From an uncultured Flavobacteriaceae bacterium (lineage in GTDB: Bacteria > Bacteroidota > Bacteroidia > Flavobacteriales > Flavobacteriaceae), in contig CALTCK010000013.1 of the NCBI GenBank assembly GCA_943842625.1, forward strand, positions 1 to 64,000: DNA of 64,000 nucleotides, given 5' to 3'. The position numbers and the translations under genes are program-made. Positions 1-64,000 of this stretch are shown piece after piece. Below the pieces are notes generated by a model, which worked only from the letters and a program-made list of their open reading frames with translations, was not told where the DNA came from and made no database searches. Every line of letters starts with the position of its first letter. Within the stretch, counting starts at the first letter, position 1.

Positions 1-859
1 GGTTTAGTATTTGCCATCTTCCTGCTAGCCCTGTATTGTCAACAACCTTTTTTAAACCTGCTTGAATTGTTTCTTTGGAAAGTTTCCATCCCATTTTTTT
101 TAAAACACTTAAAGCAGTATAAGCAGTTTGACTATTTTTTAGTTGATAGTCTCCTAGTAAATCTAGTTCTAATTTTGGTGTTGATATATCCTCTGCAAAA
201 AGTATTGGGCTGTTTGTCTCTTTTGATTTTCTTAAAAAAACAGCTTTTGTTTCTTCTGTATATTCACCAATAACAACTGGAGTTTCCGTTTTAATAACTC
301 CTGCCTTTTCGTGCGCAATCTCCGTTATGGTTTCTCCTAAAAATCTAGTATGATCCAGTCCAATATTTGTAATAACAGCTATTTCTGGTTTTATAACATT
401 AGTACTATCTAGTCTGCCTCCTAATCCTACTTCAATGACAGCAATATCTACTTTTTCATTTTTAAAAAAATCAAAAGCCATCCCAACAGTCATTTCGAAA
501 AAAGATAATTGATTTTGTAAAAAAAAAGATTGATGTTTTTCTATAAAATGAACAACGTTTTCTTCAGCTATTAATTTTCCATTAATTTTAATACGCTCTC
601 TAAAATCTTTTAAGTGAGGAGACGTATAAAGACCTACTTTGTAGCCTGCTTCTTGAAAAACAGATGCCATCATGTGACTGGTAGAACCTTTCCCGTTTGT
701 TCCTGCTATATGTACAGACTTAAAATCATTTTGAGGATTCCCTAAATAACTAACAAGCTTAAGAGTATTTGATAGATCAGCTTTGTAAGCAGAAGCCCCT
801 TCACGTTGATACATAGGCAACTGTCGGTAAAGCCATGATATGGTTTCAGTGTAATTAAT
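1..859 (-). CDS. folC: Bifunctional dihydrofolate/folylpolyglutamate synthase, 3' part beyond the left edge
   Basis: The complement reads as FolC, the cytosolic ATP-dependent ligase that makes dihydrofolate and adds glutamates to folates. Visible are the Mur-ligase-type P-loop AGTNGKGSTSH (about 670-712), a YTSPHLKDFRERI segment, EVGLGGRLDSTN (about 408-440) and ITNIGLDHTRFLG. The C-terminus lies outside the window. The start is odd. Family members begin MNYxET, and the aligned codons here are ATT-AAT-TAC-ACT-GAA at 857-859 and downstream, with an in-frame TAA three codons upstream of the ATT. So the gene either starts at ATT or uses the in-frame TTG (818-820) or ATG (812-814), which would lose 13 to 15 conserved residues. 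It is the last gene of the exbB-exbD-tonB set, about 115 bases downstream of tonB, an arrangement common in Flavobacteriaceae. Confidence 0.93.
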   Translation of the reverse strand, partial: MNYTETISWLYRQLPMYQREGASAYKADLSNTLKLVSYLGNPQNDFKSVHIAGTNGKGSTSHMMASVFQEAGYKVGLYTSPHLKDFRERIKINGKLIAEENVVHFIEKHQSFFLQNQLSFFEMTVGMAFDFFKNEKVDIAVIEVGLGGRLDSTNVIKPEIAVITNIGLDHTRFLGETITEIAHEKAGVIKTETPVVIGEYTEETKAVFLRKSKETNSPILFAEDISTPKLELDLLGDYQLKNSQTAYTALSVLKKMGWKLSKETIQAGLKKVVDNTGLAGRWQILN

Positions 860-974
860 AACTTTTTAATTAATTATTATTATTTGATTTTATCTGTTTT
901 CAAAATAATCTGGACATCAAACAATCCCTTTATCTAACGATATGAAAACAGTAAAAATGCACAACATAGTATGA

Positions 975-1805
975 CTATTCAGAAAGGCTAAATCTGTAAA
1001 TAATTTTTCCAATTTGCTTGAAAGGCGCTTTACCATCCTTATTAAATTTTGTTGCTAAAGCTGCTCTTTTTGCAGGATCTAACAAACATTTTGAGTTATT
1101 AGTTGTTCCCCTAACACCTGGTGTTGCATCTATCACGTTTCCGGCTCTATCTACTTCTATACTTACTACAACAATTCCAGCCTCATTACAATCCTGTAAG
1201 AATTTTTTTTTATTTAACGCTTTTCTTCCTCCCAACAGATAATTACCGTCTCCATCTAAGCTTTTTCCAGTACCATAATAACTTTTAGCATTTAGAGTAC
1301 CTTTAGAATCTCCTTTATCCCCTCCAATTTCATCACTCCCTTCTCCAGCTTGATCTTCACCTTCACTTTTTGGACCATTAATTAAACTTGATAGTATGTC
1401 AGTTGTAGTTTTATCAGGTTTTGTATCTGTTTTTTTTTCAAGTTCTTGGCCCTGTATTTCTTTTTCAACTATCGTTTCAACCTTCTTTACTTCCTCTTTA
1501 TTTTCTTCTTTATTAATAACCGGAGCTTCCGTAGTTTCTTGAGTTATTACATCTTCTTTTGCTTCAGAAGGCTCTTTAACAGTTTGTGGTATTACTTTTG
1601 GTTTTGGAGCTGTATTTACTTTTTTTGAAGGTTGTATTTTTCCAGAACCCGTATCCATAGTTCCAAAATTTATTGCAATTCCATTCTCAATTGGTGGATC
1701 TAAGTAAGATAGCCCAACATAAAATAACAGGAGTATTAGGATCATATGAATAATAACCGTTATGGCCATACTCTTTCTTTTATGTTGTGTGTCTAAAAAA
1801 CTCAT
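975..1805 (-). CDS. TonB-family energy transducer
   Basis: 276 residues. A short cytoplasmic N-terminus is followed by one membrane helix (about 13-33), then a long Glu/Lys/Pro-rich periplasmic linker (about 45-185) and a C-terminal TonB-like domain (about 190-276) containing GIVVVSIEVDRAGNV. Proteins of this type carry proton-motive force, harvested by ExbB/ExbD, to outer-membrane TonB-dependent receptors. The stop of exbD and this ATG are separated by one base, so translation is probably coupled. No receptor gene is nearby, so it may be a general transducer. The C-terminal domain is clearly TonB-like, but which TonB paralogue this is cannot be told from sequence alone. Confidence 0.88.
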   Translation of the reverse strand: MSFLDTQHKRKSMAITVIIHMILILLLFYVGLSYLDPPIENGIAINFGTMDTGSGKIQPSKKVNTAPKPKVIPQTVKEPSEAKEDVITQETTEAPVINKEENKEEVKKVETIVEKEIQGQELEKKTDTKPDKTTTDILSSLINGPKSEGEDQAGEGSDEIGGDKGDSKGTLNAKSYYGTGKSLDGDGNYLLGGRKALNKKKFLQDCNEAGIVVVSIEVDRAGNVIDATPGVRGTTNNSKCLLDPAKRAALATKFNKDGKAPFKQIGKIIYRFSLSE

Positions 1806-1806
1806 T

Positions 1807-2199
1807 TTAATTGGGCCTTACTGCCAATACCACTTTATAATTATTTTTATTAGCAATATCCATAATAAAAACTGCGTCTTCAATAGGCACTCCTACTTCA
1901 GCTCTTAAGATGATAGTTGGTTTTTTTTGTCCAACTAAAATTTTATCTAGTTCAAGAGCTATATTTTTTTTATTGACACGTTCTTTATTTATGTAGTAAG
2001 CACCTTTTTTAGTAACACTTACAGAGGCATTTTGTTGATGAGTCGTTTTACCTTTTGCTTTCGGCAAAATCAAATCCAATGCGTCTGGAGTGATTGCTGG
2101 TGAGGTTAGTAGAAAAAACACTAATAATAAAAAAACAATATCGGTCATAGAGCTCATACTGAACTCCGCACTCACCTTATTTCTACCTCTTAAATTCAT
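1807..2199 (-). CDS. exbD: Biopolymer transport protein ExbD/TolR family
   Basis: 130 residues with one N-terminal membrane helix (about 18-36). It has the key acidic residue of the family, Asp20, in the MTDIVFLLL motif; this is the proton-conducting Asp of ExbD/TolR. A periplasmic domain follows, ending VVLAVRPN. It works with ExbB as the inner-membrane proton channel that energises TonB. The start overlaps the exbB stop by one base (TAATG) and tonB begins one base after its stop, so the three genes are one translationally coupled operon. Confidence 0.93.
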   Translation of the reverse strand: MNLRGRNKVSAEFSMSSMTDIVFLLLVFFLLTSPAITPDALDLILPKAKGKTTHQQNASVSVTKKGAYYINKERVNKKNIALELDKILVGQKKPTIILRAEVGVPIEDAVFIMDIANKNNYKVVLAVRPN

Positions 2200-2897
2200 T
2201 ATGCTGGTTCATTTAAAAGGTCTAAAAACTCCACTGCTGTTGCTTCCATTTGATGAACTACCTTATCTGTTTTAACTACCAAGTGATTGTAACCAATATA
2301 AGCGATAATTCCAACAATTAAGCCTGCTACTGTAGTAGTCATGGCTGTATAGATTCCCTCTGCCAAAGTCCCCATTTCTGCTTGACCACTGCTAGTTGCT
2401 AAGGTATGAAAAGCCAAGACCATGCCAATTACTGTTCCTAAAAATCCAATCATAGGAGCAGCACCAGATATGGTCGCTAGAACACTAACATTTTTTTCTA
2501 ATTTATATACCTCTAACTTTCCTGCATTTTCAATAGCTGTATTGATATCCTCTAATGGACTGCCAATTCTGGAAATCCCTTTTTCGGTAAGCCTTGCGAC
2601 TGGAGTATTTTTCTGAGAACACAATACTTTTGCAGCTTGCATATTTCCGCTACTTATATTTTCTCTTATCTGACTCATGAAATTAGCATCATAATCCGTA
2701 GCTGCTTTAATTGCAAATAACCGTTCAAAGTAAAGATAAACTGCAACGAATAAAAGGATAAATAAGACTCCTATAATAATCTGGCCTGCCATACCTCCAT
2801 CGGTTATAAGCTCCACAATGGATAGGGTCTTTTCTTGAATTATTGGCTCGAGATCCTGATTTGTGTCAGAATCATTTTGAATAAGTATGGGCAACAT
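2199..2897 (-). CDS. exbB: MotA/TolQ/ExbB proton channel family protein
   Basis: 232 residues. Three membrane segments are visible: about 37-55, about 140-165 (GAAPMIGFLGTVIGM, the family signature) and about 182-203 (AMTTTVAGLIVGIIAYIGY). This is the pentameric channel component that couples proton flow to TonB movement. First gene of the exbB-exbD-tonB-folC operon. The ATG is at 2895-2897. No convincing TAnnTTTG element lies in the 90-base gap upstream, so the promoter is unresolved. Family assignment is firm; ExbB versus TolQ is by context (TonB partner, no Pal/TolB nearby). Confidence 0.93.
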   Translation of the reverse strand: MLPILIQNDSDTNQDLEPIIQEKTLSIVELITDGGMAGQIIIGVLFILLFVAVYLYFERLFAIKAATDYDANFMSQIRENISSGNMQAAKVLCSQKNTPVARLTEKGISRIGSPLEDINTAIENAGKLEVYKLEKNVSVLATISGAAPMIGFLGTVIGMVLAFHTLATSSGQAEMGTLAEGIYTAMTTTVAGLIVGIIAYIGYNHLVVKTDKVVHQMEATAVEFLDLLNEPA

Positions 2898-2989
2898 ATA
2901 TAAAATGGTTTTTATTTAACAACGAATATTTTATGTTATAAATTGTTTTTTTATGTTAACAACAAAATTTTATTGATATAAATCCATGA

Positions 2990-4459
2990 TTAAAGAAAAT
3001 AAATTATCCCGAAGAGTCCTGTGATTCCTAGGACAATAGTATATGGAAAAGCCATCTTCACCATTTTGATATAATCTAAATTAATTAATGGAGCCAAAGA
3101 AGATGTTAGTAAAAACAAAAATGCTGCCTGACCATTAGGTGTTGCGACAGACGGCAAATTGGTACCGGTGTTAATCGCAATAGCTAATTTTTCAAATTGC
3201 TCAAGTCCGATAGCACCGGCATCATAAGCTGTTTTTATTTCTCCAATATAAACGGTTGCGACAAACACATTATCGCTTATCATCGAGAGAATTCCATTTG
3301 CTAAATAAAACATACTCGGTTGCTGAGAAGGATCTAAAGTTAGTGCCCAATCAATGATTGGCTTAAATAAATGTTGATCATGAATCATCGCGACTATCAC
3401 AAAAAACACTACTAATAAGCCTGTAAAAGGAAGTGCTTCTTCGAATGCACTTCCTAATTGGTGTTCTTCAGTTATACCCATGAATGCTGTTTGAACTACA
3501 ATAAGCGCTAAACCAATAAATCCAACTGGAGCTATATGCATCGCCAAACCAATAATTAATAAAATTGCGGAAACGGCCTGGACCTTAATTCCCCATTTTT
3601 CTTTATGGGTTCGTTTTAAATCCTCTTCTTCGGTGTAATTTTCTATGATGGTTCTCGCTACCTCAGGTAACTTTTGTCCGAATCCGAATATACCTGTTGT
3701 CTCTAGAACTACAGTGGTAATTAATCCCGCAAATAAAACAGGAATTGTAATAGGCGCCATACGTAGGAAAAATTCAATAAAATCCCATCCCATTCGTTCT
3801 CCAATTAATAGATTTTGAGGTTCTCCAACCAGGGTGCAAACACCGCCAAGAGCGGTACCAACAACACCGTGCATGATTAAACTTCGTAGAAAACTTCTGA
3901 ACTCCTCTAGGGTTTCACCACTTAATTCAGATTTATCTTTTACTCCACTCTCATTATAATCTCGCTCACCTGAATGAATTTTATGATAAACTCCGTAGAA
4001 TCCAATTGCTACACTAATTAATACGGCGGTTACTGTCAATGCATCTAAAAAAGCTGACAACACTGCAGATAAAAAAACAAATAAAAGTGATAGTATTAAT
4101 TTTGACTTGATTTTTGTAAATACTTTACTAAAAATGTACATCAATAAAGGCTTCATAAAATAAATCCCAGCAACCATAAAAACCAGTAGAAGAATTACTT
4201 CTAAATTTTGGTCAACCTCGTGGTATGCATTTTCGGGAGTCGTTAATTTTAAAAACAAAGCCTCTATAGCTAAAATCCCTCCCGATTGTAAAGGATAACA
4301 TTTTAGTGCCATAGCCAATGTAAAAATAAACTCTGCAATAAATATCCAAGCGGTTATGGTGGGGCCCAAAATGTAAAATGAGATAACATTAAAGATCATA
4401 AAAATTATCATGGTCATCTTGAACCATCGTGGACTTTGCCCTAAAAAATATTTAAACAT
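2990..4459 (-). CDS. nhaB: Na+/H+ antiporter NhaB
   Basis: 489 residues, close to the roughly 510 usual for NhaB. It follows the known NhaB protein closely throughout, for example AEFIFTLAMALKCYPL, NLEVxLLLxFMVAGIYFMK, SAFLDALTVTAVxISVAxGFYG, GTALGGVCTLVGEPQNLLI and AINTGTNLPSVATPNGQAAF. It is a polytopic inner-membrane antiporter that expels sodium in exchange for protons, which fits a marine organism. It stands alone, read leftward, downstream of anmK with a 208-base gap that holds a possible -7 element at 4625-4632. High confidence. Confidence 0.96.
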   Translation of the reverse strand: MFKYFLGQSPRWFKMTMIIFMIFNVISFYILGPTITAWIFIAEFIFTLAMALKCYPLQSGGILAIEALFLKLTTPENAYHEVDQNLEVILLLVFMVAGIYFMKPLLMYIFSKVFTKIKSKLILSLLFVFLSAVLSAFLDALTVTAVLISVAIGFYGVYHKIHSGERDYNESGVKDKSELSGETLEEFRSFLRSLIMHGVVGTALGGVCTLVGEPQNLLIGERMGWDFIEFFLRMAPITIPVLFAGLITTVVLETTGIFGFGQKLPEVARTIIENYTEEEDLKRTHKEKWGIKVQAVSAILLIIGLAMHIAPVGFIGLALIVVQTAFMGITEEHQLGSAFEEALPFTGLLVVFFVIVAMIHDQHLFKPIIDWALTLDPSQQPSMFYLANGILSMISDNVFVATVYIGEIKTAYDAGAIGLEQFEKLAIAINTGTNLPSVATPNGQAAFLFLLTSSLAPLINLDYIKMVKMAFPYTIVLGITGLFGIIYFL

Positions 4460-4624
4460 TGATTTTTTTTGAATTGGTTAGAATTATTTTTAGAAACATA
4501 GGTATACTGTTTAAACCTATATTTTCTGAATTTACTGGAGGATATATTTTAATAGTTAAATCTGTATCTGGATGCAAAAGAAGTGTTTTTTTATTCAAAA
4601 TATTAAAGTGAATTATATAAAACA

Positions 4625-4632
4625 CAAATATA
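4625..4632 (-). promoter_or_regulatory. Candidate -7 element (TATATTTG) upstream of nhaB
   Basis: The complement reads TATATTTG, matching the Bacteroidota -7 consensus TAnnTTTG, about 165 bases before the nhaB ATG. It would give a long leader that contains an imperfect inverted repeat near 4498-4520 (TAGGT...ACCTA). The match is short in an AT-rich gap and could be chance. Confidence 0.3.
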
Positions 4633-4667
4633 AAAAAAACCTCTTCTGATGCGGAACACATTTGTAG

Positions 4668-5750
4668 TTATTTTATCTTGAAAACTGTTCCTGAAGAATG
4701 ATTTTTTTTTGCACCAGTAACACTACTCAAACAATTATTTTCGTCTCTCAATCGAAGTACTCCTAGAAACCCAAAAATTAATGCTTCTTTATATTCTACT
4801 AGAGTATTTGAGGGAATTAAAAGCTTTAAATGTTTAAAAGAGTTGATTCTTTTTAATAAATACAAATTAAAAGCTCCGCCACCAGTAACCAAAACTTTAC
4901 TATTTTTATTAAATTGTTTTGATAACTGAAAAGCAATATGTTCCGTATAAGTACATAGCTGGTCAGTAATCGAAATATTTGATTCTTCCAAAATAGGAAA
5001 AACATATTTTTTTACCCATTCCAATCCTAACGATTTTGGCGGTGGGAACTTAAAAAAAGACAACTTATTTAATTGATTTAATACTTTATTAGATACATTA
5101 CCACTTTGAGCGAAATCTCCATTATGATCAAATTCATATCCTATTTTTTCTGCTAAATAATTAAGAACAATATTTACAGGACAAATATCGTAAGCAATTC
5201 TTTTAGGCAAAGAAAAGCCAATATTTTCTTCGTAAGAAACATTAGCAAAACCTCCTAAGTTTAAACAATAATCATAATCATTAAATAACAATTGATCACC
5301 AATTGGCACCAAAGGAGCGCCATTCCCTCCCAGTTTTACATCTTGTAATCTAAAATCACAAACTACATTTTGTTTTATTAAATCTGCTAATTCTGGTAAA
5401 TTTCCAATTTGAAGTGTAATCCCTTTTTGAGGTTGATGCCAAATAGTATGGCCATGATTACAAACAGCATTTAAGTTTTTTATTTGATTCTTATCAATAA
5501 ATCTTGAGATGACGGATGCCAAAAAACGCGTGTATTGAATATTTAGCTTAGAAACTTCAGTCTCAGAGTATGTAAGCGCATTTTTCAAACTGGCTCTCCA
5601 ATTTTTGGAATAAAAAACGGTTTCAGTATTTAAAATTTTATAGTCCCAGGTTCTATTATTTAACAGACTAAAATTGACTTCTGCCAAGTCAATACCGTCT
5701 AGTGAAGTACCACTCATTACTCCTATTACATGATAATTAGTTGTTCTCAA
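4668..5750 (-). CDS. anmK: Anhydro-N-acetylmuramic acid kinase
   Basis: 360 residues, the normal AnmK length. The N-terminal GVMSGTSLDGID phosphate-binding motif (about 10-21) and the C-terminal VTGGGAFN motif (about 288-295) are both intact, as are NHGHTIWHQP and NLGGFANVSY. The enzyme hydrolyses and phosphorylates 1,6-anhydro-MurNAc to MurNAc-6-phosphate in murein recycling, in the cytosol. It is divergent from the acyl-CoA dehydrogenase, with a 161-base gap. A TATTTTTG element on its strand lies at 5799-5806, about 50 bases before the ATG. Confidence 0.96.
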   Translation of the reverse strand: MRTTNYHVIGVMSGTSLDGIDLAEVNFSLLNNRTWDYKILNTETVFYSKNWRASLKNALTYSETEVSKLNIQYTRFLASVISRFIDKNQIKNLNAVCNHGHTIWHQPQKGITLQIGNLPELADLIKQNVVCDFRLQDVKLGGNGAPLVPIGDQLLFNDYDYCLNLGGFANVSYEENIGFSLPKRIAYDICPVNIVLNYLAEKIGYEFDHNGDFAQSGNVSNKVLNQLNKLSFFKFPPPKSLGLEWVKKYVFPILEESNISITDQLCTYTEHIAFQLSKQFNKNSKVLVTGGGAFNLYLLKRINSFKHLKLLIPSNTLVEYKEALIFGFLGVLRLRDENNCLSSVTGAKKNHSSGTVFKIK

Positions 5751-5868
5751 AAAATAATTTTAATATGCTCTAAATATACAAGACCTTACTGGTATGTTCA
5801 AAAATAAAAGCAAGTTTTTAAACCCATTTTCTGTCAAATTCTCATTTGATAATTGACATTTAAAAAGG

Positions 5869-5876
5869 TATCTTTG
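5869..5876 (+). promoter_or_regulatory. Bacteroidota-type promoter, -7 element TATCTTTG (with TTTG at 5845-5848)
   Basis: TATCTTTG fits TAnnTTTG exactly. A TTTG at 5845-5848 sits 20 bases upstream, the expected spacing for the -33 element. The ATG of the acyl-CoA dehydrogenase follows 35 bases later. This is one of the best promoter matches in the window because both elements are present. Confidence 0.6.
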
Positions 5877-5911
5877 CAATCAATTTTTTAATTTATATAA
5901 CATCGCTTTCA

Positions 5912-7054
5912 ATGGATTTTAAGCTTACCGAAGAACATATTATGATCCGCGACGCTGCTCGTGATTTTGCAAAAACTGAATTATTGCCTGGAGTTATAGA
6001 AAGGGACAATAAACAGGAGTTTCCTACACAACAAATAAAAATGATGGGAGAAATGGGATTTCTTGGAATGATGGTTGACCCCAAGTACGGTGGTGGTGGG
6101 ATGGATACTTTATCCTATGCAATTGCAATGGAAGAAATATCAAAAATAGATGCTTCGGCTAGTGTTATTATGTCCGTAAATAATTCGTTGGTTTGTTATG
6201 GTATTGAAAAATATGCTAATGAAGAACAAAAGCAAAAATACCTGACCCAATTAGCAACTGGTGAAAAATTAGGAGCTTTTTGTTTAAGTGAGCCTGAAGC
6301 TGGATCAGATGCAACTTCACAAAAAACCACTGCAATAGACAAAGGAGATTATTATTTACTGAACGGTACTAAAAATTGGATTACAAACGGAAATTCAGCG
6401 GATTACTATATTGTTATAGCGCAGACAGATAAAGAAAAAAAACACAAAGGAATTAATGCTTTTATTGTCGAGAAAAATTGGGAAGGTTTTGAAGTTGGCA
6501 TCAAAGAAGATAAACTTGGGATTAGAGGAAGTGATACACATTCATTGATGTTCACTGACGTAAAAATACCCAAAGAGAATAGGATTGGTGATGATGGCTT
6601 TGGATTTACATTTGCTATGAAAACGCTTTCAGGAGGTCGAATTGGCATCGCGTCTCAAGCTTTAGGAATTGCTGCAGGTGCTTACGAATTAGCAAGAGAT
6701 TATTCTAAGGTTAGAAAAGCATTTGGGACAGAAATATGTAATCACCAAGCTATAGCTTTTAAATTAGCAGATATGCATACCAATATTGAAGCTGCTAGAT
6801 TATTAGTTTATAAATCTGCTCTTGATAAGGATCAAGGCAACAATTATGATATGAGTAGTGCAATGGCTAAAGTTTTTGCCTCTCAAGTTGCAATGGAAGT
6901 AACGGTTGAAGCTGTCCAAGTACATGGAGGTAACGGCTATGTAAAAGAGTATCATGTAGAACGGTTAATGAGAGACGCCAAAATCACTCAGATTTATGAA
7001 GGTACCTCAGAAATTCAAAAAATAGTAATCTCCAGAGGATTATTAAAAGACTAA
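5912..7054 (+). CDS. Acyl-CoA dehydrogenase (short-chain/butyryl-CoA type)
   Basis: 380 residues, the standard length. Signature regions are present: FCLSEPEAGSDATS (about 126-140, FAD and substrate binding), GTKNWITNG, GRIGIASQALGIAAGA, and the C-terminal MRDAKITQIYEGTSEIQ, in which the Glu of YEGTSE (about 363) is the catalytic base position of short-chain and butyryl-CoA dehydrogenases. It oxidises acyl-CoA to enoyl-CoA, passing electrons to ETF. A lipoprotein gene starts 10 bases after its stop and may be cotranscribed. Exact chain-length preference cannot be read from sequence. Confidence 0.95.
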   Translation: MDFKLTEEHIMIRDAARDFAKTELLPGVIERDNKQEFPTQQIKMMGEMGFLGMMVDPKYGGGGMDTLSYAIAMEEISKIDASASVIMSVNNSLVCYGIEKYANEEQKQKYLTQLATGEKLGAFCLSEPEAGSDATSQKTTAIDKGDYYLLNGTKNWITNGNSADYYIVIAQTDKEKKHKGINAFIVEKNWEGFEVGIKEDKLGIRGSDTHSLMFTDVKIPKENRIGDDGFGFTFAMKTLSGGRIGIASQALGIAAGAYELARDYSKVRKAFGTEICNHQAIAFKLADMHTNIEAARLLVYKSALDKDQGNNYDMSSAMAKVFASQVAMEVTVEAVQVHGGNGYVKEYHVERLMRDAKITQIYEGTSEIQKIVISRGLLKD

Positions 7055-7064
7055 AATTTTAAAA

Positions 7065-7760
7065 ATGAAAAAAAATCAATTTATATTAGTAGGAATGATC
7101 CTTTTATTGTTTGTGAGTTGCAACACTTCTGTCAAGGTTTTAAGTGCATGGAGAAGTGAAGATGGTCATAAAATGAAAGAAAGAAATATATTAGTAATTG
7201 CCAGAACTGCTGACTCAGAAGTAAGAGCAGATTTCGAAACGAGTATTGCAAATAAACTTAGATCAAAAGGATACAAAGCGACTGAAAGCTTCACTAGATT
7301 CCCAAAGATGAATCCTGACAAAGAAATGACGGAGGAAAGAGAAAAATTTATTAAAGAAATATTAGGTTATGAAGGATACGATGCGGTTTGCATCAATGTA
7401 TTAAAAGATTACTCTGAAACAACAACAACAAATTATTATAATGACTTTTATATGGGGAATATGGGAATGATGGGACCTTATTCAACCTATTACCCTTCAT
7501 ATTACGGGGGGTTTTATAGTTATTATACGCACCCTTATTCGTATTCTACTTTTGGAAATTACTATGGTTCTGGAAGTTCTTATACGACTACTGATAGAAA
7601 GTATGTATTGGAAACTTTATTTTATAATCTAAATAATGAAGAAGGCGACCAACTTCTGGCTGCAACAACAACCGAAATTAAAAATCCAAAAGATGCTGTA
7701 AAAGCAGCAGATAAATACACTGAAAAAATTGCAACAAGCTTGCAAAAGCTCACCAACTAA
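7065..7760 (+). CDS. Lipoprotein with Tyr/Gly/Met-rich segment, function unknown
   Basis: 231 residues. The N-terminus is a lipoprotein signal, a hydrophobic stretch followed by FVSC with the lipid-bearing Cys at 19. The N-terminal part (NILVIARTADSEVRADFE...KGYKATES) looks like the nucleotide-independent alpha/beta domain seen in small periplasmic DUF4136-like lipoproteins. A low-complexity aromatic stretch (about 125-178) rich in Tyr, Ser, Gly and Met interrupts it, followed by a conserved-looking strand region (YVLETLFYNLNNEEG). It resembles in layout the DUF4136 lipoprotein at 28223-28756. Probably surface or periplasmic; I do not recognise a function. Confidence 0.75.
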   Translation: MKKNQFILVGMILLLFVSCNTSVKVLSAWRSEDGHKMKERNILVIARTADSEVRADFETSIANKLRSKGYKATESFTRFPKMNPDKEMTEEREKFIKEILGYEGYDAVCINVLKDYSETTTTNYYNDFYMGNMGMMGPYSTYYPSYYGGFYSYYTHPYSYSTFGNYYGSGSSYTTTDRKYVLETLFYNLNNEEGDQLLAATTTEIKNPKDAVKAADKYTEKIATSLQKLTN

Positions 7761-7772
7761 TTTTTTTCTTTA

Positions 7773-9671
7773 TTACATTAAAAAATTCCATACAATACCA
7801 AAACGTATAACGGAATCTCTGAATGGATAACCAGGAGCAGAAAAGTAATTGTTAGAATCTGTAAAGAGCGCATTTAGGTTTTCATACTTAAAAAATATTC
7901 GAACTTGTTGTACTCGAGCATTAAAGAATATATCAAATTGTGGATAGCCTCCAAACTCCTCTTTTTCTTGCACATAAAATTCAGCTAAAACAGGATCATA
8001 AGCATTCATCATATATTTTGAATAATATTTAAAAATAATACCTGTTTGTATAAAAAGTGCTTTTTTAAACCACTGGTCTTCAAAATACAAAGTGTTTCTA
8101 GTTATAAAACTCGGAAGCTTTAAAACTTCATCGCCGCTCAATACATTTTGATATAATAGAGTGTTTTCTAATCCAAACTTCCTATACTTAAATTCTTTTT
8201 TTAATTTTATTTTTAAATAATCAACCCTATCATTATACTGGTGGGGAGTTGGAGTTGAGTCATTATCTTTTATCGTGAAATAGGTGTATTTATCAATCCC
8301 TGTATAGTCTAATGAAATTGCAGCTATTTTATTTGATTCAAACCTTAGTTTTAACTGCTGTTTATTAGTATTATCAAATTCATTTTGCCAATTATAATTA
8401 ATATAGTCACTTTGGTTTAATAAGAAATTAAAATTAGGCGAAACAGAATGCGAAGTTATTTCAGCAGCTATTTTATGTTTGTTATTGACCAAATAAGAAA
8501 CTCCAGTTTTTAAAAAGTTAGCTTCGTAATCTCCAGAAATATTGATAGCCGCCTGACCATATATTTCGAATCCCTTGTAATTTTTCGAGTATGTCCCTCC
8601 TGCTTGTACCAACTTAGATTTTAATCTGTTGGTAATAGATCCAATATCAAATATAACAACACTATTGTAGCCAAAATTATAATCTGTATAAGCTATAAAT
8701 GCGCTTAAATTTCCAATGTACTTATTTTTAAACTGTGTATAGCCTTTAATACTAAAGTCTTCAAGTTTACTTTTTTTAAACAATCCATTTGTTTTGTAGG
8801 AATCTCCAAAACCATTAAAGGGGTTATCTTGTTTATAGACATAGGATTTATCTTCAAAACCAATTGCATTACCAATAATTAATTTATTTAAATCTGTACT
8901 GTCTTTTTTTGTTATCAGTTCATACTCCTGTTTCGCAAAAACTCTAAATCCCTTCAATTCATTTTCACCATCATCAAATTTTACATCCAGTCGACCTCGA
9001 TCTCTAAATTCGTTATCATCACTTTGAAACAACAAAACTGATTCGTCTGTAAGACCACCATTTTCTTGGTTTAATAACTCTAGCGCCATCATATGGGCTA
9101 AAATTTGATATCGTTTGTTTTTTGAGTGATAATTTGTTGTAAATCTAAAATCTCCTGTGCTGGTTAGACTGTGTTGATAGGCCCCAAGTGATCTTACACC
9201 CTTATAGGCAATTGAGAAATTAAATTGGTCTGAAGTGTTTATTGAAAAAAATGCATCTAACTGCTGTCCTTGCTTAAATGCTGTTTTAAAATATAATTCG
9301 GTTAGTGGGGTGGGTAAATTAAAGTACTGCATATCTTCAACTTCACGGTAACCAAAATGATGAGACTGCGCAACAAATGCTGGCTTTAGATTCAGCTTCT
9401 CAAAATCGTAAGCTAACTTATTATAAGGCTGGCCGACATTTGCAAACTCTTGTAACTGAAAATTATCTTTTCGTAAGTAGTTAAATTTATACTCCTTTTG
9501 TATATTTAATGTGGTGTCTAAATAGGTAGTATCTCTTTGGGCTGAAATAATTTTATATAGGGTAATGGGAGGTTTTTCTTTTTTCTTTTTAAGAAAATTT
9601 TCTCCATTATTTTGGGAAAAAACTATAGTTGGAAAATATAATAAAAGAAATAAAAAAAACGTTTTTCGCAT
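7773..9671 (-). CDS. Putative outer-membrane porin (Porin_10-like)
   Basis: 632 residues with a signal peptide (FLLLYFPTIVFSQ, cut after about residue 20). The rest is rich in alternating aromatic/polar strands (for example FSINTSDQFNFSIAYKG, LSAFIAYTDYNFGYN) and ends with a strand finishing in a hydrophobic residue (RFGIVWNFLM), as expected of a beta-barrel. This protein next to rnhB is a recurring flavobacterial arrangement, annotated as a putative porin. It converges with the lipoprotein at 7065 (12 bases apart) and diverges from rnhB. A -7 element is at 9691-9698. The barrel assignment is strong; the solute is unknown. Confidence 0.82.
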   Translation of the reverse strand: MRKTFFLFLLLYFPTIVFSQNNGENFLKKKKEKPPITLYKIISAQRDTTYLDTTLNIQKEYKFNYLRKDNFQLQEFANVGQPYNKLAYDFEKLNLKPAFVAQSHHFGYREVEDMQYFNLPTPLTELYFKTAFKQGQQLDAFFSINTSDQFNFSIAYKGVRSLGAYQHSLTSTGDFRFTTNYHSKNKRYQILAHMMALELLNQENGGLTDESVLLFQSDDNEFRDRGRLDVKFDDGENELKGFRVFAKQEYELITKKDSTDLNKLIIGNAIGFEDKSYVYKQDNPFNGFGDSYKTNGLFKKSKLEDFSIKGYTQFKNKYIGNLSAFIAYTDYNFGYNSVVIFDIGSITNRLKSKLVQAGGTYSKNYKGFEIYGQAAINISGDYEANFLKTGVSYLVNNKHKIAAEITSHSVSPNFNFLLNQSDYINYNWQNEFDNTNKQQLKLRFESNKIAAISLDYTGIDKYTYFTIKDNDSTPTPHQYNDRVDYLKIKLKKEFKYRKFGLENTLLYQNVLSGDEVLKLPSFITRNTLYFEDQWFKKALFIQTGIIFKYYSKYMMNAYDPVLAEFYVQEKEEFGGYPQFDIFFNARVQQVRIFFKYENLNALFTDSNNYFSAPGYPFRDSVIRFGIVWNFLM

Positions 9672-9690
9672 CTATTTTTAACTTACCTAA

Positions 9691-9698
9691 CAAAGGTA
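9691..9698 (-). promoter_or_regulatory. -7 promoter element (TACCTTTG) of the porin gene
   Basis: The complement reads TACCTTTG, an exact TAnnTTTG match, 19 bases before the porin ATG. I see no good TTTG at the -33 position. Confidence 0.45.
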
Positions 9699-9741
9699 TA
9701 CTTTTGAATGGAATATTTTAAATTTTAAAGCTCTTTAACTT

Positions 9742-10341
9742 GTGCTAAAACTAAAAATTAATCAACAACTAATCGAATGTGGAACTGATGAGGCCGGAAG
9801 AGGTTGTCTTGCAGGCCCCGTAACTGCGGCTGCAGTAATTTTACCTAATAATTTCAAAAACAATATTTTAACAGATTCCAAACAATTATCAGAAAAAAAA
9901 AGAAAACTATTAAAATTGATTATTGAAGAACAATCGGTTACTTTCGGGGTTTCTCACATAATGATGAATAAAATTGATCGTATAAACATACTCAATGCCT
10001 CTATTCTTGCCATGCAAAAATCTATTAAGTCTCTAGCCACAAAACCACAACACATAGCAGTAGATGGAAATCGTTTTAAATCATTTAATAATATTCCATT
10101 TAGTTGCATTATTAAGGGAGATAGCAAGTATTTGCATATTGCTGCAGCTTCTGTTTTAGCGAAAACATATCGAGATGCTTATATGACCCAAATTCATAAT
10201 GAATTTCCAATGTATAACTGGAAAAAAAATAAAGGGTATCCAACTAGAGAACACAGAGAGGCGATTAAAAAATTCGGGATCACTAAATATCACCGCAAAA
10301 GCTTTCGGCTATTACCAGAACAATACCATTTAGATTTTTAA
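9742..10341 (+). CDS. rnhB: Ribonuclease HII
   Basis: 199 residues starting at GTG, the only start that keeps the conserved N-terminus. The catalytic DEAGRG motif is at 16-21. The remaining acidic residues are Asp108 (AVDGN) and Asp127 (KGDSKY), followed by [14 protein letters not shown], so the metal-binding set is complete. It removes ribonucleotides from RNA-DNA hybrids in the cytosol. It diverges from the porin and is followed on the same strand by the broken lipoprotein gene. Confidence 0.96.
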
Positions 10342-10409
10342 TAAAAATGATTGTTAAAAACCCATCAATAAACTTTTAAAAAATTATGCTATCCTTTTTT
10401 TTTCCTTTA

Positions 10410-10417
10410 TATTTTTG
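10410..10417 (+). promoter_or_regulatory. Possible -7 element (TATTTTTG) abutting a start codon
   Basis: TATTTTTG matches TAnnTTTG and ends four bases before the ATG at 10422. If it is used, the transcript would start at or near the ATG and be leaderless. It lies in a T-rich run, so chance is likely. Confidence 0.25.
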
Positions 10418-10421
10418 TAAG

Positions 10422-10787
10422 ATGAAGGGTTTTATTCAAGTATTTTTTTTCATTACAATAACTTTCTTGTTTCATAGTTGTGACTCAACTTCAAGAAAAG
10501 CCAAAGAACCAAAAGACTTTATTCCTAAAAACACATCATTAGTCATAAAAATTGAGGACTTTGAAGTACTAAAAGCCGATATTAAAAATAATAGTTTTAT
10601 TGAAAAATTAAAGAACACTAACTCTTATTCTTTTTTTAGTAATTCTAGACTGTTGAATCTGTTGAGACCCTCAAAAAAAAGTATTCTCTGTTTCTCTGAA
10701 GATGATGACAGGTCATCTTTTACTTTCTTAACTAAATTCACAAAAAATCTCTTTATTCTGGACTCTGTAACCAATGTGGTTAACTGA
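10422..10787 (+). CDS. Broken lipoprotein, part 1: signal and N-terminus
   Basis: First in-frame piece, from the lipoprotein signal to a premature TGA at 10785. One base too many in GTTAACTGA breaks the frame. In the next frame translation continues as TENIPFKSYQYQKFVID before the second shift. Confidence 0.6.
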   Translation: MKGFIQVFFFITITFLFHSCDSTSRKAKEPKDFIPKNTSLVIKIEDFEVLKADIKNNSFIEKLKNTNSYSFFSNSRLLNLLRPSKKSILCFSEDDDRSSFTFLTKFTKNLFILDSVTNVVN

Positions 10788-10841
10788 AAATATACCTTTT
10801 AAGTCGTATCAATACCAAAAATTCGTTATTGACAAACAAGA

Positions 10842-12146
10842 ATGTTTTTCACAGTAGTAAAGGACAGTATTTTTATTGCTACCGATTCACAAAAAAATAT
10901 TGAGCAACTTTTAAACAATCGTATACAAAACGAATCAACATTCAAAAAAATATTTTCATTAAATAATCACAATTTAACCACCATCATACCTGTAAAAAAG
11001 ATATTTACTAACGAACCTTCAATAAATAATTTTGCCTCTTGGGCTGCCTTAAATATAGAGGTGTTACCCGACGCAATTTCTGCATCAGGTGTTCTATTGG
11101 CAAATGACACAATACCGCAATTAATTTCAATTTTTAAAGGATTAAAACCTCAACAAAATGACATTGCAACAATCACTCCTACAAATGCAATGAGTGTTAT
11201 ATCCTTAACTTTTGATGATTTTTCTATTTTTCAAAGAAACCTTCAGAAATACAGTGGCGCAGAAAACATAAGTACGGATAAAACTATGGTGTTTGAATCT
11301 GTTAGTGAATTTAGTAGCATAAAGTTACCACAAGGGAACGCAATCGCTCTTAAAAGTATTGACTTGGATCTCACCAAAGAGTCGTTAAGCAAATATTCGA
11401 CCCCACTAGAATCTTTCAAAGGAATCACGATCCACAATTTTATTGAGCCTAATCTATTTGTTGACCAATTTTCAATTTTTGCCAATGATACTAAACCCGT
11501 TTTTAATTTTATAGTGAATGATTTTATTGTTTTCGCCGAAAATAAAGAGGTATTAAAAAATATTATCACCTCTTATTTAACCAATAATTGTTTGTCAACA
11601 ACAAATTATTATCAAGAAGCTCTTGATCAGATTAGTGATGAATCATCGCTCCTAATAATAAAATTAAATGAAAATTATACGCATACAATTTCTCGTTTAT
11701 TAAATGATTCATTAAAAAACATTTCATTTAAAAAATATCCAATCGGTGTTTTACAGTTCAATTATGATCGTGATTTTGCACATATAAACCTGGTATGCAA
11801 AGAGTCTAGCGCCACAAGTATTAAAAAAAATATCCCTGGTAAAGTGACCCAAGTAAAAAGTATATTACTGGAAAATGAATTACTTAATGATCCTATTTTT
11901 TTTAGTAATCACAGAACAGGCGGGAAAGATCTAGTAGTGCAGGATGTTGACAATACCTTATATTTTATATCATCTAGAGGGAAAATCTTGTGGACTAAAA
12001 AACTCAAAAATCGAATTGTTGGTTCTGTTCAAGAAATAGATTTATTGCGTAATGGCAAAAAACAGTTAGCTTTTACTACCAAAAAATCCTTCTATGTTTT
12101 AGATAGAACAGGTCGCCAAGTTGCATCCTTTTCCAATAAAATTTAA
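10842..12146 (+). CDS. Broken lipoprotein, part 2: central domain
   Basis: The 434-residue central piece. The ATG at its head is only an internal codon of the parent gene. It ends with the first propeller-like blades (NTLYFISSRGKILWTK, SFYVLDRTGRQV) and then leaves frame near 12120. Confidence 0.6.
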   Translation: MFFTVVKDSIFIATDSQKNIEQLLNNRIQNESTFKKIFSLNNHNLTTIIPVKKIFTNEPSINNFASWAALNIEVLPDAISASGVLLANDTIPQLISIFKGLKPQQNDIATITPTNAMSVISLTFDDFSIFQRNLQKYSGAENISTDKTMVFESVSEFSSIKLPQGNAIALKSIDLDLTKESLSKYSTPLESFKGITIHNFIEPNLFVDQFSIFANDTKPVFNFIVNDFIVFAENKEVLKNIITSYLTNNCLSTTNYYQEALDQISDESSLLIIKLNENYTHTISRLLNDSLKNISFKKYPIGVLQFNYDRDFAHINLVCKESSATSIKKNIPGKVTQVKSILLENELLNDPIFFSNHRTGGKDLVVQDVDNTLYFISSRGKILWTKKLKNRIVGSVQEIDLLRNGKKQLAFTTKKSFYVLDRTGRQVASFSNKI

Positions 12147-12861
12147 AGACGACATTACACAAGCTTTAGCTGTCTTTGATTACGATAAAAATCGAAAATA
12201 CCGTTTTATCATTACCCAGGGTAGTGAGGTTTTAATGTTGAATAATAAAGGGAAAAAAGTAAAAGGGTTTAAGTATAATAAGTCTAATTCTGATATTGTT
12301 TTTCCTCCACAACATTTTAGAATTGCTGGAAAAGACTACATTACAATTGCTGAAAAAAATGGTCAACTTAATATTTTAAGTCGAGTTGGAAAACCAAGAA
12401 TTTTAGCGCCTAAAGCATTCGATTTCTCTAACACTCCCATTAGTTTGGAAAACACAAAACTTGTAGTTATTGAAAAAGATAATACAAAAAATAGTATAAA
12501 TATTGACGGAAAAGTTAGTTCAAGGAAATTAGAAGTTACAAGCTATCAATTTGTTATTAAAGGTAAAACAAAAGTTACTTTAGACGATAATTTAATGCGT
12601 ATCAATGGAATATTAGTAGAATTACCTTACGGTATTTACAAAAAACCTTCTATAAGTATTGTTAACCAAAAAGAGTATGTTTCAATTATAGAAACTCAAG
12701 AAAACAAGGTTTATGTTTACAGTAAATCTGGAAATTTACTTCATGGATTTCCTATTTATGGAACCTCTTCGCCAGATTTTGGAGACATGACTAAAAGTGG
12801 AAAAACTAATTTTGTGACTAAAGGTGAATCAAAAGAAATTTTGATTTACGAGTTAAATTAA
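12121..12861 (+). CDS. Broken lipoprotein, part 3: C-terminal propeller-like repeats
   Basis: The 246-residue C-terminal piece, joining part 2 after GRQV as HPFPIKFKDDITQ. It carries further strand-turn-strand blades (FIITQGSEVLMLNNKGKKVKG, KVYVYSKSGNLLHGFPIYG). Its TAA overlaps the lipB stop on the opposite strand by two bases. Confidence 0.6.
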   Translation: MHPFPIKFKDDITQALAVFDYDKNRKYRFIITQGSEVLMLNNKGKKVKGFKYNKSNSDIVFPPQHFRIAGKDYITIAEKNGQLNILSRVGKPRILAPKAFDFSNTPISLENTKLVVIEKDNTKNSINIDGKVSSRKLEVTSYQFVIKGKTKVTLDDNLMRINGILVELPYGIYKKPSISIVNQKEYVSIIETQENKVYVYSKSGNLLHGFPIYGTSSPDFGDMTKSGKTNFVTKGESKEILIYELN

Positions 12862-13559
12862 GGTAATTTCTTGGCGTCAAATAAATTTAAAAAATGATAT
12901 ATTAATTTTTCTTTTACTTGTTCAATCGGAATATTTTTTTTTCCTAATTCAACATTTAGCGAAGTCACAGATTTTCCCTTAATACCACAAGGGATCATAT
13001 GATCAAAATAACCAAGATCTGCATTCACATTAAGTGCAAAGCCATGCATAGTTACCCAACGGCTGGCTCTTACACCAAAAGCACAAATTTTTCTTGCAAA
13101 AGGAGTTCCAACATCAAACCAAACACCGGTTTCTCCCTTGGAGCGCTGACCTTTTAATCCGTATTCTGCTAATGTTTTAATAATTGTTTCTTCGAGTAGC
13201 CTTAAATATTTATGAATATCTGTAAAATAGTTTTCCAAATCTAATATTGGATAACCTACTATCTGACCAGGACCATGATAGGTTATATCTCCTCCTCTAT
13301 TATTTTTGTAAAAGGTAGCACCAATTTCTGAAAGTTTTTGTTCCGAAATTAGCAGATTATTTATATCGCCACTCTTCCCAAGAGTGTATACGTGGGGATG
13401 TTCAACAAATAAAAAAAAATTAGGAGTGTCAATAGATTTACTTTCTCTTCGATTTTTGATTTTTATATCAATTATTTCTTTAAAAAGTTTTTCTTGATAT
13501 TCCCAGGTATCTTTATAATCCTTAGTTCCAATTTCTTCTATTTTAATAAATTTATTCAA
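12858..13559 (-). CDS. lipB: Octanoyl-[acyl-carrier-protein] transferase (lipoyl synthesis)
   Basis: 233 residues. LipB moves the octanoyl group from ACP to lipoyl domains. The motifs HPHVYTLG, RGGDITYHGPGQIVGYPILDL, the catalytic Lys in KICAFGVR and the catalytic Cys191 in PCGIKG are all present. Its product is needed by 2-oxoacid dehydrogenases such as the E2 encoded at 47683-48966, but it is not linked to that operon. The stop codons of this gene and of the lipoprotein gene on the other strand overlap. Confidence 0.96.
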   Translation of the reverse strand: MNKFIKIEEIGTKDYKDTWEYQEKLFKEIIDIKIKNRRESKSIDTPNFFLFVEHPHVYTLGKSGDINNLLISEQKLSEIGATFYKNNRGGDITYHGPGQIVGYPILDLENYFTDIHKYLRLLEETIIKTLAEYGLKGQRSKGETGVWFDVGTPFARKICAFGVRASRWVTMHGFALNVNADLGYFDHMIPCGIKGKSVTSLNVELGKKNIPIEQVKEKLIYHFLNLFDAKKLP

Positions 13560-13596
13560 AATCTAAACTGAGATTATTCATTAATAAATTAGTTGG

Positions 13597-13752
13597 TTAT
13601 TTTGGATTATTTAAAATAATTAAAGCAGAAATTACACCCGGTATCCAACCGCACAAAGTTAGTATAAACACAATTATTATTGAGCCACAGCCTTTATCCA
13701 TTACGGATAGGGGTGGGAATATGATTGACAAAATAACTCTCCAAACGCTCAT
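13597..13752 (-). CDS. Small membrane protein, Pmp3/YqaE (UPF0057) family
   Basis: A 51-residue gene. It begins MSVWRVILSIIFPPLSVMDK and contains the family hallmark GWIPGVISALIIL, with two membrane helices (about 4-18 and 26-47). Pmp3/YqaE proteins are small inner-membrane proteolipids linked to cation and stress tolerance. The start ATG is at 13750-13752 and the stop at 13597-13599. It sits between lipB and lysS, upstream of lipB on the same strand with a 37-base gap. Confidence is high because almost the whole family consensus is matched. Confidence 0.9.
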   Translation of the reverse strand: MSVWRVILSIIFPPLSVMDKGCGSIIIVFILTLCGWIPGVISALIILNNPK

Positions 13753-13859
13753 TGAACAAATTTACAATTAATAATTTATTTATTGGTACAATAATTTATA
13801 ACTGAAAAAATATACAAGAAAATCTAGTAATTAATTAGTCTATAGATGCGAATAATATC

Positions 13860-13867
13860 TATTTTTG
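13860..13867 (+). promoter_or_regulatory. Candidate -7 element (TATTTTTG) of lysS
   Basis: An exact TAnnTTTG match 31 bases before the lysS ATG. No clear -33 TTTG at the right distance. Confidence 0.4.
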
Positions 13868-13898
13868 TACTAACTGCTAAATATTTAAATATTAAATC

Positions 13899-15590
13899 AT
13901 GCAATTATCCGAACAGGAAGAAGTCCGTAGAGAGAAACTAACACAATTAAGAAATTTAGGTATAAACCCTTATCCTGCTAATTTATTTCCTGTGGATACT
14001 ATGACCAGTGAAATAAAAAAACAATTCGAAGAGGGCAAAGAAGTGATAATAGCAGGAAGATTAATGTCACGTCGAATTCAAGGAAAAGCTTCGTTTGCAG
14101 AACTTCAAGATACCGAAGGAAGAATTCAAGTTTATTTTAATCGAGATGAAATCTGCCCTGGAGAAGATAAGGTATTGTATAATGATGTTTATAAAAAACT
14201 TTTAGATATAGGAGATTTTATTGGTATAGAAGGAGAACTTTTTACTACGAAAGTAGGTGAAAAAACGGTACTAGTTAAAAAATTTAAATTACTTTCCAAA
14301 GCACTAAAACCATTGCCATTACCAAAAACAGATAGTGAGGGAAATACCTTTGACGAATTTAACAATCCTGAATTGAGATATCGTCAACGCTACGCTGATC
14401 TCATCGTCAATCGTAACGTTAAAGAAGTCTTTATTAAACGTACGAAGCTATATACAGCCATGCGTTCTTTCTTTAATAATAATGGTTATTTTGAAGTAGA
14501 AACACCTATACTACAGTCTATTCCTGGAGGGGCAGCAGCCAGACCTTTTAAAACACATCACAATTCTTTAGACATCTCTATGTATATGCGAATTGCTTGT
14601 GAATTGTATTTAAAAAAATTAATCGTTGGTGGTTTTGATGGGGTCTATGAATTTGCTAAAACCTTCAGAAATGAAGGAATGGATCGAACTCACAATCCAG
14701 AGTTTACGATGATGGAAATCTATGTCGCCTACAAAGACTACAATTGGATGATGAATTTTACTGAAAAATTGTTAGAATTCTGTGCTACGGAAGTAAACAA
14801 AAGCTCTAAAACAACTTTTGGAGAACATGAAATAGACTTTAAAGCACCTTATGCAAGAGTAACAATGACTGAATCCATCCGACATTTTACAGGTTTTGAT
14901 ATTAGTGGAAAATCAGAAAATGAAATTAGAATAGCTGCTCAAGGAATGGGAATTGAAGTAGATGAAACGATGGGAAAAGGAAAGTTAATAGATGAAATTT
15001 TTGGAGAGAAATGTGAGGCAAATTATATTCAACCCACTTTTATTACCGACTACCCTAAAGAAATGAGCCCATTAACAAAAGAACATCGTTCTAATCCAGA
15101 ATTAACAGAGCGTTTTGAATTGATTATATGTGGTAAAGAGTTAGCTAATGCTTACTCAGAGTTAAATGATCCCATCGATCAAAGAGAGCGTTTTGAAGAT
15201 CAAGTTAAATTGGCAGGGCGTGGTGATGATGAAGCAACCGAGTTTATAGATCAAGATTTTTTGAGAGCCTTGGAGTATGGAATGCCTCCTACAGCGGGTA
15301 TGGGAATTGGAATGGATCGTTTAATTATGTTTTTAACAAACAACTCGTCTATTCAAGAAGTATTATTTTTCCCTCAAATGAAACCTGAAGCGAAACAAAT
15401 AGTAATGACTGACGACGAAAAGATTATTTTTACTATCTTAAGAAATAGTTCGCCGATAGATTTGATTTCTCTTAAAATTCAATCTGGACTATCAAATAAA
15501 AAATGGGATAAAGCTATAAAAGGGCTTACTAAAAAAAGTATCGCTAGGGTTTCTAAAGCTGATGATAATTTATTTGTAGAAATGGTATAA
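13899..15590 (+). CDS. lysS: Lysyl-tRNA synthetase, class II, with C-terminal extension
   Basis: 563 residues against about 505 in E. coli. It has an N-terminal OB-fold anticodon-binding domain (about 50-150), then the class II core with motif 2 (FRNEGMDRTHNPEFTMME) and motif 3 (GMGIGMDRLIM). It charges tRNA-Lys. The last 60 residues (from about 505, MTDDEKIIFTILRNSS) form an extra basic, winged-helix-looking tail common in Bacteroidota LysS. The gene is intact and monocistronic by spacing. Confidence 0.97.
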   Translation: MQLSEQEEVRREKLTQLRNLGINPYPANLFPVDTMTSEIKKQFEEGKEVIIAGRLMSRRIQGKASFAELQDTEGRIQVYFNRDEICPGEDKVLYNDVYKKLLDIGDFIGIEGELFTTKVGEKTVLVKKFKLLSKALKPLPLPKTDSEGNTFDEFNNPELRYRQRYADLIVNRNVKEVFIKRTKLYTAMRSFFNNNGYFEVETPILQSIPGGAAARPFKTHHNSLDISMYMRIACELYLKKLIVGGFDGVYEFAKTFRNEGMDRTHNPEFTMMEIYVAYKDYNWMMNFTEKLLEFCATEVNKSSKTTFGEHEIDFKAPYARVTMTESIRHFTGFDISGKSENEIRIAAQGMGIEVDETMGKGKLIDEIFGEKCEANYIQPTFITDYPKEMSPLTKEHRSNPELTERFELIICGKELANAYSELNDPIDQRERFEDQVKLAGRGDDEATEFIDQDFLRALEYGMPPTAGMGIGMDRLIMFLTNNSSIQEVLFFPQMKPEAKQIVMTDDEKIIFTILRNSSPIDLISLKIQSGLSNKKWDKAIKGLTKKSIARVSKADDNLFVEMV

Positions 15591-15679
15591 ACATAAAATA
15601 TTTAATGTTTTTATTTTGAAACCATTCAACTTTTAGAAAAAATTATTTTTTTTATCTTTAAACAATAAATACTCACATT

Positions 15680-16321
15680 TTGAATCAAAAATTTATAGAT
15701 AAAGTTCATTCAATTGTAATAAAAAACATCTCTGATGAAAATTTTGGAGTACGTGAGCTTTCTTCATTATTAGGCTTAAGTCCATCCCAAACTCTAAGAA
15801 AAATTAAAGCTACTTCTGATAAATCAGTCAATCAGTATATTAGAGAAATTCGTTTAGAAAAAGCTGCCAAATTACTCAAAAAAACCGATCAAAGCATTAC
15901 TGAAATTTCTTATCAAGTTGGGTTTTCCAGTGCCTCCTACTTTAGCAAGAGCTTTAGAAAATACTATAATGTCACACCTGGAGAATATAAGACCAGTAGC
16001 ATTAATTTAGTTAAGAAAAAGAAAGGTTCTTCAAAAATAAAAGTATTTTTTACCATTTTTTTAGTCTTACTCCTAGTTATAATCTATTTTGGGAATAATA
16101 CATTTATTTCAAAAAATACTCCGTTAAACAATTCGATTGCAGTGCTTCCTTTTAAGGATTTTAGTCCAAAAAACAACCAGTGGCTTTCAGATGGGGTGTC
16201 TGATAATATTTTACACTCATTAGCACAAATGGAAAAAATGAAAGTTATTTCGTTTACTTCTTCATCTACCTATCGAAATACTGATAAAAAAATCCCAGAT
16301 ATTGCAAAAGAATTGGGGTAG
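15680..16321 (+). CDS. AraC-family regulator with membrane anchor and truncated TolB-like domain
   Basis: 213 residues from a TTG start. An AraC/XylS DNA-binding domain with two helix-turn-helices comes first (about 17-105, ending YNVTPGEYK), then a membrane helix (about 120-138). Last comes the beginning of the periplasmic TolB-N/FlgO-like domain (SIAVLPFKDFSP...WLSDGVSDNI, 152-213) found in flavobacterial AraC-TPR receptors. Full-length relatives go on for several hundred residues. This one stops at TAG right after IAKELG, exactly where VEYxLxGS normally follows. In the +1 frame VE follows, but the similarity then ends. I infer a deleted or decayed receptor; DNA binding could still work. 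Confidence 0.72.
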   Translation: MNQKFIDKVHSIVIKNISDENFGVRELSSLLGLSPSQTLRKIKATSDKSVNQYIREIRLEKAAKLLKKTDQSITEISYQVGFSSASYFSKSFRKYYNVTPGEYKTSSINLVKKKKGSSKIKVFFTIFLVLLLVIIYFGNNTFISKNTPLNNSIAVLPFKDFSPKNNQWLSDGVSDNILHSLAQMEKMKVISFTSSSTYRNTDKKIPDIAKELG

Positions 16322-16453
16322 AATTACACAAAAATGTTCAATTATTAGACTTAAACAAGTAACCAGGCATTAGAGTCAGCAAGACATAATTAAAAAAAGG
16401 TTCCAAATCAATCCTTTTTATAATTGATATGTTAAAAAGTTATTTTGTTTAAC

Positions 16454-16461
16454 TATATTTG
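16454..16461 (+). promoter_or_regulatory. -7 promoter element (TATATTTG) of the photolyase cluster
   Basis: An exact TAnnTTTG match, 25 bases before the ATG at 16487. It argues for ATG 16487 rather than the in-frame TTG at 16445 as start of the CIA30-like gene, because that TTG lies upstream of the promoter. Confidence 0.5.
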
Positions 16462-16486
16462 TTTTTTATTAAACAAAATAATTTTA

Positions 16487-17017
16487 ATGAATTTAATACT
16501 ACTACTATTGTTTGTTAATGTATCCATGAATAGTATTAAAATTTTTGATTTTAATAGTAAATCTAATATTAACAGTTGGCAAATTGTTAACGATGTAGTT
16601 ATGGGTGGTAAATCTTCGAGTACAATTACCATTAATAAAGAAGGTCATGGTCAATTTTCAGGTACAGTATCTACAGAAAATAATGGCGGTTTTTCTTCAG
16701 TAAGACATATCTTTAAACCGGTTTCAGTAAAAAAAACAAATAAAATTATTATAAAATTAAAAGGAGATGGTAAGGATTACCAATTAAGAATTAAAGATAG
16801 TTATAAAAACTACTTTTCTTACATTAATACTTTTTCTACATCAGGTGAATGGCAAGTAATTGAAATACACCTAAGCAATCTGTATCCATCCTTCAGAGGA
16901 AGAAAACTTACTAAGCCAAATTTTTATCACGATGTCATTGAGGAAATCTCATTTTTAATTTCCAATAATAAAAATGAAAAATTCCAATTAATAATTGACA
17001 ATATTTATTTGAAATAA
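16487..17017 (+). CDS. CIA30-family protein (complex I intermediate-associated protein 30-like)
   Basis: 176 residues. The N-terminus is hydrophobic (MNLILLLLFVNVSM), possibly a signal peptide. It is followed by the CIA30 beta-sandwich: WQIVNDVVMGGKSSS, then FSGTVSTENNGGFSSVR, GEWQVIEIHLSNLYPSFRGR and a final strand FQLIIDNIYLK. In bacteria this galactose-binding-like domain has no settled role and is not part of complex I. It is first in a run of four genes with photolyase; the next gene starts one base after its stop. The family call is firm; the function is unknown. Confidence 0.85.
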   Translation: MNLILLLLFVNVSMNSIKIFDFNSKSNINSWQIVNDVVMGGKSSSTITINKEGHGQFSGTVSTENNGGFSSVRHIFKPVSVKKTNKIIIKLKGDGKDYQLRIKDSYKNYFSYINTFSTSGEWQVIEIHLSNLYPSFRGRKLTKPNFYHDVIEEISFLISNNKNEKFQLIIDNIYLK

Positions 17018-17018
17018 A

Positions 17019-18440
17019 ATGAAAATTTTACTTACAGGAGCAACAGGATATATTGGCAAAAGACTTTTACCACGTCTGGTAGAAGACGGTCATGAAGTGG
17101 TTTGCTCTGTAAGAGATTTAGATAGGTTTCACCCTCCAAATTCACTAAAGTCAAAAATATCAGTTATTGAGTTAGACTTATTAGATGAAAAAACATTAAA
17201 GAATATACCAAAAGATATTGATGGCGCCTTTTATTTAGTTCATTCTATGTCTGCAAGCACAGATTATCAAACTTTAGAACAAAAATCTGCCATCAACTTT
17301 AGAAATGCAATTTCTAAAACAACCATAAAGCATGTAGTGTATTTAAGTGGAATCATAAATGAGAAAGAATTATCAAAACATTTATCTTCAAGAAAAACAG
17401 TTGAGTTAGAACTTAATAAAGGAACTTATAATTTTACAACCCTCCGAGCTGGAATTATTATTGGCTCTGGGAGCGCCTCTTTTGAAATCATTCGAGATTT
17501 AGTTGAAAAGTTACCCATAATGATAACCCCAAAATGGTTAAATACCAAATGCCAACCTATTGGAATTATTGATGTTATTGCTTTTTTATCAAAAACAATT
17601 TTTAATAAAAAAACATTTAATTTAGATTTTGATATTGGAGGACCAGATATTCTAACTTATAAAGAAATGCTTCTAGAATTTGGTAGAAGCAGAAACTTAA
17701 ACCGTACAATAATTACTGTTCCTATAATGAGCCCGAAACTTTCCTCCTACTGGCTATATTATGTAACTTCTACCTCTTATAAATTAGCAGTCGCTTTAGT
17801 TAAGAGCATGAAAATTGAAGTAGTGTGTCGTAATAATAAAATAAATGAATTACTAGAAATAAAGCCCCTATCATACAAAGAGTCGCTTTCAAGAGCTTTT
17901 ACTAAAATTAAAAATAATGAAATAGTTTCTAGCTGGAAAGATGCATACGCGAGTAGCGGGATTGATAGCCATATTTCTGATTTTATACAAATCCCTACCT
18001 ATGGATGTTTCAGAGATCAAAGAAATTCAACTTTTGATAGTAGTGAAAAGTGTAAAGATAGAATATGGGAAATTGGAGGGGAAACTGGATGGTATTACGG
18101 AGACTGGCTTTGGAAACTAAGAGGTTTCTTTGATAAAATTGCAGGTGGAGTGGGTTTACGCAGAGGACGAACTAATCCAAATCAAATCGATGTTGGAGAT
18201 GCGTTAGATTTTTGGAGAGTACTTTATGCCAACAAGAAAGAAGGGCGCCTTCTATTATTTGCTGAGATGAAACTGCCAGGTGAAGCTTGGCTAGAATTTA
18301 AAATCCAAAATAATTTATTAATTCAAACAGCTACATTTAGACCCCTAGGACTTATGGGAAGAATTTACTGGTATTTGGTGCTTCCATTTCATGGAGCCAT
18401 ATTCAATGGAATGTTAAAAAAACTAACAAATAATAACTAA
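17019..18440 (+). CDS. NAD(P)-binding SDR-like protein with C-terminal DUF2867 domain
   Basis: 473 residues. The N-terminal Rossmann domain starts with the dinucleotide motif GATGYIG (7-13) and resembles atypical extended SDRs that lack a clear YxxxK. The C-terminal part (about 320-470: GWYYGDWLWKLRGFFDKIAGG, VGDALDFWRV, LFAEMKLPGEAWLEF, YWYLVLPFHGAIF) is DUF2867. Two-domain proteins of this kind are usually encoded beside photolyase/cryptochrome genes. The stop and the photolyase ATG overlap by one base, so the two are translationally coupled. Substrate unknown. Confidence 0.88.
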   Translation: MKILLTGATGYIGKRLLPRLVEDGHEVVCSVRDLDRFHPPNSLKSKISVIELDLLDEKTLKNIPKDIDGAFYLVHSMSASTDYQTLEQKSAINFRNAISKTTIKHVVYLSGIINEKELSKHLSSRKTVELELNKGTYNFTTLRAGIIIGSGSASFEIIRDLVEKLPIMITPKWLNTKCQPIGIIDVIAFLSKTIFNKKTFNLDFDIGGPDILTYKEMLLEFGRSRNLNRTIITVPIMSPKLSSYWLYYVTSTSYKLAVALVKSMKIEVVCRNNKINELLEIKPLSYKESLSRAFTKIKNNEIVSSWKDAYASSGIDSHISDFIQIPTYGCFRDQRNSTFDSSEKCKDRIWEIGGETGWYYGDWLWKLRGFFDKIAGGVGLRRGRTNPNQIDVGDALDFWRVLYANKKEGRLLLFAEMKLPGEAWLEFKIQNNLLIQTATFRPLGLMGRIYWYLVLPFHGAIFNGMLKKLTNNN

Positions 18441-19714
18441 TGAAAATATCAATTTTTTGGTATCGCAGAGACTTAAGGCTAGAGGATAATACAGGACTCT
18501 TTAAAGCTTTAAATGAAAATGAAAATATACTACCCATATTTATTTTTGATGATTCAATACTAGATGAATTACCAGAGGATGACGCCAGAGTAAATTTCAT
18601 ATACGAATCGCTATCTAAAATCAATAAACAACTTAACAATCACCATGCATCCCTACAAATTTTAAAAGGTCAAATTGATGATGTTTGGGAAAAATTAGTA
18701 ACTACCTACGATATCCAAAAAGTCTATTTAAATAAAGACTATGAACCTTATGCTATTAAAAGAGACCAAAAAATAAAGGAATTTTTAAATTCCAACGGAA
18801 TTGAAATGAAAACTTTCAAAGATCAAGTAATATTTGAAGAACATGAAATTGTTAAAGCAGATGGTAAACCCTATACAGTTTTTACTCCATACAAAAGAAA
18901 ATGGTTAGAGAACTTCACCAAGGTTAATTTAAATTTATTAGTGAATTTTGATAATTTTTATAAAAAAATAATTGATTTTCCTTCACTCAATCAACTTGGG
19001 TTAAAAATTTCGTCTCTAAAAGTAAAAAATTATAGTCTTAAAAATGTTTCAACCTACTCTGAAACTAGAAATTTTCCAAATTTAGATTCAACAAGTTATT
19101 TGAGTCCTCACTTACGATTTGGAACAATAAGTGTCCGTCAAATTATTATTGAATTAAAAAATAAAAGTGAAACTTTTTTAAGTGAGTTAATTTGGAGAGA
19201 GTTCTTCATGCAAATTATTTTTCATTTTCCACACGTAGTTACTAAAAACTTTCGGCCTAAATACAATGGAATTCAATGGGTTAACAATAAAGATGATTAT
19301 GATAACTGGTGCCAAGGAAAAACTGGGTATCCCCTAGTAGATGCTGGAATGAGACAATTAAATGAAACAGGATATATGCACAATCGAGTTCGAATGGTTA
19401 CGGCTGGCTTTTTGTGTAAGCATTTGTTGATTGATTGGCGTTATGGAGAAGCCTATTTTGCAAAAAAACTATTGGATTATGAGCTTTCTTCAAACAATGG
19501 AAACTGGCAATGGGCAGCAGGAACTGGATGTGACGCAGCTCCATACTTCAGAATATTCAATCCTATTGAGCAGTTAAAAAAGTTTGACAAAACCCTAACA
19601 TATACCAAAAAATGGGTTAAAGATTTTGACACTCTTGAATATCCAAAACCCATCGTAGATCATAAATATGCTAGAAACAGAGCATTAGAAACATATAAAA
19701 AAGGAATAAATTAA
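18440..19714 (+). CDS. phrB: Deoxyribodipyrimidine photolyase / cryptochrome family flavoprotein
   Basis: 424 residues, slightly short of the 470 of E. coli PhrB. The N-terminal antenna domain begins ISIFWYRRDLRLEDN. The C-terminal FAD domain contains SYLSPHLRFGTIS, LIWREFFMQI, AGMRQLNETGYMHNRVRM and NGNWQWAAGTGCDAAPYFRIFNP. The Trp residues of LLIDWRYGE and GNWQW match those used in flavin photoreduction. It would repair UV-made pyrimidine dimers with blue light. It is central to the CIA30 / DUF2867-SDR / photolyase / SDR cluster. A cryptochrome-like signalling role cannot be excluded. Confidence 0.94.
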   Translation: MKISIFWYRRDLRLEDNTGLFKALNENENILPIFIFDDSILDELPEDDARVNFIYESLSKINKQLNNHHASLQILKGQIDDVWEKLVTTYDIQKVYLNKDYEPYAIKRDQKIKEFLNSNGIEMKTFKDQVIFEEHEIVKADGKPYTVFTPYKRKWLENFTKVNLNLLVNFDNFYKKIIDFPSLNQLGLKISSLKVKNYSLKNVSTYSETRNFPNLDSTSYLSPHLRFGTISVRQIIIELKNKSETFLSELIWREFFMQIIFHFPHVVTKNFRPKYNGIQWVNNKDDYDNWCQGKTGYPLVDAGMRQLNETGYMHNRVRMVTAGFLCKHLLIDWRYGEAYFAKKLLDYELSSNNGNWQWAAGTGCDAAPYFRIFNPIEQLKKFDKTLTYTKKWVKDFDTLEYPKPIVDHKYARNRALETYKKGIN

Positions 19715-19729
19715 TTTAAAGATTAAAAA

Positions 19730-20425
19730 ATGAATAAAAGTTATGTTGTAATAGGAGGATCCTCCGGAATTGGCAGAGAACTAGTCCAACTTTTAGAAAA
19801 AGAGGGGAATAATGTATTCGCTACTTATCATGAAAATGTTATAAATAGTCAAGGAAATGTTCAGTATCAAAAATTGGATGTTTTAAGTGATACTTTAGAT
19901 TTAGAGTTACTCCCTGAACAAATAGAAGGATTGGTTTATTGTCCAGGAAGTATCAATTTAAAACCATTCAAACGGTTTTCAGATGACGATTTCATTAACG
20001 ATTTTAAACTACAAGTAGTTGGAGCTACGAGAGTCATTAAATCATTACTCCCAAAATTGACAAAAGCAGGTAACTCCTCTATTGTACTTTTTTCTACAAT
20101 AGCAGTTCAAAACGGATTTAACTTTCATTCTCAAGTTGCTGCCTCAAAAGGAGCTATCGAAGGTCTAACCAGGTCATTATCTGCAGAATTTGCACCAAAG
20201 ATAAGAGTCAACGCAATAGCTCCCTCATTAACTGATACTCCTTTAGCAGACAAATTTTTAAATACACCACAAAAAATGGAGGCCCAGGCAGAAAAAAATC
20301 CATTAAAAAAAGTAGGGAATGTAACAGATATCGCTGAGGCTGCAAATTATTTACTTACCCATAAATCCTCATGGATTACAGGACAAATACTCCATGTTGA
20401 TGGAGGATACTCAACTATAAAATAA
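19730..20425 (+). CDS. SDR-family protein lacking the catalytic tyrosine
   Basis: 231 residues. The Rossmann dinucleotide motif GGSSGIG is at 9-15. The usual YxxxK active site reads VAASK: Lys140 is kept but the Tyr position (136) is Val. Nearby text HSQVAASKGAIEGLTRSLSAEFAP and the C-terminal ITGQILHVDGGYS are typical of classical SDRs. So it can bind NAD(P) but may not be a normal dehydrogenase. It is the last gene of the photolyase cluster, 15 bases after photolyase. Such Tyr-less SDRs appear to be a recurrent photolyase neighbour. Confidence 0.88.
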   Translation: MNKSYVVIGGSSGIGRELVQLLEKEGNNVFATYHENVINSQGNVQYQKLDVLSDTLDLELLPEQIEGLVYCPGSINLKPFKRFSDDDFINDFKLQVVGATRVIKSLLPKLTKAGNSSIVLFSTIAVQNGFNFHSQVAASKGAIEGLTRSLSAEFAPKIRVNAIAPSLTDTPLADKFLNTPQKMEAQAEKNPLKKVGNVTDIAEAANYLLTHKSSWITGQILHVDGGYSTIK

Positions 20426-20433
20426 AAAAAGCT

Positions 20434-20610
20434 ATGTTTAATCTATTTAAAAAGAAAAGTGAATTGGATGTGCTTCATTTAAAATATCGTAAACTTTTAG
20501 AAGAATCTCATAAATATTCAACTATTAATCGAAGGCTTAGTGATGAAAAAATTGCTGAATCGGAGATTGTTTTGAAAAAAATTAAAAATCTGGAAAAAAA
20601 TTCAGATTAA
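20434..20610 (+). CDS. Lacal_2735 family small protein
   Basis: 58 residues, MFNLFKKKSELDVLHLKYRK at the start, continuing as a charged alpha-helical (probably coiled-coil) protein with the Ser-Asn/Thr-Ile-Asn-Arg and SDEKIAE segments that mark this flavobacterial family. It lies eight bases after the SDR stop and is probably cotranscribed with the photolyase cluster. No function is known. The start ATG and TAA at 20608-20610 are clear. Confidence 0.82.
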   Translation: MFNLFKKKSELDVLHLKYRKLLEESHKYSTINRRLSDEKIAESEIVLKKIKNLEKNSD

Positions 20611-20720
20611 ATACTAAATTTTTTGAAATTAAATTAAGAGCCTATAATTTATTTATTTAGACAAAAAACAATCTTTTTTGAAGAGTTATACCCTTCAAAT
20701 TTGGTAACAATAAAAATCAC

Positions 20721-22211
20721 CTAATACTTAGCTGGTTTTCCATTGTTTGACGAGTTTTTGATAAAAACTCTCAAATCGTCATTAGCCTTAATTAAATCTT
20801 CGTTTCGAAGATACATCATATGACCACTACGATACCCTTTGAATATCATTCGGTCTTTCATTTTACCACTGGGGTCTATTTGTGAAAGTGTATATTTAGC
20901 GGCAAAATAGGTAGTAGCTCCATCATAATAACCAGATTGGTTCAATACTTTTAAATAAGGGTTAGTAGCCATAGCCTTTCGCAATCCCTCTCTTGTTTCG
21001 TTATTTCTTCGATCCCAAGGGTGTACGTCTCCAAACATATTGTACTTAATATCTGTATTAAAATTTAATTCAGATTTAATATAATGATTAATGGCCGGAG
21101 TGAAAGAATGCAACCAAGAGGTTAATTCGGGACTATAATCTGGGCTCGTACCAGCATTTATTCTGTCAATTCCTAAATATCTAGAATCTAATCTACCTAT
21201 GGTATATCCTGTTTTATCTCGCATTAACTCTTTCCAAAAAAAACTGGTGGGCACTTCTAAATTATGATTGAGAATTGATTTTTTACTCAAACCAGAATAA
21301 AAAGACATTTTTTCAGCCACACTATTTCTTTCTTCATCTGATATATTACTACCTTTAGCAAGAGCAGGCATCAAAGTATTTATAGCATAATTTTCAGATT
21401 CGGGAAGAATATCCAATAAATCTTTTTTCTGTAATGCTGGTGGTAATACTTTATGATACCATGCCGCAGCAGTAAAATAAGGCAAGTTAATTGCAGAATA
21501 TATAGGTTGATTGGTGCTATATAACTTATAGTCAGCCGGAGAAACAAGGATAACACCGTTCAAATACATCCATTGAGAGCTTTGTAATTCATTAGATAAT
21601 CCCATAACACGAGTACCTCCATAACTTTCACCAATAATGTATTTTGGGGACTCCCAGCGATTGTGTCTAGATACAAACGTATTTACCCACTCAGCTAAGT
21701 ATTTAATATCAGCATTGATCCCAAAAAATAACTTTTTATCAGGCATTTTTCCTTCACTGTCAGGAATCATTCTAGAATACCCAGTGTTTACTGGGTTAAC
21801 GAAAACAATATCTGCGACATCAATAATAGAATTTGGATTTGCTTTAAATCCATATGGTTGTATTGGATTCCCTTCTTCATCAATATTAAGTATTTTGGGA
21901 CCCGTATAGGCAATGTGCATCCAAACAGATGCAGAACCAGGCCCGCCATTAAATGATATAATTAAAGGTCTTTTTGCTCTATTTTTTATATTATCTCTAG
22001 TATAATAAGTATAAAATAAGGTTGCCATAGGATCACCATCTTTGTTCCAAACGGGTTGAGTTCCTGTTTCGGCAGTGTATGAAAAATTTTGTCCTTTAAC
22101 TATTGTATTATGTGTGGTTTTTATCAGAGTATCTACTGGAATAGATCTTTTTTGAGCACATAAGGAAGAAAAACCAATTAAAAATACGAACGTAATTATA
22201 TCTTTTATCAT
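20721..22211 (-). CDS. Serine carboxypeptidase-like secreted peptidase (family S10)
   Basis: 496 residues with a signal peptide (about 1-19, ending SLCAQ). Oxyanion-hole region FNGGPGSASVWMH (about 88-100), nucleophile Ser196 in GESYGGTR, and the C-terminal Asp (SGYYDGATTY) and His (GYRSGHMMYL) of the triad are all present. S10 enzymes release C-terminal amino acids in acid or periplasmic settings. The protein is probably periplasmic or exported. It stands alone, read leftward, convergent with the photolyase cluster. Confidence 0.92.
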   Translation of the reverse strand: MIKDIITFVFLIGFSSLCAQKRSIPVDTLIKTTHNTIVKGQNFSYTAETGTQPVWNKDGDPMATLFYTYYTRDNIKNRAKRPLIISFNGGPGSASVWMHIAYTGPKILNIDEEGNPIQPYGFKANPNSIIDVADIVFVNPVNTGYSRMIPDSEGKMPDKKLFFGINADIKYLAEWVNTFVSRHNRWESPKYIIGESYGGTRVMGLSNELQSSQWMYLNGVILVSPADYKLYSTNQPIYSAINLPYFTAAAWYHKVLPPALQKKDLLDILPESENYAINTLMPALAKGSNISDEERNSVAEKMSFYSGLSKKSILNHNLEVPTSFFWKELMRDKTGYTIGRLDSRYLGIDRINAGTSPDYSPELTSWLHSFTPAINHYIKSELNFNTDIKYNMFGDVHPWDRRNNETREGLRKAMATNPYLKVLNQSGYYDGATTYFAAKYTLSQIDPSGKMKDRMIFKGYRSGHMMYLRNEDLIKANDDLRVFIKNSSNNGKPAKY

Positions 22212-22356
22212 CTAATTATTATTTCTGATTTTGAATGCTAAATATAAACAATGAACACAAGTAACTATGTTAAAATTATAAATTTAAAAAGTAAAAAGAA
22301 GCGTAAACCATTTTAAAATTGAATCAAAATTGTATTTTAGACAAAATTTATATAAA

Positions 22357-23634
22357 ATGAAAAAGTATTTACTAATAAATTTTATTATTGCAATAACATT
22401 TTTAGTGTCTTGTGGCAGTGATGACGATGAAATGTCAGACATTGACAATCAAAATCCAACAGCTCCACAAAATCTTACTATTTCAAATATTACCGACAGC
22501 TCTTTAGATTTAAGTTGGAGTGAAGCTACAGACAACGTAGGAGTTACAAATTACAAACTATACCTTGATGGAACCAATATTCAAACCATAAATAATGGAA
22601 CTACAACAAGTATATTTGGATTAACACCTGGAACTTCTTATGAAATTAATGTCACTGCTTTAGATGCAGAAGGAAACGAATCTCTTCAAAGCAATATTTT
22701 AACAGTTGAGACTTTAGTTGCGCCATTAATTTTTAAAGACTATTTATCAGAAATGGGTATTTTTAGTGGTAATTTAAAAAGCTTAACTCCTGCTGAAAAT
22801 GTACATCTTTATGATTTAAACAGTCAGTTGTTTACAGATTACGCTCATAAACAACGATTGATAAGAATGCCTGAAGGAGAAGCCATGCAGTATAATAACA
22901 ATAGCTTATTGCCTATTTTCCCTGATAATACATTGATTTCTAAAACCTTTTATTACTACGAAGACGAAAATAATACCAATTCTAATAAAATTATTATTGA
23001 AACAAGAGTCTTAATAAAAACCGAAGGAACATGGAAAGTTGGGGAATATCTTTGGGATGATCAAATGAATGAAGCCGTCTATACTGAACAAGGAAGTACG
23101 ATCCCGGTCTCTTATCTTAATACTGAAGGGATCACTCAAGAAGTTCAATACCAAATACCATCTAAAGATGACTGTATTACTTGTCATCATGTGTATGACG
23201 ACACAACCCCCATTGGACCCAAACTGAGAGCAATGAATTTCAATCCTCAAAATGAAGAAACTTCAATAAATCAATTACAACATTTTATTGACATTGGATT
23301 GTTAGAAGGCATCTCAGATATTTCAACTTTAGAGGTACTTGCAGATTGGGAAGATGAAATTAATTTTGATATTTTTGAAAGGGGAAGGTCTTATATTGAT
23401 ATCAATTGTGCGCATTGTCATCAACCAGGTGGTTACGTGCCAACTGGATTTTTATTAGATTTTAGATTGGAAACTGATTTTGTAACAACTGGCATCTATT
23501 CTCATAGAGGTCAAATTGAAAGTCGCATTCAAAGCACAACACCCACCTATTTAATGCCTCAATTAGGAAGATCATTAGTCCACGATGAAGGAGTAACAAT
23601 GTTGTTAGAATATCTAGAAGCCATTGAGGATTAA
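22357..23634 (+). CDS. SO2930-family diheme c-type cytochrome lipoprotein with FN3 domain
   Basis: 425 residues. Lipoprotein signal with Cys19 (FLVSCGSDDD), then one fibronectin type III domain (about 33-120). The rest matches the SO2930-type diheme family (FKDYLSEMGIF..., NSQLFTDYAHKQRLIRMPEG) with two haem sites, CITCH (from about residue 273) and CAHCH (from about 351). It would carry electrons at the cell surface or in the periplasm. The ATG at 22357 is preferred over an upstream in-frame TTG at 22330 because it starts the signal sequence. Redox partner unknown. Confidence 0.9.
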   Translation: MKKYLLINFIIAITFLVSCGSDDDEMSDIDNQNPTAPQNLTISNITDSSLDLSWSEATDNVGVTNYKLYLDGTNIQTINNGTTTSIFGLTPGTSYEINVTALDAEGNESLQSNILTVETLVAPLIFKDYLSEMGIFSGNLKSLTPAENVHLYDLNSQLFTDYAHKQRLIRMPEGEAMQYNNNSLLPIFPDNTLISKTFYYYEDENNTNSNKIIIETRVLIKTEGTWKVGEYLWDDQMNEAVYTEQGSTIPVSYLNTEGITQEVQYQIPSKDDCITCHHVYDDTTPIGPKLRAMNFNPQNEETSINQLQHFIDIGLLEGISDISTLEVLADWEDEINFDIFERGRSYIDINCAHCHQPGGYVPTGFLLDFRLETDFVTTGIYSHRGQIESRIQSTTPTYLMPQLGRSLVHDEGVTMLLEYLEAIED

Positions 23635-23678
23635 TTTTTTGGCTTAATTCTTGTTATTTAAAATGAAAAATGTTTAAA

Positions 23679-24022
23679 ATGAAAAATATATTCTCATTAG
23701 TCGTCCTTGCTTCTTTTATATTGTTTAGTTCGCAATCTATATCTGCTCAAAGTTTAAAACAGAATCAAGATAGACCAGAGGTCGTAGCGAATAACGAGTT
23801 ACAAATATTAACTAATGAATTAGATTTAAACGATATTCAAAGACGTACTTTGTTCAGAGCTTTAGTAACTAAAGAAGTTAGTTTCCGAAAATCTGAGCTT
23901 GACGAAAACAAAGCACGATGGAGACTGATCAAAAAAAGGCAAATGACGATTTTGATTCTCAAATGAAAAAGACGTTAGATCCAGACCAATATAAAAAATG
24001 GAAAAATGAGCTCAATAATTAA
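23679..24022 (+). pseudogene. Small secreted alpha-helical protein, frame broken near 23920
   Basis: The gene starts with a signal peptide (ILFSSQSISAQS). It then encodes a helical domain (NELQILTNELDLNDIQRRTLFRALV), as in small Spy-like or DUF-type periplasmic proteins of Flavobacteriaceae. The first frame ends at 23966 with an unnatural tail (RQMTILILK). A one-base deletion near GCACGATGG (about 23917-23925) moves the true frame to METDQKKANDDFDSQMKKTL...KWKNELNN, ending at 24022, about 114 residues in all. The joined tail makes good sense (PDQYKKWKNEL is typical). Cotranscribed with the cytochrome by spacing. Confidence 0.68.
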
Positions 24023-24049
24023 TTGAGCGTAACTTTCATTTATCTTATT

Positions 24050-24863
24050 TTACTGTAGGTATAATACTTGGCCCACATCTATAGTGTTACTATCTAAATC
24101 ATTATACTTTTTTAAAGTATCTACGGTAAGATTAAACTTTCTAGAAATACTATACAAGGTATCTCCTTTTTCGACGACATAGGATTTAATATTTGAAGAT
24201 TTTTTTTCTTTCTTTTTTAGATTTCTTTTTACCTAATACTTCCTCATCGTAAATAAAGAGTTCGTATGTTTCTATTATTCGAATCAATTTATCAGGATAT
24301 TTAGGATCTGTGGCATATCCGGCTTTTTTCAATCCTTTAGCCCAAGATTTATAATCATCTTTCTTATGTTTAAATAAATCATTATATCGAGATCGTTGCG
24401 TTAAAAATAAAGAATGATCTCTGAACGAATATTTTGGATCTTTATACTTTCTGAAACATTCTTGTAATTTATCATCATCATGATAAACACGCCCACCAGT
24501 CCATCCTTTATGACATTTTATCCCAAAATGATTATTAGATTTTGCACTCAATTCACCTCTCCCTGCACCACTTTCTAATATTCCTTGAGCAAGCGTTATA
24601 CTTGCAGGAATTCCGTACTGCAGCATCTCTTCTTTTGCGATAGGACTGTAGTTTTCTATATACAAAATAACCGTTTCCTTATAAGTAATGTTCTTTGAAG
24701 GAGGCTTGATCTCTTTAATTAACGACTCACCTTTTTTTTCTACAATTACCTTTTCTGTAGGAACATATTTTTTTTTGGAAGTAGCTACCGTATTTTTTTT
24801 TGCTCTACATCCTAGAATAAGTAGGCAACACAACGCTACCATTTTAAATGAATTAAAAGTCAT
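24050..24863 (-). pseudogene. Glucosaminidase-LysM lipoprotein (peptidoglycan hydrolase), one homopolymer frameshift
   Basis: The reading frame from 24863 covers a lipoprotein signal (Cys19, LILGC) and a complete glucosaminidase domain (about 75-205): PASITLAQGILESGAGRGEL, SNNHFGIKC, GYATDPKYPDKLIRIIETYEL. It stops at 24186 after a lysine-rich tail. One extra T in the eight-T run at 24200-24207 explains this. In the other frame the protein continues as YVVEKGDTLYSISRKFNL...VGQVLYLQ, a LysM peptidoglycan-binding domain ending at 24050. Corrected length is about 270 residues. It cleaves N-acetylglucosaminyl bonds in the cell wall. The homopolymer position suggests a sequencing error. Confidence 0.85.
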
Positions 24864-25003
24864 TTCAAAAGTTTAATTAAAAGATCAATCATATAATAAA
24901 ACTCAAACTACTAATAGAATAGTATGCATTCTTAAAATTTCAGTTAAATTATAAAAAAATCAGGAATCATCAATATTTATGAGATGAATTATTTTTGTAA
25001 AGA

Positions 25004-25921
25004 TTACTTAATTAAAGGAAGGTTTTTCTTTTTTAAAATATTATTCATCCCTACAATACCCTGTAGACCACCTGTATGAATGCAAAGAATTGAACTTTTT
25101 TCCTTTATCAGTCCTTTTTTAATTAAATCTATAATTCCAAACATCATTTTTCCAGTATAAATTGGGTCTAGGGGTATCGCTGTAACCTCTTTAAAAGAGT
25201 TCATAAAATTGATGAGTTGTGTATTTACTTTAGCATAACCTCCAAAACAATAATCATCTAATAATTTAAAATTTGATTTATGGGTATATTTATTAATTTC
25301 CGATAATTGAAAAGTTCCCTTAAGTGCAGAAAAACCGATTACATTTTGAGAATTTTTTGAAGATTTTATGAGTCCTGATAGAGTTCCTCCCGTACCTACA
25401 GAGGCACAAATAAAATCATAATTTAAATCTTCTTTTTTTAATATTTCCGAACAACCTTTTATGGCCAACTGATTGGTTCCCCCTTCAGGGATTAAATAAA
25501 ATTTCCCGAATTTAGTTTTCAAAATATCGATAAAAGCCTTTTCAGTTTTTAACTGATAATCTTTTCGTGAAATAAACAAAAATTTCATTCCACATTTTTT
25601 TGCAAAAAGTAAAGTGGCGTTCAATTCGACTTTATCAATTAATTCTTCTCCGCGGATGACGCCAATTGTATTAAATCCAAACTCTTTACCAACCGATGCA
25701 ACTGCTGCTATATGATTAGAATACGCTCCTCCAAATGTCAATAATGTATTAAAACCCTCTTTTTTTGCATTAATCAAATTATATTTTAGCTTTCTATACT
25801 TGTTGCCAGAAATATGAGGATGTATCAAATCTTCTCTTTTAATTACCAATTTACAATTGGTATTTAAAAATGGTTCCAAGGAAATAACTTGGTTAATAAC
25901 ACTAGGTTTACCTTCTAACAA
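25004..25921 (-). CDS. D-cysteine desulfhydrase / ACC deaminase family PLP enzyme
   Basis: 305 residues. PLP fold-type II enzyme with the Schiff-base Lys in GNKYRKLKYNL (about 40), the AYSNHIAAVASVGKEFG loop and the phosphate-binding SVGTGGTLSGLI. The family covers 1-aminocyclopropane-1-carboxylate deaminase and D-cysteine desulfhydrase. In Bacteroidota the latter activity is more likely, but sequence does not settle it. It is monocistronic. A TATTTTTG element lies 24 bases before the ATG (25945-25952). Confidence 0.9.
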   Translation of the reverse strand: MLEGKPSVINQVISLEPFLNTNCKLVIKREDLIHPHISGNKYRKLKYNLINAKKEGFNTLLTFGGAYSNHIAAVASVGKEFGFNTIGVIRGEELIDKVELNATLLFAKKCGMKFLFISRKDYQLKTEKAFIDILKTKFGKFYLIPEGGTNQLAIKGCSEILKKEDLNYDFICASVGTGGTLSGLIKSSKNSQNVIGFSALKGTFQLSEINKYTHKSNFKLLDDYCFGGYAKVNTQLINFMNSFKEVTAIPLDPIYTGKMMFGIIDLIKKGLIKEKSSILCIHTGGLQGIVGMNNILKKKNLPLIK

Positions 25922-26049
25922 TTGATCTGTTTTTAATTTATACCCAAAAATAAAAATAAATTATTCATACTGATGCTAGTCAATGTAACTATTTGATGTA
26001 AAGAAGTATCAATTAACAAAAACTTAATTCAAACAATAACTTAAAATGC

Positions 26050-26057
26050 TATTTTTG
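26050..26057 (+). promoter_or_regulatory. Candidate -7 element (TATTTTTG) just before the DUF5522-hutU pair
   Basis: An exact TAnnTTTG match ending five bases before the GTG at 26062. If functional the message would be leaderless or start at an internal ATG (26110). Short AT-rich match, so only suggestive. Confidence 0.3.
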
Positions 26058-26061
26058 TTAG

Positions 26062-26241
26062 GTGACTAATTTCAAAAAACACATCCCTTTAGAAGAGGGA
26101 GATTATTATATGACTCCGCAAGGGTATAAATGCTTTACAGAGCAATACCATTTAAAGCGTGGTTATTGTTGCGAGAGTGGTTGCAAGCACTGTCCATTTG
26201 GATTTAATAAAAAAACGAATACTCAAAAAAATGACTTTTAA
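26062..26241 (+). CDS. DUF5522 family small cysteine-rich protein
   Basis: 59 residues from GTG. It contains LEEGDYYMTPQGYKCFTEQYHL and the hallmark RGYCCESGCKHCPFGF, a CCxxxCxxC cluster that could bind metal. DUF5522 proteins often sit directly before a flavobacterial gene of primary metabolism. Here the last 11 bases overlap the start of hutU, so the two are translationally coupled. The start may instead be the ATG at codon 17. Function unknown. Confidence 0.82.
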   Translation: MTNFKKHIPLEEGDYYMTPQGYKCFTEQYHLKRGYCCESGCKHCPFGFNKKTNTQKNDF

Positions 26242-28216
26242 AGAAGAAATACAACAAGGAATTCCTATTTCGCTTCCTTCACCAAAAACATTTGATCCTT
26301 CTATAAATCATGCACCAAAAAGGAAAGATATTCTATCCGTTGATGAAAAAAAATTAGCTTTAAAAAATGCGCTTCGCTATTTTGACGCAATACATCATAA
26401 AATTTTGTTTTCTGAATTTAAAGAAGAATTAGAAATCTATGGTCGGATTTACATGTATCGTTTTCGTCCAGATTATAAAATGTATGCTCGCCCTATTGAT
26501 GCATATCCTGGAAAGTCTGAACAAGCAAAAGCAATTATGTTGATGATTCAAAATAATTTGGATTATGCAGTAGCACAACATCCTCACGAACTAATAACCT
26601 ATGGTGGTAATGGTGGCGTGTTCCAGAATTGGGCTCAATATTTGTTAACGATGAAGTATTTGTCTGAAATGACCGAGGAACAAACCTTAGTCATGTGTTC
26701 TGGTCATCCTCAAGGTTTATTTCCATCTCATAAAAATGCTCCAAGAGTAGTAGTAACTAATGGTATGATGATTCCTAATTATTCAAAACAAGACGATTGG
26801 GAAAAGTTTAATGCTTTGGGAGTCACTCAGTACGGACAAATGACTGCAGGTAGCTACATGTATATTGGCCCTCAAGGAATTGTTCACGGAACTACAATTA
26901 CCGTTCTAAATGCTTTTAGAAAAATAAATAAAAGTCCATTCGGAGGTTTATTTGTCACTTCTGGTTTAGGAGGTATGAGTGGTGCACAGCCAAAAGCTGG
27001 AAATATTGCAGGATGTATAACTGTTTGTGCAGAAGTGAATAAAAAGGTAATTCAAACCAGACATTCACAAGGTTGGGTTGACGAAGTCTATCAAGATATT
27101 TATGCGTTAACAAAACGAGTAAAAGAGGCTAAACTAAATAAGGAAGTTGTATCTATTGCTTATGACGGTAATGTGGTGAATGTATGGGAGACATTCGATA
27201 AAGAAAATTTAGCTATCGATTTAGGAAGTGATCAATCTTCATTACACAATCCATGGGCTGGTGGCTATTATCCTGTTGGGCTATCGTATGAAGAAGCTAA
27301 TGAAATGATGGCGAATCATCCTGCAAAATTTAAAGAAGAAGTACAAAAAAGTTTAAGACGTCATGCAGCAGCAATTAATAAACATACTGCAAAAGGAACT
27401 TATTTTTTCGATTATGGAAATGCCTTTTTATTAGAGGCATCAAGAGCTGGTGCAGATGTATTGGATCACCAAAATCCAATGAGAGATTTTAAATACCCTA
27501 GTTATGTACAAGATATTATGGGTCCGATGTGTTTCGATTATGGATTTGGACCATTTCGATGGGTATGCGCCTCTGGAAAGCCAGAGGATTTAGAAATAAC
27601 CGATCAAATAGCTTGTGAAGTTTTAGAAGAAATGCTTAAAACTTCACCTCCTGAAATTCAGCAACAAATGCAAGATAATATCCAGTGGATAAAAGGAGCT
27701 CAGGAAAACAAATTGGTAGTAGGGTCTCAAGCCAGAATATTATATGCAGATGCAGAGGGAAGAATGAAAATAGCTACTGCTTTTAATAAAGCAATTAAAG
27801 CAGGAAAAATAGGACTTGTAATATTAGGAAGAGATCATCATGATGTTTCTGGTACTGATTCTCCATATCGCGAAACATCAAACATTTATGACGGAAGTCA
27901 ATTTACAGCAGATATGGCAATTCAAAACGTAATAGGAGATAGTTTTAGGGGAGCTACCTGGGTGAGCATCCATAATGGTGGTGGAGTTGGATGGGGCGAG
28001 GTTATAAATGGAGGATTTGGTATGGTTATTGATGGAAGTATTGATGCTCAAAGACGCTTAGAATCAATGCTTTACTGGGATGTAAACAACGGTGTTTCTA
28101 GAAGAAGTTGGGCTAGAAATGAGGAAGCTATTTTTGCAATTAAAAGAGCGATGGAAAATAACCCAAATTTAAAAGTGACACTTCCTAATTTTGTTGACAA
28201 ATCTTTATTTAAATAA
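26231..28216 (+). CDS. hutU: Urocanate hydratase (long form)
   Basis: 661 residues from the ATG at 26231. A GTG at 26159 is in frame, but its translation would run through the DUF5522 gene. Urocanase converts urocanate to imidazolone propionate in histidine breakdown, with tightly bound NAD. Recognisable blocks are TYGGNGGVFQNWAQY, SGLGGMSGAQPKAGNIAG, GRDHHDVSGTDSPYRET and the C-terminal ATWVSIHNGGGVGWGEV. It is about 100 residues longer than the Pseudomonas enzyme, as in other Bacteroidota. hutH, hutI and hutG are not in the window. Two DUF4136-type or membrane genes follow closely. Confidence 0.96.
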   Translation: MTFKEEIQQGIPISLPSPKTFDPSINHAPKRKDILSVDEKKLALKNALRYFDAIHHKILFSEFKEELEIYGRIYMYRFRPDYKMYARPIDAYPGKSEQAKAIMLMIQNNLDYAVAQHPHELITYGGNGGVFQNWAQYLLTMKYLSEMTEEQTLVMCSGHPQGLFPSHKNAPRVVVTNGMMIPNYSKQDDWEKFNALGVTQYGQMTAGSYMYIGPQGIVHGTTITVLNAFRKINKSPFGGLFVTSGLGGMSGAQPKAGNIAGCITVCAEVNKKVIQTRHSQGWVDEVYQDIYALTKRVKEAKLNKEVVSIAYDGNVVNVWETFDKENLAIDLGSDQSSLHNPWAGGYYPVGLSYEEANEMMANHPAKFKEEVQKSLRRHAAAINKHTAKGTYFFDYGNAFLLEASRAGADVLDHQNPMRDFKYPSYVQDIMGPMCFDYGFGPFRWVCASGKPEDLEITDQIACEVLEEMLKTSPPEIQQQMQDNIQWIKGAQENKLVVGSQARILYADAEGRMKIATAFNKAIKAGKIGLVILGRDHHDVSGTDSPYRETSNIYDGSQFTADMAIQNVIGDSFRGATWVSIHNGGGVGWGEVINGGFGMVIDGSIDAQRRLESMLYWDVNNGVSRRSWARNEEAIFAIKRAMENNPNLKVTLPNFVDKSLFK

Positions 28217-28222
28217 AAAACG

Positions 28223-28756
28223 ATGAAAAATTTAAAATTTATTCCATTAGTATCTTTATTTCTATTTTTTTCTTGTTCCACCATCCGTGTTGGAGCTGAC
28301 TATGATTCTGTGACCAATTTTGAGGAATATCAAACATTTGCTTTTTACAAACCTGGAATTGATAAAGCAAAAATATCTGATTTAGACAAAAAAAGAATTA
28401 TGCGAGAAATTGAAGTCAACCTAAAAGCTAAGGGTATGAAAATCGATGCGGATCCCGATTTACTGATCAGTATTTTTACAAAAGAAAGAGAACGAATTGA
28501 TGTTTACAATAATAATGTTGGATATTGGGGATATGGATATGGCCCATGGTATGGAGGAGGCACTTCTGTAACATCAACTCCGGAGGGAACTCTGTTTATT
28601 GATTTAATTGACAAAAAGAAAAATGAATTGGTTTGGCAAGGAATTGGAAAAGGTGATTTAATAATGACTACGGTTGAAAAGAAAGAAGCTCGAATTAAAG
28701 AAATTGTCACAAAAATTCTTGCTCAATATCCACCAATTATTGCATCTAAAAAATAA
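28223..28756 (+). CDS. DUF4136 domain lipoprotein
   Basis: 177 residues with a lipoprotein signal (FFSCST, Cys18). The DUF4136 domain follows: DYDSVTNFEEYQTFAFYKPG, then IMREIEVNLKAKGMKIDADPDLLISIF, a Gly/Tyr-rich loop GYWGYGYGPWYGGGT and the terminal ELVWQGIGKGDL. Seven bases after hutU, so possibly cotranscribed, although no metabolic link is known. Probably an outer-membrane or periplasmic protein of unknown role. Confidence 0.87.
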   Translation: MKNLKFIPLVSLFLFFSCSTIRVGADYDSVTNFEEYQTFAFYKPGIDKAKISDLDKKRIMREIEVNLKAKGMKIDADPDLLISIFTKERERIDVYNNNVGYWGYGYGPWYGGGTSVTSTPEGTLFIDLIDKKKNELVWQGIGKGDLIMTTVEKKEARIKEIVTKILAQYPPIIASKK

Positions 28757-28775
28757 TTTTATCAAAAAGTAAAAA

Positions 28776-29885
28776 ATGAATAATACATCTATTATTCTAA
28801 TAATTTCTTTGATTTGTATTAATTTGAGTGTCGCTCAAAATTATCAGTCTGGTTCAATAACAACTACTAAAAACAAATCAATTAAAGGAAAGGTTTTTAT
28901 AGACAATGATCTAAAAAAAGTATACTTAAAAAATAATGGCAATCAAAAAGATTATAAATTCAAAGAGGTTAAAAGTATATTTATAAGCAAGGAATTATAT
29001 TCTAAAATTAGTTTTAATAATGAATACTATTTTACAAACCTAGTAGTTTCAGGAAAGGCTTCTTTATATCAAATTAATAGGTATAATTTTTTACTAATCA
29101 ATGCAAACAAAAAGCAAAAATTAAATGTTATACAGGATCGTCAGAAAATACGAGGCTTTCTTTCCTTAATATTTAAAGACTGTAATCCTATAAGGGATGA
29201 AATTAATCGTACTGATGAATTTTCAAAAAAGACCTTAACAGAATTAACAATTCTCTACAATAAATGTGATTATGGGGCTTATAAGCCAACTGAAAAAGAA
29301 CTCAGTCAAGCCAATACATTTAATTCAGACTTCTTTAGATTTTATGGGAGCTTGTTAGGAAATATTAACAATAATCAGATTAATAACAACGTATCCAAAA
29401 ATAAGAATGGATTTGGTATAGGTATAGGGCTTGCATCTTCACCGAGTTTTATGGGGAATTTAAAAGAAAATATTTTTTTCAATTTTGATATTGCTATCTT
29501 GTTTACTGGCAATAGTGAGTTTGAAAATGAATCTCTACTAAACTTCAAACAAAATAGTTTTCGGTTATCACTTGGAATAGAGTATGTATTTATTAAAAAA
29601 GGAATCGTTTTACCATTTTTAGGGATTGGCTATGGCTATAGCTCCGATTATTATAATGGGACTATTGACATGATCAATTTTAAAGATCATAAACAAAATT
29701 TTTTCTTTACACCAAAAGTAGGAGTACTTTACAAACTTAAAAACAAAAAGCTTCTTGGGATAACAATTAATTACCTTACAGGTTTTAAAAATGATTTAAG
29801 TTTTAGATACGGAGAAGAACTTACTTATTATCCATTAGTGATTAACCAAAGTTCTACTACCATAGGTTTAAGTTATCAATTCTGA
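28776..29885 (+). CDS. Secreted outer-membrane beta-barrel-like protein, unknown
   Basis: 369 residues. Signal peptide about 1-21 (SLICINLSVAQ). The first part (25-110) looks like a small soluble domain (GSITTTKNKSIKGKVFIDND). The second half (about 200-369) has alternating strands with Gly and aromatics (GFGIGIGLASSPSFMGN, FLGIGYGYSSDYYNG) and ends SYQF, as outer-membrane barrels do. It lies 19 bases after the DUF4136 gene. I recognise no named family. Confidence 0.7.
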   Translation: MNNTSIILIISLICINLSVAQNYQSGSITTTKNKSIKGKVFIDNDLKKVYLKNNGNQKDYKFKEVKSIFISKELYSKISFNNEYYFTNLVVSGKASLYQINRYNFLLINANKKQKLNVIQDRQKIRGFLSLIFKDCNPIRDEINRTDEFSKKTLTELTILYNKCDYGAYKPTEKELSQANTFNSDFFRFYGSLLGNINNNQINNNVSKNKNGFGIGIGLASSPSFMGNLKENIFFNFDIAILFTGNSEFENESLLNFKQNSFRLSLGIEYVFIKKGIVLPFLGIGYGYSSDYYNGTIDMINFKDHKQNFFFTPKVGVLYKLKNKKLLGITINYLTGFKNDLSFRYGEELTYYPLVINQSSTTIGLSYQF

Positions 29886-29919
29886 TAGAAAAAAATATTT
29901 TTAACTAGTTTTTTGAAGC

Positions 29920-31545
29920 CTATATTTTCAATACACTTTTACTAATATTCCCTTGATCTGTTTTAATATCTAAAACATAATTTCCAGGTTCCCAATATTT
30001 GGTATTGATAAAAGCTTCTTTTGAGGATATTTTATTATCAAATAAAATTAGTTGACCTAACATGTTATAAATTGAGATTGATTGCATCATAACATTACTT
30101 TTTATATTCCAATTTTCTGAAACTGGATTCACAAACGAAAGAGTATTTTCAAGTTCAGCTATAGAATTTCCAAGAATACCTTCCACAAAATTTTGAGCAT
30201 AAATCTTAGATCCACTTCCTTTATCTTCAATAAAAACAGCAACAGACTGGTTTTGAACAAAATTTGTAAATTGAATTCTACTTTTATTTGCAGAATATGT
30301 GGCTATTGGCATGGTTTCTTCATCCCAAGCAAAGTCGCCCTCCTCATCTAATTTTAAAGCGTGTAAGGTTGTTGGGGAAGCTCCATTGTCAAAACCTTCT
30401 TTAATTAATATTAATGGATGATTTTCAATCATATGAATCGATCCTACATGTACTTTTTCACTTCCAATAGGATAAATCTCTTTTGCCTGATCAGAAAACA
30501 TTCGTGCACCAGTATCTTTATCATACTTTTGAATACGTTCGCCTTTTTCACTTTGATTCGTGTTGGTATACGTACACGTAGCCCAAATATACTGCGACCC
30601 CTCTTGATAAGTTATCTTTGTATCCATTTCATAGTCGGTTTGATTGGTATCGAAATCGGAACCATTAATCCCCCAAGGGAGTGTACCGTCAGGATCAATA
30701 CGCTGTAAAAAAGAATCAAACCTTGAACCCGGTGAAGCCTTGTATCCCATAAATACCACATCACCAATTTGTAATCCGTCGTAAGCGGTGTTAAAAACAG
30801 TTCCGTAGTTGGCTATTTGAGTTGCCTCTACCCACTGGGATGTTCCATCGACAGAAGAAAACCTTTGTGCAAACAAATTAGAATTGATCCCAAAGGTAAT
30901 GCTATGAAAAACCAGGATAAAATCTCCATCAGAGAGTTCAAACATATTAGCAGGAACCGTATCATTTCCGTCCTCTGAAATGGATGCTGTAGTATCCCAT
31001 TGCGCTACTCCTGTTGAATCGTATTTTTGTAGCACGCTTTCACCACCAGGAAACCAAGACACGATTACTTCGCCGTTGGACAAGGGTAATATCGTAACAG
31101 AATAACCAGCACCTACCTGTAAACCGCTGGAACCCCATAAATTATTTCCTTCATCATCCAATTTAAATACATAAGCTGGTTCTCCACCTCCAGTTCCCGT
31201 AAGGCCTATATAAAGATTATCTTCTTCATCGGTCGTGATGTTCCAAATTACAGTAAAAGTACTCATCGGTATTTCGTCACTCACTAACATCCCCTCTTCT
31301 CCTAGAAGTTGAAAACCCTCAACATCTAAAATTTGTAATCTTAATTCATAATTCGTTGGAGCTGATACAGCTTTCCAGTATACAACATATGTTTTTCCAG
31401 AGGAAGTTCCTAAGGCTTTCATATCACCACCTTCAGAACTTGTTACTAAGGTATTTATATCGGTATTAGAAGTCCATTGTGCATTTGTTATTATTGAAAA
31501 AAAGCAGATAGCTATTATCAATAAGCCTTTTATTAATCGTGTCAT
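29920..31545 (-). CDS. T9SS-exported protein of beta-propeller type
   Basis: 541 residues with a signal peptide (about 1-22) and a C-terminal T9SS type A sorting domain (about 460-541: SFVNPVSENWNIKS, ISIYNMLGQLI, YVLDIKTDQGNISKSVLKI). The body has repeated strand pairs with Trp and Gly (GNNLWGSSGLQVGAGYSV, GVAQWDTTASI, GTSQWVEATQIANYG), suggesting a propeller. T9SS cargo is moved across the outer membrane and usually anchored there. It converges with the gene at 28776 and follows the HYR-protein terminator. Confidence 0.85.
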   Translation of the reverse strand: MTRLIKGLLIIAICFFSIITNAQWTSNTDINTLVTSSEGGDMKALGTSSGKTYVVYWKAVSAPTNYELRLQILDVEGFQLLGEEGMLVSDEIPMSTFTVIWNITTDEEDNLYIGLTGTGGGEPAYVFKLDDEGNNLWGSSGLQVGAGYSVTILPLSNGEVIVSWFPGGESVLQKYDSTGVAQWDTTASISEDGNDTVPANMFELSDGDFILVFHSITFGINSNLFAQRFSSVDGTSQWVEATQIANYGTVFNTAYDGLQIGDVVFMGYKASPGSRFDSFLQRIDPDGTLPWGINGSDFDTNQTDYEMDTKITYQEGSQYIWATCTYTNTNQSEKGERIQKYDKDTGARMFSDQAKEIYPIGSEKVHVGSIHMIENHPLILIKEGFDNGASPTTLHALKLDEEGDFAWDEETMPIATYSANKSRIQFTNFVQNQSVAVFIEDKGSGSKIYAQNFVEGILGNSIAELENTLSFVNPVSENWNIKSNVMMQSISIYNMLGQLILFDNKISSKEAFINTKYWEPGNYVLDIKTDQGNISKSVLKI

Positions 31546-31631
31546 ATTATTTAATTTTTTTGTACAAGCTAGTTTTATTATCAGCTAAATTTTAAAAATT
31601 ATATTGCTAAAGTACTAAACATAAAGCAAAT

Positions 31632-31659
31632 AAAAGCCCCCTCTAATGAGGGGGCTTTT
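31632..31659 (-). terminator. Intrinsic terminator after the HYR gene
   Basis: A 12-bp stem AAAAGCCCCCTC/GAGGGGGCTTTT with a TAAT loop. The A-rich flank on the left reads as a U tract on the minus strand. It lies 24 bases past the stop of the giant HYR gene (31683) and upstream of the next T9SS gene. The right flank is also T-rich, so it can work both ways. Confidence 0.85.
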
Positions 31660-31682
31660 TATTTATTTAGAAATTTATCTAA

Positions 31683-32165
31683 TTAGTAGTTATTCACTAT
31701 TAATTGTTTGGTAGAAGTTCCTTGACTTCCCTTGATTACTAACATATAAGTAGCATTCGCAAGGGTAGAAATATCAATCGTGATTTCCGATCCCATAGTA
31801 GTTAAGTCTATCTTATTAACAATTCGACCCGTAAGATCGTAGATCGTTACGTTGTTCAAGTCAATCTGTCTTGGGTTGCTTAGGTTTACTTTGCTATCGG
31901 CAGGGTTTGGATACAACACTAAAGAAGCAAAATCTTCCGTATTATTATTTCCTAGTATATCTTGAACATCTAATTCAAAGCTACAGGTAGAAACGTTTCC
32001 GTATTCATCTTCTGCTGTAAAGGTTACCACTTGTACTCCAAGTCCTAGTGTAGTTCCTGGCGCAGGATCTTGACTAAATATCGTCACAGGATCCGTACAA
32101 TTATCTGTAACTGTTGCACTACCATCAGCCGATGTAATTTCCAAGGGTATAGGTGCCATCAGCAT
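31683..32165 (-). CDS. HYR protein, C-terminal piece with T9SS sorting domain
   Basis: About 150 residues. The tail of the last HYR unit (CSFELDVQDILGN) leads into the sorting domain: SLVLYPNPADSKVNL, VTIYDLTGRIVNKIDL, TYMLVIKGSQGTSTKQLIVNNY. The upstream frame is lost by one extra base at CC 32129-32130. Without it the sequence reads GNYIADGSATVTDNC. The ATG near 32165 is internal to the parent gene. Confidence 0.8.
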   Translation of the reverse strand: MLMAPIPLEITSADGSATVTDNCTDPVTIFSQDPAPGTTLGLGVQVVTFTAEDEYGNVSTCSFELDVQDILGNNNTEDFASLVLYPNPADSKVNLSNPRQIDLNNVTIYDLTGRIVNKIDLTTMGSEITIDISTLANATYMLVIKGSQGTSTKQLIVNNY

Positions 32166-35100
32166 CTAGATTTACTACCTCATCATCAGGACATACTATT
32201 TGTGGTCCTAACAAGTCAACTACTGTTACAACAGCCGAACAAACCGCTGAGTTTCCATTGCCATCATTCGCAAATACATTAACCGTTACTGGCGTTCCAA
32301 TATCTGCACAAGAAACTTCTTCTACATCAACTGTTACCGTACTAGTTCCACATCCATCGATAACGTCTGCTACCAATGAAGGAGTAATAAAGGCCACTCC
32401 ATCTTGATTCAACTCAACCGTAACATCGTTACAAACAAGTTCTAACGGAGTATTATCTTCTAAGGTTACTATAGCTGAACAAGAACTCTCATTTCCATTG
32501 ACATCCGTTACCGTAAGAATCACGGTAGTATTTCCTAGATTACTACAATCAAGGGTATCGATATTAAGTTCATAAGAAGCTATACCACAAGCATCACTGG
32601 AACCACCATCAACCGCTAATGGGTCAATAGTCACGGTACCATCATCACCTAATTCTAGCGTAATGTCTTGACAAACTGCAATTGGATCAGTAAGGTCTAA
32701 TACTGTTACGGTAGAAACACAAGTAGCAGTATTACCATGAATATCAGTGACTGTTAGGGTTACTTGATTAGCACCTACATTCGAACAGTCGAAGGTGTCA
32801 ATATCAATATCGAGGTTTCCTATTCCACAATTATCATTCGAACCAAAATTAAGTTGATTGGCTGTAATATTAGCGTTACCCGTATCGTCTAAGATTACCG
32901 TTAAGTCTTGACAAATTGCCACTGGCGCATCGTCATCGATTACCGTTACGGTAAAGGTACAGGTAGCTAAATTACCACACTCATCTTGTGCAGTGTATTC
33001 GATAAGCGTATCACCCACTGGGAATACCGAGCCACTTCCTAAACCACCTGTTTGATAAACAAAGGCTGTTCCACAATTATCAATAGCTACTGCTGGTTGG
33101 AATACAACTATCGCTCCACAATCGCCATCCTCAGTCACTGCAGTGACATCACCAGGACATCCAATAACAGGAGGAATTGTATCCTCAGTATTAATATTAG
33201 CTTCTGTAGTGGTGACATTACCACATTCATCTGTTGCGGTGAAAGTAACCGTTGTTATGGCTCCACATACATCTTCATTTACTGTTGTAAAGTCATTGGT
33301 CCAAGTAATACCTGAACATGCATCCGATGCACTTGCACCACCATTGGTAGCTAACCAAGCATCAATTTCTGCTGAATTATCATCGTCACATTGAATTATA
33401 AGGTCCGAAGCTGCTACATCCATTATTGGATTTATGGTATCTACAATTGTAAAGGTAGCATCAAGAGTTATTGAATTACCATTAGAATCTGTCAGCGTAA
33501 AAGTTACCGTCTCAGTACCTGTAGCTCCACAATCATCACTTAAACCAGAACTATCATTGGTTACCGTTACACCTGTACAATTATCTGTTCCTGTAAAAGT
33601 AATATTCAGCCAGTTATCAAATTCTGATACATTTCCATTACCGTCACACTCAACTGTTAAATCACTAGGTGGTATTACCCATGTTGGATCTTCCGTATCG
33701 TTCACCGTTACATCAAAACTACAAGTGGCTGTGTTTCCAGCAGCATCTGTCACTTCAAATGTGTTGGTCGTTGTTCCAACTGGGAATGTACTTCCACTTG
33801 GAAGTCCAGCAGTTTGAGTAGTAGTAGCTCCTGTACAATTATCTGTTCCAACTGGTGTAGTATAAGTAACTACAGCTGAACAATCTCCTGAGTCGTTACT
33901 TGTCGTAATATCTGCAGGACATGTTATTGCTGGATTTTCCGTATCGTTCACCGTTACATCAAAACTACAAGTTGTTGAGTTTCCAGCAGCATCAGTTACT
34001 TCAAACGTGTTGGTCGTTGTTCCCACTGGGAATGTACTTCCACTTGGAAGTCCAGCCGTTTGAGTAACAGTTAAGCTACTAGAACTTGAACTGTGATTAA
34101 AAGCAAAGTTGAGTAATGCTTCATTATAGCCAGAACCTGGAGTATTCCAAGGCCATGAATTTCCGGTGCTATTAGCACTAGAAACTAACGCTATTTCTCC
34201 AGAACCAACAGTTCTAATTGTCCATCCACTACCAGAACCACCATTACTTGCAACAGCAATAGTTCCTGTTTGGAGGCCAGTCAATCCATCATGATCTCCA
34301 GGAGAGCTCAAAATAAACCCTTCAATATTTGTTACACCTGTGGTTAAAGAATTAGCTCCAACAAGTGTCTCTGTACCAGAAGAACCACCATCGATAGAAC
34401 CTGTCCCCCCAAGAAATGCTATTAAATTAATATCCGTTGGACTTGCTATAACATCATAACCGGTCACAAATACGGTTCCACCTGCATCTACATAAGGAGT
34501 AAGTACATTGAAAGTTGGCTGATTGTGGTTACCACCAAAGCCATTAGATCCTGAGGCATGCCAGAATATAGAACTATAGATATCAAGACCTCCTGCTTGA
34601 AGCACAGTATTGTTACCACTTGTATAATCAGCCCAAACTTCAGTTACATTATATCCGGCAGCAGTTAATGCAGCAGGTATTTCAGATGCTGTACCGTTGT
34701 TTAAACCATCAGATACAAATAATATATCGCCAGTTCCATTTCCTCCACTATCACAATTATCAGAAGCAACTGGTTCTGCAAATGTTACAACAGCTCCACA
34801 TATACCTGTATCATTACTCGTCGTAATATCTGCAGGACATGTTATTGCTGGATCTTCAGTATCATTCACCGTTACATCAAAACTACAAGTGGCTGTGTTT
34901 CCAGCAGCATCAGTTACAACAAATGTATTAGTTGTTACTCCTACTGGGAATGCACTTCCACTTGGAAGTCCAGCCGTTTGAGTAGTAGTAGCTCCTGTAC
35001 AATTATCTGTTCCAACCGGTGTAGTATAAGTAACTACAGCTGAACAATCTCCTGAGTCGTTACTTGTCGTAATATCTGCAGGACATGTTATTGCTGGATT

Positions 35101-37041
35101 TTCCGTATCATTAACCGTTACATCAAAACTACAAGTTGTTGAGTTTCCAGCAGCATCAGTTACAACAAATGTATTAGTTGTTACTCCTACTGGGAATGCA
35201 CTTCCACTTGGAAGTCCAGCCGTTTGAGTAGTAGTAGCTCCTGTACAATTATCTGTTCCAACCGGTGTAGTATAAGTAACTACAGCTGAACAATCTCCTG
35301 TGTCATTACTTGTCGTAATAGCTGCAGGACATGTTATTGCTGGATTTTCCGTATCGTTCACCGTTACATCAAAACTACAAGTTGTTGAGTTTCCAGCAGC
35401 ATCAGTTACTTCAAACGTGTTGGTCGTTGTTCCCACTGGGAATGTACTTCCACTTGGCAGTCCAGCCGTTTGAGTAACAGTTAAGCTACTAGAACTTGAA
35501 CTGTGATTAAAAGCAAAGTTGAGTAATGCTTCATTATAGCCAGAACCTGGAGTATTCCAAGGCCATGAATTTCCGGTGCTATTAGCACTAGAAACTAACG
35601 CTATTTCTCCAGAACCAACAGTTCTAATTGTCCATCCACTACCAGAACCACCATTACTTGCAACAGCAATAGTTCCTGTTTGGAGGCCAGTCAATCCATC
35701 ATGATCTCCAGGAGAGCTCAAAATAAACCCTTCAATATTTGTTACACCTGTGGTTAAAGAATTAGCTCCAACAAGTGTCTCTGTACCAGAAGAACCACCA
35801 TCGATAGAACCTGTCCCCCCAAGAAATGCTATTAAATTATTATCCGTTGGACTTGCTATAACATCATAACCGGTCACAAATACGGTTCCACCTGCATCTA
35901 CATAAGGAGTAAGTACATTGAAAGTTGGCTGATTGTGGTTACCACCAAAGCCATTAGATCCTGAGGCATGCCAGAATATAGAACTATAGATATCAAGACC
36001 TCCTGCTTGAAGCACAGTATTGTTACCACTTGTATAATCAGCCCAAACTTCAGTTACATTATATCCGGCAGCAGTTAATGCAGCAGGTATTTCAGATGCT
36101 GTACCGTTGTTTAAACCATCAGATACAAATAATATATCGCCAGTTCCATTTCCTCCACTATCACAATTATCAGAAGCAACTGGATCTGCGTAGGTTACTA
36201 CAGCTGAACAATCTCCTGTGTCATTACTTGTCGTAATATCTGCAGGACATGTTATTGCTGGATCTTCAGTATCATTCACCGTTACATCAAAACTACAGGT
36301 GGCTGTGTTTCCAGCAGCATCAGTTACAACAAATGTATTGGTCGTTGTTCCCACTGGGAATGCACTTCCACTTGGAAGTCCAGCCGTTTGAGTGGTAGTA
36401 GCTCCTGTACAATTATCTGTTCCAACCGGTGTAGTATAAGTAACTACAGCTGAACAATCTCCTGTGTCATTACTTGTCGTAATAGCTGCAGGACATGTTA
36501 TTGCTGGAGCTTCAGTATCGTTCACCGTAATGGTAAAAGTACATTGATCTGTCCCAACAGCATTTGTTGCCGTTGCAGTTACCGTTGTAACTCCAACTGG
36601 GAATGCTGTTCCTGGATCTTGAGAATACGTTATAACAGAAGCAGGTACTCCGGTAGTTTCTGTAGCAGCAAATGTAACAATTGCATCACAGTTACCAGAA
36701 TCATTATCAACAACTATGTCTGCAGGACAAACTATAGACGGTGGTACTCCTGTAACTTCAACAGTGAATGAACAAGAGGTTGTATTCCCTGAGGCATCTT
36801 CTACTTCAAATGTGTTGGTGGTTGTTCCTAGTGGGAAAGTTGAACCACTTGGCAGTCCAGCTATTTGAGTGGTGGTAGCTCCTGTACAATTATCTGTTCC
36901 AACTGGTGTAGTATAAGTAACAACAGCTCCTGCACCACTTGTTCCTGTGACTGAAATATCTGCTGGACAAGTAATCTGAGGATTTTCGTCATCCGTTACC
37001 GTAATATCCACTGAACAAGTAGCTGTGTTTCCAGCTGTCAT
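32125..37041 (-). CDS. HYR protein, largest intact piece with two copies of an inserted alpha/beta module
   Basis: 1,638 residues in frame. It consists of HYR units with a strict Cys pattern (ITCPADITTSNDTGDCSAVVTY...DNC...CSFDVTVND). Twice, a HYR unit is interrupted after SDNCDSGGNG by a roughly 225-residue non-HYR module. That module begins GDILFVSDGLNNGTASEIPAAL and contains AAGYNVTEVWADY, YSSIFWHASGSNGFGG, GGTVFVTGYDVIASP and EALLNFAFNHSSSSSSL, after which the HYR unit resumes at QTAGLPSG. The module looks like an alpha/beta (Rossmann-like, perhaps amidotransferase-like) fold inside a sandwich loop. The C-terminal third has VCQDLTVILDDTGNANI-type units. Confidence 0.85.
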   Translation of the reverse strand: MTAGNTATCSVDITVTDDENPQITCPADISVTGTSGAGAVVTYTTPVGTDNCTGATTTQIAGLPSGSTFPLGTTTNTFEVEDASGNTTSCSFTVEVTGVPPSIVCPADIVVDNDSGNCDAIVTFAATETTGVPASVITYSQDPGTAFPVGVTTVTATATNAVGTDQCTFTITVNDTEAPAITCPAAITTSNDTGDCSAVVTYTTPVGTDNCTGATTTQTAGLPSGSAFPVGTTTNTFVVTDAAGNTATCSFDVTVNDTEDPAITCPADITTSNDTGDCSAVVTYADPVASDNCDSGGNGTGDILFVSDGLNNGTASEIPAALTAAGYNVTEVWADYTSGNNTVLQAGGLDIYSSIFWHASGSNGFGGNHNQPTFNVLTPYVDAGGTVFVTGYDVIASPTDNNLIAFLGGTGSIDGGSSGTETLVGANSLTTGVTNIEGFILSSPGDHDGLTGLQTGTIAVASNGGSGSGWTIRTVGSGEIALVSSANSTGNSWPWNTPGSGYNEALLNFAFNHSSSSSSLTVTQTAGLPSGSTFPVGTTTNTFEVTDAAGNSTTCSFDVTVNDTENPAITCPAAITTSNDTGDCSAVVTYTTPVGTDNCTGATTTQTAGLPSGSAFPVGVTTNTFVVTDAAGNSTTCSFDVTVNDTENPAITCPADITTSNDSGDCSAVVTYTTPVGTDNCTGATTTQTAGLPSGSAFPVGVTTNTFVVTDAAGNTATCSFDVTVNDTEDPAITCPADITTSNDTGICGAVVTFAEPVASDNCDSGGNGTGDILFVSDGLNNGTASEIPAALTAAGYNVTEVWADYTSGNNTVLQAGGLDIYSSIFWHASGSNGFGGNHNQPTFNVLTPYVDAGGTVFVTGYDVIASPTDINLIAFLGGTGSIDGGSSGTETLVGANSLTTGVTNIEGFILSSPGDHDGLTGLQTGTIAVASNGGSGSGWTIRTVGSGEIALVSSANSTGNSWPWNTPGSGYNEALLNFAFNHSSSSSSLTVTQTAGLPSGSTFPVGTTTNTFEVTDAAGNSTTCSFDVTVNDTENPAITCPADITTSNDSGDCSAVVTYTTPVGTDNCTGATTTQTAGLPSGSTFPVGTTTNTFEVTDAAGNTATCSFDVTVNDTEDPTWVIPPSDLTVECDGNGNVSEFDNWLNITFTGTDNCTGVTVTNDSSGLSDDCGATGTETVTFTLTDSNGNSITLDATFTIVDTINPIMDVAASDLIIQCDDDNSAEIDAWLATNGGASASDACSGITWTNDFTTVNEDVCGAITTVTFTATDECGNVTTTEANINTEDTIPPVIGCPGDVTAVTEDGDCGAIVVFQPAVAIDNCGTAFVYQTGGLGSGSVFPVGDTLIEYTAQDECGNLATCTFTVTVIDDDAPVAICQDLTVILDDTGNANITANQLNFGSNDNCGIGNLDIDIDTFDCSNVGANQVTLTVTDIHGNTATCVSTVTVLDLTDPIAVCQDITLELGDDGTVTIDPLAVDGGSSDACGIASYELNIDTLDCSNLGNTTVILTVTDVNGNESSCSAIVTLEDNTPLELVCNDVTVELNQDGVAFITPSLVADVIDGCGTSTVTVDVEEVSCADIGTPVTVNVFANDGNGNSAVCSAVVTVVDLLGPQIVCPDDEVVNLDADGTYTLGNYIG
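33912..34773 (+). repeat. 862-bp direct repeat, copy A (HYR part plus inserted module)
   Basis: Matches 35322-36183 with an offset of exactly 1410 bases (470 codons). I count only two differences, at 34048 and 34430. It covers one HYR segment and the whole inserted alpha/beta module. Confidence 0.93.
35322..36183 (+). repeat. 862-bp direct repeat, copy B
   Basis: Second copy of 33912-34773. Similarity continues to the left, at lower identity, into the neighbouring HYR units, and ends abruptly to the right at 36184. The offset is a multiple of three, so the duplication keeps frame. Confidence 0.93.
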
Positions 37042-37203
37042 CTGTTACTGTCCAAACTACCGTCGTTAGTTCCCACTGGAATACGTTCCAGAAGCATCAG
37101 AAGTTCCGTTAAAGTCGTTTGTTAGCACTTGCTACTCCCACAGATAATCAGAGCGTACTAGGTGCTAGTTACAGTTACTAATGCATCACAAGAACCTGTA
37201 TCG

Positions 37204-38287
37204 TTAGATTGTGTACTGATCAGCTGCACAAGATATTGTTGGATCTGTTGTATCAACAGTAGTTACATCAAAAGTACAAGTATTTTGATTTCCATTGCTA
37301 TCTGTAACAGTAAGCGTTACCGTAGTTGTAGTTTCACCTAAAATAGAGGTTCCTGCAGGTGGTGATTGAGTTACACTAGCTATAGAACCGCAATTATCAC
37401 TTGTAGTTGCAAGACTTGTATAATTTGCTAGCGCTACCACACAACCAGCTCCTAATGACTGAGTTTGAGTTGCTGGACAGGTAATCGCATGGAGCAACAG
37501 TATCAACTACATTAACAGTTGTAGTACAGGTAGCACTATTACTACTCTTCATCGGTAACGGTAAGTGTTACAGTAGTACTTCCAATATCATCACAATCAA
37601 AACTGCTAATATCTATAGCTAAAGTTAAAGCATTGGCTGCTGTACAATTATCTGAAGAACCATCATTTATATCATCAGCAGTAATGGTTGCAACACCACT
37701 AGCGTCTAACTGAACCGTTAGCGGACTTGCTACACAACTCGCTGTTGGAGCTTCATTATCCGTTACCGTTACAGTAAAGGTATCTTGTGTTGTATTACCA
37801 GCAGTATCAGTAGCAACATAAGTTACTATTGTAGTCCTACTGGGAATTCTAAACCATTTGCTACACCTGTTGTTTGAGAAATAGTGGAAGAACAATTGTC
37901 AGTAGTGGTTGGTTCGGTCCAACTTACCACTGCTCCACAAGCTCCAGCATCATTATTTACTGCTATATCTCCTGGTATTGAAACGATGGTTGGATCTATA
38001 CTATCTTCTACAGTAACCACTGCAGAACAAAAACCAATAAGACCATTTGCATCAGTTACAAATAGAGTTACAGTGTTCGGTCCTATGTCATCACAATCAA
38101 AAGTACTTGATGGAGTAACTTGAAAGGTCATCGAACTACAATCAGTTGATCCGCCATCTATATCGCTTGCATTTATCGTAACAGTACCTGTAGCATCTAA
38201 TTGAACTGTGATATCTTGACACACTGCTACTGGAGCCTCATCATCTGTCACTACAATATCTTGAGTACAAGTAGCAGGTATTTCCAC
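37204..38287 (-). CDS. HYR protein, pieces 37204-37506, 37542-37895 and 37826-38287
   Basis: Three overlapping or adjoining in-frame pieces of 100, 117 and 153 residues. They include HYR units (ITCPATQTQSLGAG, SIPGDIAVNNDAGACGAVVSW) and AVCQDITVQLDATGTVTI units. Each is separated from the next by one-base shifts such as TAGTCCTACTG near 37833-37843 for the usual TAGTTCCTACTG. Confidence 0.65.
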
Positions 38288-38506
38288 TTCCGTCCGTTAA
38301 AGTCCAGGTTACCGTAGTAGTACCTACCGGATAGTCATCTGAGGCATCTGCGGTACTATTAAAATCGTTGGTAATACTAGCTATAGAACAGTTGTCGGAT
38401 ATCGTTGGTCCAACAACAGTTACCGCTGCAGTACATAATCCTGAATCAGCACTTTGTGTTTGATCTGCTGCACAGGTTATGGTTGGTGCAACACTATCTT
38501 CTACCG

Positions 38507-39106
38507 TTACAGTAGCAGTACAAAAAGAGAATTACCACTAGCATCTGTTACAAATAAAGTTACTGTGTTTGCTCCCAAATCATCACAATCAAAAGAACTT
38601 GACGGGGTAAGAGCTAAGGTAACAGCTCCACCACAAGCATCTGAAGAACCATTATCTACATCGGCAGCAGTAATGGTAACATTACCTGTAGCATCTAATT
38701 GAACCGTAATATCTTGACATACTGCAGTTGGAGCTACTTGATCTATAATGGTAACATTTGCGGTACAAGTATCGGTAAGTCCTGCTGCATCTGTAGCAGT
38801 AAGGGTTACTGTCACTGTAGTTCCTGTATCAGTACAATCAAAAGTATTAGGCGACACACTTAGCGTCATTCCGGTACAATTATCAGTAGAACCTCCATCA
38901 ACATCGTCTCCTGTAATGGTTAAATTTCCACTAGCATCTACCGAAGCAGTAATGTCTTGACAAACAGCATTTGGAGCCTCATTGTCAGTTACCGTAATGG
39001 TAAAGCTCGAACACGTTGTAATTCCACTAGCATCAGTAGCTGTGTAAGTAATTGTTGTGCTCCTATGGGAATGTGCTTCCTGAAACATCTCCAGCTGTTT
39101 GTGCAT
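38507..39106 (-). CDS. HYR protein, piece with AVCQDIT units
   Basis: 199 residues. Two AVCQDIT(A/V) units with the IT(G/A)DDVDGGSTDNC and ITAADVDNGSSDAC motifs. The C-terminal end (NSLFVLLL) is out of frame after a shift near 38526. Confidence 0.65.
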   Translation of the reverse strand: MHKQLEMFQEAHSHRSTTITYTATDASGITTCSSFTITVTDNEAPNAVCQDITASVDASGNLTITGDDVDGGSTDNCTGMTLSVSPNTFDCTDTGTTVTVTLTATDAAGLTDTCTANVTIIDQVAPTAVCQDITVQLDATGNVTITAADVDNGSSDACGGAVTLALTPSSSFDCDDLGANTVTLFVTDASGNSLFVLLL

Positions 39107-41699
39107 CTTGATCCTGCACAGTTATCAGCAGAAGTAGGTGCTACCCATGTTACATCAGCTCCACAAACTCCAGCGTCATTATTTACTGCTATGTCTGCAG
39201 GTAAATATCAATCGTTGGATCTTCATTGTCCGTTACAGTAATGGTAAAGCTTCCATTGAACAGGTAGCAGTTCCACTAGCATCAGTAGCTGTGTAAGTAA
39301 TTGTTGTGCTCCTACAGGGAAGGTAGCGCCATCGGCATATATCCAGCAGTCTTGTGCATCTTGATCCAGCACAGTTATCAGCAGAAGTAGGTGCTACCCA
39401 TGTCACATCAGCTCCACAAACTCCAGCGATCATTAGTTTACTGCTATGTTTGCAGGTAAATGATCAATCGTTGGATCTTCATTATCCGTTACGGTAATAG
39501 TAAAGCTTCCATCTGTTGTAAGTCCAGCAGCATCAGTAGCTGTGTACGTAATTGTTGTGACTCCTACTGGGAATGTAGCACCATTGGCTAATCCAGCTGT
39601 TTGTGTAATCGTTGATCCAGCACAGTTATCAGCAGAGGTAGGTGCTACCCATGTCACATCAGCTCCACAAACTCCAGCGTCATTAGTTTACTGCTATGTT
39701 TGCAGGTAAATCAACGATGGTTGGATCTTCATTGTCCGTTACGGTAATAGTCATTGAACAAGTAGCAGTATTTCCACTATTATCAGTAACTGTCCAAACT
39801 ACCGTTGTTAGTTCCAATTGGATAGGTTCCGGAAGCATCAGCCGTTCCATTAAAGCTATTTGTTACACTTGCTACTCCACAGTTATCGGCAGTAGTAGGC
39901 GCTACTACAGTTACTGCAGCAGTGCAATTTCCTGCATCTGTAGTTTGCTGTCTGATCGGCAGCACAAGTAATCGTTGGGTCTTCATCGTCCGTTACAGTA
40001 ATGGTAAACTTGCACTGGTACAGTATTTCCAGCTAGCATCAGTAGCTGTGTAAGTAATTGTTGTAGTTCCTACTGGGAATGTGCTTCCTGAAGCATCTCC
40101 AGCTGTTTGTGCATTCGTTGATCCAGCACAGTTATCAGCAGTAGTAGGTGCTACCCATGTTACATGCTGCTCCACAAACTCCAGCGTCATTATTTACTGC
40201 TATGTCTGCAGGTAACATATCAATCGTTGGAGCTTCATTATCCGTTACGGTAATGGTAAAGCTTCCAGCTGTTGTATGTCCAGCAGCATCAGTAGCTGTG
40301 TAAGTAATTGTTGTCGCTCCTACTGGGAACGTAGCACCATTGAGCTATATCCAGCTGTTTGTGCAATCGTTGACCAGTCACAGTTATCAGCAGAAGTTGG
40401 TTCTACCCATGTCACATCTGCTCCACAAACTCCAGCGTCAGTTGTTTACTGCTATGTTATGCAGGTAAATCAACGATGGTTGGAGCTTCGTTATCTGTTA
40501 CGGTAACTGTAAAACTAGCAGAAAAAGCTATTATTGAGCTAGCATCAGGTTAGCTGTGTAACGTAATCTGTTGTACTCCTATCATGGGAATCGTAGCTTA
40601 CCATTGGCTACACTCCAGCTAGTTTGTGCTAATCCGTTGATCCTGCACAGTTATCAGCAGGAGTTGGTGCTACCCATGTTACATCTGCTCCACAAACTCC
40701 AGCATCAGTATTTACTGCTATGTTTGCAGGTAAATTATCAATCGTTGGAGCTTCGTTATCTGTTACAGTAACTAGTAAAACTAGCAGAAAAAGTATTAGA
40801 GCTAGCATCGGTAGCTGTGTAAGTAACTGTTGTTACTCCTACAGGGAATGTAGCACCATTAGCTGTTCCAGCTGTTTGTGCATCTTGATCCTGCACAGTT
40901 ATCAGCAGAAGTAGGTTCTACCCATGTCACATGCTGCTCCACAAACTCCTGCGTCATTATTTACTGATATGTCTGCAGGTACAATCAATCGTTGGAGCTT
41001 CATTATCCGTTACGGTAATGGTAAAGCTTCCATCTGTTGTAAGTCCAGCAGCATCAGTAGCTGTGTAACGTAATTGTTGTGCTCCTACTGGGAATGTAGC
41101 ACCATTGGCTAATCCAGCAGTCTTGTACAATCGTTGATCCAGCACAGTTATCAGCAGGAGTAGGTTCTACCCATGTTACATCTGCTTCACAAACTCCATT
41201 ACCATTGTTTACTATTATGTCTGCAGGTAAACCAACGATGGTGGGAGCTTCATTATCCGTTACGGTAATGGTAAAGCTTCCATCTGTTGTAAGTCCAGCA
41301 GCATCAGTAGCTGTGTACGTAATTGTTGTAGCTCCTACTGGGAATGTAGCACCATTGGCTAATCCAGCTGTTTGTGCAATCGTTGATCCTGTACAGTTAT
41401 CAGCAGAAGTTGGTTCTACCCATGTTACATCTGCTCCACAAACTCCAGCATCAGTATTTACTGCTATGTTTGCAGGTAAATTACATCGTTGGAGCTTCGT
41501 TATCTGTTACAGTAACTGTAAAACTAGCAGAAAAAGTATTAGAGCTAGCATCGGTAGCTGTGTAAGTAATTGTTGTGCTCCTACTAGGGAATGTAGCGCC
41601 ATTGGCTAATCCAGCTAGTTTGTGCTAACTTGACCCGTACAGTTATCAGCAGAAGTTGGTTCTACCCATGTTACATCTGCTCCACAAACTCCAGCGTCA
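39107..41699 (-). repeat. HYR repeat zone with the densest frame breaks
   Basis: About ten copies of the 249-base HYR unit, each readable over 60-80 residues before an insertion or deletion. Odd variants not seen in clean units include TGTGTAACGTAATTG for TGTGTAAGTAATTG, GTGCATCTTGATCC for GTGCAATCGTTGATCC, and ATGTTATGCAGG for ATGTCTGCAGG. Pieces 39233-39433, 39433-39657, 39783-39986, 39993-40190 and 40957-41145 are open on the minus strand. Nothing other than HYR sequence is seen here. Confidence 0.8.
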
Positions 41700-42671
41700 T
41701 TATTTACTGATATGATCTGCAGGTAAATTATCAATCGTTGGATCTTCATTATCTGTTACAGTAACTGTAAAACTAGCAGAAAAAGTATTAGAGCTAGCAT
41801 CGGTAGCTGTGTACGTAATTGTTGTTACTCCTGCAGGGAATGTAGCACCATTGGCTAATCCAGCAGTCTGTGCTATACTTGAACCAGCACAGTTATCAGC
41901 AGAAGTAGGTTCTACCCATGTCACAGCTGCTTCACAAACTCCATTACCATTGTTTACTATTATGTCTGCAGGTAAACCAACGATGGTGGGAGCTTCATTA
42001 TCTGTTACGGTAATGGTAAAGCTTCCATCTGTTGTAAGTCCAGCAGCATCAGTAGCTGTGTAAGTAATTGTTGTAGCTCCTACTGGGAATGTAGCACCAT
42101 TGGCTAATCCAGCTGTTTGTGCAATCGTTGATCCAGTACAGTTATCAGCAGAAGTTGGTTCTACCCATGTTACATCTGCTCCACAAACTCCAGCATCAGT
42201 ATTTACTGATATGTTTGCAGGTAAATCAACGATGGTTGGAGCTTCGTTATCTGTTACAGTAACTGTAAAACTAGCAGAAAAAGTATTAGAGCTAGCATCG
42301 GTAGCTGTGTAAGTAATTGTTGTAGCTCCTACTGGGAATGTAGCACCATTGGCTAATCCAGCTGTTTGTGCTATACTTGATCCAGTACAGTTATCAGCAG
42401 AAGTTGGTTCTACCCATGTTACATCTGCTCCACAAACTCCAGCATCAGTATTTACTGATATGTTTGCAGGTAAATTATCAATCGTTGGAGCTTCGTTATC
42501 TGTTACAGTAACTGTAAAACTAGCAGAAAAAGTATTAGAGCTAGCATCGGTAGCTGTGTACGTAATTGTTGTTACTCCTGCAGGGAATGTAGCACCATTG
42601 GCTAATCCAGCAGTCTGTGCTATACTTGAACCAGCACAGTTATCAGCAGAAGTAGGTTCTACCCATGTCAC
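41700..42671 (-). CDS. HYR protein, clean piece of near-identical 83-residue units
   Basis: 323 residues with four HYR units. Each has TWVEPTSADNCxGSxIAQTAGLANGATFPxGxTTITYTATDA then SFTxTVTDNEAPTI. Two unit types alternate: DASSNTFSASF and DAAGLTTDGSF. Confidence 0.8.
   Translation of the reverse strand: MTWVEPTSADNCAGSSIAQTAGLANGATFPAGVTTITYTATDASSNTFSASFTVTVTDNEAPTIDNLPANISVNTDAGVCGADVTWVEPTSADNCTGSSIAQTAGLANGATFPVGATTITYTATDASSNTFSASFTVTVTDNEAPTIVDLPANISVNTDAGVCGADVTWVEPTSADNCTGSTIAQTAGLANGATFPVGATTITYTATDAAGLTTDGSFTITVTDNEAPTIVGLPADIIVNNGNGVCEAAVTWVEPTSADNCAGSSIAQTAGLANGATFPAGVTTITYTATDASSNTFSASFTVTVTDNEDPTIDNLPADHISK
41749..42180 (+). repeat. 432-bp identical repeat, copy A (747-bp higher-order period)
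   Basis: Identical by eye to 42496-42927. The offset of 747 bases is three 249-base HYR units, so the array has a higher-order structure of three-unit blocks. Confidence 0.9.
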
Positions 42672-42927
42672 AGCTGCTTCACAAACTCCATTACCATTGT
42701 TTACTATTATGTCTGCAGGTAAACCAACGATGGTGGGAGCTTCATTATCTGTTACGGTAATGGTAAAGCTTCCATCTGTTGTAAGTCCAGCAGCATCAGT
42801 AGCTGTGTAAGTAATTGTTGTAGCTCCTACTGGGAATGTAGCACCATTGGCTAATCCAGCTGTTTGTGCAATCGTTGATCCAGTACAGTTATCAGCAGAA
42901 GTTGGTTCTACCCATGTTACATCTGCT
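42496..42927 (+). repeat. 432-bp identical repeat, copy B
   Basis: Second copy of 41749-42180. The following bases switch to a different unit type, showing where recombination between units may have occurred. Confidence 0.9.
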
Positions 42928-43249
42928 TCACAAACTCCATTACCATTGTTTACTATTATGTCTGCAGGTAAACCAACGATGGTGGGAGCTTCATTATCCG
43001 TTACGGTAATGGTAAAGCTTCCATCTGTTGTAAGTCCAGCAGCATCAGTAGCTGTGTAAGTAATTGTTGTAGCTCCTACTGGGAATGTAGCACCATTGGC
43101 TAATCCAGCTGTTTGTGCAATCGTTGATCCAGTACAGTTATCAGCAGAAGTTGGTTCTACCCATGTTACATCTGCTCCACAAACTCCAGCATCAGTATTT
43201 ACTGATATGTTTGCAGGTAAATTATCAATCGTTGGAGCTTCGTTATCTG

Positions 43250-44317
43250 TTACAGTAACTGTAAAACTAGCAGAAAAAGTATTAGAGCTAGCATCGGTAG
43301 CTGTGTAAGTAATTGTTGTACTCCTACAGGGAATGTAGCACCATTGGCTAATCCAGCAGTCTGTGCTATACTTGAACCAGTACAGTTATCAGCAGAAGTA
43401 GGTTCTACCCATGTTACATCTGCACCACAAACTCCAGCGTCATTATTTACTGATATATCTGCAGGTATATTATCAATTGTTGGATTTTCGTCATCCGTTA
43501 CGGTAATGTTCATTGAACAGGTAGCTGTATTATTTGAGGCATCGGTAACTGTCCAAGTCACTACCGTCGTTCCAACTGGATAAGTTCCAGAAGCATCAGC
43601 AGTTCCATTAAAGTCATTGGTTACTGTGACAGCACAGTTATCGTCAGTAGTAGGGGCTACTACAGTTACTGCAGCATCACAAGATCCGTTAGTAGCACTT
43701 GCTGTCTGATCAGCTGCACAAGTGATCGTTGGATCTGTATTATCCGTTACCGTAACCGAAAAGCTTTCAACAGTAGTATTGTTACTAGAATCTGTAGCTG
43801 TATAAGTTACTATTGTGGTTCCTACAGGGAATTCAGCTCCATTAGCCAATCCTGCAGTTTGTGCTATACTTGATCCAGAACAATTATCATCAGAAGTTGG
43901 CTCGGTCCAAGTTGCAACCGCACCACAAGCTCCACTATCATTATTCAATAATATAGTAGACGGAAGAGAGACTATACTAGGATCTATAACATCAACTACT
44001 GTAACTGTTGCTGTACAACCTGCCGCATTTCCATTGGTGTCAATTACAAAAAGAGAGACGGTATTAGCGCCAAGATCTCCACAGTCAAAACTAGATATTG
44101 TAGCATTTAAAGAAGCGATTCCACAGTTATCCGTAGAACCTCCATCAATATCAGCAGCAGTAATTGAAACTGTCCCATTGGCGTCTAATTGTACTGTTAT
44201 ATCTTGACAAACTGCCGTTGGAGGAGTTGAGTCATTGCTAGGATCAGGACATTGTGCGAATAGAGTAGAAGATGTAATAAAAATTATTAGTAGTGATAGT
44301 AGTTTTTTTAAGTACAT
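43250..44317 (-). CDS. HYR protein, N-terminal piece with signal peptide
   Basis: About 355 residues from ATG 44317, chosen over an in-frame ATG at 44362 because the signal peptide starts here and because the -7 element (44343-44350) lies between the two. It has signal peptide, AVCQDITVQLDANGTVSI unit and three HYR units with Cys pairs. Frame is lost near 43318-43322, where TTGTACTCCTACAGG replaces TTGTAGCTCCTAC or TTGTTACTCCTAC. Confidence 0.8.
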   Translation of the reverse strand: MYLKKLLSLLIIFITSSTLFAQCPDPSNDSTPPTAVCQDITVQLDANGTVSITAADIDGGSTDNCGIASLNATISSFDCGDLGANTVSLFVIDTNGNAAGCTATVTVVDVIDPSIVSLPSTILLNNDSGACGAVATWTEPTSDDNCSGSSIAQTAGLANGAEFPVGTTIVTYTATDSSNNTTVESFSVTVTDNTDPTITCAADQTASATNGSCDAAVTVVAPTTDDNCAVTVTNDFNGTADASGTYPVGTTVVTWTVTDASNNTATCSMNITVTDDENPTIDNIPADISVNNDAGVCGADVTWVEPTSADNCTGSSIAQTAGLANGATFPVGVQQLLTQLPMLALILFLLVLQLL

Positions 44318-44342
44318 AGCGGTATTTATTAAATTTTTTTTG

Positions 44343-44350
44343 CAAATATA
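44343..44350 (-). promoter_or_regulatory. -7 promoter element (TATATTTG) of the HYR gene
   Basis: The complement reads TATATTTG, an exact TAnnTTTG match, 25 bases before ATG 44317. It shows the HYR gene has its own promoter although it follows the paa-bkd operon on the same strand. I see no hairpin terminator between them. Confidence 0.5.
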
Positions 44351-44487
44351 AAGATATAACATTTATAAATTATATTAATAATATTTTATTAACATTAAAA
44401 TAGATACAAAAATATGAATTTTTTAATTATTTACTGATACATAATTGATACATCATTAAAATTTAACATATGTGAAAAAATGGTTAG

Positions 44488-45093
44488 TTAATAAGATTGT
44501 AGTTCTAAAATCTTTAACTTTACCTTTTTGGTGGATGGAATCATAGTTTGCTCCAGAATTGAATTTAGTGGGATAGCAGGCATATTTTCACTACCAATAA
44601 GCATTACGGGGGCATCTAACTCTTTAAAACACGCTTCTTGAATACGTCCTTGTAAAGCTCTTGAAAAGCTATTTTCGGAGGGTTCTTCAGTGACGATTAG
44701 GCATTTGCCACATTTTTTTACAGAATTAAAAACAGTTTCATAATCTAAAGGATGTAAGGTTCTTAGATCGACCACTTCAATTTGATCTTGTAATCCTAAT
44801 TCTTTTGAAGCATTCATTGCCCAATGCACCCCCATGCCGTAGGTAATAATAGAAATTGTTTCTTTGGATTCTTGTTTCCAAATTTCTTGCAACACCCATG
44901 CTTTTCCGAAGGGTAATATATAATCCGCTGCTGGCTCAACCGAAGTAGCGCCTTTAGTTCCTGGAACCTTACTCCAATAAAGGCCCTTATGTTCTAAAAT
45001 AACTACCGGATTTGGATCGTAATAAGCCGCTTTCATCAATCCTTTTAAGTCGGCTCCATTACTAGGATAGGCAATTTTTATCCCTCTAATATT
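44488..45093 (-). CDS. E1 beta half, C-terminal part (in-frame piece 3)
   Basis: Resumes as GNIRGIKIAYPSNGADLKGL, then MKAAYYDPNPVVILEHKGLYW, LPFGKAWVL and CLIVTEEPSENSFSRALQG. ATG 45039 is only an internal Met of this piece. Confidence 0.8.
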   Translation of the reverse strand, partial: NIRGIKIAYPSNGADLKGLMKAAYYDPNPVVILEHKGLYWSKVPGTKGATSVEPAADYILPFGKAWVLQEIWKQESKETISIITYGMGVHWAMNASKELGLQDQIEVVDLRTLHPLDYETVFNSVKKCGKCLIVTEEPSENSFSRALQGRIQEACFKELDAPVMLIGSENMPAIPLNSILEQTMIPSTKKVKLKILELQSY

Positions 45094-45604
45094 ACCAGAC
45101 TACACTTTCGATCGAGGAAGAATGATAAGGACCACCACTGCCATAGGCTCCAATAGGCACTCTTAAAATCATAGAAACCGGCCATTTACCGTTAGATAAA
45201 TAACAGGACCTACTAACTTCTGTAAATAATTGATTGAGTCCTGGCCAAAGGTAATCGGCAAATTGTACTTCAACAATTGGTTTTAGACCCACAGCACTCA
45301 TTCCTACAGTACTTCCTACGATAAAGGCTTCTTGAATGGCCGTATTGAACACCCGATGGTCTCCAAATTTTTGAGCTAAGGTAGCGGCTTCTCTAAAAAC
45401 ACCTCCCAATCTGCCTCCAACATCTTGTCCATATAACAAGCATTCCTTATGCTCAGTCATTAACTCCTCGATCGCAAATAAGGCACAATCTACCATAACT
45501 ACTTTCTCTGCATTTTCAGGGAGTTCTTTCACCCTTTTCCTCGGTAATTGGAGTCGGTGCAAAATCGTGAGTAAATAAATCTTTGGGGTCTGGATCCTTT
45601 GCAT
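45092..45604 (-). CDS. E1 beta half, first part (in-frame piece 2)
   Basis: Genuine coding runs from about 45534, VKELPENAEKVVMVDCALFA, through LLYGQDVGGRLGGVFREA, FNTAIQEAFIVGSTVGMS and YGSGGPYHSSSIESV. The first 23 residues and the final VVW before the stop come from the wrong frame. Confidence 0.8.
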   Translation of the reverse strand: MQRIQTPKIYLLTILHRLQLPRKRVKELPENAEKVVMVDCALFAIEELMTEHKECLLYGQDVGGRLGGVFREAATLAQKFGDHRVFNTAIQEAFIVGSTVGMSAVGLKPIVEVQFADYLWPGLNQLFTEVSRSCYLSNGKWPVSMILRVPIGAYGSGGPYHSSSIESVVW

Positions 45605-46574
45605 TTTGTGCCTTTATTAAATCCTGCTGGACAGAACTTAAGGTAGTCTTCTCAATTATTTTTATTTCATTAGCAGAAAAATCATTTTCAAGTAACAACT
45701 GTTTCATTTTTGGATAAGGATCTCGTAGCCTTGATTGTTCCAAATCGTCACGATACCATTCCATGCGTACACCGGAAGTATGGTGATTTAATAAGGGAAC
45801 TTTCGCATGAACTAAAATAGGTCGGCGTTCAGTTCGAATCGTATGTATCACCTTTTGTAGGGTTTCATACGATTCTTCAAAATTAGTACCGTCGATAGAG
45901 ATCGCCTCTAAGCCCTTAAACCCTTTTGCATACTCATAGGCATTTTGTGCTCTGGTTTCTTGAGCTGTTGCTGAAATATCCCATTCATTGTCTTGAACTA
46001 AATACAAAATCGGAAGTTGTTTTAATCCAGCCATTTGAAATGCTTCTGCTATTTCGCCCTCGGTAACGGAGGCATCTCCAAGTGAACAAACGGTGATCGG
46101 TCGGGGTTCGTCGGAGGCATTAAATGTATTGCTATTCGATTTTGAATCTACCAATTCTTTATATTGCATTCCCATTGCAAGCCCAGTGGCAGGGATGGTT
46201 TGCATGCCAGTTGCTGAACTCTGATGCGGAATTTTTGGCTTGTCATCGTCCTTTAAACTAGGGTGACTGTAATAGGTTCTACCTCCAGAAAAGGGATCTT
46301 CTTTTTTCGCAAGTACCTGAAGCATTAAATCATAAGGAGTCATGCCCATCGCTAGTAACATAGCGTCATCTCTGTAATATGGAAACACATAATCCTGGGG
46401 TAACAACTGCATTCCTAAAGCTATTTGAATGGCTTCATGACCCCTAGAAGTGGCGTGGACATATTTTGAAACAACTTTAAAATTCGCTTCGAATACCTCT
46501 GTCATTGCTTTTGCAGTACAGAGTTTAGTAAACCCGTTTTTTAAAATCTCTTTATAATTCTTGATCTTTGACAA
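45516..46574 (-). CDS. E1 alpha half (in-frame piece 1)
   Basis: 352 residues. The thiamine-diphosphate motif is GDASVTEGE at 166-174 with Asn196 in DNEWDIS. Also present are TSRGHEAIQIA, YYRDDAMLLAMG and the phosphorylation-loop-like HTSGVRMEWYRDD. The last few residues (GERTP) are out of frame. Confidence 0.85.
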   Translation of the reverse strand: MSKIKNYKEILKNGFTKLCTAKAMTEVFEANFKVVSKYVHATSRGHEAIQIALGMQLLPQDYVFPYYRDDAMLLAMGMTPYDLMLQVLAKKEDPFSGGRTYYSHPSLKDDDKPKIPHQSSATGMQTIPATGLAMGMQYKELVDSKSNSNTFNASDEPRPITVCSLGDASVTEGEIAEAFQMAGLKQLPILYLVQDNEWDISATAQETRAQNAYEYAKGFKGLEAISIDGTNFEESYETLQKVIHTIRTERRPILVHAKVPLLNHHTSGVRMEWYRDDLEQSRLRDPYPKMKQLLLENDFSANEIKIIEKTTLSSVQQDLIKAQNAKDPDPKDLFTHDFAPTPITEEKGERTP

Positions 46575-46596
46575 ATCTTAATTTTATGTTTAACTA

Positions 46597-47649
46597 TTAA
46601 GCTACTGGAATCATCCAGCTAAAAGGGTCCGCTATTTCTTGAATTTTTATTTTATTGAGCGTATGGTTGATATCCTCTGCAACTGGACTTTCGTCAGAAA
46701 CATGAATAACATCGTCATCCGTGCCAATTTCTTGAATGTATGCTATTCCTACTGCTGTTCCTGTTCCAAAAGCCTCTTTTAAACTACCATTGCTAGAAGC
46801 TTCTCTGATTTCTTCCAGTGAAATAGGTCGTTCTATTACTTCAAATCCTTTATGTCTTAACAAATCAATCACACTCATCCTGGTAATCCCATCTAAAATA
46901 GATCCATCTCTTTTTGGAGTAATAATTTGATTATTAATTTTAAAGAAAATATTCATCGTTCCTACTTCTTCAATATACTTATGTTCTGCTGCGTCTAGCC
47001 ATAACACTTGATTGTAACCTTTCGATTTTGCTTTTTCTGTGGGTAATATTGCTGCTGCATAATTGCCCGCTGCTTTCGCCTCCCCTGTTCCGCCATGAGC
47101 AGCTCTAATAAACTTTTTTTCTGCAAAAAGTTTTATTCGCTCACTGAAATAGGGCCCTGCAGGAGAACAGATAATAATAAACTTATAACTTGTTGCTGCA
47201 CGCATTCCTATAAAATGTTCATCTGCATACATAAATGGCCGCAAGTACATGGCACTTCCTTTTTTCTTTGGAATCCAGTCCTTATCTAAATTCACCAATT
47301 GTTTTAAGCCTTCCAAAAAAATTTCTTCAGGAAGCTCTGGCATTCCCATCCGGACTGCACTGGAATTTAATCTAGCTGCATTTTTAGAAGGCCTAAATAA
47401 CAAAGGAACTCCAGCTGCATTTAAAGTGGCTTTCATCCCCTCAAAAATTGCCTGACCATAATGCAAAGCCATAGTTGCAGGATGTGTAGCAATGGTTTGC
47501 ATGGGTACTATACGAGGATGGTTCCAAGACCCATTTTCATAATCACAAATAAACATGTGATCGGTAAAAATTTTGCCTAATGGAATATGATCAAAATCCA
47601 ATTCATTTAATTTTGAATTTTCAGTTTTGGTGATTTTTATTTTTATCAT
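46597..47649 (-). CDS. ilvE: Branched-chain amino acid aminotransferase
   Basis: 350 residues, class IV PLP transaminase. Substrate and cofactor region: LRPFMYADEHFIGMRAA, GTGEAKAAGNYAAAILP (Lys of EAKAAG is the PLP Schiff-base position) and EVGTMNIFF. It swaps the amino group between Leu/Ile/Val and 2-oxoglutarate, and related enzymes also act on Phe. It sits between E2 and E1 of the 2-oxoacid dehydrogenase, so it can feed 2-oxoacids straight to that complex. 33 bases after E2 and 22 before E1. Confidence 0.94.
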   Translation of the reverse strand: MIKIKITKTENSKLNELDFDHIPLGKIFTDHMFICDYENGSWNHPRIVPMQTIATHPATMALHYGQAIFEGMKATLNAAGVPLLFRPSKNAARLNSSAVRMGMPELPEEIFLEGLKQLVNLDKDWIPKKKGSAMYLRPFMYADEHFIGMRAATSYKFIIICSPAGPYFSERIKLFAEKKFIRAAHGGTGEAKAAGNYAAAILPTEKAKSKGYNQVLWLDAAEHKYIEEVGTMNIFFKINNQIITPKRDGSILDGITRMSVIDLLRHKGFEVIERPISLEEIREASSNGSLKEAFGTGTAVGIAYIQEIGTDDDVIHVSDESPVAEDINHTLNKIKIQEIADPFSWMIPVA

Positions 47650-47682
47650 TTTTTATTTTTATCTTTTTTAAAAGATGGTAGG

Positions 47683-48966
47683 TTATATTTTTCTGTTACT
47701 ATCAAAATTCTCTAAATTATCAGCTATTCTTCTTAAAAAAGAGCCCGCTAAAAATCCATCTACAATCCGATGATCAAAAGATAATGACAAGTACATCATC
47801 TGCCTAATCTCAATAGAGTCGCCCTCAGGCCTTTCTATTACCTCCGCTCTTTTTTTAATGATTCCAGTAGCAAGTATTGCAGCCTCTGGTTGGTTAATTA
47901 TTGGAGTTCCCATTATAGAGCCAAAGGTTCCAACATTCGAAATAGTGAAAGTACTACCACTCGTATCATCTGCTTTTAATTTATTTTTTCTGGCTTTTAG
48001 TGATAAAGAATTGATGGATACTGCAAGCTCCTTTAAATTTTTTTTATCGGCATTCTTAACAACTGGAACAATTAAATTACCAGAGGGTAAAGCAGTGGCC
48101 ATTCCTATATTAATTTCTTCTTTTACAATAATATTTTTACCATCTAAGCTCGAGTTGATCATAGGAAAATCATGGAGTGCGCCAGCAACAGCTTCCACAA
48201 ATAGGGGAGTAAAAGTTAACTTTTCTTGATATTTTTCTAAAAAATTACTTTTAACATGATTTCTCCAGTTTACCATCTCCGTTAGATCTGCCTCCACATA
48301 AGCAGTAACGTGAGGAGAAGTGTGCTTACTAAAAACCATTCGATCGGCAATCATTTGTCGCATACGATCCATCTCAACAAGCTTCCCTTTTCCTTTATCA
48401 AATTTTAAATCAGGAACTTCAAATTTATTTTCTGATTCATTTGGCTGCGCATATTTAAAAGGTCGATCTGCTTCTATATAATTCATGAGGTCACTTTTAC
48501 GTAAACGCCCTTCATTACCAGAAACAGGGATTCGTGCTAATTCTTCAAAACTAATATGATATTCCTTCGCTACACTAACTACTAATGGTGAAAAATGTAA
48601 ATTTGGATTCGCAACCTCAAATTCAACTGATTGGGTTTTTGTATATAGATTTAAAGAGGTTGACTTTGAACTTTTAGGAGTTTCTTTTTTTGGAAGCTGC
48701 TGTTTTTTGATAGTTTTTATTTGACTATCTCTTTCTATGAGCGCAATCGTTTCTCCAATTTTTATAACATCGTTCTGCTGGTATAGTAATTTTGTAATTG
48801 TACCTGTTACCAATGATGGAACCTCAGAGTCTACTTTATCGGTAGCTACTTCTAAGAGCACCTCATCTTCTTCAATTGTTTCACCAACATTTTTAAACCA
48901 TTTAATAATGGCTGCTTCAGTAATACTCTCGCCAAGTTTTGGCATTTTAAATTTATATTCGGACAT
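47683..48966 (-). CDS. 2-oxoacid dehydrogenase E2 (dihydrolipoyl acyltransferase)
   Basis: 427 residues in the standard order: a lipoyl domain (about 1-77, lipoyl-Lys44 in ATDKVDSE), a Lys/Ser-rich linker, a peripheral subunit-binding domain (about 128-168, SPLVVSVAKEYHISFEEL...GRLRKSDL) and the catalytic domain (about 195-427, with SFDHRIVDG, His near 399). It transfers the acyl group from E1 to CoA. It opens the three-gene E2-ilvE-E1 group at the downstream end of the paa operon, 15 bases after paaY. Substrate: branched-chain 2-oxoacids by similarity, possibly also phenylpyruvate (inference). Confidence 0.93.
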   Translation of the reverse strand: MSEYKFKMPKLGESITEAAIIKWFKNVGETIEEDEVLLEVATDKVDSEVPSLVTGTITKLLYQQNDVIKIGETIALIERDSQIKTIKKQQLPKKETPKSSKSTSLNLYTKTQSVEFEVANPNLHFSPLVVSVAKEYHISFEELARIPVSGNEGRLRKSDLMNYIEADRPFKYAQPNESENKFEVPDLKFDKGKGKLVEMDRMRQMIADRMVFSKHTSPHVTAYVEADLTEMVNWRNHVKSNFLEKYQEKLTFTPLFVEAVAGALHDFPMINSSLDGKNIIVKEEINIGMATALPSGNLIVPVVKNADKKNLKELAVSINSLSLKARKNKLKADDTSGSTFTISNVGTFGSIMGTPIINQPEAAILATGIIKKRAEVIERPEGDSIEIRQMMYLSLSFDHRIVDGFLAGSFLRRIADNLENFDSNRKI

Positions 48967-48981
48967 TGATTATTGTCTTTC

Positions 48982-49581
48982 TTATTTCTTATTTTTTATT
49001 TCCCTAAATGTTTTGTAAAAATCTTCTTGCTTAGGCCTGTTTCTTGGAAGTTCTCGAAGCGGTTCCACTTCCTTCAAGCTTTCGTAGCAATCGGCAGGCA
49101 ATTGTTGATATAATTTAGTTCCTGCAGTTTTCCAATTTAACATCTCATCAGAAACTTCTTTTAAAACTTTGGCTGGATTTCCTACTATTAAACTTCGATT
49201 AGGAAAAACCGATGCTGCTTTTACAAAGCTCATAGCTCCAACAATTGATTGGTCTCCGATAACGGCATCGTCCATAATGACACTATTCATACCTATAAGA
49301 CAATTACGGCCTAAATTAGCTCCGTGGATAATAGCGCCATGACCTACATGGGAACCTTCTTTTAAAAAAATTTTTTTTCCAGGAAACATATGTACGGTGC
49401 AATTTTCTTGAATATTAACACCATCCTCTAAAATAATTTCGCCCCAATCACCACGGATTGCTGCTCCTGGACCTACATAACAGTTTTTACCTATTACAAC
49501 ATTACCTGTAACCGCTGCTAGAGGATGAACAAAGCTACTTTCGTGAACTACTGGAATATGTCCTTTAAAACTATAAAACAT
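48982..49581 (-). CDS. paaY: PaaY-like hexapeptide-repeat protein (gamma-carbonic-anhydrase fold)
   Basis: 199 residues. Left-handed beta-helix with hexapeptide repeats (VIGKNCYVGPGAAIRGDWGEIILEDGVNIQENC...). Candidate metal-binding histidines are in CTVHMF, GSHVGHGAIIHG. PaaY in other bacteria acts as a thioesterase that removes dead-end CoA intermediates of phenylacetate breakdown. It follows the second enoyl-CoA hydratase with no gap and is 15 bases before E2. The operon position makes paaY the best name among hexapeptide transferase homologues. Confidence 0.88.
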   Translation of the reverse strand: MFYSFKGHIPVVHESSFVHPLAAVTGNVVIGKNCYVGPGAAIRGDWGEIILEDGVNIQENCTVHMFPGKKIFLKEGSHVGHGAIIHGANLGRNCLIGMNSVIMDDAVIGDQSIVGAMSFVKAASVFPNRSLIVGNPAKVLKEVSDEMLNWKTAGTKLYQQLPADCYESLKEVEPLRELPRNRPKQEDFYKTFREIKNKK

Positions 49582-50331
49582 TTATTTAAATTTCTTTAAG
49601 GTCTCTTTTGTAAATTCAGATAAAACTAGACGTCCACTTATCGAAGCTCGTTCTGCTAACAAACGATCCCAGTTTTCGGTACCCGCCCAAAATACTTTTT
49701 TCATTTCCGCCATAGCTTCAGGATTGTAAGTACATAAGTTTGTTGCAAAAGTTAAAATAGCTGCATCTAATTCGTCTGCAGTTTCGAATACTTGAGAAAA
49801 GAGTCCTTTTTGTTTTGCCCATTCAGCACTGTAAAAAGAATTTGCATCCATCGCTATTTGTGACATAGCACTCAGACCAAGTTTTCGCTGGACTGCTGGT
49901 CCAACTACAAAAGGGCCAATTCCAACATTTAATTCACTCAACTTGATGGCTGCAAATTTTGTAGCCATACAGTAATCTGTGGCTGCGGCAATTCCAACGC
50001 CCCCTCCTACAGTCTTTCCTTGAATTCTTCCAATAATAAATTTAGGACATTTACGCATTTCATTAATTACGTTTGCAAAACCAGAAAAGAAAGCTTTTCC
50101 AGCAACCGAATCGTTGATTGCAGTTAATTCCTCAAAACTTGCTCCAGCACAAAAAGTACGATGACCTCCACTTTTCAAAATAATAACTTTGACGGTGTTA
50201 TCCTGTCCCGCTTCCTTGATTGTATTGGCGAGTTTTGTGAGTATTTTTTCAGGTAAGCTATTGTGAGTTGGATGAAAAAACTCAATCGTAGCAATACCTT
50301 TATTGATTGTATTGTGAACGTATGCTTCCAT
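49582..50331 (-). CDS. Enoyl-CoA hydratase/isomerase family protein (PaaF candidate)
   Basis: 249 residues from ATG 50331, one base after the paaZ stop (an upstream ATG at 50346 overlaps paaZ). Crotonase fold with TFCAGASFEEL, the oxyanion-hole region KTVGGGVGIAAATD and SELNVGIGPFVVGP. Of the two catalytic Glu of enoyl-CoA hydratase, the one in GGGxE is Gly here, while the Glu of SELN is kept. So it may be a hydratase of altered mechanism or an isomerase. It is the only candidate in the operon for PaaF (2,3-dehydroadipyl-CoA hydratase). Confidence 0.82.
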   Translation of the reverse strand: MEAYVHNTINKGIATIEFFHPTHNSLPEKILTKLANTIKEAGQDNTVKVIILKSGGHRTFCAGASFEELTAINDSVAGKAFFSGFANVINEMRKCPKFIIGRIQGKTVGGGVGIAAATDYCMATKFAAIKLSELNVGIGPFVVGPAVQRKLGLSAMSQIAMDANSFYSAEWAKQKGLFSQVFETADELDAAILTFATNLCTYNPEAMAEMKKVFWAGTENWDRLLAERASISGRLVLSEFTKETLKKFK

Positions 50332-50332
50332 A

Positions 50333-51040
50333 TTATAATAATCCAAATTGTTTAAAATGATGATTTAAATGTTTCCGCTCTAACAAATACCATTCGTATT
50401 TCTCTAAATGACCAAAAACAACATTTTTAACGATAGCTTTTGGATTTTCTTTGTAGAAATCTAAATACGCATTTCTTGCTTCTAATAATTTTAATTTTGC
50501 TGTAGATAGATTTTCATGTTTCAATACTTCTAGTTGTCCTTTTTCATAAAGAGGAAAATCATAGCCAACAGGCATCGGTTTATAGTTATATAAAGTCTCT
50601 TGTACTTTTTCAATATGTTTTTCAAGAGTTGAAATTTCAAAATCTTGAATTTCAGAAGATGCAATTCGATAGCTGTATTCCAAGTGTTCAACCATATGTT
50701 GAGGGGTCATAATTCCCCAAGAAGGTTTCGAATTTTCATCTAACTTTGATAAATACATTTCTATATTATCAGTTGTAATTTCAGTTAAAACCTCTTGTTT
50801 TTTTTGAACCATGGTCAAAATTGTTGCAATCGCTACTAGTTCGTCTTCCAGGTCAAAAACTTCTACATACCATTTTACGATACCACTAGGATGTTCTTTT
50901 CCTCTTGGATCCCGATCTATTTTCTGTTTGCATGTTAATCGAACATAAACCGTATCGTTATGATAGATAGGTCTTAAAAAGCGACAATCTTCCAGCCCGT
51001 AATTAGCAGCTACAGGACCCTTATTTGGATAAACGAACAA
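50333..51040 (-). CDS. PaaZ, C-terminal piece: end of MaoC plus DUF1569/DinB-like domain
   Basis: 235 residues. MaoC tail (NYGLEDCRFLRPIYHNDTVYVRLTCKQK to ATILTMVQKK) joined to a roughly 140-residue helical domain with SWGIMTPQHMVEHLEYS and VVFGHLEKYEWYLLERKHLNHHFKQFG. The His residues of HMVEH and KHLNHH lie as in metal-binding DinB/DUF1569 bundles. Its role beside PaaZ is unknown. Confidence 0.8.
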   Translation of the reverse strand: MFVYPNKGPVAANYGLEDCRFLRPIYHNDTVYVRLTCKQKIDRDPRGKEHPSGIVKWYVEVFDLEDELVAIATILTMVQKKQEVLTEITTDNIEMYLSKLDENSKPSWGIMTPQHMVEHLEYSYRIASSEIQDFEISTLEKHIEKVQETLYNYKPMPVGYDFPLYEKGQLEVLKHENLSTAKLKLLEARNAYLDFYKENPKAIVKNVVFGHLEKYEWYLLERKHLNHHFKQFGLL

Positions 51041-52829
51041 GGCCCGCTGCTGCAGCTAATATAAAGTAGCCATGTGCTGTTCTTTTCTCAAAAATACTTC
51101 CATCGAGAGATGTGATATCAGTATGCGCATAAAAATGATCCCAGGTTAGGTTAGCAAAGTTGACAATATCACCATCTGTTATGGTTCTTTTATGGGTTTT
51201 AAGCGACATCCCAGGCTCCAAATCTTCCCAATGATATGCAAATGGATGTTGATCGATTTCTTTGTAAGCCCCTTTTGGCTGATAAATACCCGTTACTTCT
51301 GTCAATGTTGTAGGAGAACCCTGAATAGCGCAACGTTGCAAATAATGTTTTACACCTCTCATTCCTCCCATTTCTTCGCCGCCTCCGGCTCTTCCTGGAC
51401 CTCCATGAACTAGCGTGGGTAGTGGTGAGCCATGACCCGTACTCTCTTTTGCATTTTCGCGATTTAAAACCAATATTCTTCCATGGTGCGTAGCAGCTTC
51501 TACTACATATTCTTTTGCTGTCAAATCGTTATTTGTGATAATGGAGGATACTAAAGAACCTTTTCCTAGGTGAGCTAGGCGAATAGCTTCATCTAAAGTT
51601 TTGTAAGGCATTAAAGTACTTACAGGACCAAAAGCTTCAATTTCGTGTATGGCTGTATTTTTGAATGGTTGATCTTCTCTTAATAAAATTGGAGCTAAAA
51701 AAGCACCATCCTTGGCACTTGCTCCTAAAGTGGTTACCTCCTCTAAATTTCCATAAACCAATTGAGCTGTTTTTCTTAGCTCTCCAACTCGTTCTTTTAC
51801 TTCTTGAACTTGATCTTTACTTACCAAAGCTCCCATCCTAACCTCTTTAAGCCTTGGATCACCAATGGTTACTTTTTCTAATTGTTGCCCAAGTGCTATT
51901 TGAACATCTTCCATCAATTTTTCAGGAACAATAATTCTCCGAATAGCAGTACATTTTTGACCGCATTTTACAGTCATTTCTTTTCTAACTTCTTTTATAA
52001 AAATATCAAATTCAGGAGTGCCGGGGACGGCATCTTCTCCTAAAACACAAGAATTTAATGAATCTGCTTCCATATTAAAAGGAACTGATTCATTGATAAC
52101 TTTTGGATGTGCTTTTAGCATTCTGCCCGTATCAGCAGAACCTGTAAAAGTAACTACATCCTGCGACTCAATAGCATCTAAAATTGTTCTGGCTGAACCT
52201 GAAATTAATTGTAGAGAACCTTCGGGTAGTATATTGGAGGCTATTATTTCTCTAACTACTGCTTCTGTCAAAAAGGAAGTGTTGGTTGCAGGTTTTACTA
52301 CTGCAGGTACTCCTGCCATCCAGTTTACTGCACACTTCTCTAGCATACCCCAAACAGGAAAATTAAAAGCATTAATATGAATTGCAACCCCTCTTTTAGG
52401 AACTAATATGTGGTGGGCCATAAAACGTCCACCTCTCGACAAATCAATAGGATCCCCTTCTACATGATAAGATTGGTTTGGGAAAAGTTTTCGTAAAGAT
52501 GCATTTGCAAATAAGTTACCAAAACCCCCTTCAATATCTATCCAACTATCAATTTTAGTTGCTCCAGTTCGAAAACTAAGATCGTAAAAATGCTGTTTCT
52601 TTTTTATTAAATGAAATGCTAACTTTTTTAGCATATTTCCACGTTCTTGAAATGTCATTTTACGTAAAGCCTCCCCTTTAAATCTCCCGTAATGGAGCAC
52701 TTCTGAAAAGTCAAATCCTGAAGTGTCTGATAGCGCAACAATCTCACCAGTAACAGCATCTTTCATTGGAATTCCTTCGCCTGAACCAAAACACCATTGA
52801 CCATTAATATAACTTTCTAGTTTTTTCAT
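51021..52829 (-). CDS. PaaZ, main piece: aldehyde dehydrogenase and start of MaoC
   Basis: 602 residues. NMEADSLN carries Glu254 and VKCGQKCTAI carries Cys293. AAAAGLVRLSK at the end is wrong; the true frame reads AAAAGLFVYPNKG. The MaoC active-site Asp and His are in WDHFYAHTD. Confidence 0.87.
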   Translation of the reverse strand: MKKLESYINGQWCFGSGEGIPMKDAVTGEIVALSDTSGFDFSEVLHYGRFKGEALRKMTFQERGNMLKKLAFHLIKKKQHFYDLSFRTGATKIDSWIDIEGGFGNLFANASLRKLFPNQSYHVEGDPIDLSRGGRFMAHHILVPKRGVAIHINAFNFPVWGMLEKCAVNWMAGVPAVVKPATNTSFLTEAVVREIIASNILPEGSLQLISGSARTILDAIESQDVVTFTGSADTGRMLKAHPKVINESVPFNMEADSLNSCVLGEDAVPGTPEFDIFIKEVRKEMTVKCGQKCTAIRRIIVPEKLMEDVQIALGQQLEKVTIGDPRLKEVRMGALVSKDQVQEVKERVGELRKTAQLVYGNLEEVTTLGASAKDGAFLAPILLREDQPFKNTAIHEIEAFGPVSTLMPYKTLDEAIRLAHLGKGSLVSSIITNNDLTAKEYVVEAATHHGRILVLNRENAKESTGHGSPLPTLVHGGPGRAGGGEEMGGMRGVKHYLQRCAIQGSPTTLTEVTGIYQPKGAYKEIDQHPFAYHWEDLEPGMSLKTHKRTITDGDIVNFANLTWDHFYAHTDITSLDGSIFEKRTAHGYFILAAAAGLVRLSK

Positions 52830-52837
52830 AATCCAGT

Positions 52838-54049
52838 TTATTTTACATTTTCAATAATCGCGGCATATCCTTGACCTACTCCAATACACATAGTTATCAA
52901 TGCGTATTTTTTATTTTTTTCTTTCAATTCTAGTGCGGCAGAATAAGCAATTCTTGTGCCAGTGACTCCAAGGGGGTGACCCAGCGCAATGGCACCACCA
53001 TTAGGGTTTAATCTAGCGTCATTATCTTTTAAACCCAAAGCTCTTGTACAAGCTAACGCTTGGGCTGCAAAGGCTTCATTTAACTCAATAATATCCATGT
53101 CTTCCATCGATAATCCAGCCTTCAATAGCGCCTTATTAGAAGCTTCAACGGGACCTATACCCATTATTCTTGGCTCTACTCCTACTACTGCAGAACTCAC
53201 AATACGAGCTAAAGGTTTTAAATTATATTTTTTTACTGCGTCTTCTGAAGCAATAATAGTAGCTGCTGCGCCATCGTTTAATCCTGAACTATTTCCGGCA
53301 GTAACACTACCTGTTTCTTTTTTAAATGCAGGTCTTAAATTACCAAGCACCTCTAAGGAAGTGTTCGGTTTAATAAACTCATCTTTAGAAAATAAAATAG
53401 CTTCTTTTTTTCGTTGTGGAACTTCTACCGTAACTATTTCTTTTGCTAACCTTCCGTTTTGCTGAGCTTTACTAGCTTTCATTTGGCTCCAATATGCAAA
53501 TTCATCTTGATCTTTCCTGGAGATATTATACTTTTCTACTAGGTTCTCTGCGGTAATTCCCATACCATCCACTCCATATAATTTTTTCATTTTCGGATTG
53601 ATGAATCGCCAACCAAAAGTAGAATCATACATTTTTGAATCTCCGCCAAATCCTGTAGCTGGTTTTTCAATAACATAGGGCCCACGCGTCATATTTTCTA
53701 TACCCCCAGCTATAAACAAATCACCATCACCCGCTTTAATCGCTCTGTTTGCGTGAATAATAGCTGATAATCCAGAACTACAAAGTCTATTCACCGTTTC
53801 GCCAGGGACCGTAAATGGCATTCCTGCTAGTAAAGAAGACATTCGAGCTACATTGCGATTGTCTTCCCCCGCTTGATTTGCACAACCCATAATGATATCA
53901 TCATACGCATCTTTTGGAATCTCTGAATTCCTACTTACTATTTCTGAGATGACTATCGCCCCTAAATCATCAGTACGAATGGTGCTCAATGTCCCTTTAT
54001 AATTGCCTATTGGTGTTCGAATACCATCTATTATATATGCTTCTTTCAT
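52838..54049 (-). CDS. paaJ: 3-oxoadipyl-CoA thiolase
   Basis: 403 residues, thiolase family. Nucleophile Cys90 (NRLCSSGLSA), His358 (GHPLGVTGT) and Cys388 (TMCIGVGQG) complete the active site. It splits 3-oxoadipyl-CoA to succinyl-CoA and acetyl-CoA, the last step of the phenylacetate pathway. The start overlaps the paaI stop by four bases (ATGA), implying coupled translation. Assignment as PaaJ rather than an acetyl-CoA acyltransferase is by context. Confidence 0.93.
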   Translation of the reverse strand: MKEAYIIDGIRTPIGNYKGTLSTIRTDDLGAIVISEIVSRNSEIPKDAYDDIIMGCANQAGEDNRNVARMSSLLAGMPFTVPGETVNRLCSSGLSAIIHANRAIKAGDGDLFIAGGIENMTRGPYVIEKPATGFGGDSKMYDSTFGWRFINPKMKKLYGVDGMGITAENLVEKYNISRKDQDEFAYWSQMKASKAQQNGRLAKEIVTVEVPQRKKEAILFSKDEFIKPNTSLEVLGNLRPAFKKETGSVTAGNSSGLNDGAAATIIASEDAVKKYNLKPLARIVSSAVVGVEPRIMGIGPVEASNKALLKAGLSMEDMDIIELNEAFAAQALACTRALGLKDNDARLNPNGGAIALGHPLGVTGTRIAYSAALELKEKNKKYALITMCIGVGQGYAAIIENVK

Positions 54050-54456
54050 GATACTTCCCAGTCTTTTGAGGTTCTATATACCACTCCTTTAAAGAGTGCT
54101 ACTAATTCATTTTCTCTTTTTACTTCAACGATATTAAAGCCAACTTTTGTTTTCTGAAGATTTAAGGTTGCTTCAGCAATTAAATAATCTCCTTCTTCTA
54201 ACGCTTCAATATGATTGATTGATGTTTCGATAGATACTGCATATTTTCCATGAGTATTTGCTGTAAACCCAAAAGCCGTATCTGCTAGTGCATAGGTAAT
54301 AGCTCCATGGGCTTTATTCATACTATTTAACATCTCTTTTCGAACCGTCATTCCAAGTTTACATTTTCCAATTTCACATGACAATATCTTGATTCCTAAC
54401 CACTGACTGTAGGCATCTAAACTTAACATTTTATGAGGAATGTCTTTACTTTCCAT
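54046..54456 (-). CDS. paaI: PaaI hotdog-fold thioesterase
   Basis: 136 residues from ATG 54456, whose A is the last base of the paaH stop (a longer ATG at 54507 would lie inside paaH). Motif MNKAHGAITYALADTAFGFTANTHG is the hotdog helix with the active-site Asp of ADTAF. PaaI hydrolyses dead-end phenylacetyl-CoA derivatives and frees CoA. The last four bases overlap paaJ. Confidence 0.9.
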   Translation of the reverse strand: MESKDIPHKMLSLDAYSQWLGIKILSCEIGKCKLGMTVRKEMLNSMNKAHGAITYALADTAFGFTANTHGKYAVSIETSINHIEALEEGDYLIAEATLNLQKTKVGFNIVEVKRENELVALFKGVVYRTSKDWEVS

Positions 54457-55628
54457 TAAAAGAAGTTTTTCTGTTCCCGATTCATTTTTCGTAAAATAGG
54501 TGAGCAACGGTATCTGTCCTCCCGATATTCATCATATAGTTGATCCATTTGATTCACGCACCAATCAATTCCTTTTTCATCCGCCCAAGCTAAGAGTCCT
54601 TTTGGGTAATTAACGCCTTTAGTCATTGCATTATCAATATCTTTAGCAGAAGCTATATTCCAAAATAACGCATCTGCAGCTTCATTAATCAACATGACTA
54701 AAACTCTATCAAAAATTAATTGAGACAAAGCACTGCCTATATTGGTTTCACTTTTATTAAGTGGGACTATTTGATTATTTTCATCATATTCATAAAATCC
54801 AATCCCAGATTTACGTCCTAAATAGCCTGCCTCTGCAAAACGTTTTTGGGTAAATGAAGGCTTATATCTCGGATCAAAAAAGAAAGATTTAAATACCGTT
54901 TCTGTTACGGTAAAATTGATGTCATTGCCAATAAAATCCATTAATTCAAAAGGCCCCATACGGAACCCTCCTAAGTTCTTTAAACTGTTATCTATGGCTT
55001 GAAAACTAGCAACACCTTCTTCATATATTCGCAACGCCTCGCTGTAAAAAGGTCTAGCTACTCGATTTACTATAAAACCTGGGGTATCTTTTGCAATAGC
55101 TACTGTTTTTCCCCAGCTTGAAATGGTATCAATTGATTTCTCTAGGGCTTCATAGGAAGTTTGTATCGCAGGAATGACCTCCACTAATTTCATTAAAGGG
55201 GCAGGATTAAAAAAATGAATCCCAACACAGCGTTTTGGGTTTTTTAATGATGCAGCGATAGAGGCTATGGATAAGCTTGATGTATTCGAAGCAATTATGC
55301 AATCATTACTTACCAAAGTCTCTAATTCCGAAAAAACTTTTTTCTTTATTTCTAAATTTTCTATGATTGCCTCAATTATTAAATCGGAATTACTTAATTC
55401 TTCTAAAGAATCAACGTAATTAATATTACTTTGGATTCTATTTTTTTCTGAGGTATCGATTCGTCCTTTTTCAATTAAACGAATTAATATTCTTTCGAGA
55501 GAAGTCTTTGACTTTTCCAACACTGCTCGATTAGCATCAAATAAGTTGACCTGGCAACCAGCAGTTGCAGCAACTTGTGCTATTCCGCTACCCATGGTTC
55601 CACTTCCTATAATTCCAACTTTCATCAT
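54456..55628 (-). CDS. paaH: 3-hydroxyadipyl-CoA dehydrogenase (3-hydroxyacyl-CoA dehydrogenase family)
   Basis: 390 residues. The N-terminal NAD-binding fold begins VGIIGSGTMGSGIAQVAA. The active-site region HFFNPAPLMKLVEVI is intact, as are SWGKTVAIAKDTPGFIVNRV and GPFELMDFIGNDINF. It oxidises 3-hydroxyadipyl-CoA. A C-terminal second 3HCDH domain is present (KSGIGFYEY and onward), typical of the PaaH type. Six bases after the dehydratase, one base overlap with paaI. Confidence 0.93.
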   Translation of the reverse strand: MMKVGIIGSGTMGSGIAQVAATAGCQVNLFDANRAVLEKSKTSLERILIRLIEKGRIDTSEKNRIQSNINYVDSLEELSNSDLIIEAIIENLEIKKKVFSELETLVSNDCIIASNTSSLSIASIAASLKNPKRCVGIHFFNPAPLMKLVEVIPAIQTSYEALEKSIDTISSWGKTVAIAKDTPGFIVNRVARPFYSEALRIYEEGVASFQAIDNSLKNLGGFRMGPFELMDFIGNDINFTVTETVFKSFFFDPRYKPSFTQKRFAEAGYLGRKSGIGFYEYDENNQIVPLNKSETNIGSALSQLIFDRVLVMLINEAADALFWNIASAKDIDNAMTKGVNYPKGLLAWADEKGIDWCVNQMDQLYDEYREDRYRCSPILRKMNREQKNFF

Positions 55629-55634
55629 AATTGT

Positions 55635-56570
55635 TTAAAATGGTAAATTAGTCAAGTCTACATTCCCACCAGAAATTATAATCCCAACTTTTTTATTTTT
55701 AAAATTTTGTTTTTCTTTCAATAAGGCAGCAAGAGGCACAGCACTTGAGGGCTCTATAACCATCTTCATGCGTTCCCAAACCAATTTCATTGCATTAATA
55801 ATCTCCTCTTCACTCACTCGAATTATCTTTTTTACATTTTCTAAAATAATGGGGAAATTTCGATCTCCTAAATTGGTTCTAAGACCATCTGCAATAGTGG
55901 TTGTATTTTTATTATATTCTATTTTTCCGCTCTTTAGAGATCTGTATGCATCATCCACATTTTCAGGTTCTGCTCCAATAACTTCGCAATTACTTGAAAA
56001 ATATTTTGCTGAAAGAGCGGTGCCAGCGAGGAGTCCTCCTCCACCTACAGGTGCTAAAATAATATCTAAATCGGATTGTTTTTCCAATAATTCTTTAGCT
56101 GAAGTACCTTGTCCTAAGATTACTTGATCATCATTAGAGGGATGAATAAAGGTAGCGTTTTCGTTTTCAACAATTCTTTCTGCTTCAATTTCTCTTGCCT
56201 TAATATTAGAATCACACTCAATGATAATTCCTTGATAATTTAAAACTGCATCTTTCTTGACTTGTGGCGCATCTTCAGGCATCACAATAAAAGCCTTGAT
56301 ATTTAAAGATTTTGATGCAAGAGAGATTGCCTGAGCAAAATTTCCTGAGGAGTGAGTTACGACGCCATTTTCTTTTTGTTTGGAAGTTAAATTTTGAATC
56401 GCGTTGATAGCACCTCTCATTTTAAAGGCCCCCATTTTTTGAAAGTTTTCACACTTAAAATAAACGTGACAACCACAAGTTTTGTTGATTAACTCTGAGG
56501 TGAGTACTGGTGTTTCGTGAATATAAGGCTTCACGTTGTTATGTACTTGTATCAGAGTTTCCTTATCCAT
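55635..56570 (-). CDS. Serine/threonine dehydratase (PLP fold type II)
   Basis: 311 residues from ATG 56570, one base after the paaG stop. The PLP-Lys is in KMGAFKMRGA, the phosphate-binding loop is APVGGGGLLAG, and SSGNFAQAISLAS is the substrate loop. No ACT domain, so not the long biosynthetic type; similar to catabolic threonine dehydratase or serine racemase. It would make 2-oxobutyrate or pyruvate from Thr or Ser. Its position in the middle of a phenylacetate operon is unusual (see findings). Confidence 0.92.
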   Translation of the reverse strand: MDKETLIQVHNNVKPYIHETPVLTSELINKTCGCHVYFKCENFQKMGAFKMRGAINAIQNLTSKQKENGVVTHSSGNFAQAISLASKSLNIKAFIVMPEDAPQVKKDAVLNYQGIIIECDSNIKAREIEAERIVENENATFIHPSNDDQVILGQGTSAKELLEKQSDLDIILAPVGGGGLLAGTALSAKYFSSNCEVIGAEPENVDDAYRSLKSGKIEYNKNTTTIADGLRTNLGDRNFPIILENVKKIIRVSEEEIINAMKLVWERMKMVIEPSSAVPLAALLKEKQNFKNKKVGIIISGGNVDLTNLPF

Positions 56571-56571
56571 A

Positions 56572-57354
56572 TTATTTTCCTTTGAATATTGGTTTTCTTT
56601 TTTCAATGAAGGCATTAACTCCTTCTATGTAATCCTCGGATTGAGCCGCCTCAATCTGTAATTTTCCCTCTAAATCCAATTGTTTTTCTAAAGTGTTGGT
56701 CATTGATTCATTTAGCATTTTTTTAATAAAACCAAGTGCTTTTGTGGGCATATTGGCTAAATGAATAGCTATTGTTTTGACTTCTTCATTAAAAGTATCG
56801 ACCGGAAAAACTTTATAAATCATACCTAATGCCTCCGCTTCTTTTGCAGGAATTTTATCTCCAAACATCATTAATGCACTGGCTTTTTGAAAACCAATTA
56901 AACGAGGTAAAAAAAACGTACCTCCACTGTCTGGAACCAATCCTATTTTACTAAAAGCTTGAATAAAACTTACATTTTCAGAGGCCACTACAACATCACA
57001 AGCTAAAGCTATATTTGCTCCAGCCCCTGCTGCAACTCCATTAACCGCTGCGATAATAGGTTTATTTATATTCCTAATTCTTATAATAATTGGATTGTAA
57101 TGCTCTTCTAATATTTTTTTAAAACCAGGATTTAATTCTGGTGTTGTGACTTCTTTTAAATCTTGTCCAGCACAAAAAGCTTTACCCTTACCACTAAGAA
57201 CTATAGATCTAACTTCGCTGTTTTTTTCACAATCGTCTAAAGTAGCTTGAAGTAAAAGCGCCATTTCTCTGTCAAAGCTATTGAATACATCAGGTCTGTT
57301 AAGAGTAATGTATGCAACTTGATTTTCAGTTTTTAAAAGAATACTTTTATCCAT
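56572..57354 (-). CDS. paaG: PaaG-type 1,2-epoxyphenylacetyl-CoA isomerase (enoyl-CoA hydratase family)
   Basis: 260 residues from ATG 57354 (a longer start at 57375 overlaps paaD). Crotonase fold with GKAFCAGQDLKEV, VAAGAGANIALACD, and GLVPDSGGTFFLPRLIG, where the Asp of PDSGG is the PaaG-type catalytic residue. The tail EDYIEGVNAFIEKRKP is also PaaG-like. It turns the ring epoxide into the oxepin. 11 bases after paaD. Confidence 0.9.
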   Translation of the reverse strand: MDKSILLKTENQVAYITLNRPDVFNSFDREMALLLQATLDDCEKNSEVRSIVLSGKGKAFCAGQDLKEVTTPELNPGFKKILEEHYNPIIIRIRNINKPIIAAVNGVAAGAGANIALACDVVVASENVSFIQAFSKIGLVPDSGGTFFLPRLIGFQKASALMMFGDKIPAKEAEALGMIYKVFPVDTFNEEVKTIAIHLANMPTKALGFIKKMLNESMTNTLEKQLDLEGKLQIEAAQSEDYIEGVNAFIEKRKPIFKGK

Positions 57355-57365
57355 TAGTTGTTTTT

Positions 57366-57866
57366 TTAAAGGCATTTAAAATAATCAAATGGTTCTTTAC
57401 AGTCTTCACATTTAAATAACGCTTTGCATGCGGTGGAACCAAATTGGCTAACTACGACTGTTTTCGTTGATTTACAGTTTGGACAGCTTACCATTCTTTT
57501 TTCTTCTAATAATACTTCTTTATCTGCTGTTGGATTTAAGGGTGGGGCTATTCCATAATCTTCCAATGCTTTCCTTCCTCTTGGTGTAATCCAATCAGTT
57601 GTCCAAGCAGGATGAAGTATTAAATCTACTTTTGATTCATAACCAGCATCTTTTAACGCCTTTTTTATATCATCACCAATGACATCCATTGCTGGGCAAC
57701 CACTGTAAGTTGGTGTAATTTGAACTTTAACGTTACCATTTATAATAAGAGCAGATCGAACAACTCCCATATCCATAATAGATAATACTGGTATTTCTGG
57801 GTCGGATACCTTTTCTAAAACCGAAATTAAAACTTGTTCGATATTTTGATCTGTTGTTTCTATCAT
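57366..57866 (-). CDS. paaD: PaaD, phenylacetyl-CoA epoxidase maturation protein (MIP18/DUF59-type)
   Basis: 166 residues from ATG 57866, one base after the paaC stop. DUF59-like N-terminus (DPEIPVLSIMDMGVV, TPTYSGCPAMDVI) and C-terminal Cys-rich zinc-ribbon-like tail (CPNCKS...FKCEDC). PaaD is needed for epoxidase function, probably in Fe-S supply. Confidence 0.93.
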   Translation of the reverse strand: MIETTDQNIEQVLISVLEKVSDPEIPVLSIMDMGVVRSALIINGNVKVQITPTYSGCPAMDVIGDDIKKALKDAGYESKVDLILHPAWTTDWITPRGRKALEDYGIAPPLNPTADKEVLLEEKRMVSCPNCKSTKTVVVSQFGSTACKALFKCEDCKEPFDYFKCL

Positions 57867-57867
57867 A

Positions 57868-58620
57868 TTACCATTCCATATTCGGATATGTGCGTTGCAT
57901 ATACTGTAAATCACTTAACAAATATCCTAAATGCTCTGTATGAACACCTTCTTTACCTCCTGTTTGAAACCATTTAGATTCAGGGATTTCGAGTGTTGCT
58001 TCTAACAAGATCTCATTTATTCGACTGTAGTAATTGTTTTTTAACTTAGTAACATCCACTCCTACTCCTTCAAAAACCATTTCTTTATCAGCGTTTGTTT
58101 GATAAAACAATTCGTCAGTGTACGTCCATAAACCATTGATAGCTTCTTGCATTTTTTCTTTACTCACTGAAGTACCATTGCCTAATCGTTTTACCCAATC
58201 AGATGAAAACCTTAAGTGATAACTCACTTCTTTAACACATTTTTTTGCAATTACCGATAATGTAAAATCGTTACTATTTTGGAGTTCAGTTAAAAATGCT
58301 AGATGATAAACATCAAATAAAAATTGTCGCCCAATTGTAAAAGCAAAATTGGTATTGGGTTGTTCTACTAATAAAACATTTTTATAATCACGTTCCTTTC
58401 GAAGCATTGCGATATCATCTTCTGTTCTTTGGTCACCAGCAATTTTTGCAGCATATTGAAAATAACTGCGTACTTGTCCAAATAAATCTAATGATATATT
58501 TGTACAAGCTATATCTGTTTCTAAACTTGGACCGTGGCCGCACAACTGACCTAAACGTTGACCTAAAATAAGGCTGTTATCTGCGATTCCAAGAATATAA
58601 TTATATAAATTATTTTTCAT
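57868..58620 (-). CDS. paaC: PaaC, structural subunit of phenylacetyl-CoA epoxidase
   Basis: 250 residues, ferritin-like helical protein that supports PaaA. Blocks: LILGQRLGQLCGHGPSLETDIA, RDYKNVLLVEQPNTNFAFTI, KEVSYHLRFSSDWV. The start overlaps the paaB stop by one base. Confidence 0.94.
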   Translation of the reverse strand: MKNNLYNYILGIADNSLILGQRLGQLCGHGPSLETDIACTNISLDLFGQVRSYFQYAAKIAGDQRTEDDIAMLRKERDYKNVLLVEQPNTNFAFTIGRQFLFDVYHLAFLTELQNSNDFTLSVIAKKCVKEVSYHLRFSSDWVKRLGNGTSVSKEKMQEAINGLWTYTDELFYQTNADKEMVFEGVGVDVTKLKNNYYSRINEILLEATLEIPESKWFQTGGKEGVHTEHLGYLLSDLQYMQRTYPNMEW

Positions 58621-58904
58621 TACATATGTTTTATATCGTCTGGCAAATCGTAAAATGTTGGATGACGATAAACCTTGTCTTGAGCAGGCTCAAATAGTTC
58701 GCCATTATTTAAAGGATTGGAAGCTGTTATGTTTTTAGATTCTGCGACCCAAATACTAACCCCTTCATTTCGCCTGGTATATACATCCCGAGCATTCTCT
58801 AAAGCCATCTCTGCATCTGCTGCATGAAGGCTTCCAAAATGTCTGTGTTCTAAACCATTTTTTGATCGAACAAATACTTCCCAAAGGGGCCAATTTTTTT
58901 TCAT
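58620..58904 (-). CDS. paaB: PaaB, phenylacetyl-CoA epoxidase subunit
   Basis: 94 residues from ATG 58904; an in-frame ATG at 58958 lies inside paaA. WPLWEVFVRSKNGLEHRHFGSLHA and ALENARDVYTRRNEGVSIWVV-like text match PaaB. Essential non-catalytic component of the PaaABCE complex. Confidence 0.94.
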   Translation of the reverse strand: MKKNWPLWEVFVRSKNGLEHRHFGSLHAADAEMALENARDVYTRRNEGVSIWVAESKNITASNPLNNGELFEPAQDKVYRHPTFYDLPDDIKHM

Positions 58905-58914
58905 CTTTATTAGT

Positions 58915-59871
58915 TTAAACAGCTTTATTAAAATTTTTATTTGCTTGTTTTTCTGCATAAGCTATAGCTGCATCGCGAACCCATTCTCCTTCTTTCCAAG
59001 CACCCACTCGAGCTTTCATTCGTTCTTTATTGCAGGGTCCATGACCCTTAACTACTTGCCAAAATTCATCCCAGTTAATCGGACCAAAATCATAGCTACC
59101 ACGTTCTTTATTCCATTTCAATTCTGGATCTGGAATGGTGAGACCAATAAGATCTGCTTGGGGAACTGTTTGATCTATAAATTGCTGCCGTAAATCATCA
59201 TTAGACTTACGTTTTAATTTCCATTTCATTGACTGTTCTGTATGAACAGACTCTTCATCTTTGGGCCCTAACATCATTAAACTTGGCCACCACCATCGAT
59301 TTAAAGCGTCTTGAGCTAAATCTTTTTGTTCAGAGGTTCCATTTGCTAACTTCATCATGATTTCAAAACCTTGACGTTGATGGAAACTTTCTTCCTTGCA
59401 TACTCTAATCATTGCTCTTGCATAGGGACCATAGGAAGTATTGCATAGGGGGACTTGATTGATAATAGCCGCGCCATCAACCAACCATCCAATAGCACCC
59501 ATATCTGCCCAAGTTAAGGTTGGGTAATTAAAAATACTTGAATATTTTGCTTTTCCAGTATGTAATTGTTCGTACATTTCTTCACGAGATATTCCTAATG
59601 TTTCTGTAGCTGAGTATAGATATAAACCATGGCCAGCTTCGTCTTGGACTTTTGCCAGAAGTGCCACCTTGCGTCTTAAAGAAGGAGCTCTTGAAATCCA
59701 GTTTCCTTCAGGTAACATTCCAACAATCTCTGAATGGGCATGTTGAGACATTTGTCTAATATGCGTTTTTCGATACTTTTCAGGCATCCAATCCTTGGGC
59801 TCGATCTTCTCATCACGCTCAATTCGTGCATTAAATTGAATCTCTAAATTTTTTATTTGTTCTTCACTCAT
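58915..59871 (-). CDS. paaA: PaaA, catalytic diiron subunit of phenylacetyl-CoA epoxidase
   Basis: 318 residues. Two ExxH diiron motifs are visible: [10 protein letters not shown] (EAGH) and [10 protein letters not shown] (ESFH). It inserts one oxygen atom into phenylacetyl-CoA to form the 1,2-epoxide. Further family blocks: [23 protein letters not shown] and [22 protein letters not shown]. First gene after paaE, gap 44 bases. Confidence 0.96.
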
Positions 59872-59915
59872 TGGTCTGATATTGGAAAAAACTTTTAACT
59901 TTCCTAGATTAAATA

Positions 59916-60986
59916 TTATACATCAAAATTTAAAATCACTTTATTACTTGTTGGGACTGCTTGACAGCTTAAAACAAATTGCTCAGAAACTTCTTTTTCG
60001 TCCAAAGCATAATTAACTTTCATTTTAACAGAACCTTCAATAACTTTACATTTACAAGTACTACAGACTCCACCTTTACAGGCAAAAGGCAAATCAGCCC
60101 CAGCAATTAAAGCTGCATCTAAAACATTATCATCATTACTAGTCATTCCAAAATGAAATTCTTTACCTCCATCGATAATTGTTAAAGCTACCTCCTCTTT
60201 TTTCTCTATTTCATTATGGTTAGCTTCCTTTTTAATTTCTTTCGACAATCCGGTGACAAACAATTCAAAATGGATATGCTCGGCAGACATTCCTGCCTCC
60301 ATTAATTCATTTTTAACTAAGAATATCATCTCTTCAGGCCCACACAAAAAACACTCGTCTAATTCATAAACATTCACTAATTTATTAAAAATGACTGCTA
60401 ACTTTTCTTTGGTAAATCTTCCATTAAATAACTCACTATCTCTTGACTCTTTAGTTAAAAAATAAAACACTTCTAATCTTCCAAAATACTGGTTTCTAAG
60501 CTGTTCTATTTCTTCTTTAAAGATAATAGTTTTTACAGTACGGTTTAAATAAAATAATTTAAATGTACTATTGGGTTCTTTGGCTAAATGTGTTTTGATC
60601 ATAGAAAGTATGGGGGTAATTCCACTTCCTGCAGTAAAAACTATGTAGTTTTTTGGAATCTCAGAAATTGCAGTACCAAACCTCCCCATAGGTTTCATTA
60701 CCTGTAAGGTGTCATCTTTTTTCAGGAACTGATTGACATGAGTTGAAAACTTCCCATCGGGGATCTCTTTAACTGCGACCTTCCATTCGTTATCAATGGG
60801 ACTTGAACATAAACTATAGGAACGTCTTATGTCTTCGCCGTTTATTGTCTCTCTTAGAGTTAAATACTGACCCGCTTTATATTTAAATTTATCTTTTAAA
60901 TCTTCAGGCATATCAAACTCAATGACTGAACATTGCTCAGTGTCTTTATATAGATCTTTTACTTTTAACGGATAAAACTTTGGCAC
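59916..60986 (-). CDS. paaE: PaaE, FAD/2Fe-2S reductase of phenylacetyl-CoA epoxidase
   Basis: 356 residues. FAD-binding barrel ([10 protein letters not shown]), NAD(P)-binding domain ([20 protein letters not shown]) and C-terminal plant-type 2Fe-2S ferredoxin with [13 protein letters not shown] and a last Cys in LSCQAVP. It feeds electrons to PaaA. It is the first gene after the regulator, unlike the E. coli order paaABCDE, and follows the operator. Confidence 0.95.
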
Positions 60987-61007
60987 AATTACTATTTTTA
61001 CTTTAAC

Positions 61008-61027
61008 AAACTAACAAACGTTAGTTT
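61008..61027. promoter_or_regulatory. Palindromic operator between tetR and paaE
   Basis: A perfect inverted repeat, arms AAACTAAC and GTTAGTTT separated by four bases. It lies 21-41 bases before the paaE ATG and just downstream of the -7 element at 61034-61041, where a bound TetR-family protein would block transcription. I infer it binds the adjacent regulator. Confidence 0.75.
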
Positions 61028-61033
61028 AAGACA

Positions 61034-61041
61034 CAAAGATA
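61034..61041 (-). promoter_or_regulatory. -7 promoter element (TATCTTTG) of the paa operon
   Basis: The complement reads TATCTTTG, an exact TAnnTTTG match, 47 bases before the paaE ATG and six bases upstream of the operator. No -33 TTTG at the usual distance. Confidence 0.6.
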
Positions 61042-61056
61042 ACAATTATTTATAAT

Positions 61057-61626
61057 TTATTTGTTAATTCCTTTTAACAGAACCTCACTTAGGTTAGTTG
61101 CTAATAAACTAGAGTTCATATCTTCTTTTTGAGGAATCCAAATATATAATGACCTTAATGTTGACAGTATGGAAAATAACATGATATCAGAGTTGATAGA
61201 TTTTATTTCATTTTTTTTTATTCCTTCATTAATTATTGTTCTAAAAGTATCTTCATAATTAACTCTTAGGGTTAAATAATAATCCAATTGATCCTTTAAA
61301 TGCATCCAATCATTATTTAAAGAAGCCATACCATTTGTATTTCTCGTTGCTATATCAACATGTAATGCTATAATTTTTTTTAATTTATCAATACATGTAT
61401 TGTTTTCTTCTTTGATTTCATCGATTCCATTAATAAATTCTTCCGCTAAAGAAATAATTATAAAGGTAAGTATCTCTTCTTTATTTTTAATATGATTGTA
61501 TAGACTAGCTGCTTTTATTCCCATTGCCTTGGCAATATCGCGCATCGTAACAGCACTAAAGCCTTTGTCTTTAAATAAAGCTGATGCTATTGTAATAATT
61601 TCTAATTTTCTTGGAGTTGGATTCAT
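61057..61626 (-). CDS. TetR/AcrR-family regulator (probable repressor of the paa-bkd operon)
   Basis: 189 residues. The N-terminal helix-turn-helix (FSAVTMRDIAKAMGIKAASLYNHIKNKEEIL, about 19-50) is typical of TetR. The C-terminal ligand domain is variable. It lies directly upstream of paaE on the same strand, with a palindrome and a promoter in the 70-base gap. By analogy with PaaR, the inducer may be phenylacetyl-CoA. Regulation of the genes further down (bkd part) by it is inference. Confidence 0.9.
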   Translation of the reverse strand: MNPTPRKLEIITIASALFKDKGFSAVTMRDIAKAMGIKAASLYNHIKNKEEILTFIIISLAEEFINGIDEIKEENNTCIDKLKKIIALHVDIATRNTNGMASLNNDWMHLKDQLDYYLTLRVNYEDTFRTIINEGIKKNEIKSINSDIMLFSILSTLRSLYIWIPQKEDMNSSLLATNLSEVLLKGINK

Positions 61627-61735
61627 AAAAAAAGCAAGTTATCATTTTTAATCATAATAGTAAAATTAGTTAAATCATTGCATAAATTTAAAGCTATTAA
61701 TTTCATGTTTTTATAAATTTAGAATTTCATATCTT

Positions 61736-62509
61736 GTGTGCGTTTTGAAATATTTATTAACCTTCGTGCTATTACCTTTACTAGTATTTTCTCAAGAAAT
61801 TACTTTGGTGGAGACCTCGTATTTAGACGCAGAAAAATTTATTGGAATAGACTTTCACGATAATTCTTATTATATTAAAGATCAAATTCTTTTTAAAAAA
61901 ACCAATCATAGCGTATTTAATTTTAAGGATTTTCAATTAGGCGAAATATATTCTGTTGATATTTCAAATCCCATGAACATTGCGGTTTACTATCAAGATT
62001 TTAATGTGGTGGTATTATTAGACAATAAACTATCCGAAATCGAGCGAATAAATTTTAATACTATTTATGAATTTATCAATACTAGCCAAGTATCAATTGC
62101 TGCAAATACTAGTTTATGGGCTTTTAATTTGGATTCACAACAATTAGAACTGTATAATTATAGGAACCAGAATAAAACAACAGTGTCACAGCCTTTTAAT
62201 GGGGAAGTCATACAACAAGTTAGTAACATAAATTATTGTTTTTTAATGACTAAAAAATATATTCGAGCCTATAATATTTATGGTAGCCTAATAATAGAAA
62301 TACCTAGTGAAGGTTATCAAAAAATCTCACAGCTGAATGAAAATTTAATTGTAAAAAAAGATAATACCCTATATTATATCAATATAGAGACTCAAGAAAC
62401 TTCAAAAATAAAATCTCCTGAAATAAGTATAAAAGACTTGCAGCTTACGCAAGAATTCCTTTATATTTATGACGGAAATAAGGTTAGTAAATTCAAATTA
62501 ACTTTTTAA
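61736..62509 (+). CDS. Secreted protein of unknown function, propeller-like
   Basis: 257 residues. Signal peptide (YLLTFVLLPLLVFSQ). The body has repeated short strands ending in aromatic residues (YYIKDQILFKKTNH, VVVLLDNKLSEIERI, LYYINIETQETSKI), as in a small propeller. Start is GTG 61736 or TTG 61745. It is 13 bases before the deoxynucleoside kinase and likely cotranscribed. Confidence 0.7.
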   Translation: MCVLKYLLTFVLLPLLVFSQEITLVETSYLDAEKFIGIDFHDNSYYIKDQILFKKTNHSVFNFKDFQLGEIYSVDISNPMNIAVYYQDFNVVVLLDNKLSEIERINFNTIYEFINTSQVSIAANTSLWAFNLDSQQLELYNYRNQNKTTVSQPFNGEVIQQVSNINYCFLMTKKYIRAYNIYGSLIIEIPSEGYQKISQLNENLIVKKDNTLYYINIETQETSKIKSPEISIKDLQLTQEFLYIYDGNKVSKFKLTF

Positions 62510-62522
62510 AATTTAATACTTT

Positions 62523-63137
62523 ATGCATGTTGCCATAGCAGGAAATATAGGATCCGGTAAAACGACACTAACTGGTTTATTAGCTAAACATTACAAATGG
62601 AAAGCACAATACGAAGATGTTGAAGACAACCCCTATCTAGATGACTTTTATAGTAAAATGGAACGATGGTCTTTTAATCTTCAAGTGTATTTTTTAAATT
62701 CTCGTTTTCGCCAAATTCTAGATATTCGAAGAGATAAAAAAACCATTATACAAGATCGTACCATTTATGAAGATGCGTTCATTTTTGCACCTAACCTTCA
62801 CGCAATGGGCTTAATGACCAATCGTGATTATGAAAATTATCGGTCGTTATTTGATTTAATGGAAAGCGTGACGGAGTCTCCTGACTTGTTAATTTATCTC
62901 CGTAGTTCTATCCCTAATCTTGTAGGGCAAATACACAAGCGAGGTAGAGAATACGAAAATTCAATTAGCATCGATTATCTAAGTAGATTAAATGAGCGTT
63001 ATGAAGCCTGGATCGATAAATATGATAAAGGAAACGTAATTATTTTAGATGTTGATGAGATTGACTTTGTTGACAATCCAGAGGATTTGGGTGAAATCAT
63101 CAATAAAATTGATGCGGAAATCAACGGATTATTTTAG
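62523..63137 (+). CDS. Deoxynucleoside kinase (deoxyadenosine/deoxyguanosine type)
   Basis: 204 residues. P-loop GNIGSGKTTL (7-16) and the substrate motif QDRTIYEDAFIF (Asp-Arg dipeptide), then LIYLRSS and the lid region KRGREYEN. It phosphorylates deoxynucleosides for salvage in the cytosol. Confidence 0.93.
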   Translation: MHVAIAGNIGSGKTTLTGLLAKHYKWKAQYEDVEDNPYLDDFYSKMERWSFNLQVYFLNSRFRQILDIRRDKKTIIQDRTIYEDAFIFAPNLHAMGLMTNRDYENYRSLFDLMESVTESPDLLIYLRSSIPNLVGQIHKRGREYENSISIDYLSRLNERYEAWIDKYDKGNVIILDVDEIDFVDNPEDLGEIINKIDAEINGLF

Positions 63138-63156
63138 ATGAAAAATATTTATAAAT

Positions 63157-63185
63157 AAAAAAACCTGCTAATAGCAGGTTTTTTT
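63157..63185. terminator. Bidirectional intrinsic terminator
   Basis: Stem AAAAAAACCTGC / GCAGGTTTTTTT with a TAATA loop, between the convergent kinase and hppA genes. A tract and T tract on both sides allow use in both directions. Confidence 0.88.
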
Positions 63186-63207
63186 ATTTATCGCTAAATG
63201 AATAAGT

Positions 63208-64000
63208 TTAATTCTTTTCAATTTTTATATCAACATCTTTCAAAGCTTTTATTTGAGTTTTTACTTCTGCTTCTGTTCCTTCAAAAACTTGCTCTGTAGT
63301 AGTTTCTTTACCATTTTCAGTCATTGTTGTTTTTACAACAGCTTTAGTTATGCCATCATCATTAGCATCCATTCTTACCATAATTTCTTTTTCAATAACT
63401 TCATTTGATATACTCTGCGCCTCAATAGTATTAGTATTTATTTCATGACCTTCTTCATAAGAATGACCTCCTAATATGGGAGCAATTACCAATCCAATTA
63501 AACAAGTAAGTTTAATTAAAATATTCATGGAGGGCCCAGAGGTATCTTTAAATGGATCCCCTACTGTATCTCCGGTAATTGCAGCCTCGTGAGCATCAGA
63601 ACCTTTGTGAGTCATTTCACCATTAATCATAACACCTGCTTCAAAAGATTTTTTAGCATTGTCCCAGGCGCCACCGGCGTTGTTTTGAAAAATTGCCCAA
63701 AGAACACCACTTACAGTAACTCCAGCCATATACCCACCTAACATTTCGGCAATAATCATATTATCCATTCCAAAAATCATAGGTCCGAATGTGATAACTA
63801 ATGGGAATCCAATGGTTAACAAACCTGGTAACATCATTTCTTTTAAAGAAGCTTTTGTTGAAATCGCAACACATTTATCGTACTCTGGTTTTCCGGTACC
63901 TTCCATAATACCTGGAATCTCTTTAAACTGGCGTCTTACTTCATAAACCATTTCCATAGCCGCTTTACCTACAGCATTCATTGCTAATGCAGAAAATACT
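63208..64000 (-). CDS. hppA: Membrane-bound proton-translocating pyrophosphatase, C-terminal part
   Basis: Runs off the right edge. The frame is open upstream of ATG 63981 ([11 protein letters not shown]), so the real start is outside. Blocks: [35 protein letters not shown] and [29 protein letters not shown] match the C-terminal membrane and substrate-binding helices. It pumps H+ or Na+ using pyrophosphate. After the last helix (about 180) comes a 70-residue acidic tail ([19 protein letters not shown]...), longer than usual. Confidence 0.93.

Follow-up and report, generated by a model that had tools for sequence, protein, structure and literature searches.

A phenylacetate operon of Flavobacteriaceae carries a candidate phenylpyruvate dehydrogenase in place of PaaK

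Gene content and organization of the locus

The window analyzed here comprises 64,000 nucleotides (positions 1-64,000) of contig CALTCK010000013.1 from an uncultured Flavobacteriaceae bacterium (GCA_943842625.1). In the open reading frame (ORF) list for this 64-kb window, a TetR-family regulator gene (61057..61626, minus strand; matches to TetR-type families, none above cut-off) is followed by 16 genes, all on the minus strand, in the order paaE-A-B-C-D-G, a dehydratase gene, paaH-I-J-Z, an enoyl-CoA hydratase gene, paaY, E2, ilvE and E1. By the listed ORF ends, gaps within the block reach at most 44 bases, between paaE and paaA, and the regulator lies 70 bases from paaE. The proposal in an earlier note that these tightly spaced genes form one operon is borne out by the ORF ends, the profile matches and a palindromic operator, CTAAC-N4-GTTAG (61011..61024), in the TetR-paaE gap.

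The epoxidase set of the paa pathway is represented by paaE (reductase, 59916..60986; TIGR02160 is the top match, at 392.9 bits against a cut-off of 420.8), the phenylacetyl-CoA epoxidase subunit gene paaA (58915..59871; TIGR02156, 529.5 bits), paaB (58620..58958; TIGR02157), paaC (57868..58620; TIGR02158) and paaD (57366..57914; TIGR02159), the last four above cut-off. Ring opening and beta-oxidation are covered by paaG (ring isomerase, 56572..57375; TIGR02280 top match, 310.6 bits, below the cut-off of 345.15), paaZ (ring opening and aldehyde dehydrogenase, 50333..52829; TIGR02278), paaJ (3-oxoadipyl-CoA thiolase, 52838..54049; TIGR02430, 597.7 bits with a cut-off of 597) and paaH (3-hydroxyacyl-CoA dehydrogenase, 54456..55628), for which the general model NF006124 is above cut-off and the PaaH model comes second, below it. 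The thioesterase gene paaI (54046..54507; TIGR02286) and the hexapeptide protein gene paaY (48982..49581; TIGR02287) have the expected top matches, both below cut-off. A second enoyl-CoA hydratase (49582..50346; ECH_1) perhaps does the job of PaaF. The serine/threonine dehydratase-like PLP enzyme (55635..56615; PALP) has beta-hydroxyaspartate dehydratase as its top NCBIfam match, below cut-off.

The block ends with genes for a lipoyl acyltransferase, E2 (47683..48966; 2-oxoacid_dh and lipoyl domains), a class IV aminotransferase of the branched-chain type, IlvE (46597..47649; NF009897, 392.7 bits, cut-off 307), and a fused alpha-beta thiamine-diphosphate 2-oxoacid dehydrogenase, E1 (44488..46574; E1_dh, Transket_pyr and Transketolase_C). 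The domain set of a 2-oxoacid dehydrogenase is thus complete, with E1 alpha, pyrimidine-binding and C-terminal transketolase domains in E1 and lipoyl and acyltransferase domains in E2. A profile search of the block genes found no PaaK, in agreement with the note.

The gene order in the note also stood, but it had overlooked that E1 is a single fused gene, split here over three frames (45516-46574, 45092-45604 and 44488-45039) that carry its three domains, and that paaZ is likewise split over two (51021-52829 and 50333-51040), both of which match TIGR02278, the larger above the NCBIfam cut-off. Among the closest relatives (best 80 of 547), E1 is unbroken, with at least 650 aa in a single frame, in 78 of 80; paaZ was seen in 71 relatives and measures 780 aa or more in 68 of these. 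Both genes are intact, in unchanged order, in a genome of the same genus (G159), and in one locus (L138) each is a single frame, of 831 aa (paaZ) and 694 aa (E1). Since another E1 of the same assembly (L136) is also broken up and intact copies exist elsewhere, assembly error is likelier than decay.

Conservation of the cluster among relatives

The same gene order was sought in other Flavobacteriaceae by scoring 70 loci, again from the closest relatives (best 80 of 547), in which the sequence upstream of E1 spans 9.9 kb or more. E2 (70/70), the enoyl-CoA hydratase (69/70), paaY (69/70) and paaZ (67/70) are co-located with E1, with all matches on one strand, so that the E2-E1 pair is kept with paaY and paaZ in nearly all loci. 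The dehydratase and ilvE are both present in the window, as the note had it, but neither is a constant member of the cluster: ilvE occurs in 56 of the 70 loci and is missing from 14, and the dehydratase, a variable passenger, occurs in five of the 70 and in none of the 17 in which paaG was detected. In 33 of 76 relatives more than 300 bases separate paaY from E2, and a single transcript is therefore not assured in those.

Regulator and operator

Within the 64-kb window CTAACNNNNGTTAG occurs just once, as the palindrome CTAACAAACGTTAG (61011-61024). A TetR homologue (46-78% identity) lies upstream of paaE in all 12 relatives fetched for that region, and arms of the CTAAC-N4-GTTAG type occur in the TetR-paaE gap at all 13 loci examined (these relatives and the window). 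The operator palindrome had no match in 1.53 Mb of E1 loci, where 1.7 were expected. In Thermus thermophilus, the TetR regulator PaaR is described with a 14-bp palindrome, CNAACG/CGTTNG, upstream of paa genes (PMC6651687). Compared with CNAACG..CGTTNG, the arms in the window have one deviating base, and those of the relatives have at most two. By position and operator the regulator is PaaR-like, and the locus appears to resemble the T. thermophilus regulon in having a TetR gene and a similar palindrome adjoining paa genes. It differs in that the T. thermophilus regulon, as presented in that report, takes in a phenylacetyl-CoA ligase (PMC6651687), and the operon here contains none.

Co-occurrence of E1 and PaaA

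The association of the dehydrogenase with the pathway extends well beyond the locus. Within the family (199 genomes), E1 is found in 68 genomes and PaaA in 70; all 68 E1 genomes are PaaA-positive, and in 63 genomes E1 lies no more than 30 kb from paaA. Across 187 genomes of the class, 140 have both genes, 42 neither, four E1 only and one PaaA only (Fisher p 5e-36, kinship ignored), and the two lie within 30 kb of each other in only 11 of the 140 that have both. Among these 140 is G546, in which 18 stops interrupt an E1 copy. In a phylum sample, the same class is represented by 27 PaaA-positive genomes, and E1 is present in every one (51-100% identity). E2 and E1 belong with the paa genes.

This coupling, together with the operon context, suggests that E1-E2 acts as a phenylpyruvate dehydrogenase. 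The operon is very probably a unit for phenylalanine breakdown that makes its own phenylacetyl-CoA, with E1-E2 and the general E3 of the cell forming a dedicated complex that feeds PaaABCE. An aminotransferase, either the operon IlvE or another, would convert phenylalanine to phenylpyruvate. The single-chain E1 would decarboxylate this keto acid with thiamine diphosphate and load the phenylacetyl group onto the E2 lipoyl arm; E2 would then move it onto CoA, and the general E3, as we infer, would reoxidize the lipoyl arm with a gain of NADH. As phenylacetyl-CoA is probably made directly from the keto acid of phenylalanine, an ATP-driven ligase would be dispensable. The earlier proposal of transamination followed by oxidative decarboxylation is thus supported by conservation and coupling, with the part assigned to IlvE weaker in view of its absence from 14 of the 70 loci. 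In T. thermophilus, phenylacetyl-CoA releases the PaaR repressor; the PaaR-like protein may likewise act on the single operator upstream of paaE and come off in the presence of phenylacetyl-CoA, which the complex itself would produce.

E1 paralogues and alternative substrates

The principal alternative is that E2, IlvE and E1 form a branched-chain complex (for leucine, valine and isoleucine, and for 2-oxobutyrate via the dehydratase) that lies inside the paa operon by chance. The E1/E2 domain families are common to both systems, the IlvE is of the branched-chain type, and the dehydratase could provide 2-oxobutyrate. The nearest solved E1s are labeled branched-chain, 2-oxo acid or pyruvate dehydrogenase; among beta chains the best matches are the Thermus 2-oxo acid and 2-oxoisovalerate dehydrogenases, closely followed by 1ik6, a 'pyruvate dehydrogenase'. 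Against this, the dehydratase is absent from all E1 loci with paaG seen, and the operon E1 is an extra paralogue that forms a clade (support 100/98) separate from PdhA and from two further fused types, A and B, which occur with or without paa. Its alpha part is strongly diverged; that of type A, the more BCKDH-like E1 of these genomes, matches human BCKDH far better (158 bits against 46-47).

The distribution of these paralogues points the same way. If branched-chain breakdown were merely co-regulated with paa, as the earlier note had allowed, the operon E1 should persist in leucine-degrading genomes that lack paa; among the family genomes tested, it is present in 13/13 PaaA-positive and 0/12 PaaA-negative genomes. 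The corresponding counts are 13/13 and 9/12 for type A, which is therefore missing from three PaaA-negative genomes, a point in favor of the alternative, and 13/13 and 12/12 for type B. A leucine marker resembling HMG-CoA lyase, with all matches below the curated cut-off, is found in 26/26 E1-positive and also in 20/24 E1-negative genomes. A branched-chain role would moreover leave the co-occurrence of E1 and PaaA away from the operon unexplained. The distribution and the separate type A enzyme thus seem to speak against the operon E1 being the branched-chain dehydrogenase proper, and we regard this alternative as unlikely.

A mixed arylpyruvate complex, converting phenylpyruvate together with 4-hydroxyphenylpyruvate or indolepyruvate to arylacetyl-CoAs, of which paa would take part and thioesterases free the rest, seems more doubtful still. 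Such conversion is cited for Pyrococcus furiosus (PMC5109826), and PaaI and PaaY are encoded in the operon. An aromatic amino acid hydroxylase gene also adjoins it, divergent from TetR, in five of 12 relatives; the hydroxylase of G159 matches NF010657 at 837.7 bits. However, the coupling seen is to PaaA, with the comparison to other aromatic pathways covering PF00351 only.

PaaK and other routes of entry

PaaK and PaaA serve as markers of phenylacetate breakdown. A search for PaaK elsewhere in the window's own genome, which is 84% complete, gave a single match, at 18.6 bits. PaaK-like proteins above 550 bits occur in just two of 199 family genomes. In the phylum sample, PaaK is present in six of the 27 PaaA-positive genomes of the class. 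E1 and PaaK occur together in these six, and G079 and G087 likewise have both, which means that E1 does not just stand in for PaaK. Of 74 PaaA-positive genomes that lie outside the class, not one has PaaK at 1e-80 or an operon-type E1 above 35% identity, which indicates that another entry exists there.

Other acyl-CoA synthetases could activate phenylacetate. A distant relative of PaaK, scoring 143-196 bits, occurs in 43 of 199 family genomes. That an unseen synthetase of this kind activates phenylacetate elsewhere in the genome, leaving E1-E2 another pathway-tied role, has in its favor the incompleteness of the genome and the occurrence of the distant relative in 22 of 70 PaaA-positive family genomes (by hand count; G159 among them), but is very improbable, as the relative is also found in 21 of 129 PaaA-negative genomes, 47 of the 70 have neither it nor PaaK (by hand count, weaker AMP-binding matches excluded), and we know of no other role for E1-E2 that accounts for the coupling to PaaA.

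On the reading that E1 is a phenylpyruvate dehydrogenase, the fused enzyme, orthologous throughout the class, is likely the normal entry into paa there, and what passes for phenylacetate degradation would, in the majority of these genomes, be breakdown of phenylalanine that bypasses the free acid; PaaK would be a later, sporadic acquisition, and E1 would have been drawn into the PaaR-controlled operon in Flavobacteriaceae.

Comparison with known systems

The locus shares PaaABCDE, G, H, I, J, Z and Y with the paa pathway of Escherichia coli and Pseudomonas, and the ring chemistry is expected to be the same. It differs in having E2-IlvE-E1 in place of PaaK, a TetR/PaaR-like regulator with no PaaX among the genes seen, and a PaaZ with an extra C-terminal part. 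Our best reading is that the system is a variant of the known pathway, new in its entry enzymes and class-wide in reach.

A pyruvate-dehydrogenase-like complex, PglB/PglC, has been proposed to convert phenylpyruvate to phenylacetyl-CoA in phenylglycine biosynthesis of Streptomyces pristinaespiralis (PMC7089894). The likeness is one of proposed function: as presented there, PglB/PglC belongs to antibiotic biosynthesis in an actinobacterium and has separate alpha and beta genes, whereas the operon E1 would be catabolic and is fused, class-wide and accompanied by E2 in the operon. The indolepyruvate/arylpyruvate:ferredoxin oxidoreductase IorAB likewise forms arylacetyl-CoA directly from the arylpyruvate, bypassing the free acid, but it is ferredoxin-dependent, of another enzyme family and treated for anaerobes in the account cited (PMC5109826).

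If the proposed function is true, the 140 of 187 class genomes with both genes degrade phenylalanine via a dehydrogenase that gains NADH, as opposed to the ATP spent by a ligase, and the operon E1 names a gene family whose substrate is open to assay. A 2026 survey, as summarized in its report, examined 20 genes on each side of paaK and described PaaK-bearing full pathways in some Flavobacteria (PMC13186573); anchored on paaK neighborhoods in this way, it would pass over operons without PaaK such as the one described here.

Gene content and reading frames of the operon

The operon is headed by a TetR gene on the minus strand (61057-61626), from which 16 genes run leftward to position 44488: paaE-A-B-C-D-G, a Ser/Thr-dehydratase-like gene, paaH-I-J-Z, a second enoyl-CoA hydratase, paaY, E2, ilvE and E1. 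Gaps within the block are at most 44 bases by the listed ORF ends (15 bases between paaY and E2), and the phenylacetate-CoA ligase PaaK, the usual paa entry enzyme, is not among its genes; the gene calls and ORF ends thus agree with the order, spacing and lack of PaaK claimed in the earlier note. Scores over the NCBIfam cut-offs were obtained for PaaA-D, IlvE, the thiolase and the larger of the two PaaZ pieces; for PaaH, the model passed is a general one for 3-hydroxyacyl-CoA dehydrogenases. For PaaE, PaaG, PaaI and PaaY the paa models rank best, with scores below the cut-offs.

The alpha and beta parts of E1 are fused in a single gene, which occupies three frames in this assembly; paaZ occupies two. 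In the closest relatives, the best 80 of 547, an uninterrupted E1 frame of at least 650 aa is present in 78 of 80 loci; paaZ can be seen in 71 of them, and in 68 of these it is at least 780 aa long. The gene order is identical in G159, a 99% complete genome of the same genus, where E1 is 694 aa and PaaZ 831 aa long (locus L138). The genome under study is a 1.94-Mb assembly of 17 contigs, 84% complete, and its type B fused E1, a paralogue of the operon's E1, is also split (442 + 305 aa; G000:C3, L136), which likewise points to frame errors here. We infer that the E1 and paaZ splits are assembly errors, not decay. PaaZ has an extra C-terminal part of about 150 aa (50333-50800 in the window; L138:7039-7560), which matches no Pfam family (best E 0.11) and which we take to resemble DinB/DUF1569-type proteins.

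Conservation of the cluster

Gene order was surveyed in loci from the same best 80 of 547 relatives, hence the closest ones, which include Winogradskyella, Kordia and Aquimarina; 70 of the loci extend 9.9 kb or more upstream of E1. The order of the window holds for the core: E2 is present in 70/70 loci, the hydratase and paaY in 69/70 each, paaZ in 67/70 and paaJ in 63/70, and no cluster gene gave an opposite-strand match in the 70 loci. From paaI and paaH onward, genes are increasingly lost past the flank edge. The order does not hold equally for the remaining members. ilvE was found in 56/70 loci and is therefore a usual, not an obligatory, member, and the dehydratase is variable (5/70 loci). 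Since the latter lies about 9-10 kb upstream of E1, where flanks may miss it, only the 17 loci showing paaG are relied on, and none of these has it. Estimated from the earliest ATG, paaY and E2 are more than 300 bases apart in 33 of 76 loci, so that E2-E1 may be transcribed from a separate promoter in many relatives.

E1 occurs with PaaA with or without linkage

In the family sample of 199 genomes (label f1, which the named loci suggest to be Flavobacteriaceae), PaaA, a phenylacetyl-CoA epoxidase subunit, was scored over its cut-off and the E1 alpha part at E up to 1e-60. PaaA was found in 70 genomes and E1 in 68, all of which have PaaA; the two with PaaA only (G090 and G179) are assemblies of about 100 and 130 contigs. 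Of the 68 genomes, 63 have the two genes within 30 kb of each other and one has them 68 kb apart; in four they are on separate contigs. Linkage alone could explain this coupling, and the pair was therefore also sought in 187 class genomes (E1 at E up to 1e-120, PaaA at E up to 1e-50). E1 was present in 144 and PaaA in 141: 140 genomes have both, 42 neither, four E1 alone (G529, G534, G556, G575) and one PaaA alone (G616). Fisher's test gives p 5e-36, a value that ignores kinship; presence and absence also co-vary within the family labels f1, f4, f8 and f52.

Among the 140 co-bearing genomes, the pair is within 30 kb in 11, on one contig at 37 kb to 2.2 Mb in 11, and on separate contigs in 118, some of which could be neighbours across a gap. 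One E1 copy counted here (G546:C4:103904-105901), 20 kb from PaaA, has 18 in-frame stops and is either a pseudogene or the product of faulty assembly. No paa genes were seen near the E1s of other families in 13 neighbourhoods, mostly of at least 6-7 kb on each side, except for a PaaE-like match of 36% identity at L129, the locus of an unlinked E1. Neighbours of unlinked E1s, in a selection scanned with Pfam, are mixed (pth, rplY, prs, Mg-chelatase and CinA types) and give no functional clue. E1-E2 belong to paa.

PaaK and other entry enzymes

The curated cut-off of TIGR02155, the PaaK model, was passed by none of the 199 family genomes. It was also passed by only one of 14 control genomes, ten of which matched, so the cut-off is strict and scores were used instead; two family genomes (G079 and G087) have matches above 550 bits, each lying within the paa-E1 cluster. 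In the phylum sample (296 genomes; PaaK at 1e-80), all 27 PaaA-positive genomes of the same class or below carry the E1 alpha part (51-100% identity). Six of them also have PaaK (G210, G290, G398, G452, G215, G356), and two further class genomes (G417, G425) have PaaK and neither PaaA nor E1; the remaining 57 PaaK genomes are outside the class and PaaA-negative. Within the family and the class, PaaK is the exception. Outside the class, 74 genomes are PaaA-positive (73 over the PaaA cut-off), and at 1e-80 none has PaaK; E1 at 1e-40 matched only in G216, with 35% identity. The PaaK gap is thus wider than E1 explains.

A distant PaaK relative of about 430-490 aa, scoring 143-196 bits, was detected in 43/199 family genomes and is a possible entry enzyme in some of them, G159 included. 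By hand count it is present in 22/70 PaaA-positive and 21/129 PaaA-negative genomes, and 47 of the 70 PaaA-positive genomes have neither it nor PaaK, which excludes it as the general entry enzyme.

Proposed route and alternatives

Alongside the gene order, conservation, E1-PaaA coupling and operator sequence established here, we propose a route in which IlvE or another transaminase would convert phenylalanine to phenylpyruvate, E1-E2 with a general E3 would convert this to phenylacetyl-CoA, and known paa chemistry would follow, phenylacetyl-CoA possibly serving as the inducer. Precedents are PglB/C, which is proposed to form phenylacetyl-CoA from phenylpyruvate (PMC7089894), and IorAB, which produces arylacetyl-CoA directly from arylpyruvate (PMC5109826). 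No description of an operon-type enzyme in Bacteroidota was found in a search of open-access literature that included PMC13186573, PMC2653477, PMC9007349, PMC7089894, PMC6651687, PMC9493321, PMC10199937 and PMC5109826.

The earlier note's alternative was simple co-regulation of amino-acid breakdown; under it, E1-E2 could be a branched-chain enzyme. PF00676 was searched in 25 family genomes, mostly picked for few contigs (13 PaaA-positive, 12 PaaA-negative), and returned PdhA, SucA and three fused E1 types. All 13 PaaA-positive genomes have type A (about 660-700 aa), type B (about 780-830 aa) and the operon type; among the 12 PaaA-negative genomes, type A is in 9, type B in 12 and the operon type in none. 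The operon E1 is an extra E1 beside the other types. Against human BCKDH, the alpha part of type A scores 158 bits and that of the operon type 46-47 bits. When 63 alpha parts were placed in a tree, the operon type grouped with the unlinked E1s from other families in one clade (100/98) outside A, B and PdhA; this clade holds all 30 paa-linked rows, most of them randomly drawn, and L117 (from G233) is unlinked. The alignment of this clade has a conserved SSATGMQ stretch that differs from type A but showed no link to aromatic substrates. No blast match to the operon's E2 was found in the neighbourhoods of type A or type B E1s. An HMG-CoA-lyase-like leucine marker, a weak one (0/50 over the curated cut-off), occurs in 26/26 E1-positive and also in 20/24 E1-negative genomes, so the operon-type E1 and leucine breakdown do not seem to go together. 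Paralogue distribution and this marker together make the branched-chain reading, and with it simple co-regulation, unlikely.

An aromatic amino acid hydroxylase gene (about 580 aa) is divergent from TetR in 5/12 relatives (L150-L154; G159, G052, G069, G074, G168), the G159 protein scoring 837.7 bits against 346 with NF010657; in the window another gene occupies this position. The adjoining hydroxylase suggests that the operon deals with aromatic amino acids. Among 50 genomes, PF00351 is found in 8/26 PaaA-positive vs 16/24 PaaA-negative ones, so the hydroxylase is not a constant partner, and phenylalanine hydroxylase as an alternative route neither requires nor excludes the operon. A threonine/2-oxobutyrate reading is rejected on the variable dehydratase, absent from all 17 surveyed loci that show paaG.

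Putative operator

Between TetR and paaE stands the palindrome CTAAC-N4-GTTAG (61011-61024). It is unique in the window and recurs in the corresponding gap in 12/12 relatives, namely all other PaaA-positive genomes of the 25-genome set, which favours the predicted operator claimed earlier. T. thermophilus PaaR is described as binding AACnAACGTTnGTT, with CNAACG and CGTTNG common to an earlier consensus (PMC6651687), from which the window site differs by one base. No further palindrome of this type is present ahead of E2. In L153, another copy sits where TetR starts and faces the divergent gene for the hydroxylase. The palindrome is absent from 1.53 Mb of E1 loci, where 1.7 are expected from base composition, so its absence is not a depletion. 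The looser pattern CNAACNNNCGTTNG, with one mismatch allowed, gave 15 matches in the window vs 6.1 expected; 12 lie at 37980-44221, in or around a repeat gene, and only those at 61011 and 44208 have zero mismatches, hence the use of the stricter palindrome. The repeat gene (41700-44362), directly downstream of the operon, spans more than one frame and encodes a protein that we take to be HYR-like from its repeat pattern.
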